DNA from: a virus
Length of the DNA: 33,133 nucleotides
Direction: 5' to 3' (one strand)
IMG/VR virus record: IMGVR_UViG_3300031673_000285
Span: 1-33,133 of that record
Shown here: one piece after another, positions 1-33,133 of the stretch
Layout: every line of letters starts with the position of its first letter
Numbering within the stretch: the stretch's first letter is position 1
The notes under the pieces: model-generated
Database searches by the model: none
What the model was told of the DNA's origin: nothing
What the model saw: only the letters and a program-made list of their open reading frames with translations
Translations under genes and position numbers: made by a program

Positions 1-805
1 AACTTACGTCAAGCATTCCTGCATTCCATGTAAATCCAGAACCTATAGAAGATTCTTTTAGATAAGTTCCATCAAAAATTAAATTCTGTTTTGTTGAATA
101 TAAATTATTTATCGATAAATCTCTTTGAACTAAAGATCCATCAATATAATCATAATTCATTGAAACTACACTAACATCTAGATATCCTGATGCGTTCCAT
201 ACAAAATTTGAGCCTAATGAAGCTTCAGACAATTTTAAAATAATAGAACCATCTATATATGAATAATATGATGTTACTTGATTTACAACTGATTGTAATC
301 CTGTAATAGAACTTATAGGCTGATAACCTTTGTGATGAGCTCTATTTAAGTAATAACTTCCAGCATATCCATTTAATGTACTTGCATCAGTAATACTAGT
401 AATTTCATATTTCTGTAGAATATCATGAATAAGTACAGATGTACTATCAGAAATTTGAATATCATGAGTAAGAACTGTTGGAACTGTTGGAGATGCAGTG
501 CCTTGAGTATAATCTATTGCAAATGTCGTGACTGTTCCAGAAGATGCGGAAGATAAAGTATAACGTACTTGTAGAAAAAAGTAATAATTATTGAGTGTAT
601 TGATTCTGGAAATTGCGCTTCGAGTTAAAGTTTCCCAAGCAGACCAATACTCATTATTAAATGACCAACGAAATTCTTTTTTTGAAAATGTTCCACTAGA
701 ATTATCTGAGTAATTTTTAACAGTTCCAACATTTTCAATAGGCTGATCATTATATAAGATAATAACTAAACCGTCTTGTGTTCTAGAAAAATTTGAAAAT
801 TGCAT
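1..805 (-). CDS. Tail-fibre-like structural protein (C-terminal part outside window)
   Basis: The frame is open from an ATG at 805 to the window edge (268 codons seen), so the gene is partial. The N-terminus MQFSNFSRTQDG is followed by GTFSKKEFRWSFNNEYWSAW, which matches GSFTKKEFRYSFDNVIWSPW in the next gene (934-2262). The two are paralogues. Later blocks repeat the pattern SLGSNF.WN.SGYLD.S, a bend rich in Asn, Ser and Asp, and YIDGSL. Such repeats are common in phage fibre or baseplate-appended proteins. I infer a virion fibre or fibre-connector; the receptor and exact position are unknown. No clear promoter lies in 806-933, so it is probably read through from the upstream paralogue. Confidence 0.6.
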   Translation of the reverse strand, partial: MQFSNFSRTQDGLVIILYNDQPIENVGTVKNYSDNSSGTFSKKEFRWSFNNEYWSAWETLTRSAISRINTLNNYYFFLQVRYTLSSASSGTVTTFAIDYTQGTASPTVPTVLTHDIQISDSTSVLIHDILQKYEITSITDASTLNGYAGSYYLNRAHHKGYQPISSITGLQSVVNQVTSYYSYIDGSIILKLSEASLGSNFVWNASGYLDVSVVSMNYDYIDGSLVQRDLSINNLYSTKQNLIFDGTYLKESSIGSGFTWNAGMLDVS

Positions 806-933
806 AAAACAAATTTATGTTTTATTTATATATTCTTTAATCTAAAACATAAATAAAAATATGTGATATATTATGAATTGTTAATGTTTTATTTTTTATT
901 CTTTATCTAAAATGTATATTTCTATAATAATGT

Positions 934-2262
934 TTACTTATTTATTGATACAAGTATTCCATTTTTAAATACTGCAATTGACGTATCATATAACACAAGT
1001 AATCCACTAAATCCTTCAGAACCGTCAGCATAATATCCAAGTGTATTTAAAGAAGCATTTATAGTTAATCCACCAGACATTGTATCTCCAGATTTATTAA
1101 CTATATTACTTAATGAAGCATCTATTCTTTCTATACTTGCATCTTGAGTGCTATTCCAACTAGTTAAATAAGCAATAGAAGCATCAAATTTTGTTTGAGT
1201 TAAATCTCCTAATGAAGCATTGGTTTTAAATACTAATGGATATATTGTTATTAATGAGGCATCTATTCTTCCTATTGAAGCATTTGAAGCAAAAGCTCTA
1301 TTTACTGACGCATTAGTTGCATAGTGTCCAGTAGAAGTATTAAGAGCATAAGTCAATTCAGACATAGGTCCTAAGCATGCATCAAGATAATTAAATTGAA
1401 CTGTTAAATTTCCTAATGATGCATTTGAAGCAAAAGCTAAGCCAACTGATACATTGGTTGCATAATTTCCAGTAGAAGTATTAAGTGCATATGTTAATTG
1501 ATCTATACTATATAATGATGTATCTGTTATATTTAATTGAGATACCAGTGTATAATAACTCAATGATGAATTTATTACATAAACCAATTCAGATACAGGG
1601 CCTAAACAAGCATCAAGATAATTAACTCGAGATGTTACATCTCCTAATGAAGCATTAGTTTTAAACACTAAAGGATATATTGTTCCCAATGATACATCTA
1701 TTCTTATTATGCTTGCATCTTGTGCACTATTTTTCTCAAAAGCAACCACTATACTTGCATCTCTTGCACTTAAAGAACTATCTACATATTCATAACTTAT
1801 TAAAACTATACTAGTATCTAAATATCCCGAGGAATTCCATGTAAAATTTGAACCAAATGAAGCATCAGGAATATATGTAGCTCTTATATCATTTAATGAA
1901 CCATCGACATATTCATAATCTATATAATATAACGTTCTCGTGGAAGTTGTATCTCTAGAGTCATAATTAATATAAATCACATCGATATTGCCTGCAATAA
2001 CACTTGACCGTGAATATTTAATATGAATATAAAAATTACTTTGATCAGAAAAATTAATTCCCGTAAGATTTGCTGTCGTAAATGATTGCCAAGGAGACCA
2101 TATAACATTATCAAATGAATAACGAAATTCTTTCTTAGTAAAACTGCCTGTAACTCCTTCTTCCTTAAAAGAACGAAGTCTATTAATATTAAGAATAGGC
2201 GAAATATTACGAAACTCTATACTTGTTATATATGTACGTCTATTATCTAATGTGTATTGCAT
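934..2262 (-). CDS. Tail-fibre-like protein with internal repeats
   Basis: This 442-residue protein starts at the ATG at 2262, 43 nt below a recognisable promoter. Residues 1-100 form a domain shared with the preceding-in-window paralogue at 1-805. Residues about 115-400 are repeats: YVDGSL, SNASLG, NYLDACLGP(V/M)SEL, ALNTSTG.YATN.SV..AF and YPLVFKTNASLGD each occur at least twice. Near the C-terminus is SGDTMSGGLTI, the 'GDTM.G.L' element seen in many phage tail-fibre proteins. Established knowledge links that element to fibre shafts; a host-attachment role is inferred. Repeats of this kind recombine easily, so copy number may vary between relatives. No chaperone or receptor-binding tip is recognisable. 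Confidence 0.65.
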   Translation of the reverse strand: MQYTLDNRRTYITSIEFRNISPILNINRLRSFKEEGVTGSFTKKEFRYSFDNVIWSPWQSFTTANLTGINFSDQSNFYIHIKYSRSSVIAGNIDVIYINYDSRDTTSTRTLYYIDYEYVDGSLNDIRATYIPDASFGSNFTWNSSGYLDTSIVLISYEYVDSSLSARDASIVVAFEKNSAQDASIIRIDVSLGTIYPLVFKTNASLGDVTSRVNYLDACLGPVSELVYVINSSLSYYTLVSQLNITDTSLYSIDQLTYALNTSTGNYATNVSVGLAFASNASLGNLTVQFNYLDACLGPMSELTYALNTSTGHYATNASVNRAFASNASIGRIDASLITIYPLVFKTNASLGDLTQTKFDASIAYLTSWNSTQDASIERIDASLSNIVNKSGDTMSGGLTINASLNTLGYYADGSEGFSGLLVLYDTSIAVFKNGILVSINK

Positions 2263-2304
2263 GAAAAAATACTTAATTTTATTTATTTATTCAAAAATAA
2301 ATTT

Positions 2305-2330
2305 CACATATATTTTTTTTCATTGACAAA
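2305..2330 (-). promoter_or_regulatory. Bacteroidetes-type promoter for the tail-fibre gene
   Basis: On the minus strand TTTGTC lies 18 nt upstream of TATATGTG, one change from the TATATTTG element seen elsewhere in the window. The predicted transcription start is about 35 nt upstream of the ATG at 2262. The spacing matches the promoters at 31378 and 11685. Confidence 0.5.
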
Positions 2331-2348
2331 TACATATATTGATTAAAC

Positions 2349-2376
2349 AAGAAAGAGTCATGACTGACTCTTTCTT
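2349..2376. terminator. Bidirectional-looking terminator hairpin
   Basis: A perfect 12-bp stem (AAGAAAGAGTCA with TGACTCTTTCTT) and a TGAC loop, followed by an A/T-rich tract on both sides. It lies just beyond the stop codon at 2396 of the leftward gene and before the tail-fibre promoter. It therefore separates the enzyme block from the structural genes. Confidence 0.75.
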
Positions 2377-2395
2377 TAATTATAAAAATTATTTT

Positions 2396-3139
2396 TTAAA
2401 GCATATTACTTTTTTCAATATAATGATAAAGTATTTTCATTCCATTTAATCCCAAACCAGTATAAGGGCTATAATAATTTGATAAAATTATCTTTGGATT
2501 TTTTGATACGTATATTTGTATGTTATTTTCTAAAACTATTGTTTCAAATCGTATGTCTTCATACATTAATTGTAGAAATGCTTTTTTATTATGTTTGTCT
2601 CCCGAGCCAAGTATCAATGCCTTCTTTGTCATTTCAAAAGCAGCTTTCAAAATAGATAATCTTAATGTTTTCCAAGGACTTTCTTGTGATCTGTATAAAG
2701 TAAAATTAAACATATTACGATATCTACTTTCATCAATATTTTCATAATTCCAGTGTCTTTCAGTACTTTGTGGTAAGGGCTTGAGGTTGATAACACTTGT
2801 CTCAGTTCTATAAAGTTCTTCAAGAATATATTTGTTTAGAAATGCTCTTCCTTCACCTGTAAGTTCATCAAAAAATCTGTCATCTTTATATCGAATCGCA
2901 AGAGCTAGGCGACTTATGCACTGAAGAAAAATACTGCTAACAGGAAGATTTCCTGTTATAGTTGGCACAAATCCTGCTCCTACTTTAAGAACAGGATTTG
3001 ATGACCAGGTACGTTTAAAACTTTCGATTGTAGCTTCAGTAGATCCAGCACCCTCTGCAGTTCCTAATTCATTTCCAAAAATTACTATTTTCGCTTTATC
3101 AATGGGCCCACCACCAATACATCTAAATAATAATTTCAT
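2396..3139 (-). CDS. Conserved protein, possible uracil-DNA-glycosylase-like fold
   Basis: The 247-residue product starts MKLLFRCIGGGPIDKA at an ATG at 3139. I chose this start because longer in-frame options overlap the upstream gene, which stops at 3147. Near the N-terminus is a glycine-rich strand-loop, IVIFGNELGTAEGAGS. Near the C-terminus is PKIILSNYYSPYTGLG. This order (early Gly-rich active-site loop, late strand plus loop) recalls the uracil-DNA glycosylase superfamily, where the late motif is usually HPS. The match is weak and no catalytic residue is certain. A DNA-base repair role is only a possibility. It is co-transcribed with the HD protein upstream (7-nt gap) and ends at the 2349-2376 terminator. 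Confidence 0.5.
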   Translation of the reverse strand: MKLLFRCIGGGPIDKAKIVIFGNELGTAEGAGSTEATIESFKRTWSSNPVLKVGAGFVPTITGNLPVSSIFLQCISRLALAIRYKDDRFFDELTGEGRAFLNKYILEELYRTETSVINLKPLPQSTERHWNYENIDESRYRNMFNFTLYRSQESPWKTLRLSILKAAFEMTKKALILGSGDKHNKKAFLQLMYEDIRFETIVLENNIQIYVSKNPKIILSNYYSPYTGLGLNGMKILYHYIEKSNML

Positions 3140-3146
3140 TTGTCCA

Positions 3147-3674
3147 TTAGTCAAGATCATCTGAATAATCTTTAAGCATATTATCAAACTCAGTAAATTG
3201 TTGAAGAAGATCAAAATGTGGGTGCGAACGAAAAATCTGTTGTTTAGCTTGACGCATATTTGAAAGTTGTTTTGCACGCATATGTTGATCAACTATATAA
3301 TATATTATATTATAATCTCCGCCTAAAGATTCAATCCAGTCTTTATATTTTAACACGAGACGAGATGAAATTTTTTCATGACCATGAGCAGACCATTTAT
3401 TTGGAATTGTTGCATGTTTAATAGTAGTAAAAATTTTTCCCATATCATGAAAATATGCTGCTAGTATAAGATTTATATCATTTGTTCGTTTGGCTCTATT
3501 AAAAACAATTTTAATATGATCATAAATCCATTTTTCCGGATGATAAATTAATGTTTGTGGAATTATTTTACTTTTTTCAAATATTTCTTGAATTTCTAAA
3601 GGAGAAATTTTAATTAATTGTTCTATGGTCATTTTTGAAATATCAATAATTAAATGTTCTTTAACTAGTTTCAT
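3147..3674 (-). CDS. HD-domain phosphohydrolase
   Basis: A 175-residue protein with the metal-binding pattern of the HD superfamily: H53 in YDHIKIVF, the H76-D77 pair in AAYFHDMGK, and further His residues in KWSAHGHEK (97 and 99). A late IVDQHMRA supplies another candidate ligand. HD proteins hydrolyse phosphomonoesters or phosphodiesters of nucleotides or RNA ends. The arrangement resembles the HD domain of bacterial CCA-adding enzymes and small nucleotidases, but the substrate cannot be read from sequence. A consensus promoter lies directly upstream (3703-3726). The downstream gene follows after 7 nt. Confidence 0.75.
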   Translation of the reverse strand: MKLVKEHLIIDISKMTIEQLIKISPLEIQEIFEKSKIIPQTLIYHPEKWIYDHIKIVFNRAKRTNDINLILAAYFHDMGKIFTTIKHATIPNKWSAHGHEKISSRLVLKYKDWIESLGGDYNIIYYIVDQHMRAKQLSNMRQAKQQIFRSHPHFDLLQQFTEFDNMLKDYSDDLD

Positions 3675-3702
3675 AACATATATAATATTTTTTATAATTG
3701 TA

Positions 3703-3726
3703 TAAATATAATCATTTTTATTGAAA
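3703..3726 (-). promoter_or_regulatory. Promoter for the HD-domain gene
   Basis: On the minus strand TTTCAA lies 16 nt upstream of TATATTTA, with the ATG at 3674. It matches the T(T/G)TCA(G/A)A - TATATTT(G/A) pattern of the other promoters here. Confidence 0.65.
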
Positions 3727-3870
3727 TAAAAAATATTTTATTGTTTATTTTTAATGAATATATAAAATATATAACAGTTAGATTAATATTTAGCGTATTA
3801 ATCAACCAAAGGAAAGATAAAGGCTGTCCTGTTATAATTTATATATTTAAATAAAATAAGGAAAGAAATC

Positions 3871-4806
3871 ATGAAAAAATTTAGAAAAACAGAAGATGGA
3901 CTTTTTATATGTGAAGAGTGCAATAAAACATTTGTTAAAAAATTTAGTTTAAGTAATCATTTATTTTATAGTCATAAAAATATAAGTAAAAAAGAATATT
4001 TTGATAAATGGTTAAAAGATGAAAATGATGGTAAATGTATAATATGTGGAAATGAAACAAAATTTATCAGTTTAGTTGGATATAAAACATGTTGTAGCGC
4101 ACAATGTGGTTATGATTATAATCATATACAAATAGATAAAGCAGTTTTAGAAAAATATGGAGTAAGCAATATTTCAAAAATACCGGAAATTAAAATAAAA
4201 AAAGAAAAAACCTGTTTAAAAAATCATGGAGTTAAAGCAGGATTCGCAGATGTAGAAAAAAGAAAAATAACTATTAATAAAAAATATGGATGTGATAATG
4301 TATTTCAAAATGAAGAAATTAAAGAAAAATGTAAACAAGCACATTTAAAAAACTTGGGAGTAGAGTATCCGTTACAATCTCAATTCGCTAAAGATAAATT
4401 TAAATTTACGTGTATTAAAAAATTTGGAGTTGAAAATCCTTCTCAAAATAAAGAAATTTTTGAAAAAGGACAAAAAACTAGATTAAATTTAAAACAATAT
4501 AAAAACACAAAAATTTATTATAGAGGTTCTTATGAATTTGATTTTCTTGAAAATTTTTATGATAATCATTCAGATATTCAAAATGCAAAGGGTATAAAAT
4601 ATGAATTTGAAGGTAAAAGTCGAATGTATTTTCCCGATTTTTATATTCCATCACTAAATCTTATAATAGAATGTAAAAATTCTTATTTATATGAACGTTA
4701 TAAAGAAAATATAGATATAAAAGAAAAAGCTACTATTGCTAGTGGCTTTAATTACATTATGATTTTGGATAAGAAATATGATGATCTGTATAATATTGTT
4801 CTTTAA
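3871..4806 (+). CDS. Free-standing homing endonuclease, PD-(D/E)xK type with zinc fingers
   Basis: A 311-residue product. Residues 1-40 carry a C2H2-like finger (CEEC...H...H). Residues about 55-80 hold a second Cys cluster (CIICG ... CC..QC). Then come repeats of the type KYGV.N..Q, which in phage and HNH/Vsr homing enzymes serve as DNA-binding modules. The C-terminus (about 217-300) is a nuclease domain: RGSYEFDFLE, YFPDFYIPSLN and IIECKNS give the E...PD...ExK signature. A close relative lies at 16601-17398. The gene opposes its neighbours, its 3' end overlaps the phosphatase gene by 50 nt, and it has an unusual Shine-Dalgarno-like AAGGAAAG before the ATG. All three fit recent insertion of a mobile gene. 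Confidence 0.8.
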   Translation: MKKFRKTEDGLFICEECNKTFVKKFSLSNHLFYSHKNISKKEYFDKWLKDENDGKCIICGNETKFISLVGYKTCCSAQCGYDYNHIQIDKAVLEKYGVSNISKIPEIKIKKEKTCLKNHGVKAGFADVEKRKITINKKYGCDNVFQNEEIKEKCKQAHLKNLGVEYPLQSQFAKDKFKFTCIKKFGVENPSQNKEIFEKGQKTRLNLKQYKNTKIYYRGSYEFDFLENFYDNHSDIQNAKGIKYEFEGKSRMYFPDFYIPSLNLIIECKNSYLYERYKENIDIKEKATIASGFNYIMILDKKYDDLYNIVL

Positions 4807-5269
4807 GTAATCTAAAAATATGATAATTTAAAGAACATCTTGGTGAATGTTTTATAATATTATCTTTTTTATCATTAAAAAAATCATAAATGAATAAACC
4901 TATAGAATAGCTCCTACTGATCCCCGCGCCACAATGTAACACGACCATACTTTTGTCCTTATTTTTCTTAATGAATTCATATAATTTTTTTGCTTTATAT
5001 TCATTGAACATATTACAGGAAGCTATTCCCATTTCAATATATTTTTCTACTGTATTTTCTCCGTAATCTGGAAAGTGCATGATCATGACATTTGAATGTT
5101 GACGTTTAAAATACGAGTATACATCGTTCTTCCCCATAAGCGCTCTTCGCTCACATGGATTATTTATAGAAATAAACATCATATCTTTAGTCTCAACATT
5201 ATCATTAGTAATCATGTTATAATCCATAAATTTATTAAATTCTCTTTTATTTAGAATCAGTATTTTCAT
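4757..5269 (-). CDS. Protein-tyrosine/dual-specificity phosphatase-like protein
   Basis: A 170-residue protein with the CX5R phosphatase loop VLHCGAGISRS (C113 nucleophile, R119) and a plausible general-acid loop FPDYGEN (D68). This is the cysteine-based phosphatase fold, whose members act on phosphoproteins, inositides or, in some viruses, RNA 5'-triphosphates. Its start lies inside the end of the RNA ligase 1 gene (23-nt overlap), suggesting translational coupling. That pairing makes an RNA-end substrate worth considering, but this is inference. The 3' end overlaps the convergent homing endonuclease by 50 nt, so the C-terminus may have been altered when that gene inserted. Confidence 0.75.
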   Translation of the reverse strand: MKILILNKREFNKFMDYNMITNDNVETKDMMFISINNPCERRALMGKNDVYSYFKRQHSNVMIMHFPDYGENTVEKYIEMGIASCNMFNEYKAKKLYEFIKKNKDKSMVVLHCGAGISRSYSIGLFIYDFFNDKKDNIIKHSPRCSLNYHIFRLLKEQYYTDHHISYPKS

Positions 5270-6422
5270 ATTTTTCCACTATGTGTTTTGCATTATACAA
5301 ATGTTTGGCCGCGTTTAACATATATGTAGTTTTATGTTTTCTGTATTCTTCAGGTTTTTCAATTTTCTTTCTTGCTAATCCAAAGAATCCTGACTTATGT
5401 TTATCAGTTGCAAACTTAGCCCAATTATTAAAGTAAAAAGAAGAATTATAGGTGTCTATTAATTCGTTTACATTTTCTTCAATATAATTAGACCAGCTAT
5501 TAACAGCTGTTTTAACTCTTTCAATAAATTTAAACGCATCTGCGTCATCAGTCATATTCAATTCCTGAGTAACATCATCTAAAGATTCTTCTAAGTAATG
5601 CTTTATAACGAAATCTTCTCTAAAAATATTCATAGTACGAATACCATGCAGATTAAAGTACCATACACATTTACATTTCACAAGTTGCCCATCTTCAAAT
5701 TCAACTACAACGCCTTCCATATCCTGTGCAGTTTTCATCATTTCATTAAGATAATATAACGATGACACATGCAATGAACTTACTGTAGGAATATCAGAAT
5801 ATAAATGATACGATGATGCAACTGAATAATAATTTCCATTTAAGTTATCACGCATACCAATTAAACGAAGTTCTTTCTTTGTATATTTCAGTACAATACG
5901 GTTATCGTATGATACATATTCAAATAAAGGAGTTAAGTTATCTTTAAGTGCTTCATCTACAACTTTTTTGATTCCATCTTGGCTGTTATATAATTGCATA
6001 GCAGCTATCGACTGTTCGTTTGTAAAACCAGCTTGAGTTTTTGCAAACACGGTTCCATCAGGTAATTGCATAAACGCAACTAAAGAACCGTCTTCTTTTA
6101 CAGTTATGTGTTTTATTTTTTTGTCTTTAAGAACGTCATACTGAGTTGATTCAACTTGATTAACATTGAAGAATTTCTTAAGCATCAAAAATCTTTTATA
6201 CAAAGTTCCATCGGCATTAAATACAAATGTAACTCCGCGCATATCAAAGGCGTTAATGTTTGGGTCATTGATTGGATCAATAAACATCTTATAATCACAC
6301 AAAAAATAGTTAAAAGTTACAATTCGATAATCGTTGATACGATGTTCGGTTTTATAAAAGTTGAAGTTCTTGTGAGCTTCACAAATTTTTAATGCATCTT
6401 CATATGTAATAAGGTAACTCAT
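5247..6422 (-). CDS. rnlA: T4 RNA ligase 1-like ATP-dependent RNA ligase
   Basis: At 391 residues it is close to T4 RnlA (374). Nucleotidyltransferase motif I is KEDGSL with K109 as the predicted AMP-accepting lysine, equivalent to the T4 motif KEDGS. Other motifs follow in order: a motif III-like PLFEYVSYDNRIVL, motif IV EGVVVEFEDG, and motif V VKCKCVWYFNLHG. T4 RnlA seals tRNA broken by the host anticodon nuclease. The same tRNA-repair role is likely here, because the window encodes a kinase-like protein, a HAD phosphatase and several tRNAs. It has its own promoter (6441-6464), and the phosphatase gene overlaps its 3' end. Confidence 0.9.
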   Translation of the reverse strand: MSYLITYEDALKICEAHKNFNFYKTEHRINDYRIVTFNYFLCDYKMFIDPINDPNINAFDMRGVTFVFNADGTLYKRFLMLKKFFNVNQVESTQYDVLKDKKIKHITVKEDGSLVAFMQLPDGTVFAKTQAGFTNEQSIAAMQLYNSQDGIKKVVDEALKDNLTPLFEYVSYDNRIVLKYTKKELRLIGMRDNLNGNYYSVASSYHLYSDIPTVSSLHVSSLYYLNEMMKTAQDMEGVVVEFEDGQLVKCKCVWYFNLHGIRTMNIFREDFVIKHYLEESLDDVTQELNMTDDADAFKFIERVKTAVNSWSNYIEENVNELIDTYNSSFYFNNWAKFATDKHKSGFFGLARKKIEKPEEYRKHKTTYMLNAAKHLYNAKHIVEKYENTDSK

Positions 6423-6440
6423 AATATTATTGATATATTA

Positions 6441-6464
6441 CAAATATAACAAAAATATCTGAAA
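6441..6464 (-). promoter_or_regulatory. Promoter for rnlA
   Basis: On the minus strand TTTCAG sits 16 nt upstream of TATATTTG. The motif ends about 19 nt above the ATG at 6422, so the leader is very short. Confidence 0.75.
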
Positions 6465-6492
6465 TAAAAAAATTAAAATGGATTAAAATGAA

Positions 6493-6831
6493 TTATTTTA
6501 AATCTTCTTTTCTTCCGGTGTAACGAATTAAGAAGTTGTAATAAAAATAAGAAGGATAAAAATAGCTAGAAAAAACAAAAGTATACATACTTTTTTCGTT
6601 TACAACTTTACGAATAATTTTTTGTTCAATAGATATAGTGTCAGTTATCATTTGATTTGAGATCCATTGATCTAAACTTATAGAGTCTACATTATAATAA
6701 TTTAATTGAGAATAAACATCTGTAATTGCTTCATTAACGTCAATATATCTTTGATAATATAAATTTCTTGTTATGTATTCATTACATGAAGTAAACAATA
6801 ATAAAACTAAAATAATAATAAATTTTTTCAT
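6493..6831 (-). CDS. Small predicted lipoprotein
   Basis: A 112-residue protein with a lipoprotein signal peptide: MKK, a hydrophobic run, then LLFTSC with the lipidated Cys at residue 16. The mature part is rich in Tyr, Asn and Ile and ends in a charged tail. No domain is recognised. The start overlaps the end of the membrane-protein gene upstream by 4 nt (ATGA), so translation is probably coupled. Phage-encoded envelope lipoproteins often act in superinfection exclusion, but nothing here shows that directly. Confidence 0.65.
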   Translation of the reverse strand: MKKFIIILVLLLFTSCNEYITRNLYYQRYIDVNEAITDVYSQLNYYNVDSISLDQWISNQMITDTISIEQKIIRKVVNEKSMYTFVFSSYFYPSYFYYNFLIRYTGRKEDLK

Positions 6832-7199
6832 TTTTTAACAAGTATTATACTAAAAAATAATTCAAATATAATTGTAAACGAACAATACAATATTATTATA
6901 TCTAACCACCAAACAATCATAGGATTATAAAATACTATTGAACCTACAAATAATAAAATCATTATAAATTTACATAAATGCCAAAAATCTGTAAGCCATA
7001 CAAATATTGTGCTTGATCCTAAAAATTTTTCACCTTTTTCAGGATCTCCGTCTTTCCATTTATTTCTCCATGAAAAATTTGGATTTACCCATAACTGATT
7101 TGGCCAATTTCTAAATATAGAAGTATTCCATCTAAATCTAAGAACATCCACACAAGCACTAAATATGCCTCCTAAAATTAATAGAATTAAAGAAATCAT
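6828..7199 (-). CDS. Small membrane protein, Trp-rich
   Basis: A 123-residue protein with an N-terminal hydrophobic segment (about 1-17), a polar Trp/Asn-rich stretch (FRWNTSIFRNWPNQLW, then FSWRNKW) and two C-terminal transmembrane segments (about 76-120). Its ATG overlaps the stop of the upstream gene by one base and its end overlaps the lipoprotein start by 4 nt. The three small envelope genes at 6493-7429 thus form a coupled set. Function unknown. Confidence 0.65.
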   Translation of the reverse strand: MISLILLILGGIFSACVDVLRFRWNTSIFRNWPNQLWVNPNFSWRNKWKDGDPEKGEKFLGSSTIFVWLTDFWHLCKFIMILLFVGSIVFYNPMIVWWLDIIILYCSFTIIFELFFSIILVKK

Positions 7200-7429
7200 T
7201 ACAAGCTCTTTATAGCATTAACAATTCCAGCAATAGTAAAAACTAAAAAAGTTAAAATAAGATATCCAAGTGATACTAATCCAACTACATTAAAAATACT
7301 GTGCAAAACACCTGTACTGTTTCTAACAACCAATACAGAAATGATCAATAACAGAAATGCAACGAGAATTTTTAGTAAACCATTTTTCTCAAACCAATTC
7401 TTGAAAAAATTAATAATCTTTATAAACAT
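7199..7429 (-). CDS. Small two-segment membrane protein
   Basis: A 76-residue protein with a short charged N-terminus (FFKNWFEKNG) and two hydrophobic segments (about 17-36 and 45-68). No family is recognised. It is the first gene of the 6493-7429 envelope set. Confidence 0.6.
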   Translation of the reverse strand: MFIKIINFFKNWFEKNGLLKILVAFLLLIISVLVVRNSTGVLHSIFNVVGLVSLGYLILTFLVFTIAGIVNAIKSL

Positions 7430-7448
7430 AGCCTTTTATTTTATTTAT

Positions 7449-7781
7449 TCAAAACAATTTTGTAGTATTTATTTTTCTTTCTGAAAATGGCATCAGAAAC
7501 ACCGGAGAGATGTAATAGTATCCTACTTTATAGTCAGCATATTTTACAGTTCTAATTTGCCAGTAAATTTTTTCAGTTCTTCCTTCAGGTTCAAGCCAAT
7601 GATAATAAAAGGGTTCTGGAGTTATTTCATTTGGAACTTTAGTATTAAAATGAGATTTTAATGGAACTAAAATTTGTTCTTTTGTAAGTTCAACATAAGC
7701 GCCTCTTCCACCATGAACTACTCTTTCAAAACCATTTGAAAATTGAGTACCATCTAAAAAATATAAACATATATTATTCAT
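7449..7781 (-). CDS. Conserved hypothetical protein beside the ATP-grasp enzyme
   Basis: The 110-residue product starts MNNICLYFLDGTQFSNGF. An in-frame ATG at 7799 would add six residues (MNGKNI). Both starts lie inside the 3' end of the ATP-grasp gene; the shorter one gives an 8-nt overlap, typical of coupling. The sequence has no signal peptide, and its most distinctive element is FERVVHGGRGAYVEL. The overlap suggests it works with the ATP-grasp enzyme, either as a substrate or as a partner domain. That is inference. Confidence 0.6.
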   Translation of the reverse strand: MNNICLYFLDGTQFSNGFERVVHGGRGAYVELTKEQILVPLKSHFNTKVPNEITPEPFYYHWLEPEGRTEKIYWQIRTVKYADYKVGYYYISPVFLMPFSERKINTTKLF

Positions 7782-8664
7782 TATATTCTTTCCATTCATT
7801 TAAAGCTGCTTCTGAAACTTTATCGACTATGATTTCTAAATCATTACCATACATTCCAGCACAAGAAAAACACCCAACTTCTAAAATTCCATAAGCATTA
7901 GAATTTATTTTAGCAACATCTATTGTATAACAGTTATCTGGATTATACATATTTGCACAAATTTCTGCTGCACTCAATGCATTTTTATCATTACATTCTT
8001 CATATACAGAATGAGAATTCAATAGTACATAGTCTCGAGTTATTGTTCCTGGATATATTTTTTCGGGTGCAGACCAATCTCTATAAAGACTTCCGCATAT
8101 AACTTCGCCATTAACTACCACAAATCTCCATTCTTTTTCAATATTATACACATCAGATACTACTACAAGCAAATCTGGCTCGACATCATAAAAACCTGCA
8201 AGTTTAATGCAATCTTCAAAATCATGTTTTTTAACTACCATTCCTGTGAATTGTTTGTTTCCTGAATTAGGACGTATAAAAATTTTATCATCATTAAAAT
8301 AACGATATAAATCATTTTTTCTACGTTTAACATCACCGTACGGCATCATCAAATAATTCGAATGAACAAGCGTATTTCCTAATACAGGATAATAACTTGT
8401 ACATTCAAATGCTTTTTCATTAAGATACACACCCGGAACCCAAGGAGTCTTTTTTAATTTACGGCCTAAACCTAAAGACCCATAAAAAATGACACAATCT
8501 TGTGGTTCATATAGAAAATTAATGCAATACTTAACTATATCTTCTGTACGAGAATCATCAATAAGATTAACTTTCATTCCTTGTTTTTTAATTTCTTTAA
8601 CAAGTTGTTCTTCGTTATCTTCGAATACATTAGTTTCTATTAACCATTTAGGTTTAGGTGTCAT
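7774..8664 (-). CDS. ATP-grasp enzyme, R2K (DUF4343)-like
   Basis: A 296-residue protein with the layout of the R2K clade of ATP-grasp ligases. An N-terminal domain is followed by FIRPNSGNKQFTG (about 129-141), then KEWRFVVVNGEVICGSLYR (about 177-195) with the Arg and Glu/Val pattern of the nucleotide-binding strand. A metal-binding region, TIDVAKINSNAYGILEVG, lies at about 242-259. ATP-grasp enzymes form amide bonds using ATP. R2K members are predicted peptide or protein modifiers and are known from phages, but the substrate is unknown. The stop of the segment at 8666-8863 lies one base before this start, and the downstream gene at 7781 overlaps its end. Confidence 0.75.
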   Translation of the reverse strand: MTPKPKWLIETNVFEDNEEQLVKEIKKQGMKVNLIDDSRTEDIVKYCINFLYEPQDCVIFYGSLGLGRKLKKTPWVPGVYLNEKAFECTSYYPVLGNTLVHSNYLMMPYGDVKRRKNDLYRYFNDDKIFIRPNSGNKQFTGMVVKKHDFEDCIKLAGFYDVEPDLLVVVSDVYNIEKEWRFVVVNGEVICGSLYRDWSAPEKIYPGTITRDYVLLNSHSVYEECNDKNALSAAEICANMYNPDNCYTIDVAKINSNAYGILEVGCFSCAGMYGNDLEIIVDKVSEAALNEWKEYNE

Positions 8665-8665
8665 G

Positions 8666-8863
8666 TCAATTTGTTTTAATTATCTGTTTAATTATAAATC
8701 TTTTATAATCTGGATTTGTAAATTCTAAAACATACCATAGTTTCTGATTGATATTCAAATATTTGTCTTTAAAAATAAATCTCCATTTTTTCTTTAATTT
8801 TCCTGGAACTCTTCTATAATTATAAAAGGGGCTGATTGTTTTTGATGTTGTGAAGTTCGTTTT
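8666..8863 (-). pseudogene. Open segment without a start codon; possible detached 3' part of the 8864-9040 gene
   Basis: Directly after the TAA at 8864, in the same frame, the minus strand stays open for 65 codons and stops at 8666, one base before the ATP-grasp start. The product reads TNFTTSKTISPFYNYRRVPG, then a Lys/Trp-rich stretch KLKKKWRFIFKDKY and PDYKRFIIKQIIKTN. It looks like real protein and tiles exactly between neighbours, but I see no ATG, GTG or TTG start upstream of the conserved-looking part. Either the preceding TAA interrupts a single 124-residue gene, or a non-standard start is used. Confidence 0.35.
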
Positions 8864-9040
8864 TTATAATTTTTTATTTTTAATCGCAATAACTAAACAA
8901 TAAGGAAATAATAAAAAATTAAGTAAAAATATTTTAATATAAGTTTGTGCTGACGATTTAAGAGAATAACAACTTTGTTTATACATAGAAAATATCCCCC
9001 ATATTAAACAAACAATTAAATATCCTAATAAAATTTTCAT
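8864..9040 (-). CDS. Small membrane protein (58 aa)
   Basis: A 58-residue product, MKILLGYLIVCLIWGIFSMY..., with two hydrophobic segments (about 3-19 and 35-53) separated by a polar stretch with two Ser/Lys pairs. Its ATG overlaps the TGA of the HNH-RNA ligase gene (ATGA, 9037-9040), the usual arrangement for coupled phage genes. This overlap is the main support. The frame continues past its stop into the open segment at 8666-8863. Confidence 0.55.
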   Translation of the reverse strand: MKILLGYLIVCLIWGIFSMYKQSCYSLKSSAQTYIKIFLLNFLLFPYCLVIAIKNKKL

Positions 9041-10164
9041 TTTAGTTCGTTTTTAATGATTTTTTGTTGGCTCCAATGACCATGATTCTGTTGGACGTGA
9101 TTTTTACGCACATATTTACCACAAACATTGCGAAATTCTGAATAGTGATATTCTCGAGATAAACGAACAACATATCCCTCAATTGTATTGGGGTTTGCTT
9201 TCATTTTTTTATTCAATTCTTCAATTACGTTTATATCCCATATTCCTTGATAAAATACAGGGACTAATGTAAGCTCAAGTAATTCAGCCCATTCTTCAGT
9301 TTCTTTCCAACTTAAGCACATATTTCTATCGTCCCAAATTGAGAACATATAGAAATAAGTACTTAGTGCATTTCCTTTTTCTTTTGTGTAATGAATAGCA
9401 TGTTTAGCAAACATATTTTCTCCGCAAACTCTCCAGCCCTCAGGAATGTTATATGCTTTTTGAGCCCATAGATTTTTTACCCAATTTCTTGATGGATGTG
9501 CGCCGCTATCAAGTGAACGACAGTGCATATAATCATTGTACCAAGTTGTGTTTTCTCCGTCGAGTTTCTCACATATCATAACCTTTTGGCCCTCAAATAC
9601 TTTAACATCTGTCATCATGCGGTCATCTCGATTCATTCCAGGGCTATAGGGAAGGTGGAAAGTTCTTGGATATTTAATCCTATTACCAAACGTGTTAAGT
9701 ACCGGAGAAAGCACTTTTTGAACAGATAAGTCGTTGAATAACTCACCCTTTACTCTCGTGCCATTCGGCATTATTTCATTTCCCCATTTGTCGTATTCAA
9801 CATCTGTGTAAAAATGAGGTGGAAGAATTATGTTTATAATACCTGCTGCTTTACGAATCTCATCACATGAAAGCTGAGTCGATTCAGCCAAAAGATGATG
9901 CATTTCACATAACGATGCTCCATTATCTATATAATATCCACCATCAGGAAAGAGTCGACGTTCGATAATGTGATGAACATCCTTTGCTGGCTCTTTACAA
10001 ATGACACAGAGATGACCGTCACGTTCAAAAACGGACCGCCGAAAGTCATCTCGTGTCATTAAATTTTTCATTTTATGTTTTTCAGTTAATTTTGTCAATG
10101 TACGCATTAAATTATTCCACCAAGATTCAAAACGAATTTTATGAAATTCATTTTTTATTTTCAC
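9037..10164 (-). CDS. HNH domain fused to an RNA ligase
   Basis: A 375-residue two-domain protein. The N-terminal part (about 38-95) is an HNH module: C53-x2-C56, H64-H65, N81, C86 and H89-H90 in LCVICKEP, DVHHIIE, DNGAS and LCEMHH. The C-terminal part (about 160-360) is an Rnl2-like RNA ligase: motif I EKLDGENTTWY with K200, motif III-like RVCGENMFAKHAI, motif IV TIEGYVVRL (from about 327) and motif V GKYVRKNH. Ligases of this class seal nicked RNA using ATP. The HNH part may cut, or may only bind metal and nucleic acid. The start overlaps the upstream gene by 17 nt; a later start (MKNLMTRDD, residue 32) would keep both domains intact. Confidence 0.85.
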   Translation of the reverse strand: MKIKNEFHKIRFESWWNNLMRTLTKLTEKHKMKNLMTRDDFRRSVFERDGHLCVICKEPAKDVHHIIERRLFPDGGYYIDNGASLCEMHHLLAESTQLSCDEIRKAAGIINIILPPHFYTDVEYDKWGNEIMPNGTRVKGELFNDLSVQKVLSPVLNTFGNRIKYPRTFHLPYSPGMNRDDRMMTDVKVFEGQKVMICEKLDGENTTWYNDYMHCRSLDSGAHPSRNWVKNLWAQKAYNIPEGWRVCGENMFAKHAIHYTKEKGNALSTYFYMFSIWDDRNMCLSWKETEEWAELLELTLVPVFYQGIWDINVIEELNKKMKANPNTIEGYVVRLSREYHYSEFRNVCGKYVRKNHVQQNHGHWSQQKIIKNELK

Positions 10165-10480
10165 TGTTCATCATTTTTACAAAAAACTGTACATCATGAT
10201 ATCCGTTATCATAAAAAGGTATTCTATAACGATCAGTTAAATGATTACGTATACTATCTGCATCATCAAAATCAATATTACTACAAAGTATACTGAAATC
10301 CATGCCTCGATCATAATCCCAACGCCAACCTCTAAGACATGGACCAAACATATCTTCATGTGTTTGTCCTATGTAATTTTTTCCTGATATTAAGATACTA
10401 TGAACAGCATCATATCCGTCTATATAGCCAATTATCACAGAATATCTTAAATCTGTCCAATATGTTTTATCTGCATTCAT
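10148..10480 (-). CDS. Hypothetical protein
   Basis: A 110-residue soluble protein, MNADKTYWTDLRYSVIIGYI..., rich in Asp, Tyr and Trp with the central segment GPCLRGWRWDYDRGMDF. No family is recognised. The C-terminal coding sequence overlaps the HNH-ligase start by 17 nt, so the two are probably co-translated. A terminator-like hairpin (10487-10515) lies immediately upstream, and I see no promoter between it and the ATG. Expression therefore depends on read-through. Confidence 0.6.
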   Translation of the reverse strand: MNADKTYWTDLRYSVIIGYIDGYDAVHSILISGKNYIGQTHEDMFGPCLRGWRWDYDRGMDFSILCSNIDFDDADSIRNHLTDRYRIPFYDNGYHDVQFFVKMMNSENKK

Positions 10481-10486
10481 AGTTTT

Positions 10487-10515
10487 AATAAAAAGGGCCC
10501 AAATCTTCGGACCCT
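10487..10515 (-). terminator. Terminator or attenuator hairpin between leftward genes
   Basis: On the minus strand AGGGTCC - GAAGATTT - GGGCCCT pairs at 6 of 7 positions and is followed by TTTTTATT. It lies after the stop of the YkuK-type gene (10520) and only 7 nt before the next ATG (10480). It could reduce, rather than stop, transcription of the downstream block. Confidence 0.6.
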
Positions 10516-10519
10516 AAAT

Positions 10520-11020
10520 TTATCTACAAAGCGCGTCGGCTGTATGAGTTGCTACATATGCATGAGGTTTTCCCTCTGCATGATAACCCATGCCAGAAAG
10601 ATATCCAAGACCTGCGGCGAACATTATGTTTGACTTGTCTTTAGCGTTATTGCTATAGTCAAGGTGAAGAGTGATACGCTTCTTAAAAGTTTCATCACTT
10701 CCGTCAACCATTTGTGCCACAGCAAGTACAAACTCAGCTTCTTTCCAAAGCTTTGAAGGCATTTCTTCAATCGGAGACCTGGTCTTACGCTTTTCCCAAA
10801 CGTCAGATACAATAACATGTCCACCGTGACCAACACCCATTCTGTCAATGTAATGCATAACAATAGCAACAGAGTACTTGATTCTGCGTCCATGCATCTG
10901 TGAGTCACAGCCAATGATAACATTTCCGTATGGATTTTCTTTAGTCCAATCTTTTACATATTTTTCAATGTTTTCAATGACCTCTCCAGTTAATTTCTTG
11001 AATATAAGTGTGTTTTCCAT
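10520..11020 (-). CDS. YkuK-type (DUF458) RNase H-like protein
   Basis: The 166-residue product starts MENTLIFKKLTGEV at an ATG at 11020, 8 nt below the upstream stop codon; the longer open frame would overlap that gene. The pattern IIGCDSQMHGRRIKYSVAIVM, an acidic strand followed by Q.HGR, is characteristic of the Bacillus YkuK/DUF458 family, which has an RNase H-like fold. Further acidic residues sit in LHLDYSNN. The family's enzymatic role is not settled; a nuclease or nucleic-acid-binding function is likely. It is followed by the 10487-10515 hairpin. Confidence 0.75.
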   Translation of the reverse strand: MENTLIFKKLTGEVIENIEKYVKDWTKENPYGNVIIGCDSQMHGRRIKYSVAIVMHYIDRMGVGHGGHVIVSDVWEKRKTRSPIEEMPSKLWKEAEFVLAVAQMVDGSDETFKKRITLHLDYSNNAKDKSNIMFAAGLGYLSGMGYHAEGKPHAYVATHTADALCR

Positions 11021-11027
11021 TATCTTT

Positions 11028-11249
11028 TTATTTAAATTCCATATTAAAGTTTTTATTTTTACGCATTTTGATGTGCACAATCTTTTTCTTATCAGGAATT
11101 GTACGTGTTTTAAATCTTCCGTCATAAAAGCCCTGTGATACGGCTGAAGCTCTATTTTGAGCCTGTATTAATTTATATAATTTAGATACCATCTTTTTAT
11201 AATTTTTTTTCTTTATTCCACGATACCTTTTCTTTTTGGTTATATTCAT
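11028..11249 (-). CDS. Small, strongly basic protein
   Basis: The 73-residue product starts MNITKKKRYRGIKKKNYKK at 11249, one base after the upstream stop (TGA at 11251), so I prefer this ATG to the earlier in-frame ones. About a third of residues are Lys or Arg. It contains SKLYKLIQAQNRAS and ends with KMRKNKNFNMEFK. The composition suggests nucleic-acid binding or a virion-packaged protein; no domain is recognised. Confidence 0.55.
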   Translation of the reverse strand: MNITKKKRYRGIKKKNYKKMVSKLYKLIQAQNRASAVSQGFYDGRFKTRTIPDKKKIVHIKMRKNKNFNMEFK

Positions 11250-11250
11250 T

Positions 11251-11454
11251 TCATTCTTTTGGTTCGTGTAAAACACAGCCAAAATCTTCAGTCGTTTCAA
11301 TATAATCGACGTATCCTCCGTCCCAACCAGTATGTAATTCAATAACAACTTTATCGGAGCCATTTAATTCACTACACTGACCATCGTTTATCGCTCCATC
11401 ATATTTCCAATCAGAAGTTTGATTCCAATATTTACATGTTTTACATCTATTCAT
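11251..11454 (-). CDS. Small four-cysteine (zinc-binding-like) protein
   Basis: A 67-residue protein with Cys at 4, 7, 27 and 60: CKTCKYW, GQCSEL, FGCVLHEPKE. The spacing C-x2-C ... C ... C matches a class of small phage proteins thought to hold one zinc ion. The protein at 18601-18903 has the same plan. It is the first gene of the leftward block, 28 nt below the promoter at 11482-11505, and is likely expressed early. Function unknown. Confidence 0.65.
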   Translation of the reverse strand: MNRCKTCKYWNQTSDWKYDGAINDGQCSELNGSDKVVIELHTGWDGGYVDYIETTEDFGCVLHEPKE

Positions 11455-11481
11455 TATAATATATAATTAGAATTTATGTAT

Positions 11482-11505
11482 CAAATATAACAATAATTTC
11501 TGAAA
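11482..11505 (-). promoter_or_regulatory. Promoter of the leftward gene block
   Basis: On the minus strand TTTCAG lies 16 nt upstream of TATATTTG, identical in spacing to the rnlA promoter. Together with the promoter at 11685 it makes 11455-11726 a divergent control region. Confidence 0.75.
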
Positions 11506-11538
11506 TAAAAAAATATTTCTATATTTATTTTTAAAAAA

Positions 11539-11557
11539 TTTAACAAAACTTTAACTT
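11539..11557 (+). promoter_or_regulatory. Pair of 11-bp-spaced TTTAAC direct repeats (candidate operator)
   Basis: TTTAACAA (11539) and TTTAACTT (11550) are direct repeats 11 bp apart, one helical turn. The same arrangement occurs twice upstream of the OmpR-type regulator gene and once at 30803. OmpR/PhoB proteins bind such tandem repeats. The pair lies about 34 bp upstream of the leftward promoter's -33 element and also upstream of the rightward promoter. The rest of 11558-11684 holds no gene I can see, only a short GCGCGC patch at about 11633. Confidence 0.45.
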
Positions 11558-11684
11558 AAAGTATGAAACTTATTAATTAAATGTCATATAATTAGAACTC
11601 AAAGTCTCTAGAAAAGTTATATCTCTAGTCGTGCGCGCGTATAATATATAAGGTACATATAATTTTTTATTAAAATAATTTCTT

Positions 11685-11710
11685 TTTGATAAATTTATTT
11701 ATTATATTTG
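11685..11710 (+). promoter_or_regulatory. Promoter of the rightward block / metalloprotease gene
   Basis: TTTG at 11685 lies 18 nt upstream of TATATTTG at 11703-11710, and the ATG follows at 11727. Spacing agrees with the promoters at 2305 and 31378. Confidence 0.65.
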
Positions 11711-11726
11711 ATTTTAAATTTCTAAA

Positions 11727-12491
11727 ATGACTCGTGTTTTAAACATATTAATAATTTTCTTTGGTTTATCATTTTCTTTATTTTCACAGAAAAGTGCTAT
11801 TTATAATAATAAAGGATTTCCATCTTCTTTGGGAATAACAGAATATGTTAATAATAACAGTCAATCTATTATTGAAGAATATGAACAATTAATTGATACA
11901 TTATATGACATATATATTTATGTAGAAGATTTAAGCAGTGAAAAAGAGGATATATTGGGGCAATTTTATACACCTGATAATATTATAATAACCAGTGAAG
12001 AAAAATTTACTGGGTTCGAACTTAAAGATTTAATTAAATCTAAAAAAGTAACATCATATTACACCGGGCAAACAGTTAAAGGCACTATATTTCATGAGTT
12101 AACTCATGCGTATTTCAATCAAAGTTTAATTCTAATGCAAATTGAAAAAAAATATGTATCTCCAGAGTATAATATATTTAAACTATATTCTAATTATAAT
12201 AGACAATTTAGTGTAAAATTCATAGAAGAAGGAATATGTGAATATACTGTTAATTATTTAAATGAAAGAGCTGCAATTGAGTCAATTCGAGTTCCAACAA
12301 GCATAGATTATTTATTAGATAAAGAACATATTGTTAATAACATATATCGATATTCTGTTATTTTTTTAAAAGATTTTTTAGATGAATATGGTATTAAACG
12401 AGGAATAGAAATATTACTCGGAAACAAACCTCCCAGTCTTGAAGAAATACTTAAACCAAAGTTATTTTTTGGACGTTTGAATATAAATTAA
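11727..12491 (+). CDS. Secreted zinc metalloprotease-like protein
   Basis: A 254-residue protein with a signal peptide (residues 1-20, hydrophobic core ending in SLFSQ) and a zinc protease motif, IFHELTHAYF (H123, E124, H127). The likely third ligand is a Glu in KFIEEGICEY (167 or 168), the gluzincin arrangement. Gluzincins cleave proteins in the periplasm or outside the cell. A phage could use one against surface proteins or defence factors, or during lysis; the target is unknown. It is the first rightward gene behind its own promoter, so probably made early. A tRNA-like RNA with its own promoter follows. Confidence 0.75.
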   Translation: MTRVLNILIIFFGLSFSLFSQKSAIYNNKGFPSSLGITEYVNNNSQSIIEEYEQLIDTLYDIYIYVEDLSSEKEDILGQFYTPDNIIITSEEKFTGFELKDLIKSKKVTSYYTGQTVKGTIFHELTHAYFNQSLILMQIEKKYVSPEYNIFKLYSNYNRQFSVKFIEEGICEYTVNYLNERAAIESIRVPTSIDYLLDKEHIVNNIYRYSVIFLKDFLDEYGIKRGIEILLGNKPPSLEEILKPKLFFGRLNIN

Positions 12492-12527
12492 ATTTTTGTT
12501 AAAAATAAATGACAAAATATTTTTTAT

Positions 12528-12551
12528 TGTCAGAAATTATTGTTATATTTA
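12528..12551 (+). promoter_or_regulatory. Promoter in front of the tRNA-like RNA
   Basis: TGTCAGA lies 16 nt upstream of TATATTTA. The predicted start is about 35 nt before the tRNA-like sequence at 12591. This is one of the best matches to the window's promoter consensus. Confidence 0.75.
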
Positions 12552-12590
12552 CTCTATAATTAAAAGATAGTTCTTTAACTTAAGATACAT

Positions 12591-12661
12591 TGCTTTGCCC
12601 CTTTGGATTATAGCCCAGATGAGGGACCCGGAACACGGAAGTTCGAATCTTTCCTAAGCAG
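12591..12661 (+). ncRNA. tRNA-like RNA lacking a recognisable anticodon arm
   Basis: The 5' TGCTTTG pairs with 3' CTAAGCA at 6 of 7 positions. A complete T arm precedes it: GGAAG, loop TTCGAAT, CTTTC. A discriminator-position G and CA follow, as in the true tRNAs of this window. The 39 nt between (12598-12636) give no standard D arm, and no 5-bp stem with a 7-nt loop starting Y-T. A CCC-AGATGA-GGG hairpin is the only clear fold there. It is either a decayed tRNA or a tRNA mimic. It has its own promoter and lies 20 kb from the tRNA cluster. Confidence 0.5.
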
Positions 12662-12675
12662 CAAAATATCATAAT

Positions 12676-12972
12676 ATGATACAAACATCAATCCATCAAA
12701 AAGATATGCCTGAAGCAGTTATTAGGGATTCTCGTGGAACCTTAATATCAAAAGGTCTTCGAGTTGCATATAATTATCAAGGTTCAGTTGCTATTGGAAA
12801 AATTATAAGCTGCATATCAACATGGAAATCAGTAAGAGGGGGTGTAGAAGATAAAATGTGGTGGTCTTCTCGTTTCACATTGAAAATCTTAAACGAAAAC
12901 GGTTTTATTTCTACAGTTAAAAATCCTAATAGCTTTGTAATAATCTATACACCATTAAATTATGGCGCTTAA
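12676..12972 (+). CDS. Hypothetical protein downstream of the tRNA-like RNA
   Basis: A 98-residue protein, MIQTSIHQKDMPEAVIRDSR..., with alternating hydrophobic residues suggesting a small beta-barrel: GLRVAYNYQGSVAIGKIISC resembles SH3/KOW-like folds. The ATG is 14 nt after the tRNA-like sequence, so both probably share a transcript that must be processed. No catalytic motif is seen. Confidence 0.6.
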   Translation: MIQTSIHQKDMPEAVIRDSRGTLISKGLRVAYNYQGSVAIGKIISCISTWKSVRGGVEDKMWWSSRFTLKILNENGFISTVKNPNSFVIIYTPLNYGA

Positions 12973-13075
12973 GACATCTGCATTACTTATAGCCGGAGAA
13001 GTTGGAAAAATAAAATAGGAAGAATTAATTAAGGAAGTATAATAAAACTTAAAAAAGAGCTTATATCTAAATAAT

Positions 13076-13462
13076 ATGGAAAAAACACTTATCATAGTAA
13101 GAGGTTTACCTGGGTCAGGTAAAAGTACTGTTGCAGAATTGTTAGGAGATTATATTTGTACTGCAGATGATTATCATATGAAGAATGGAAAGTATGAATG
13201 GAAACGTGAAAAAGTAGCTTTTGCTCATCTTAAATGCCAACAAAAAGTTAATGATGGAATGAAAAAAGGAATTGAACGTATTATAGTAGCAAATACTTCA
13301 ACAACTGAAAAAGAAATGGCTCCATATTATATCTTAGCGGGCATGTTTAAATATAAGGTATTTTCAATTATCGTTGAAAATCGTCATAATGGCGTTAATA
13401 CTCATAACGTGCCTGAAACTACATTAGACGCTATGAAAAATCGTTTTGATATTAAACTTTAG
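13076..13462 (+). CDS. P-loop kinase, polynucleotide-kinase / N4BP2-like
   Basis: A 128-residue protein with Walker A at the N-terminus (RGLPGSGKST, residues 9-18), ADDYH in the acceptor-binding position (about 29-33), AFAHLKCQ, the strand IIVANTSTTEKEMAPY, and a C-terminal VPETTLDAMKNRFD. This order matches the kinase domain of N4BP2-like proteins and of T4 polynucleotide kinase, without the phosphatase domain. T4 Pnkp prepares broken RNA ends for RnlA. A 5'-OH kinase role is likely here, with the HAD protein at 23339 as a possible 3'-phosphatase. The separation into single-domain proteins is unlike T4. Confidence 0.75.
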   Translation: MEKTLIIVRGLPGSGKSTVAELLGDYICTADDYHMKNGKYEWKREKVAFAHLKCQQKVNDGMKKGIERIIVANTSTTEKEMAPYYILAGMFKYKVFSIIVENRHNGVNTHNVPETTLDAMKNRFDIKL

Positions 13463-13487
13463 AATATATACTTTAAAAAATTAATTT

Positions 13488-13688
13488 ATGAAAGAAACTT
13501 CAACTCAATCTACTATTACAGCGTCAGATATTGTAGACGGCGCAGTATATTTTAATTCAAAAAATGAACTTGTACAGGTTAAAAAAATTGATAATGAAAA
13601 AAAGGTAGTTCATTTTTTTAATATTAGTGAACAGTATACAGTATATTTAAGATTTGAACGTATTAATTTGATTAAACGAGTTCGATAA
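13488..13688 (+). CDS. Small hypothetical protein, beta-rich
   Basis: A 66-residue protein: a polar N-terminus (MKETSTQSTITASD), then IVDGAVYFNSKNELVQVKKI and VYLRFERINLIKRVR. The pattern fits a small SH3-like barrel. It lies 25 nt after the kinase gene in the same direction. No specific function can be assigned. Confidence 0.55.
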   Translation: MKETSTQSTITASDIVDGAVYFNSKNELVQVKKIDNEKKVVHFFNISEQYTVYLRFERINLIKRVR

Positions 13689-13713
13689 TACATATTTATT
13701 AATTTATTAAATA

Positions 13714-14049
13714 ATGAAAACTATGAACTATAAAGACATTTTTCGTCAGGCTAATAACTCAGCCGAAGTTCTTACATTTTCAGAAATAGGAAACGATGTA
13801 ATGATTTATCCATGTGGATTTGCATGGGTATATTTAAGAAATGGTATAAAAGGAAAAAGAAATCCTCTTGGAAAAGAACTAGAGTCTCTAGGACTTTTAT
13901 CATACGATAATTATAAAAAACAATACTATTATTGGATCGGAGGATATAACCAGTCAATGTTCCATAAAGAAGCACATGCTAAACATATGGCTAATATTCT
14001 TACTGAAAAACTTGGTGTTAAATTTGATTATGGTTCAAGAATGGACTAA
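13714..14049 (+). CDS. Conserved hypothetical phage protein
   Basis: A 111-residue soluble protein with the segment YPCGFAWVYLRNGIKG, then YYYWIGGYNQSMFHKEAHAK and a C-terminal helix ending in LGVKFDYGS. The order CGFAWV, a Gly-Gly-Tyr turn and KEAHA resembles a widespread small phage family of unknown role. An alternative ATG lies three codons downstream (MNYKDIF). Confidence 0.6.
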   Translation: MKTMNYKDIFRQANNSAEVLTFSEIGNDVMIYPCGFAWVYLRNGIKGKRNPLGKELESLGLLSYDNYKKQYYYWIGGYNQSMFHKEAHAKHMANILTEKLGVKFDYGSRMD

Positions 14050-14112
14050 AATAAAATATTTTTATTATTTAAAAATTTTTATGATACTTATACTACTTAA
14101 TTTATCTAAAAT

Positions 14113-14340
14113 ATGAAAAATTTTTTAAAAAAATACATAGGAATCATATTATCAGGGATAATGATTATTTTATTTATTCTTGTATATATTTTATCATCTA
14201 CGCAACCGATATTAACATATATATTTGTTGATATTATCGCATGGTATATATCGATCTATTTAACTTTAATACTTCTATTTTTTATGTTAAAAATATTTTT
14301 ATGGGGATTTAAAAAAGTAAAAAAATGGAAAAAAATTTAA
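14113..14340 (+). CDS. Small membrane protein
   Basis: A 75-residue protein with two strongly hydrophobic segments (about 8-30 and 36-62) and a basic tail, FKKVKKWKKI. No family is recognised. The start of a 24-residue hydrophobic peptide overlaps its end. Confidence 0.55.
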   Translation: MKNFLKKYIGIILSGIMIILFILVYILSSTQPILTYIFVDIIAWYISIYLTLILLFFMLKIFLWGFKKVKKWKKI

Positions 14341-14399
14341 TACTTTTATTTTTAATAACTATCTCATATATTCTTATACATATTTTTATCCCTCTTTAA
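14325..14399 (+). CDS. Possible 24-residue membrane peptide
   Basis: An ATG at 14325 inside the end of the previous gene opens a frame reading MEKNLILLFLITISYILIHI and ending FIPL, with the stop one base before the glycosyltransferase ATG (14401). It would be a single transmembrane helix. The exact tiling between two genes supports it; its size and simple composition argue for caution. Confidence 0.35.
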   Translation: MEKNLILLFLITISYILIHIFIPL

Positions 14400-14400
14400 T

Positions 14401-15174
14401 ATGTCGATACCTGTTATAGGAACTGCAATAGTTAATGGTACACATTGGATTAAACAATTAATCAACAGTGTAGATTATCCCACAGATAATTTCGTTATAT
14501 TTGATAATAATGGGCGAAGCGAACTTGTTGAAGAACTTGATAAAATGGTTAAAAAAGTTCATCCTTTTATTAAAAAATTAACAGTGTGTCATTTACCTGC
14601 AAATATTGGGTGTTCAGGAGCATGGAATATGATAATAAAGTGTTATATGAATGCACCATATTGGATAATTACTAATCATGATATACAATTTACATCAGGA
14701 TTTCTTGAAGAAATGATTAGATTATCTTCTGATATTGAAGTAGGTATGGTTCATGGAAGCGCAGGAGATTTTGGAAATGGTGGATATGATCTATTTCTTA
14801 TAAAGGATTGGGTAGTACAAAAATATGGTTTATTTGATGAAAATTTTTATCCGGCATACTGTGAAGATGCAGATTATATAATGAGATTTAAATATCAACC
14901 CATAAAACGTATCACAAGTGTAAATAAACCGTATTTACATGGCGGTGGATCTAATTATTATGAAACCGGGCAACAAACAAAAAAAGAAGAACCTGATTTA
15001 GAAGAAAAATTAAATAATGCAAACTTAATTAATTTTGAATATATGACAAAAAAGTGGAGTGAAGGTTGGAGAATGATTAATCCCGCCCGCTTTCCATTTA
15101 ACAATTCAACTATGCCTTTATCTACAACAACATATGATCTTGATTATGTTAGAAGAAAATATTTAGGATTTTAA
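14401..15174 (+). CDS. Family 2-type glycosyltransferase
   Basis: A 257-residue GT-A protein. The N-terminal strand IPVIGTAIVNGTHWIKQLI is followed by FVIFDNNG and HLPANIGCSGAWNMII, the nucleotide-sugar binding region. WIITNHDIQF takes the place of the usual D-x-D motif (here N-H-D). The acceptor-side element PAYCEDADYIMR and LHGGGSNYY are typical of family 2 enzymes. Such enzymes transfer sugars to surface polymers, proteins or modified phage DNA bases. The acceptor is unknown and no base-modification gene is seen nearby. Confidence 0.8.
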   Translation: MSIPVIGTAIVNGTHWIKQLINSVDYPTDNFVIFDNNGRSELVEELDKMVKKVHPFIKKLTVCHLPANIGCSGAWNMIIKCYMNAPYWIITNHDIQFTSGFLEEMIRLSSDIEVGMVHGSAGDFGNGGYDLFLIKDWVVQKYGLFDENFYPAYCEDADYIMRFKYQPIKRITSVNKPYLHGGGSNYYETGQQTKKEEPDLEEKLNNANLINFEYMTKKWSEGWRMINPARFPFNNSTMPLSTTTYDLDYVRRKYLGF

Positions 15175-15184
15175 AATAAAAATT

Positions 15185-15805
15185 ATGGAGAAAACAAAAA
15201 TCGAACAGCTATACGAAAACGAAAAATCTCAAAGTTTCGTAAACCATCTTATTCATGCATATCTTCCAGTTCATAAAGTAACAAAAATATGGGAATTTGA
15301 AAATAAAAAAATTAAACACAAATGTAGTGTATGCAGTCAAGAATTACTTGATGTTGAAACAGTATTTCAAAGAGTTCAAAAATCTCATGATTTTGCGGGA
15401 GAATTTATTGATGAAATGAGAAAAGATATTGAAGGGAAACCTACGAAATTTGAAGATCGTTTTATGGTTAAACATATTACACAAGGAGCTGTTATTGGGT
15501 GGATTGGAGAAAAAACAAATACAGAATTATGTCAATCCTGTATTCAGAATCTTTTAAATCTTGTTACCACAGGTTTATTGATGAGTGATAAAAATATTGT
15601 ATATCAAGTAAATAAAATGAAACGTGCACAAATATTTGATTCTTTTACGTCTAGTCCAGCGCTTAATTCATCAGAAATAAAGGTTGTTGAAAAAATAGAG
15701 AAAAAAATTGAAAATAGACCTAAACATGTAGCTACTTTTGGAGACCTTGAAATACTTCAAGAATTAAAGAAGAAAATGGAAAAAGAAAACAATAAAAACG
15801 ATTAA
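15185..15805 (+). CDS. Hypothetical protein with two CxxC pairs
   Basis: A 206-residue protein. KCSVCSQELLD and ELCQSCIQNLLN provide two C-x2-C knuckles about 70 residues apart, likely one zinc site. The last 50 residues are charged and helical (EKIEKKIENRPKH ... LKKKMEKENNK). No known family is recognised. It immediately precedes the regulator gene's operator and promoter. Confidence 0.6.
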   Translation: MEKTKIEQLYENEKSQSFVNHLIHAYLPVHKVTKIWEFENKKIKHKCSVCSQELLDVETVFQRVQKSHDFAGEFIDEMRKDIEGKPTKFEDRFMVKHITQGAVIGWIGEKTNTELCQSCIQNLLNLVTTGLLMSDKNIVYQVNKMKRAQIFDSFTSSPALNSSEIKVVEKIEKKIENRPKHVATFGDLEILQELKKKMEKENNKND

Positions 15806-15824
15806 AAATATAATTACTAATATC

Positions 15825-15867
15825 TTTAACAAAATTTTAACAATTAATTTTAACAAATTTTTAACAA
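15825..15867 (+). promoter_or_regulatory. Four TTTAACAA direct repeats, candidate autoregulatory operator
   Basis: TTTAACAA occurs at 15825, 15836, 15849 and 15860: two pairs with 11-bp spacing, 13 bp between pairs. The last repeat ends about 12 bp upstream of the -33 element of the regulator's own promoter. PhoB/OmpR-type proteins bind paired repeats of this spacing, so the encoded regulator at 15920 is the obvious candidate ligand (inference). Confidence 0.55.
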
Positions 15868-15878
15868 ATATTTTTATA

Positions 15879-15902
15879 TTTCAAAAATATTATTTATATT
15901 TG
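15879..15902 (+). promoter_or_regulatory. Promoter for the OmpR-type regulator
   Basis: TTTCAA is followed after the standard gap by TATATTTG (15895-15902). The predicted start lies about 12 nt before the first ATG at 15920. Confidence 0.7.
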
Positions 15903-15919
15903 TATTTTATAACACATAT

Positions 15920-16615
15920 ATGTATATGAAAATTGTAGTTAATACAGAAAATGTTGATCTATATAATACTTTTTCTCGTTTAGGAAAAGATTTAAATTAT
16001 CAGATCATTAATGCAAAAGTTGAAAGTGTACTTTTTGATACCATTGAAAAAAATAATGTTGATGCATATGTTCTTTCAATTTTTACTCCTTTTTTTAAAA
16101 GGGCTGTAGAATTTATTAAAAAGAATAATTCTTATATACCTATAACAGCAATTATTCCTCATGGAAATATTACACCCGATATTCCTGTTGATATGTATAT
16201 TGTACATGTACAAAACGAATCATTTGATGTACTGGCAAATTCAATATTTTATAATATAAATACGTATATAAAGTCTTTTGCAACTCTTAAGAAACTTACA
16301 GCAAAAATACATGATAAAATTGAGTTTGCAATGTGTGTATATGACCCTACTCGTAGACTTCTTTATCATAAAGGAAAGGAAATAAAAAGACTTTCCGCTA
16401 AAGAGGGCGGAATTCTTGAAGTACTTGCGTCAAATTATGGACAAGTGGTTAAGAAAGAAGTTATTCTCGAAAAAGTGTGGCGCAAAACAGATTACTTCAC
16501 TGGAAGATCTTGTGACGTATATATAACTTATCTTCGTAATACCTTGAAGAACAATAAAATAAAATTAACTATTAAAAATATTTCCGGAATAGGATTAATT
16601 TTAGAAAGTATCTAA
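15920..16615 (+). CDS. OmpR/PhoB-type DNA-binding regulator with degenerate receiver domain
   Basis: A 231-residue protein; an ATG two codons later (15926) is equally likely. Residues 1-120 alternate strand and helix like a response-regulator receiver. However, the phospho-acceptor position in DAYVLSIFTP is Ser53, not Asp, and the conserved N-terminal acidic pair and late Lys are not evident. Residues about 145-231 are a winged helix of the Trans_reg_C type: RLSAKEGGILEVLASNYGQ, VVKKEVILEKVW, RSCDVYITYLRNTLK, INISGIGL-like wing. It probably regulates phage genes without a kinase partner. Upstream direct repeats suggest autoregulation. Its 3' end overlaps the convergent homing endonuclease by 15 nt. 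Confidence 0.8.
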   Translation: MYMKIVVNTENVDLYNTFSRLGKDLNYQIINAKVESVLFDTIEKNNVDAYVLSIFTPFFKRAVEFIKKNNSYIPITAIIPHGNITPDIPVDMYIVHVQNESFDVLANSIFYNINTYIKSFATLKKLTAKIHDKIEFAMCVYDPTRRLLYHKGKEIKRLSAKEGGILEVLASNYGQVVKKEVILEKVWRKTDYFTGRSCDVYITYLRNTLKNNKIKLTIKNISGIGLILESI

Positions 16616-17398
16616 CTTAGAATAATCTTTATTAACAATCATAATATATTGAAAGCCATTAGCGGTAGTGGCTTTTTTCTTTTCTTCTATTTGTTCTTTA
16701 TCTTTTTCTGCGAGATATGAATTTTTACACTCAACAATCAAATTTAAAGAAGGGATATAAAAATCTGGATAATATACTTTATTTTTGTTTTTAAAATGAT
16801 ACTTAATAGAAGGACCGTTTTGAATATCAGGAAATTTATCATAAAATTTTTCTAGAAAATCAAATTCATATGAACCTCTATAAAAAAGTTCTGTATTTCT
16901 AAATTTTTTACAATTATATCCAGATATCTGAGTTTTAAAAAATGTTCTTTTAATTTGCAATGGATTTTCACAATCATAACGTAATAAAAATGTATTTTTC
17001 TTTTTAATATTTAATATATCTGATTGACCTGGATTACTTACGCCCCATTTATTTATCATAGATTGTTTTTGTTTATTATTAATGTTTTTATTTTGTAATG
17101 GATATTCTACTCCATATTTTTTAATACATTCTTCTTTTGTTCTATTATGTTTATATAAATTTTCACACTTTTTACAACACGTGCTTTTATAACCCAATTT
17201 TATATCTCGAAATATAGTTGGTTTACCACATATTTTACATTTTTCTTCATCAATATCTTTTATCCATTTATCAAAATATATTTTTACACCAGCATGAGTC
17301 ACATTAATATGCTTACTTAATCCACAACGCCTTTTTGTGATTAACCCACATTCTTCACATATAAAATTTCCGTGTGTATTTATTCTAAATTCTTTCAT
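16601..17398 (-). CDS. Second zinc-finger PD-(D/E)xK homing endonuclease
   Basis: A 265-residue relative of the product of 3871-4806. It has the same N-terminal finger (FICEECG ... LSKHINVTHAG), YFDKWIKD, a second Cys cluster (CKICGKP ... CCKKCE) and KYGVEYPLQ / KWGVSNPGQ repeats. The nuclease domain is nearly the same: FYRGSYEFDFLEKFYD, YYPDFYIPSLN, VECKNSYL. It has fewer KYG repeats than its relative, hence the shorter length. It runs against all neighbours, and its last codons overlap the regulator's 3' end. Free-standing homing endonucleases spread by cutting relatives that lack them. Confidence 0.8.
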   Translation of the reverse strand: MKEFRINTHGNFICEECGLITKRRCGLSKHINVTHAGVKIYFDKWIKDIDEEKCKICGKPTIFRDIKLGYKSTCCKKCENLYKHNRTKEECIKKYGVEYPLQNKNINNKQKQSMINKWGVSNPGQSDILNIKKKNTFLLRYDCENPLQIKRTFFKTQISGYNCKKFRNTELFYRGSYEFDFLEKFYDKFPDIQNGPSIKYHFKNKNKVYYPDFYIPSLNLIVECKNSYLAEKDKEQIEEKKKATTANGFQYIMIVNKDYSKLDTF

Positions 17399-17471
17399 GA
17401 TTGATATTTAATAATATTTATATTAAAAAGTGTTCATTTGTTTTAAAAATAATTGTTTAAATATTTTTTTG

Positions 17472-17495
17472 TGTCAGATATTTTTATTATATTTA
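17472..17495 (+). promoter_or_regulatory. Promoter for the small-gene cluster starting at 17523
   Basis: TGTCAGA lies 16 nt upstream of TATATTTA; the first ATG is at 17523. This restores rightward transcription after the inserted homing endonuclease. Confidence 0.75.
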
Positions 17496-17522
17496 TACTA
17501 TAAACTCAAATAAAAAAGAATT

Positions 17523-17687
17523 ATGAAAACAAATTTAAGCATCATTTATTTATTCGCTGGCATAATATGTGTAATATTATCTTTTATAATTAAAGAAATT
17601 GATCTTGCTTTATTTATAGGAGCCTGTGCATTTTTCATTTTAGGAAGAATAGAATTTTTAATTAATAAAATTGATAAACCTAAATAA
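17523..17687 (+). CDS. Small membrane protein (54 aa)
   Basis: A 54-residue product, MKTNLSIIYLFAGIICVILS..., with two hydrophobic segments (about 5-22 and 27-42) and a basic tail (LINKIDKPK). It starts 28 nt below a strong consensus promoter, and the next gene begins 3 nt after its stop. This context supports a real gene despite its size. Confidence 0.6.
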   Translation: MKTNLSIIYLFAGIICVILSFIIKEIDLALFIGACAFFILGRIEFLINKIDKPK

Positions 17688-17690
17688 AAA

Positions 17691-18026
17691 ATGAAAAACA
17701 AAACAAAAAATAAAAATAAAGATATCCCTTTTTATGAAAGAGGAGAATATATAAGAAGTCCATTTGTGATATTTATTTTTTTAGGATATACTGTATATGG
17801 TATATTGTATGGGTTAATATATGTATTTAAATGGGCGTTTAAGTGGCTCATATTTTCTTGGATAAGGCCTTTTTCAAATTCTGAATTTTTCTGTAAGATG
17901 GGATTTCATAAATATAGAAAATATATGATTCAAGAATATTATCCTGCATATAAATGTGTTATATGTCATAAAACAAAAAACGCATTTTTTGTAAATGATA
18001 TTATACCTGAACATTATAATGAATAA
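17691..18026 (+). CDS. Membrane protein with C-terminal Cys/His cluster
   Basis: A 111-residue protein with a very basic N-terminus (MKNKTKNKNKD), one or two hydrophobic segments (about 24-57, FVIFIFLGYTVYGILYG and beyond) and a C-terminal part with FFCKMGFHKYRK and YKCVICHKTKN. The Cys/His set could bind zinc on the cytoplasmic side. Function unknown; it follows the 54-residue membrane gene closely. Confidence 0.55.
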   Translation: MKNKTKNKNKDIPFYERGEYIRSPFVIFIFLGYTVYGILYGLIYVFKWAFKWLIFSWIRPFSNSEFFCKMGFHKYRKYMIQEYYPAYKCVICHKTKNAFFVNDIIPEHYNE

Positions 18027-18050
18027 TAAAATGAATAATAATATTTAATT

Positions 18051-18356
18051 ATGTCACGAGCACCTAATGGCGGATGGGATTTTGTCGAAGTAGGCAAAAC
18101 TTATCAATATAAAGAAGATTGGTTCATAGCAATGGTTAAAGTTCTTGAAGATAAATCTGATAATGAAAATTACTGTTTTAAATTACAGATAGAAAAATCT
18201 TCTCATACACCATTTTTTGCAGATAAAAATGGAATTTGTGAAATTTCACATGTTAAAAAAATGGATGGAATATATTCAGGGATGATTCAACTTTATGAAG
18301 ATGAAGAATATATGTGCAACTATAAATGGAATTTAAATGATTTAAATACTAAATAA
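18051..18356 (+). CDS. Hypothetical protein
   Basis: A 101-residue acidic soluble protein, MSRAPNGGWDFVEVGKTYQY..., predicted mostly beta (VEVGKTYQY, WFIAMVKVLED, YCFKLQIEK). No family is recognised. It lies within the run of small genes between promoters 17472 and 18904. Confidence 0.55.
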   Translation: MSRAPNGGWDFVEVGKTYQYKEDWFIAMVKVLEDKSDNENYCFKLQIEKSSHTPFFADKNGICEISHVKKMDGIYSGMIQLYEDEEYMCNYKWNLNDLNTK

Positions 18357-18366
18357 TTTATAAAAA

Positions 18367-18570
18367 ATGAAAAGCAGTTTTATTTATCAGGGATATCGTA
18401 TTGATGTTTTTGAAACAAAAACAGATTACAGATATAATATTAAAGATAAAAATGAAAAATTAATTATTGAATCTGCTATAGGATTTCCATTTCCTTATGA
18501 TGCTGAACTTCAAGCTAAATTATACATAGATAGAATAATTAAAAATAAAGATGGTTGGATTATAACATAA
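18367..18570 (+). CDS. Small hypothetical protein
   Basis: A 67-residue protein: a beta hairpin (FIYQGYRIDVFETKTDYRYN) followed by a helix with ELQAKLYIDRIIKN. Short proteins of this plan (strand-rich N-terminus, then a helix ending in ID.I) are common in Bacteroidetes phages, but the role is unknown. Confidence 0.55.
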   Translation: MKSSFIYQGYRIDVFETKTDYRYNIKDKNEKLIIESAIGFPFPYDAELQAKLYIDRIIKNKDGWIIT

Positions 18571-18600
18571 ATTTTTTAATTATATAATTAAAAATATTAT

Positions 18601-18903
18601 ATGAAGCCCTTTAATGAAATGACATCAACAGAAATTAAAGCTCTGTCTAAAGAAGAATTTGACAATATATCTCCTTTTGATAAACATAGTTGTTATGATT
18701 GCATATATCTTAAAGGATTCATCAACATCTGGTGTACTAATAAAAAAGCAATCCAGTATCGTAATACAGCTATTCCAGGAGTAATAAAATGTATATTTTG
18801 GGCTCCTAATTGGGATTGGATTGAAGATAAATATAGAACGCCAGAAAATGGATATGTTTCTCCTGTAAAAAAAGTTAAAAATTTGTTAAAGAATATTTTT
18901 TAG
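18601..18903 (+). CDS. Four-cysteine zinc-binding-like protein
   Basis: A 100-residue protein with HSCYDCIYLKG, IWCTNK and IPGVIKCIFWAPN, giving the pattern C-x2-C ... C ... C-x-F-W. The same plan appears at 11251-11454, so these may be distant members of one family. The N-terminus (MTSTEIKALSKEEFDNISPF) is a helical extension. The TAG stop is directly adjacent to the promoter at 18904. Confidence 0.6.
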   Translation: MKPFNEMTSTEIKALSKEEFDNISPFDKHSCYDCIYLKGFINIWCTNKKAIQYRNTAIPGVIKCIFWAPNWDWIEDKYRTPENGYVSPVKKVKNLLKNIF

Positions 18904-18927
18904 TGTCAGAAAAAATAGTTATATTTG
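18904..18927 (+). promoter_or_regulatory. Promoter directly after the 18601 gene
   Basis: TGTCAGA (18904) and TATATTTG (18920-18927) with standard spacing. The ATG at 18946 follows. Confidence 0.75.
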
Positions 18928-18945
18928 TATTATAATTAATTACTA

Positions 18946-19119
18946 ATGAAAAAAAGATATTTTATATTACTTAATAATAGTATCTGGAAAAATTGGAAAA
19001 CTGGCACAATATATTCTCAATATGCTTATGATGGTTCTATTATACATTACAGTGTTTTGTATGCTGCATTGTATAGTCCATATAAAAATCAATGGAAAGA
19101 AATATTTTTAAATAATTAA
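18946..19119 (+). CDS. Small hypothetical protein (57 aa)
   Basis: A 57-residue product, MKKRYFILLNNSIWKNWKTG..., rich in Tyr, Trp and Asn (TIYSQYAYDGSIIHYS). It starts 19 nt below a consensus promoter and ends 6 nt before the next ATG. No signal or domain is recognised. Confidence 0.55.
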   Translation: MKKRYFILLNNSIWKNWKTGTIYSQYAYDGSIIHYSVLYAALYSPYKNQWKEIFLNN

Positions 19120-19125
19120 AATCTA

Positions 19126-19428
19126 ATGAAAAAAGATAGAGCAAAACAAATAATTATTTCTGTTCTTCAAAAATCTCTTGTAGGACAACTTGATTCTTCA
19201 AATAATTTTAATCCTCAGTTTGTTGCAGACGCAATTGCTGATAAAGTTAACTTTGAAAAGTCTTATACTGACATCAAACATGAACTTCTTATTAAAACTA
19301 TCATAGCTGCTAAAAGTGAAATGAAAGTCAAAATGGCCGAACTTACTTCTGAACAAACTCTTCTTAAAAATTTTATTCACGGAAAATTAGCAGCTTATGA
19401 CGAAATTTTAAGTGCACTCAATATATAA
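19126..19428 (+). CDS. Helical hypothetical protein
   Basis: A 100-residue, mostly helical protein (RAKQIIISVLQKSLVG ... MKVKMAELTSEQTLLKNF ... LAAYDEILSALNI) with no transmembrane segment. The 3' end, including the stop codon, is part of a 38-bp tandem duplication. Function unknown. Confidence 0.55.
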   Translation: MKKDRAKQIIISVLQKSLVGQLDSSNNFNPQFVADAIADKVNFEKSYTDIKHELLIKTIIAAKSEMKVKMAELTSEQTLLKNFIHGKLAAYDEILSALNI

Positions 19429-19487
19429 TATAATGACCAAAAATTTTAAGCGCACTCAATATATAATATAATAACCAAAAATTTTAA
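19403..19487 (+). repeat. 38-bp tandem repeat (two full copies plus a partial third)
   Basis: Copies start at 19403, 19441 and 19479 with AAATTTTAA. The two full copies share CACTCAATATATAATATAAT and differ at only two positions. The first covers the end and stop of the 19126 gene; the second is non-coding. It looks like a recent slippage duplication. The remaining 19488-19535 shows nothing further. Confidence 0.8.
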
Positions 19488-19535
19488 TGTTCTACGTTTT
19501 GGAAATTTATTGAAAGATATTAAAAATAATAAAAA

Positions 19536-19793
19536 ATGAAAACACCAAAATTTGAATTAATGGAAACTAAAAAATTTGGGAATACATTTATTTTAACTAT
19601 ACGAATAAATAGATTATTTCGCAAATCAATAGAAAAAAGTTTTGTGCTTGATAAAGATGAAAAATATATGTTCGGTGGGCTAATATGGCACGTATTGCCA
19701 GATTTTGTTGAACTCAATAGATTTTCAAAAATTTATAAATTTTTAGAATCTCAAAGATTGCTTGATCATTATAATATAAAAAATATAAAATAA
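19536..19793 (+). CDS. Hypothetical protein
   Basis: An 85-residue protein, MKTPKFELMETKKFGNTFIL..., with a beta-rich first half and a helical end (FSKIYKFLESQRLLDHYN). It precedes the nucleotidyltransferase gene by 15 nt. No family is recognised. Confidence 0.55.
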   Translation: MKTPKFELMETKKFGNTFILTIRINRLFRKSIEKSFVLDKDEKYMFGGLIWHVLPDFVELNRFSKIYKFLESQRLLDHYNIKNIK

Positions 19794-19808
19794 TAATACA
19801 CAACAAAA

Positions 19809-20918
19809 ATGGCCTATACTATAAAAGAACTTCGTAAGAAGAAAATGATAATATTCGAAGCAATTGCTGGGAGCCATTCCTATGGAACTTCAACTCCTGA
19901 ATCAGATCGCGACATACGAGGTGTTTTTGTTCAGCCGCTTGAAGACGTTCTTAAGTATGGGTATGTTGAGCAAGTTGCAGATAAAACTAATGATGTTGTT
20001 TTTTATGAACTTGGTCGTTTTGTAAATCTTCTTATAGTAAATAATCCCAATATTCTTGAAATGCTATCAATGCCAGAAGATTGTATATTATATAAAGATG
20101 CGCAATTTGAAAAGTATTTTGAAAAAAACAAAGAAAAATTTCTTACGAAAAGAGTTCGTTGGACTTTTGCGGGTTATGCAATAGATCAAATAAAGAAAGC
20201 TCGTGGCTACAATAAGAAAATGAACTGGGAAGAAAAAGAAATGACTCGTAAAACTGTTCTTGACTTCTGTTATGTTCTTGTTGAAGGAGGATCAAAATCT
20301 TTTAAAGAATGGCTTAAGCCATATATGCGCTCAAATAATTGGAATAATATAAAAACTGCACAAAAGTATTTTGGACTTGCTAATATAGATCATGCGCATG
20401 ATCTATATGCAATGTATTTTAACAATGAAGATACTTGGGGAATAGTTTCTGATTCTGAAACTGCTAATGATGTTCAACTTACTTCAATACCTAAGAACTT
20501 AGAAGTAGAGGGTTATCTTTATTTCAATAAAGATGGATATTCATCTCATTGTTCAAAATACAAAGAATACCAGACTTGGCTTAAGGAACGTAATATTAAT
20601 CGTTTCAAGATGAATAAGGCTCATGGTAAGAATTATGATTCAAAGAACATGACACATACCTATCGTCTTCTTTCAATGGCTCATGAACTTGCAAAAGGAG
20701 AACTTCGAGTTCGTAGAACTCCTGAAGAAATAGAAAAACTTATGAAGATACGTAACGGAGAATATGAGTATGAAGATCTTCTTAAAGAAGCTGAAACTAT
20801 GATAGCTGGTCTTGATGAAGTCTTTGAAAAATCTACACTTCCAACAAAAATAGATGAAAAATATGTATTAGATATACTTTTTCAAATGCGTAAATTTTAT
20901 TATAATTTAAATATATAA
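19809..20918 (+). CDS. Pol-beta-type nucleotidyltransferase, COG3541/RlaP-like
   Basis: A 369-residue protein. The N-terminus AIAGSHSYGTSTPESDRDIR (residues 19-38) is the nucleotidyltransferase signature: GS followed by D33-x-D35. The spacing and the following GVFVQPLED match COG3541 predicted nucleotidyltransferases, a group that includes RlaP proteins linked to RNA-repair loci. The rest is helical, with KRVRWTFAGYAIDQIKKARG and THTYRLLSMAHELAKGELRV typical of the family's second domain. It probably transfers nucleotides to RNA ends or another small acceptor. Codons for Leu here use CTT more than in the small neighbours. The context of ligases and kinase supports an RNA role. Confidence 0.8.
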   Translation: MAYTIKELRKKKMIIFEAIAGSHSYGTSTPESDRDIRGVFVQPLEDVLKYGYVEQVADKTNDVVFYELGRFVNLLIVNNPNILEMLSMPEDCILYKDAQFEKYFEKNKEKFLTKRVRWTFAGYAIDQIKKARGYNKKMNWEEKEMTRKTVLDFCYVLVEGGSKSFKEWLKPYMRSNNWNNIKTAQKYFGLANIDHAHDLYAMYFNNEDTWGIVSDSETANDVQLTSIPKNLEVEGYLYFNKDGYSSHCSKYKEYQTWLKERNINRFKMNKAHGKNYDSKNMTHTYRLLSMAHELAKGELRVRRTPEEIEKLMKIRNGEYEYEDLLKEAETMIAGLDEVFEKSTLPTKIDEKYVLDILFQMRKFYYNLNI

Positions 20919-20920
20919 AA

Positions 20921-21295
20921 ATGAAAAAAATTTTATTAACTTTTAGTTTTATTTTATTGGTTGCGTGTAATACTAATAATGATAAATTTAAATATAGAAA
21001 TGGAGATTTTGCTAAAATTGAATTTAAAGATCTTACGCTTCTTTGGACTCATAACGCTAAATGCGCCGGAGATTCTTTATTGATTATTAAATCATTAAAA
21101 CAAAATTTTGATACTACTCTAGTACGTGTAAAAATTAATGATAGATATTATAGTAATCAATATTTAATTGCTGTTTATTTAATTTCTCCTTACGATAAAA
21201 ATGGACACATAATAAATATACCTAGAGTTAGAAGTTCATTTTTACATAATCTTGTTCCATATATTTTTGAAGAAAAACTTATAGATATTAAATAA
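20921..21295 (+). CDS. Small predicted lipoprotein
   Basis: A 124-residue protein with a lipoprotein signal, MKKILLTFSFILLVAC (lipid-modified Cys16), then the Asn/Asp-rich linker NTNNDKFK. The mature part is beta-rich with a second Cys in NAKCAGDS. It starts 2 nt after the nucleotidyltransferase gene. Function unknown; envelope location predicted. Confidence 0.6.
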   Translation: MKKILLTFSFILLVACNTNNDKFKYRNGDFAKIEFKDLTLLWTHNAKCAGDSLLIIKSLKQNFDTTLVRVKINDRYYSNQYLIAVYLISPYDKNGHIINIPRVRSSFLHNLVPYIFEEKLIDIK

Positions 21296-21300
21296 TTATT

Positions 21301-21846
21301 ATGAAACCCACGTTTAAAAGTCGCGAAAATAAAATTCATATAATTGATGGTAAAGAGATTTGGGAATCTCGATCTACTGCAGTATGTGCTGTAATACTTG
21401 CAATTAACAAAGATAACATATTTGTGTTGGGAGAAAAAAGATCTCAACATATGCCAGATGCAAAGGGCTTATGGGCAGTTCCATCAGGATATATAAATTA
21501 TGATGAAGATGGATGGGACGCAATGCGAAGAGAATGTTATGAAGAAACTTCGTTCGATGTTAACAAGTATAAAAAATATTTAATTTTTGATAATGATCAA
21601 GATTCCTTTTATACTCATACAAAACCTACTGAAAATAGACAAAATATCGTAGTATGGTATTGTCTTATTTATGATTTTTCTGATAAAGATTTACCAAGAG
21701 AAATTGAAGCTTATAAAGATAAAGAAATAGATAAAATTGAATGGATACCAATTGAAAAAGTGTTAACTTCTAAATATAAATGGTCATTTAATCACGATAT
21801 AAGAATTGAAAAGGCTGTACTTAAATTTGAAAAATATCTAATATAA
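21301..21846 (+). CDS. Nudix hydrolase
   Basis: A 181-residue protein with the Nudix box G63-x5-E69-x7-R77-E78-x2-E81-E82 (GYINYDEDGWDAMRRECYEE). The final Gly of the classical box is replaced (TSFDV). Nudix enzymes hydrolyse nucleoside diphosphates linked to another group, such as damaged dNTPs, NAD, ADP-ribose or capped RNA ends. T4 and other phages carry them. The substrate cannot be told. The last base of its stop overlaps the next ATG. Confidence 0.85.
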   Translation: MKPTFKSRENKIHIIDGKEIWESRSTAVCAVILAINKDNIFVLGEKRSQHMPDAKGLWAVPSGYINYDEDGWDAMRRECYEETSFDVNKYKKYLIFDNDQDSFYTHTKPTENRQNIVVWYCLIYDFSDKDLPREIEAYKDKEIDKIEWIPIEKVLTSKYKWSFNHDIRIEKAVLKFEKYLI

Positions 21847-22028
21847 TGAAAAAACAACAATCAAAAACTAAAATTCCTTATCTCGACTATATGTGTAAAG
21901 TAGGAGAAACTGTTCAATGGATAGATTTAACAGAAAAAAAATTTATAGGAAAACTTATTGCAATGGATGAAGATTCTCTTGCTACTGTAGAATTGAATGA
22001 TGGTTCTATTATTCATTATCAATGTTAG
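21846..22028 (+). CDS. Small hypothetical protein
   Basis: A 60-residue protein, probably a small SH3-like barrel (VGETVQWIDLTEKKFIGKLI, then ATVELNDGSIIHYQC). The ATG overlaps the Nudix stop by one base, so translation is coupled. Function unknown. Confidence 0.55.
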   Translation: MKKQQSKTKIPYLDYMCKVGETVQWIDLTEKKFIGKLIAMDEDSLATVELNDGSIIHYQC

Positions 22029-22095
22029 TTTTTTAAATTAACACTTTTTTAAAAAACTTACAATACATATTTACATAAAATATAAAAATATATAT

Positions 22096-23049
22096 ATGTC
22101 AGTTATTGCAGAATTATTTACAGAGAAATTCCGTCCAAAGGAACTTGCATCATTAATAGCGCCCGATAGAATTAAAACTGAATTATCTCGAGGTTTAATT
22201 CAGAATCTTTTATTACATGGGAGTGCCGGTACCGGAAAAACAAGTGCTCTATTTATTTTATCAAAGCCTTATACTTCACTTTATATTAATGCTTCTTCAG
22301 AACGAGGTATTGATATGCTTCGTGATAAAATTGGAAAATTTTGTGCAACTATATCTCTTGAAGGAGGAAAAGAAAAACTTAAGTGTGTTATCTTGGATGA
22401 GGTTGATGGTGCAACACCTGAATTTTTTAACGCATTTAAAGCATCAATGGAACGTTACTCGAATGTTGCAAGATTTATTGCTTCATGTAATTATATTCAA
22501 AAAGTTCCAGATGCTATACAATCTCGATTCAACTGCATTTCCTTTGATCCAATAAACACAGAAGAAGAAAAATATCTAATAGATGAATATAAGAAAAGAG
22601 TAGCATTAATTCTAAACGCCATCAAAATAACATATACTGGTAATATTCTTGAAAACTTTGTTAAAAATGATTTTCCGGATATGAGATCATTACTTAATAA
22701 ATTACAAAGTTTTTATCTTCAAGGTATTAAAGAATTGAATTCAAAAAATTATAATATTAATTTTGATTTTGAAGATCTATATAAACTTTGTTTCAATAAA
22801 CCAGATAAAGCATATGAAAATTATAAATTTATAGTTTCAGAATATTCAAGTAGAATAGACGATGCTTTGAATTGTTTAGGTCAAGATTTTATCGAATATA
22901 TTAAATCAAAAAATCCTTATAAAATTGAAAAAATTCCTTTAATTATTATAGCAGTTGCAGAACATCAGGCGCAAAGAACACAGGTTATCGATCCGTTAAT
23001 TACGTTGTTGTCACTGTGTTATAAAATTCAAATCATTATAAATAGTTAA
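22096..23049 (+). CDS. 44: Clamp loader ATPase subunit (T4 gp44-like)
   Basis: At 317 residues it matches T4 gp44 (319). Walker A GSAGTGKT is at 42-49, Walker B CVILDEVDG at 97-105, sensor-type FIASCN at about 127-132 and the clamp-loader signature SRF at 143-145. The N-terminal FTEKFRPKELASLI is the usual RFC/gp44 opening. Five-subunit loaders of gp44 and gp62 open the sliding clamp at primer ends. A gp62-like gene lies at 25278. No clamp gene or polymerase is in this window. Confidence 0.9.
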   Translation: MSVIAELFTEKFRPKELASLIAPDRIKTELSRGLIQNLLLHGSAGTGKTSALFILSKPYTSLYINASSERGIDMLRDKIGKFCATISLEGGKEKLKCVILDEVDGATPEFFNAFKASMERYSNVARFIASCNYIQKVPDAIQSRFNCISFDPINTEEEKYLIDEYKKRVALILNAIKITYTGNILENFVKNDFPDMRSLLNKLQSFYLQGIKELNSKNYNINFDFEDLYKLCFNKPDKAYENYKFIVSEYSSRIDDALNCLGQDFIEYIKSKNPYKIEKIPLIIIAVAEHQAQRTQVIDPLITLLSLCYKIQIIINS

Positions 23050-23080
23050 AAATATAGAAACACATATAAAATAAAAATTC

Positions 23081-23272
23081 ATGACAATAAATATTAACGA
23101 TAATTCAAATTTACTAATAGAGACTAAACCTATTATAAAAATTACAAAGATGTTAAACATAGAAGGATATATTTATGTAAAAGTGCCATATACAATAACC
23201 TGTGATTTAACCGATATTCCTCCAGAAAAACATGATATCGTTATTAAAACATTAATGACACTTTCAATTTAG
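23081..23272 (+). CDS. Small hypothetical protein
   Basis: A 63-residue protein, MTININDNSNLLIETKPIIK..., with strand-rich sequence and a final helix (EKHDIVIKTLMTLSI). No motif is recognised. It lies between the clamp-loader gene and the promoter of the HAD gene. Confidence 0.5.
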   Translation: MTININDNSNLLIETKPIIKITKMLNIEGYIYVKVPYTITCDLTDIPPEKHDIVIKTLMTLSI

Positions 23273-23310
23273 TAAAATTAACATCATTTTTATCCATAAA
23301 TATTTTCTCG

Positions 23311-23334
23311 ATTCAGAAATTTTAATTATATTTA
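23311..23334 (+). promoter_or_regulatory. Promoter placed to give a leaderless HAD mRNA
   Basis: ATTCAGA and TATATTTA (23327-23334) with standard spacing. The ATG of the HAD gene begins only 5 nt after the -7 element, where transcription should start. Confidence 0.65.
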
Positions 23335-23338
23335 TATA

Positions 23339-23812
23339 ATGAAAAAATATATCTATTTAGATATTGACGGAGTTTTAAGTTTAGGAAGTGAAATACACCC
23401 AAAACTTACAAAGTGGGGATATGTTCATAGATTTAATTCAAAGGCTGTTAAAATTTTAAATGAAATATTAAAAGAAACTGATGCAGAAATAATAATATCA
23501 AGTGATTGGAAAGATCATTATTCTTTAAAGGATTTACAAGAAATATTTTTAGAATTTGCTAATATTATTAAAGCGCCAATTGATATTACTGGTTCTTATC
23601 CATATAAAACATTACAATTATTAGAAGAAATTAGAGCAAATGAAATAATTAATCATGTTAATAAATTGAAACCATATTATTGGGTAGCTATAGATGATTT
23701 AAATTTAGTGGCATGGATTCCTGAAAGACATTTTATTTATACTCCATTGTTTATGGAAGGAATCAAACAAACAGGAAAGCGCGATGAAATAATACGTAAA
23801 TTAATGTTATAA
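23339..23812 (+). CDS. HAD-family phosphatase, RNA-repair (SAK) type
   Basis: A 157-residue protein with HAD motif I LDIDGVLS (D8, D10), motif II IIISSDW (Ser about 54) and a late acidic motif WVAIDDLNLVAW (Asp119-120). This short layout resembles the HAD domain of 'Swiss Army Knife' RNA-repair proteins. Such enzymes remove terminal phosphates. With the kinase-like protein at 13076 and RNA ligase 1, it would complete end-healing, as the phosphatase half of T4 Pnkp does. That role is inferred. The promoter abuts the start codon, so the mRNA is probably leaderless. Confidence 0.7.
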   Translation: MKKYIYLDIDGVLSLGSEIHPKLTKWGYVHRFNSKAVKILNEILKETDAEIIISSDWKDHYSLKDLQEIFLEFANIIKAPIDITGSYPYKTLQLLEEIRANEIINHVNKLKPYYWVAIDDLNLVAWIPERHFIYTPLFMEGIKQTGKRDEIIRKLML

Positions 23813-23844
23813 CGAGATATCACTATAATAAATATAAATACAAA

Positions 23845-25008
23845 ATGACTAATTTAATTTTTGATTTAAATAATATAATTCATAGAAGTCTATTCATAGT
23901 ATCTGGATATGGAAAAAATTCATTTACATTTGATACACAAGCTGAGATTGATCAATTGATACGTAAAATAGCAACAGATACTGCATTTATAATTCGTCTT
24001 ATCAATCCTTCGCGGGTTATATTTGCTCAAGATGATAGTTCTTGGAGAAAAACAATTAAAATTGATGAAAATGAAGGATACAAAGCTAATAGATTTAAAT
24101 CTAAAAAGATAAATTGGAATAATGTGTATGAAGCTGTAGATGAATTTACTGAAATTATGGAAAATAATGGAATGCTTGTAACTAAAATTTCAACAGCAGA
24201 AGCCGATGACATTATTTCATTGTGGTCTCGTGAATTGTCTTTAAAACAAAATCAACATGTTATCATAGTATCAGGAGATGAAGATCTTCGTCAATTGGTT
24301 GATTATGTTCCAATGAAAAACATATATGTGACAGTATTTAATCCTTTTATGCAAGGTAAAAATGCTTTTCGAAAATTATATGTTCATAAATTCTTTGAAG
24401 ATTGGATAAACACTATGGATAATGTAGATTTCATGAACATGAAAGCAACTATTAATATAGACAAAGAAGATTTTAGAAAAATAATAACAGCCAAAAAAAC
24501 AAAAATGGAAATTATAGATGGACGTATGATAGGACTTCGTAAGATTTTTTGTGGAGATGATGGTGATAATATCCCTGCATTCTATAGTTGGTTAAATGAT
24601 AAAAATGTTGAAATAAGAATAACTGATTCTAAGTTTAAAAAGATTTATGAAAAAATAATTGAACACTCCGATGAATTAATTACTCATTGTGATATAATTA
24701 AAAGAGCCGATAAAGTTTTAAAAGCAATTAATAGTGTTACTAAACAAAATTTTTCGCTTAATATACAAGATAGAATTCTAAGACAAATTAAACTTGTAGT
24801 TCTTGACCCAGAATTTTTTCCAAAAGAAATAATTGAAAAATTTGAAGAATCAAAAGAAATACAATTGGATAAACCCCGAGTTAATTATTCAAATTTGAAT
24901 ATGTATAATCTCTTAGAAGGAACAAGATATGTTCGTGAAAGAAAAAGTGAAAATGAAGCTCCAATATTTAAACAGATAGATAGAATACAAGGTAACGCAT
25001 TATTTTAA
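23845..25008 (+). CDS. rnh: FEN/T4 RNase H-type 5'-3' exonuclease
   Basis: A 387-residue protein with FEN-superfamily acidic motifs: D7 in LIFDLNN, AEADDIISLW (E119, D121, D122), VSGDEDLRQL (D145, D147) and the helix-hairpin-helix-like GDDGDNIP (about 238). T4 RNase H (305 residues) removes RNA primers from lagging strands. This version is longer, with an insertion around 165-215 and an extended C-terminus. The C-terminal QIDRIQGNALF could contact the sliding clamp, as such tails often do; that is inference. Its placement after the clamp loader fits replication. Confidence 0.85.
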   Translation: MTNLIFDLNNIIHRSLFIVSGYGKNSFTFDTQAEIDQLIRKIATDTAFIIRLINPSRVIFAQDDSSWRKTIKIDENEGYKANRFKSKKINWNNVYEAVDEFTEIMENNGMLVTKISTAEADDIISLWSRELSLKQNQHVIIVSGDEDLRQLVDYVPMKNIYVTVFNPFMQGKNAFRKLYVHKFFEDWINTMDNVDFMNMKATINIDKEDFRKIITAKKTKMEIIDGRMIGLRKIFCGDDGDNIPAFYSWLNDKNVEIRITDSKFKKIYEKIIEHSDELITHCDIIKRADKVLKAINSVTKQNFSLNIQDRILRQIKLVVLDPEFFPKEIIEKFEESKEIQLDKPRVNYSNLNMYNLLEGTRYVRERKSENEAPIFKQIDRIQGNALF

Positions 25009-25047
25009 TATTACGAAAATATAAATTTAAATTTAAAAATAGAAAAA

Positions 25048-25275
25048 ATGAAAACAAAAATGATTGACAAAATTATTGGGAGTTTATTACTCAGTTTGTT
25101 CCCAGTTCTAATGATTCTAATGTTTATAGCATTAACAGGAGAACACGGAATATTATATGCTATAGTTTCGTATGTGCTTACAGGCATTACAGCTGGTATT
25201 ATTTTGTTGGGAATATATCTTGTGCTTTTAATTAAAAAGTATATAAAAGAACATGTTAAATTCTTAAATATATAA
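25048..25275 (+). CDS. Small membrane protein
   Basis: A 75-residue protein with a short basic N-terminus (MKTKMIDK) and two transmembrane segments (about 9-30 and 36-62), ending with a charged KKYIKEHVK tail. It lies between two replication genes. Function unknown. Confidence 0.55.
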   Translation: MKTKMIDKIIGSLLLSLFPVLMILMFIALTGEHGILYAIVSYVLTGITAGIILLGIYLVLLIKKYIKEHVKFLNI

Positions 25276-25277
25276 GA

Positions 25278-25697
25278 ATGATAGAATTTTTTGATGCTAT
25301 TAAAATTATTTTTACTGATCCAGTAAAATATAAAGAGTTAACTCGTGGTGAAAAACAAAAATATTATTTTCTTTTAAATAGAAGATTTGCAATTAATTTT
25401 CCCATGCAAGCAAACGCATTGCAGCATCTTAAAATAAACCAGGCAGCAGTCATTGATTTTTGGCAAAATTTTCTTCGTAAACAATATAAATATATTCCTG
25501 GGTGGATGTATACGAAAGGAGTTAAAAAAGCGCAAGAAGTAAAAGAAAAAAAGTTAAATGTAAGTAATGAAACGATAAAAGAATATTGCAAACGTTTTAA
25601 AGTTGATCCAAAATCTGTAAGAGATGCGCTTGAATTTTATGAAGTAGATATGGTAAAGGAATTAAAACAATTTGAAAATATATTAAAACAAAAATGA
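25278..25697 (+). CDS. 62: Clamp loader small subunit (gp62-like)
   Basis: A 139-residue protein. YYFLLNRRFAINFPMQANAL is followed by HLKINQAAVIDFWQNFLRKQ and IPGWMYTKG, then a C-terminal helical region with VSNETIKEYCKRFKV. This order (INR..A..FP..AN, a D-F helix, a Trp, and a final helix) matches the short gp62 clamp-loader subunits of cyanophages. It does not resemble T4 gp62 itself closely. Occurrence near the gp44-like gene supports the call. Its end overlaps the next gene by 4 nt (ATGA). Confidence 0.65.
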   Translation: MIEFFDAIKIIFTDPVKYKELTRGEKQKYYFLLNRRFAINFPMQANALQHLKINQAAVIDFWQNFLRKQYKYIPGWMYTKGVKKAQEVKEKKLNVSNETIKEYCKRFKVDPKSVRDALEFYEVDMVKELKQFENILKQK

Positions 25698-25900
25698 AAG
25701 AACCTCGAGTAAAAAATATTATTAAAAATTACACAAAGGGCAATCTTGGACAAGTTTATGAATATCTTACACAGTCCGATATGGTAGTAGATCCTAGTAC
25801 TTGGTGTGGTAGAATTAAACAACTAATTGAAGATAAACATTATAATACAGCAAAAGAAATTATTGAACTAACTGCATATAAATTTATTAAATTAAAATAA
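25694..25900 (+). CDS. Small helical hypothetical protein
   Basis: A 68-residue helical protein, MKEPRVKNIIKNYTKGNLGQ..., ending in AKEIIELTAYKFIKLK. Its ATG overlaps the gp62-like stop by 4 nt, so the two are probably made in fixed ratio. It could be a replication accessory factor, but no family is recognised. Confidence 0.55.
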   Translation: MKEPRVKNIIKNYTKGNLGQVYEYLTQSDMVVDPSTWCGRIKQLIEDKHYNTAKEIIELTAYKFIKLK

Positions 25901-25901
25901 G

Positions 25902-26441
25902 ATGAACGAACAAAACAAAAAACAAGAAAATCTAGAAGAATCTAATGATTTAATAAAAGATATTGATATAAGAGAAATTATTCCAAATATTATAGATAAC
26001 TATCTTATTGCTATATTAGATAATCATCATACTGTAGTTATTCCTATGCATATAACCGGGTCACACTTTAAAGTATGGAAAAAAAGTAGAGGAGGCATAT
26101 TTTCAAGGGATGTTTTAAATTATACACTTAATATATCTCATGGAAATTATGTGTATATTAAGACTAAAACACTTAATTGTATTGCCCGAATTATATCTGA
26201 AGATGAAGAACTTACTTTTAAAACTTTAAAACTGGTTGATGGACAAATTAAAGACCGGCCGTATATGATATTAAAAAAATTAAACGAAGACGAAAAATTT
26301 ATTAATACTCAAAAATATACAAATGAAAAAGAGATAGAAGACGAAAATACTATTCCTACTCCCGTTTTAACGTTGAATAAGCCCTCTCAAGATGATGATT
26401 TTGAATATCGAGTTGGGAGTATATCTCTTTTGAAAGAATAA
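25902..26441 (+). CDS. Hypothetical protein
   Basis: A 179-residue protein with an acidic, polar N-terminus (MNEQNKKQENLEESNDL), a beta-rich centre (YLIAILDNHHTVVIPMHITG, YVYIKTKTLNCIARII) and a low-complexity acidic tail (KEIEDENTIPTP). No family is recognised. It follows the previous gene by one base. Confidence 0.55.
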   Translation: MNEQNKKQENLEESNDLIKDIDIREIIPNIIDNYLIAILDNHHTVVIPMHITGSHFKVWKKSRGGIFSRDVLNYTLNISHGNYVYIKTKTLNCIARIISEDEELTFKTLKLVDGQIKDRPYMILKKLNEDEKFINTQKYTNEKEIEDENTIPTPVLTLNKPSQDDDFEYRVGSISLLKE

Positions 26442-26471
26442 CTTAATACATAATTATTAAATTTAGTATAT

Positions 26472-27170
26472 ATGATTAAAATTAATACTAAAAAATTATT
26501 ATTTGTTTTAACTACATTTATAATTTTTTTAAGTACTTCGACGACTGTTTATGCTCCGGCTATGGATAAAGAACAAAAGCTCGACGCACAAATAGAATTT
26601 TTAAAAATAGATTATGATTCGGCAACATTGCAATTAATTGAAGCTGTTGAAAATTATATTAATGAATATAGTAAAGGTTCATTAATAGATGTAGAATTAA
26701 TAATAAGATTAAGTGATATATATGACGTCGACTTATTATTAATATTAGCTCAAGGACATTTAGAATCACACTTTGGAACAAGAGGATTAGCTTCTATGAC
26801 TAATTCAGTGTTTAACGTTGGAACTTATGATAATGGAACTATATTATATCAATATAGCCATCCAAATTATTCTATTGAGCCCTATATACAATTATTAAAA
26901 AGTCGATATTTGACTCAAAAATCAACTAAAGATTTATTAAATGATGAATTTGTTAATATAAACGGAAAACGATATTCGTCAAATAAGCGATATGAAAAAG
27001 ATTTATTAAAAATTATTGATAATATTGAGAGAAAAACATCTATTGATAGTTTACAACATATAAGAAAAATACGTGCAATGTTTAAAGATAAAACAGATTT
27101 TGAGTACATTTTTGAATTTCAAAATAATAATAAATTATTAAAAAGTGAAACACTTTTAGCAAAATTATAA
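26472..27170 (+). CDS. Endolysin-like glucosaminidase with signal peptide
   Basis: A 232-residue protein. Residues 1-28 are a signal peptide or signal anchor (LLFVLTTFIIFLSTSTTVYA). The central domain has the N-acetylglucosaminidase pattern LLLILAQGHLESHFGTRG, with E98 as predicted acid, followed by SVFNVGTYDNG. The C-terminus (about 165-232) is basic and helical. Such enzymes cut the glycan strands of peptidoglycan; a secreted form implies export by the host Sec system. It probably serves lysis, or local wall opening. The HD gene starts 2 nt after its stop. Confidence 0.75.
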   Translation: MIKINTKKLLFVLTTFIIFLSTSTTVYAPAMDKEQKLDAQIEFLKIDYDSATLQLIEAVENYINEYSKGSLIDVELIIRLSDIYDVDLLLILAQGHLESHFGTRGLASMTNSVFNVGTYDNGTILYQYSHPNYSIEPYIQLLKSRYLTQKSTKDLLNDEFVNINGKRYSSNKRYEKDLLKIIDNIERKTSIDSLQHIRKIRAMFKDKTDFEYIFEFQNNNKLLKSETLLAKL

Positions 27171-27172
27171 TT

Positions 27173-27766
27173 ATGAATAATATAATAGAAAGTTTTAATA
27201 AAGCGGCATCTTTATTAATTAAAAGAGACGGTCTTGATGAATTTATTAATTGGCTTAAAATAGAAACTGATTTTTTTATTGCTCCAGCATCTTCAAGATT
27301 TCATGGAAATTATGACGGAGGATTAATAGAACATTCGTTATTAGTTGCAAGATTTGCGCTTCATAATTTCAATTTTGTTGTCAAAGAAAATCCTGATTTA
27401 GAATATCTTAGAGATTCAGTTATTTTTTGTGGATTATTTCATGATGTTTGTAAAACAAATTACTATGTAAAAGAAACAAAATGGAGAAAAGATATTAATA
27501 ATAAATGGGAATCATATGAAGGTTGGAGTGTAAAAGATACTTTTCCTTTTGGACACGGAGAAAAAAGTGTGTATCTTATATCAAAGTATATTAATATTAC
27601 AAATGCTGAAGCCATGGCAATTCGTTGGCATATGGCATGCTTTGAACCAAGCTTAATAGTTCCAAATAATCCACAATATTATGCATTTAATCAAGCTATA
27701 GATCACCCATTAGTAAGATTAATCATAGCAGCTGACATGCTGGCAATATCCTTAGAAGAAAAATAG
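27173..27766 (+). CDS. HD-domain phosphohydrolase (YhaM-like HD module)
   Basis: A 197-residue protein: H54 in GGLIEHSLLVARF, the H90-D91 pair in CGLFHDVCKTNYY, FPFGHGEKS, AMAIRWHM and a late Asp in IIAADML. This set matches the HD module of YhaM-type 3'-5' exonucleases and stand-alone phage hydrolases. The family acts on phosphate esters of nucleotides or RNA; the substrate is unknown. It differs from the HD protein at 3147, so the window has two distinct HD enzymes. Confidence 0.75.
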   Translation: MNNIIESFNKAASLLIKRDGLDEFINWLKIETDFFIAPASSRFHGNYDGGLIEHSLLVARFALHNFNFVVKENPDLEYLRDSVIFCGLFHDVCKTNYYVKETKWRKDINNKWESYEGWSVKDTFPFGHGEKSVYLISKYINITNAEAMAIRWHMACFEPSLIVPNNPQYYAFNQAIDHPLVRLIIAADMLAISLEEK

Positions 27767-27780
27767 ATGTTTAATATAAT

Positions 27781-27895
27781 TAATATTACATTAAGTACAT
27801 ATATCCATATGGGTTCTTTAAGCGGCTTAAAGCGGCTTTCGATAAATTAGAAGAATCAAAATCACACAAGAAATGGGTTACCTTATCTCCAAATC
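27781..27895 (+). pseudogene. Possible gene remnant without start codon
   Basis: In one forward frame the stretch reads GFFKRLKAAFDKLEESKSHK and then KWVTLSPNQN before running into the terminator. It looks like a protein C-terminus, but I find no start codon and an in-frame stop lies about 27 bp upstream of the listed start. Base composition is slightly more G+C-rich (AAGCGGCTTAAAGCGG). It may be a leftover of a deleted gene, or chance. Confidence 0.25.
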
Positions 27896-27925
27896 AAAAC
27901 TCCTCAGGAATTCCTGAGGAGTTTT
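27896..27925. terminator. Perfect 30-bp palindromic terminator
   Basis: AAAACTCCTCAGGAA followed by its exact reverse complement, ending in GTTTTTG. It works in either direction. It separates the endolysin-HD genes from the ankyrin-fusion gene. Confidence 0.85.
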
Positions 27926-27958
27926 TGTTTGAATATATAAATAAAATGATATGCTCAT

Positions 27959-28831
27959 ATGAAAAATCTTGTAAAAGAATCGATTAACGAAAAGTTTGTT
28001 GAAGATTCAGATCCTATAGCTGATATGGGCATCGGTATGAAGCATCAAATAAAGAAATGGATTGAAACAGAAACTGGATATAAATATAAAGAAAAAGATC
28101 TGTTGTGGATTTGCGCTGAAGAAGGAAAAATCGAGTTTGTTAAATATTTATTAGACACAGAAGCAGATGTACATGCAGATAATGATCATGCTTTACAGGT
28201 GGCAAGTCGCAATGGGCATACTGATGTAGTGAAACTTTTGTTGGATGCTGGCGCAGATGTTCATGCAGATAATGATCATGCTTTACTATCAGCAAGTAAC
28301 TATGGACATGATAAAGTGGTTAAAATTCTTAAAGATCATATCGCTAAAGAAAAAAAGAACAAAGTCGTTAAAGAAAACCTAAACGAAAAGTTTATTGAAG
28401 ATTCAGATCCTATAGAAGATATGGGAATTGGAATACGACATCTAATAGAAGAATGGATAGAAAATTACTATCGAAAATTGGCTCCTCCTTATAGAGATAT
28501 TGAATTTACGATAAATGATGATGGGACTATCGACGTTAATAATAGTAGTGTAAATTTTTATCACTCGGGGTTAACAAAACTTCCAGATTACATTCAATTT
28601 AATAAAGTTGCTGGAAACTTTTGGATTAATAATAATAATCTGACAACACTTAAAGGGTGTCCTCGTATAGTAGGTGGTAGCTTTTGGTGTAATGGTAATA
28701 AACTAAAATCTCTTAAATATGCGCCTGAAAAAGTTGGTGCAAAATTTGGGTGTTCAGAAAATGCTGTCAAATTTACTAAAAAAGATGTTTTAAAAATATG
28801 TAAAGTTGATCCTAAATTCATAGAAACATAA
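27959..28831 (+). CDS. Ankyrin / leucine-rich fusion protein with a duplicated leader motif
   Basis: A 290-residue protein made of two parallel halves. Each half opens with NEKF.EDSDPI.DMGIG plus a helix (residues 10-36 and 142-168). The first half then has about two ankyrin repeats (LLDAGADVHADNDHALLSAS; the copies are almost identical in DNA). The second has leucine-rich-type repeats (LTTLKGCPRIVGGSFWCNGN, LKSLKYAPEKVG). Both repeat types bind proteins. The repeated opening may be a targeting signal, for example for packaging into the virion, as T4 does with its capsid-targeting sequence; that is inference. The gene looks like a fusion of two related genes. Confidence 0.7.
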   Translation: MKNLVKESINEKFVEDSDPIADMGIGMKHQIKKWIETETGYKYKEKDLLWICAEEGKIEFVKYLLDTEADVHADNDHALQVASRNGHTDVVKLLLDAGADVHADNDHALLSASNYGHDKVVKILKDHIAKEKKNKVVKENLNEKFIEDSDPIEDMGIGIRHLIEEWIENYYRKLAPPYRDIEFTINDDGTIDVNNSSVNFYHSGLTKLPDYIQFNKVAGNFWINNNNLTTLKGCPRIVGGSFWCNGNKLKSLKYAPEKVGAKFGCSENAVKFTKKDVLKICKVDPKFIET

Positions 28832-28859
28832 ATATATAAAATAAAATAATCATATAAAT

Positions 28860-29651
28860 ATGGATGCAACTAAATATAAATTTAATTTACAAAAATCTCC
28901 TGATGATTCTCGAGACTTTTTGCTTGAATCAATCTATCCTGACGCTGTTGTACTTCCAGAGGAATGGGATTTAAGACCTCAGATGAAACCCATTAGAGAT
29001 CAAGGTAGTCAAGGGACATGTTCAGCACAAACTGCGGCAGCAATTAAAGAATGGCAAGAATTGATCGATATTAAATTTAGTGAATATATGTCTCCACAAT
29101 TCATTTATAATTTAAGAGAAAATCAAGGATCCGAAGGAATGTATCCTAGAAACACTATGGATATTCTTCATAAAATTGGAATTGTTTCTGAAAATCATTA
29201 TCCTTATGGAACATTTACATCAATTTCATCTTATTTAAAAGAAATTGCAGTAAAACATAAAATTCAAGGATATGCGCAAGTTAATACAATTGATTCTTTA
29301 AAAAAGGCATTATTTGCAAATGGCCCATGTTATATTGCGTTTCCGGTTTATAATCCTAATAAAATGGAATTTTGGAAACCAGATTTTACAGGACAAAACA
29401 TGTTGGGTGGGCACGCAGTTTGCGTATCGGGATATCTCAAAGATAAATTTATTATACGAAATTCATGGAGTTCTCAATGGGGAGACGGAGGATACACATA
29501 TTTTCCATTTTCTCAGTGGGGTATGCACTGGGAATGTTGGACTGCTATAGATGAAAATTCAAATTCTGAAAATTTAGCTGATAAGGCTGAAAGAATGTTT
29601 TGTGCTAGAAGTTTTTTTAGAAGAATATTCGGAAAAAAAGTTAATAGATAG
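28860..29651 (+). CDS. Papain-like (C1) cysteine protease
   Basis: A 263-residue protein with the papain catalytic set: Q48 and C54 in RDQGSQGTCSAQ, H186 in GGHAVCVSGY, and N202 in IIRNSWSSQWGDGGY. The N-terminal WDLRPQMKPIRDQG is the usual start of the mature C1 domain, so there is no long propeptide. No signal peptide is visible; it acts in the cytoplasm or is carried in the virion. C1 proteases are unusual in phages but occur in large ones. It follows the ankyrin/LRR gene directly, so that protein could be an adaptor or substrate. Confidence 0.85.
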   Translation: MDATKYKFNLQKSPDDSRDFLLESIYPDAVVLPEEWDLRPQMKPIRDQGSQGTCSAQTAAAIKEWQELIDIKFSEYMSPQFIYNLRENQGSEGMYPRNTMDILHKIGIVSENHYPYGTFTSISSYLKEIAVKHKIQGYAQVNTIDSLKKALFANGPCYIAFPVYNPNKMEFWKPDFTGQNMLGGHAVCVSGYLKDKFIIRNSWSSQWGDGGYTYFPFSQWGMHWECWTAIDENSNSENLADKAERMFCARSFFRRIFGKKVNR

Positions 29652-29680
29652 AACTAATTGTACCTAAAAAATAAAATAAC

Positions 29681-29956
29681 ATGCAACAACATATTTTTCA
29701 ACAATTTTTTGGACCACAACAAGCACAAATTCAGCAACACGCACCTGAATATATAATTCATAATGAAACAGTTCTTGAACTTATAAATAATTGGGAGCAT
29801 GTTCAAAATTTAATGGAAAGACATAGAACAGGAAAACTGCAACAAGTAGATAAATGGGAACATTTATGGTATAATTTTATCATTACTAATAATATAGATA
29901 TAACATCATATAAAAATAAAGAAGATTTTCTTACACTTAATTGGAGAATTCCTTAA
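29681..29956 (+). CDS. Gln-rich hypothetical protein
   Basis: A 91-residue protein with a Gln-rich start (MQQHIFQQFFGPQQAQIQQH) and a Trp-rich helical remainder (LELINNWEHVQNLMERH, KWEHLWYNF). No family is recognised. Confidence 0.55.
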   Translation: MQQHIFQQFFGPQQAQIQQHAPEYIIHNETVLELINNWEHVQNLMERHRTGKLQQVDKWEHLWYNFIITNNIDITSYKNKEDFLTLNWRIP

Positions 29957-29971
29957 AAATAAAATGATATT

Positions 29972-30202
29972 ATGAAAATAAAATCAAACTTAGTACCGGT
30001 TAAAAGAGTTTTGCAAATGATTAAAGAATGTCAGAATCAAAATCAAATTGATAGTTGCAAAATAGTAATTGAAAATTATGTAAAGTCTGTAAAAAAACAT
30101 GGGATATCAAATATAAAAGATTTGCAAAATAGATTAGATGAAGAATTATTAACCAGACAAGAACAATTATATCTTGTTAAAATTTTTAATAAAAATATTT
30201 AA
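29972..30202 (+). CDS. Small helical protein
   Basis: A 76-residue, charged helical protein (VKRVLQMIKECQNQNQIDSC, LQNRLDEELLTRQEQLYLVK). No motif is recognised. Its 3' end overlaps the convergent GNAT-like gene by 4 nt. Confidence 0.55.
   Translation: MKIKSNLVPVKRVLQMIKECQNQNQIDSCKIVIENYVKSVKKHGISNIKDLQNRLDEELLTRQEQLYLVKIFNKNI

Positions 30203-33133: not shown

Follow-up and report, generated by a model that had tools for sequence, protein, structure and literature searches.

In the system formed by Pnkp and RnlA, with which bacteriophage T4 mends tRNA cleaved by a host anticodon nuclease, Pnkp consists of a kinase domain and a HAD domain. A survey of 224 jumbo phages (PMC7824862) describes Rnl1 together with HNH-fused Rnl2, 5' kinases and RlaP as one RNA-repair assemblage; stand-alone Swiss-army-knife HAD phosphatases also belong to this assemblage, and HD-like domains are listed among its phosphatases. 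Based on sequence comparisons, the phage region analyzed here is likely to be a jumbo-phage RNA-repair module for end healing and sealing, with an HD-domain protein as the likeliest 3'-end phosphatase.

The window and its gene set

The window is the entire IMG/VR record IMGVR_UViG_3300031673_000285 (33,133 bases), a fragment that probably originated from an uncultured, very large phage. A nucleotide search of phage records identified no near-identical DNA. ARAGORN predicted five phage tRNA genes (Cys, Gln-CTG, two Gln-TTG and Phe) at 32165..33062 on the plus strand.

An earlier note on this DNA named five RNA-repair proteins, and an ORF check located all five ORFs where that note had placed them. 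Pfam and PHROG profile matches assigned each protein to the family that the note had named, and catalytic residues are kept in the four families that were aligned. With these families confirmed and with relatives that carry the genes together, the interpretation of the region as an RNA-repair gene set stands. The set is not novel and not really dispersed: the same assemblage has already been described for jumbo phages in PMC7824862, and the genes for Rnl1, kinase, RlaP and HAD, which the note had called dispersed, keep their order over about 20-21 kb in related contigs. The range given in the note begins at position 4757 with a sixth gene, encoding a DSP-like phosphatase, that was omitted from its finding.

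RNA ligases

The T4 RNA ligase 1-type ligase (Rnl1) is encoded at 5247..6422 on the minus strand. The protein matched Pfam RNA_lig_T4_1 (E = 2.5e-19) and PHROG 562 (E = 4.8e-49), and its profile identified T4 RNA ligase 1 (E = 4.4e-34). Residues K109, D111, G112, E168, E236, G237, K249 and K251 are invariant across seven relatives, and the KxDG lysine, the motif IV EG and the motif V KxK are all present. The score against NCBIfam TIGR02308 was 109.7 bits, under the equivalog cut-off of 242.25 bits; judged by these matches, the protein is a divergent member of the Rnl1 type and does not count as an equivalog of T4 RnlA.

T4 gp63 also acts in tail-fiber assembly, and Rnl1 of this clade could function mainly in that process, in which case its closeness to the repair genes would be incidental. 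Its PHROG carries the label “RNA ligase and tail fiber protein attachment catalyst,” fiber genes adjoin Rnl1 in every relative with Rnl1, and in contig G005 Rnl1 stays beside the fiber genes even though the kinase, RlaP, DSP and HD genes are gone from the locus. We nevertheless consider this explanation very unlikely, as the ligase motifs are fully kept and proximity of Rnl1 and kinase is seen repeatedly in unrelated phages; moreover, the loci of G019, G020 and G022 contain the fiber genes but no Rnl1, and fiber assembly in these contigs is therefore independent of Rnl1.

The second ligase, encoded at 9037..10164 on the minus strand, has an N-terminal HNH endonuclease domain and an Rnl2-type RNA ligase domain (PF09414, over the cut-off) in one ORF. 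The ligase matched Pfam RNA_ligase with E = 4.8e-27, PHROG 24030 “RNA ligase” (E = 2.3e-127) covers both HNH and ligase, and the HNH domain alone is backed by several PHROG HNH families (best E = 2.8e-10). The same architecture occurs in SCTP-2, CcrBL9, ME3 and others; among close relatives, the gene was found only in G003. Because homologues align only from about residue 34-36, the true start is probably not the upstream GTG at 10164 but a position 31-35 codons downstream of it.

Stand-alone kinase and RlaP

A gene at 13076..13462 on the plus strand encodes a polynucleotide-kinase-type P-loop protein of 128 aa, a predicted RNA 5'-OH kinase. The protein matched AAA_33 (E = 1.2e-7) and PHROG 2071 (E = 1.5e-40), and a search of its profile against PDB identified T4 polynucleotide kinase as the best solved relative (E = 6e-6). 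Residues K16, D31 and R103 are invariant in an alignment of six relatives; the P-loop 5'-kinase domain and the catalytic Asp of T4 Pnkp are thus both present (K16, D31), and the C-terminal HAD 3'-phosphatase that is fused to the kinase in T4 is absent. The 128-aa ORF stops just past the kinase domain, in agreement with the earlier description of a stand-alone domain, and by its sequence the protein resembles the kinase half of Pnkp only and is not a bifunctional Pnkp. In Pseudomonas phage NoPa, the kinase gene lies directly behind an RNA ligase gene, and in LR756511 the distance from kinase to Rnl1 is about 0.4 kb.

RlaP (RNA ligase-associated pol beta) is a nucleotidyltransferase encoded at 19809..20918 on the plus strand. 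It matched Pfam RlaP (PF10127) with E = 7.7e-20 and 72.1 bits (cut-off 23) and phrog_388 with E = 6.4e-47, and residues G21-S22, D33, D35 and E67, which include the pol-beta GS...DxD pattern, are invariant across eight relatives. Consistent with an association with RNA ligases, RlaP is concordant with Rnl1 in 8 of 10 clade contigs. Within PDB, the single RlaP sequence returned only a chance match to myosin and the profile returned nothing. The family matches bear out the claim that the kinase is joined by a further RNA ligase and by an enzyme that adds nucleotides.

Co-occurrence in related contigs

Because scans of IMG/VR with single proteins gave few loci, we reached relatives via a clamp-loader query, picked independently of RNA repair; all of the contigs are fragments. 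Kinase and RlaP are concordant (both present or both absent) in all 10 contigs that share one syntenic frame. In eight of them, Rnl1 agrees with this pair; the exceptions are G005, with Rnl1 and no kinase or RlaP, and G007, with kinase and RlaP and no Rnl1. The tree contains only three kinase/RlaP changes, with two well-supported independent pairs, which is too few for a significance test. RtcB was not found in the clade as an alternative ligase, and in G022 (405 kb) DSP, the RNase H-like gene and HAD are present and searches detected no Rnl1, PF09414 ligase, RlaP or RtcB.

The core consists of kinase and RlaP, usually with Rnl1, and HAD and the HNH-ligase are optional parts; the original finding did not separate core from optional parts, as the presence/absence data do. 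These data also bear on whether the genes belong to one pathway or are an incidental collection that a large genome happens to contain. Large phages do hold many such genes (e.g., five PF09414 matches in LR745206), and the HNH-ligase and HAD are patchy among relatives; however, kinase and RlaP were gained or lost jointly despite several retained genes between them, and fusions of HD and kinase exist, making an incidental collection highly improbable.

HAD and HD phosphatase candidates

The stand-alone HAD phosphatase, encoded at 23339..23812 on the plus strand, matched Pfam HAD_SAK_2 (PF18143) with E = 1.2e-19 and 71.4 bits, over the cut-off of 27.5. Residues D8, D10, S55, D119 and D120 are conserved, and the aspartates of the DxD and DD motifs (D8, D10, D119, D120) are invariant in three sequences. 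A search of the HAD profile against PDB identified no solved relative.

The earlier note proposed that HAD is the phosphatase partner of the kinase, such that T4 Pnkp would be split into two genes. The name HAD_SAK_2 refers to RNA repair, and PMC7824862 lists the family as the usual phosphatase of the stand-alone kind in jumbo phages; the same source places HAD_SAK_2 and the Pnkp phosphatase in separate HAD families. T4 Pnkp itself joins a kinase to a HAD domain. Within the syntenic frame, however, five relatives bear the kinase without HAD (G002, G003, G004, G006 and G007), and three loci have HAD without kinase, RlaP or Rnl1 (G019, G020 and G022). HAD therefore varies independently of the kinase, and likewise of RlaP and Rnl1, and is unlikely to be simply its detached half; this independence, together with the fusion of a different family, HD, to the kinase in two huge phages, leads us to regard a split of T4 Pnkp into these two genes as unlikely.

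The gene for the HD-domain phosphohydrolase, at 3147..3674 on the minus strand, was not included in the earlier finding. The protein matched Pfam HD (E = 3e-6, 27.9 bits, cut-off 22), and it also weakly matched the HD portion of CCA-adding enzyme; its relatives match phrog_2244, a tRNA nucleotidyltransferase. Residues H45, H53, H76-D77, H99, H131 and D164 are invariant across eight relatives, and the H...HD...D metal residues, the Pfam score and the resemblance to tRNA nucleotidyltransferases agree with an HD protein of the CCA-enzyme type. In L130, an HD relative has a PolyA_pol head (CCA-type/tRNA nucleotidyltransferase) as its fusion partner.

In the huge phage LR756508, the HD family is fused to a kinase of the window type (40% identical to the window kinase), with Rnl1 1.6 kb upstream, and in LR756500 an HD-kinase fusion lies 2 bp behind an HNH-ligase gene. 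Such fusions suggest a specific 3'-end healer for phages without a Pnkp-type phosphatase; in the portions of PMC7824862 drawn on here, no link between HD and the stand-alone kinase was seen. Within the clade, the locus has no HD gene in G005, G007, G019 and G022; G020 has the HD gene and lacks the kinase. Based on the fusions, the HD protein may be the missing partner of the kinase, as a candidate enzyme for healing 2',3'-cyclic-phosphate or 3'-phosphate ends, and it is a better candidate for the phosphatase partner than HAD.

DSP phosphatase and RNase H-like protein

The gene at 4757..5269 on the minus strand, which shares 23 bases with the end of the Rnl1 ORF, encodes a DSP/PTP-type cysteine phosphatase, a possible accessory phosphatase. 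All 26 aligned relatives match DSPc (E below 0.01), and nine match PTP-SAK, a Swiss Army Knife DSP domain; the window protein itself scored 18.2 bits, under the curated DSPc cut-off of 33.5. Residues D68, H112, C113, R119 and S120, comprising the HCx5R loop and the general-acid Asp, are invariant in the 26. DSP follows Rnl1 in G001, G002, G003, G004, G006 and G024. Text searches of PMC7824862 found no DSP-type phosphatase in the jumbo-phage survey.

An RNase H-like protein (PF04308, E = 2.2e-18) is encoded at 10520..11125 on the minus strand; its translation probably begins near residue 36 (MENTLIF). The RNase H-like gene adjoins DSP in a separate group (L077-L084), and in G006 the RNase H-like gene, Rnl1 and DSP directly abut. 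A role for DSP as the phosphatase of the ligase was considered and is weakened, as DSP tracks the RNase H-like gene and persists in contigs without Rnl1.

It is conceivable that HAD, DSP and the RNase H-like protein serve a separate process unrelated to ligation, e.g., dephosphorylation of nucleotides or proteins in host takeover. DSP and the RNase H-like gene are present together or absent together in 12 of 12 scored contigs, these two and HAD persist without Rnl1, kinase and RlaP in G019, G020 and G022, and searches of PDB with DSP profiles find protein phosphatases. Against such a process, DSP is immediately next to HAD_SAK in G033 and to RlaP in L108, and the PTP-SAK domain matched by some of its relatives is an RNA-repair domain. 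Outside the window clade, DSP also lies nearer RNA-repair genes than uniform placement predicts (Fisher p = 0.012; this is weak evidence, since lineages were assigned to groups manually with the data already in view, only records containing a repair gene were used and the positions are in part those of HMM matches, not gene ends). We consider a separate process somewhat unlikely, and DSP a weaker candidate for an extra phosphatase than HD.

Proposed repair pathway

From the observed family membership, conservation of aligned catalytic residues, co-occurrence, synteny and HD-kinase fusions, we infer the enzymatic activities, RNA substrate, order of steps and countered defense of the RNA-repair module as follows. 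A host ribonuclease would cut RNA, most likely in a tRNA anticodon loop, to leave 2',3'-cyclic phosphate and 5'-OH ends. The stand-alone kinase would add the 5' phosphate, and a phosphatase, most likely the HD protein, would clear the 3' end, with HAD and possibly DSP as additional or alternative 3'-end enzymes. RlaP would restore a lost 3' nucleotide where needed, and either Rnl1 or the HNH-linked Rnl2 would seal the break. That this gene set could repair different kinds of RNA break is plausible. Phage RNA repair acts as a counter-defense against host RNases that cut tRNA.

We tentatively propose, as a possible extension, that the CCA-enzyme-type HD phosphohydrolase supplies the end-healing half of Pnkp in trans with the stand-alone kinase, and that DSP and the RNase H-like nuclease form a further end-processing pair. 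If true, this reading of HD and DSP would describe an RNA-repair pathway with phosphatase chemistry unlike that of T4.

Comparison with known systems

The window shares an Rnl1-type ligase and a Pnkp-type kinase domain with the Pnkp-RnlA system of T4; however, its kinase has no attached HAD phosphatase, and it adds RlaP, an HNH-linked Rnl2, a stand-alone HAD and an HD protein. Like Swiss Army Knife (SAK) RNA-repair proteins, the window HAD matches HAD_SAK_2 and relatives of its DSP match PTP-SAK weakly, but the window HAD and DSP are single-domain proteins, whereas SAK proteins are multi-domain. With the fusions of LR756508 and LR756500, which also lie near Rnl1 or an HNH-ligase, the window shares the same HD family, although its HD and kinase genes are separate, on opposite strands and about 9.4 kb apart. 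The jumbo-phage assemblage (Iyer et al. 2021, PMC7824862) resembles the window in Rnl1, Rnl2, HNH-fused Rnl2 and polynucleotide kinases, and likewise in stand-alone HAD, RlaP that tracks ligases, HD-like phosphatases and phage tRNAs.

Families and conserved order of the repair genes

The earlier note assigned five window proteins to RNA-repair families, and all five fit the families named. The ligase Rnl1 (5247-6422, - strand) keeps every ligase motif, and its profile matches T4 RNA ligase 1 (E 4.4e-34); against the NCBIfam equivalog model, it scores below the cut-off. The HNH-ligase (9037-10164, - strand), an HNH domain joined to an Rnl2-type ligase (PF09414), falls in an existing PHROG of the same architecture; similar proteins are also found in SCTP-2, CcrBL9, ME3, and others. 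The kinase (13076-13462, + strand) is a P-loop protein of 128 amino acids; T4 polynucleotide kinase is its best solved relative by profile, followed by other RNA-end kinases, e.g. Pnkp1. Matches to such single-domain proteins occur in 611 phage records; the kinase gene of Pseudomonas phage NoPa lies directly behind an RNA ligase gene. RlaP (19809-20918, + strand) and the HAD_SAK_2 phosphatase (HAD; 23339-23812, + strand) are clear by Pfam cut-offs. Catalytic inference for these enzymes is based on residue conservation only.

The same note had called the set dispersed; Blast maps instead revealed one gene order conserved across related contigs, namely fibre genes, HD, DSP, and Rnl1, then kinase, transcription-regulator-like gene, RlaP, Nudix, clamp loader, and exonuclease. 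The Nudix gene (21301-21846, + strand) is kept in most of the clade, and its best NCBIfam match, RNA pyrophosphohydrolase, is far under the cut-off.

Presence and absence were scored in contigs spanning this frame, all of which are fragments, and clade counts are small. Kinase and RlaP are both present in the window (G000) and in related contigs G002, G003, G004, G006, and G007, and both absent from G005, G019, G020, and G022. Whole-contig searches found neither RlaP nor the phrog_2071 kinase in G005, and neither RlaP nor Rnl1 in G019, G020, and G022, where the kinase was searched only around the locus. Rnl1 agrees with this pair save in G005 (Rnl1 only) and G007 (without Rnl1). HAD occurs in the window and in G010, G019, G020, and G022, and is absent from G002-G007; among contigs scored, the HNH-ligase turned up in just two, G000 and G003. 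In a tree built from nine flanking proteins, the kinase and RlaP change in step with each other, three times apiece, with only two well-supported independent pairs, too few for a test.

Candidate partner of the split kinase

The HD protein (3147-3674, - strand) resembles the HD part of CCA-adding enzymes; in the E. coli CCA-adding enzyme, this domain acts both as a 2',3'-cyclic phosphodiesterase and as a phosphatase. In huge phage LR756508, an HD domain (27% identity to the window protein, E 9e-14) and a window-type kinase (40% identity, E 2e-29) share one 330-aa ORF, located 1.6 kb behind Rnl1. In huge phage LR756500, 2 bp separate the HNH-ligase gene from a downstream ORF of 368 aa; this ORF has an HD domain and a kinase match at 24498-24962, with the P-loop visible in the sequence. 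L130 encodes an HD relative joined to a PolyA_pol head. At some of the other HD loci, the kinase lies no more than 8 kb away (L142, L154, L155, L158, and L160) or RlaP no more than 2 kb away (L146, L164, and L170). Based on these fusions and neighbours and on the E. coli activity, HD, whose activity is predicted from sequence, is a likelier partner of the split kinase than HAD. Two contigs argue against this pairing: the G007 locus has the kinase without HD, and G020 has HD without a kinase at the locus.

Predicted cysteine phosphatase and RNase H-like gene

The ORF of the predicted DSP cysteine phosphatase (4757-5269, - strand) overlaps Rnl1 by 23 bases. Its HCx5R loop and general acid are intact in 26 relatives, nine of which match PTP-SAK, a domain named for RNA-repair proteins. 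DSP adjoins HAD in G033 and RlaP in L108. DSP tracks the RNase H-like gene (PF04308; 10520-11125, - strand), not the ligase: the two were concordant in all 12 contigs scored, and they adjoin in a separate group of loci (L077-L084) that lack Rnl1. In the 405 kb contig G022, positions 373340-384918 carry the window clade's versions of HAD, DSP, and the RNase H-like gene; Rnl1, PF09414 ligase, RlaP, and RtcB were undetectable across the whole contig. In L072, a DSP domain lies within a 460-aa ORF (10001-11383, + strand), the rest of which matched no Pfam family at E 0.01.

A DUF7487 homing-endonuclease-like gene (3871-4806, + strand) sits between DSP and HD, and a second lies at 16601-17398 (- strand). 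A homologue also occupies the DSP-HD interval in G001 and G003, and not in G006 or G020.

Genome type and comparison with jumbo phages

The 33,133 bases of the window make up an entire IMG/VR record, and phage records gave no near DNA match to it. Its five tRNA genes (32165-33062, + strand), two of them Gln-TTG copies, together with genes for a clamp loader, an exonuclease, and fibre-like proteins, identify it as tailed-phage sequence. The closest complete relatives of Rnl1 and RlaP are in huge uncultured phages of 634-642 kb, and two contigs, of 323 and 405 kb, are among the relatives that share the window's gene order; a jumbo genome is therefore likely.

Among the records examined, all five families occur together in LR745206, and four of five in LR756502, LR756504, LR756511, CcrBL9, and XacN1; these were picked for matching a query, so the counts are not an unbiased rate. 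A published survey of 224 jumbo phages (PMC7824862) describes Rnl1 and Rnl2 ligases, including Rnl2 fused to HNH, polynucleotide kinases, HAD phosphatases of Pnkp and stand-alone Swiss-army-knife types, and, in some phages, HD-like phosphatases. In that survey, RlaP distribution mirrors that of the ligases, and ligases, kinases, phosphatases, and RlaP are treated together as one counter-defence.

Follow-up and report, generated by a model that had tools for sequence, protein, structure and literature searches.

An OmpR-type phage protein that lacks a phosphorylation site is a predicted activator of a paired-repeat promoter class

A phage gene for an OmpR-type protein, preceded by four copies of a direct repeat, raises the question of what a regulator whose receiver has lost its phosphorylation site would do at those repeats, and at which other promoters it might do the same. 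The gene lies in a 33-kb virus fragment (IMG/VR record IMGVR_UViG_3300031673_000285, 33,133 nucleotides; hereafter the window, whose coordinates are used throughout). The original prediction, made from the sequence alone, saw in it a phosphorylation-independent phage regulator controlling itself through an 11-bp direct-repeat operator.

The repeat TTTAACAA is present in four exact copies on the plus strand, at the starts that had been predicted: a distal pair at 15825–15832 and 15836–15843, the second half-site 11 bp past the first, and a proximal pair at 15849–15856 and 15860–15867. The measured start-to-start spacing of 11-13-11 agrees with the two 11-bp pairs that had been described. The preceding gene ends at 15805, ahead of the cluster, and the cluster is followed by TATATTTG at 15895–15902 (plus strand), a match to the -7 consensus of Bacteroidetes, TAnnTTTG (as given in PMC5682007); the TTAAC of half-site 4 ends 29 bp ahead of this box, and no -33 TTG is found upstream of it. 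Across the window, TTTAACAA occurs 15 times against 7.65 ± 2.95 expected, a count reached in 0 of 100 shuffles, and TTAAC pairs at 11 bp occur five times against ~0.26 expected. Chance A/T repeats were rejected as the source of the operator on account of the excess over shuffles, the excess of 11-bp pairs and the co-occurrence with the gene.

The regulator gene itself (229 aa) occupies 15926–16615 on the plus strand, stop included. Its start was assigned to the ATG at 15926 (MKI...) by the agreement of homologues; the further in-frame ATG at 15920, from which the gene had originally been read, was given up. Directly past the regulator, on the minus strand at 16601–17398, lies a homing-endonuclease-like gene (DUF7487, phrog_15137), and a similar-looking stretch stands behind the regulator at locus L003. 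By eye, the protein encoded at 3871–4806 is similar to that homing-endonuclease-like gene's product, and the one at 28860–29651 looks like a papain-like cysteine peptidase.

Pfam finds Trans_reg_C alone in the regulator (PF00486; E 2e-14, residues 155–223 of 229), which bears out the standard winged helix claimed for it. The domain is matched in 15 of the 16 family members, the exception (L294) being cut at a contig end, and Response_reg gives no sequence match in any of the 16. The sole PHROG match, PHROG 731 (E 1e-13, residues 125–229 of the ORF from 15920), covers the DNA-binding half alone and is a family without assigned function. The receiver-like character of the N-terminal half, for which a structure prediction had been proposed as a check, was recovered in a model built from the 16 phage sequences (mean pLDDT 80.8, pTM 0.53), in which strands and helices alternate as in a receiver and which also has a long helix and a winged helix; the position of one half relative to the other is unreliable, and residues 122–128 and 188–191 are poorly modelled. 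In the model, residues 1–127 adopt a CheY-like receiver fold (pLDDT ~82–95 over most of it; Z 15–17, rmsd 2.0–2.5 Å), and residues 129–229, the winged-helix DNA-binding domain (16310–16612, plus strand), match the DNA-binding domain of SaeR (Z 15.4, rmsd 1.9 Å, 99 residues). The Foldseek matches also include full-length OmpR-type regulators such as HP1043 (2hqr) and RitR.

The pseudo-receiver domain (residues 1–125; 15926–16300, plus strand) lacks helix alpha4 in the model, and by alignment Ser51 (codon TCA, 16076–16078, plus strand) stands at the phospho-Asp position, as had been noticed. Among the 16 members this position is never Asp; it is Ser in most and otherwise Glu, Leu, His or Asn. 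Compared with aligned host regulators, the acidic pocket, the phospho-Asp, the Thr and the Lys are all gone, and the alpha4 stretch is shorter. Because the sites of a phosphorylatable receiver are lost, the protein is at most an atypical, pseudo-receiver member of the OmpR/PhoB family, and the lost phospho-site suggests that its dimer would need no phosphorylation to be active.

Sixteen loci came out of searches of viral contigs; L288 nearly duplicates L289, which leaves 15 relatives, all environmental. They include contigs of 405 kb and 323 kb, and their regulators are 41–69% identical to the window protein. A scan of genome contigs for the regulator protein returned zero relatives. Exactly one Trans_reg_C protein is encoded in each of the records G000, G001, G002, G004 and G005.

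We examined the 130 nt 5' of the regulator gene in the 15 members with upstream DNA, the window included. Of these 15, 11 have an exact TTAACN6TTAAC pair with its 11-bp period (shuffle mean 0.04, max 1), a count that takes in related sequences and is not fully independent, since some loci are near-copies (L284–L286). Allowing at most one mismatch, the pair is found in 12/15 (shuffle mean 0.76), and exact pairs at other spacings appear in 0 or 1 of the 15. The 11-bp direct-repeat operator is thus co-conserved with its gene. Occurrence of the protein in relatives without the repeats had been named as the finding that would speak against the operator: the pair is kept in the 11 members above, and a clear pair directly upstream is missing in three of 15. 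One of these three, L291 in G002, has a pair in the promoter of the preceding gene. As read from the sequences, L287 and L289 keep the window's 0-11-24-35 layout with degenerate copies, and the layout in L295 is 0-11-26-37, i.e. 11-15-11.

The regulator-bearing phages carry this pair at an entire class of promoters, and "controlling itself" therefore proved too narrow a description. The 405-kb relative holds 26 pairs at 11 bp against ~2.7 expected, and G213 holds 9 against 1.1, with other spacings near chance in both; the 11-bp spacing is the conspicuous one in G004, in G213 and in the smaller regulator-bearing records with matches. G001 has zero exact pairs but three one-mismatch composites of pair and box. 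Pairs at 11 bp fall outside ORFs of at least 100 aa in 39 of 48 cases, against 32 of 100 at other spacings (Fisher 2e-8), such ORFs making up 75% of the DNA scanned. A TATATTT or TATATAA box begins 31–33 bp past the pair at 19 of 39 sites (a set that takes in related sequences and one window site whose box belongs to an overlapping pair), compared with 0 of 106 at control spacings (Fisher 2e-13). Targets were called by fixed patterns in metagenomic records, many of them fragments, and the assignment to Bacteroidetes hosts was inferred from promoter style.

We refer to promoters with a TATATTT box as class I and to those with TATATAA as class II. In class III, CATATAA lies ~29 bp past the pair, often with a GAAACTT box and a conserved leader. 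Only two targets were placed in the window, itself a fragment. The second predicted site, TTTAACAAAACTTTAAC at 11539–11555 (plus strand), lies upstream of the gene at 11727–12491 and is a class III promoter with its -10-like CATATAA at 11585–11591 (plus strand). Pairs at 18874 (minus strand, inside an ORF) and 30803 (plus strand) were not counted, as the -7 box is missing at the right distance. The composition of the half-site also varies with the regulator: in G233 and G234, which carry the regulator clade of L296 and L298, the first half-site reads TTAACG in 6/7 class I sites, against 0/18 in the other regulator-bearing phages, and the L296 and L298 regulators group outside the other phage sequences in the tree (weak support).

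The class III leader (11585–11640 in the window; also at L045, L046, L026, L269, L273, L310 and others) has conserved CTCTAG...CTCTAGA or CCCCCGG arms, followed in several cases by a GC-rich stretch within an AT-rich genome, and is possibly a structured 5' end; for five loci, no Rfam match above the gathering score was found. In the 323-kb relative (G232), a promoter CCATATAAATATTACTTGAG, or close variants of it, is repeated, partly in tandem (L312, L318, L321, L324).

G001, G004 and G005 each have a gene similar to the one at 11727–12491 behind a promoter like its own, and the element ahead of the phrog_1818 gene is kept in G001 and G004. Genes downstream of the element in G004 and G213 encode an ssDNA-binding protein, a DNA polymerase, an RNA-binding protein, Hsp20, a glucosyltransferase and a guanylate kinase, together with proteins of unassigned function. 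In G002, a gene resembling the window's 5'-3' exonuclease sits behind one element. None of ten downstream genes scanned is a phosphate-uptake gene. An RNA polymerase beta subunit was not found in the six phages checked, so the host polymerase core is the likely partner. G004 (L335, L338) and G232 (L336, L337) each have two matches to sigma-70 region 2, one strong and one weak; these sigma-factor-like proteins of the jumbo relatives are candidate readers of the TATATAA and CATATAA promoters.

Domain make-up, phospho-site loss, the joint conservation of the gene with its operator, and the fixed repeat-to-box spacing are computed results; beyond them, we infer physical binding, dimerisation, activation over repression, and timing. 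The protein is probably a phosphorylation-independent phage activator of the promoter class, its own gene included. An atypical OmpR/PhoB-type regulator, presumably not phosphorylatable in the usual way, would bind DNA as a dimer, with one protomer on each TTTAAC half-site and the half-sites 11 bp apart. HP1043, an OmpR-family protein of H. pylori that is held to be phosphorylation-independent, binds TTTAAG-N5-TTTAAG with an 11-bp period (PMC5253667), and by analogy with this dead-receiver protein one dimer per pair is expected. HP1043/HsrA and the phage protein share an OmpR-type winged helix and a degenerate, non-phosphorylatable receiver, and the predicted phage operator is a direct repeat with the 11-bp period of the HP1043 site; unlike the phage protein, HP1043 is cellular, essential and an orphan, while on the phage side the half-site is TTTAAC, the receiver lacks alpha4 and the promoters form a phage class.

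The bound pair would adjoin the upstream edge of the core promoter, at an estimated -60 to -44 if the -7 box has its usual placement. A protein at this position would be well placed to touch sigma region 4 or the C-terminal domain of alpha, which makes activation the best reading. There the regulator would aid transcription start by the host RNA polymerase, activating its own gene, which bears two pairs, and a phage gene set rich in replication functions, as these phages' middle-gene activator. The reading as an always-on activator follows from a receiver without a switch together with many promoters that carry matching paired repeats, and the phage protein as the reader is supported by co-conservation and by the TTAACG half-site of G233 and G234. 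More tentatively, and somewhat short of probable in our judgement, large Bacteroidetes phages may have taken over a response regulator of host type, removed its phosphorylation switch and turned it into a dedicated activator of a promoter class working with host sigma-A type -7 boxes (TATATTT) and with TATATAA and CATATAA boxes maybe read by phage sigma factors, so that they would have their own reader for an element whose reading, in other phages, falls to the host.

That the element also occurs in other phages is the main ground for a different reading, in which a host OmpR-type response regulator or another host factor reads the repeats and the phage protein is a competing or replacing mimic or has another role. 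A strict search for the composite TTTAACAAAANTTTAACN29-33TATATTTG returned 57 viral stretches on diverse contigs, with no close regulator homologue in the flanks examined, and Trans_reg_C is absent from 21 of the 22 large phage contigs with the composite that were checked whole. The phage protein is therefore unneeded for keeping the element, and since the repeats also stand where the regulator gene is missing, they may be read by a host factor as well. Contigs without the regulator keep the composite, and the reversed-pattern control gave zero. The closest cellular winged helices in Flavobacteriaceae, mostly 40–45% identical, belong to regulators that we take to be RprY, and the recognition helix of these RprY-like proteins is similar to that of the phage (YFTSRSMDVYIAKLRKYL against DYFTGRSCDVYITYLRNTL); a paper on RprY gives no binding motif for it.

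Other observations make a host reader in place of the phage protein unlikely. The composite is rare in hosts (6 sites in 199 Flavobacteriaceae genomes), for which a common host promoter type was rejected, and the exact pair was found upstream of none of 30 host regulator genes checked. Arg201 of PhoB contacts bases; the equivalent position is Lys or Arg in the hosts but Tyr, His or Asn in the phages. RprY-like Bacteroidetes response regulators also differ from the phage protein in having an intact receiver (phospho-Asp, acidic pocket, Thr and Lys), and the operator goes with the phage regulator gene and varies by regulator clade. The most economical explanation is an element that does not depend on the phage protein and is readable by a host factor, with the regulator-bearing group supplying its own reader. 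No 11-bp pair was found in the first 50 kb of crAss001. In host genomes at L231, L233 and L236, a TTTAAC pair and a GTTTAGTTCGG/CCGAAC inverted repeat stand ahead of a conserved regulator-like gene; this arrangement is probably unrelated to the phage element.

In many phages without the regulator (L174–L230, L276–L283), TTTAACAAAATTTTAAC lies 29–33 bp upstream of TATATTTG, and about half of the TTTAACAAAATTTTAAC sites have a -33 TTG, at ~23 bp. This TTG was counted at 36 of 72 sites, 11 of those from one phage; regulator-bearing phages have it at 1 of 25 sites (p = 2e-5 per site, which is pseudo-replicated; p = 0.08 per phage). The shortage of -33 boxes in paired class I promoters of regulator-bearing phages speaks against another reading, in which the protein would repress its own gene (negative autoregulation) and the other promoters. 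Operators at the own gene are common among repressors, and the regulator's promoter has an extra, distal pair; the pairs, however, stop ~28–33 bp short of the -7/-10 box. They thus lie outside the core promoter, at a near-constant distance, which is a usual position for an activator, and we regard repression as improbable. UP elements sit at about -60 to -44. It is very improbable that the element is such a regulator-free, A/T-rich, 11-bp-phased site for two RNA polymerase alpha C-terminal domains, as its position and its occurrence in phages with or without the regulator would fit, since the repeat is direct and directional, each half-site carries a C, the signal is tied to the 11-bp period, the reversed pattern is near zero and the pair co-occurs with an OmpR-type gene.

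An activator of this kind invites comparison with MotA of T4, whose targets are mainly in replication, recombination and nucleotide metabolism (PMC2988021). Among the predicted phage targets, the genes for the ssDNA-binding protein, the DNA polymerase and the guanylate kinase would fit replication and nucleotide functions, and they stand beside Hsp20, a glucosyltransferase and genes of unassigned function. The likeness is one of role: both would be phage-encoded DNA-binding activators in phages that rely on the host RNA polymerase. MotA differs in being a monomer that acts with AsiA at one box, 12 bp away from the -10, whereas the phage element consists of direct-repeat pairs 31–33 bp from a -7 box and goes with an OmpR-type protein. 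No MotA entry is among the fold matches listed for the regulator, and Pfam gives Trans_reg_C. We rejected the regulator as a MotA because the pair ends 31–33 bp upstream and not ~12 bp; a similar role is possible.

Gram-positive PhoP binds TTAACA direct repeats and requires phosphorylation, and its tandem half-sites at ~11 bp resemble the phage operator. Some Firmicutes matches of a three-repeat pattern precede phosphate-uptake-like genes (by eye), and no consistent target was found among the matches in Bacteroidetes genomes. A Pho box under host control was rejected, as the pattern leads to phosphate-like genes in some Firmicutes only; unlike a Pho regulon, the phage targets scanned contain no phosphate gene.

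We found no literature on phage OmpR-type activators in Bacteroidetes and no report on gene timing in these Bacteroidetes phages. A 2025 review states that the on/off mechanisms of pseudo-receivers 'remain a mystery', and its text mentions no phage (PMC12632262). The regulator family is a compact test case for pseudo-receivers: each phage has a single regulator, the operator is readable, and predicted targets number in the dozens. That phages lacking the regulator have the element too points to a promoter part in wide use among Bacteroidetes phages, a description of which we did not find, and this part could serve expression tools.
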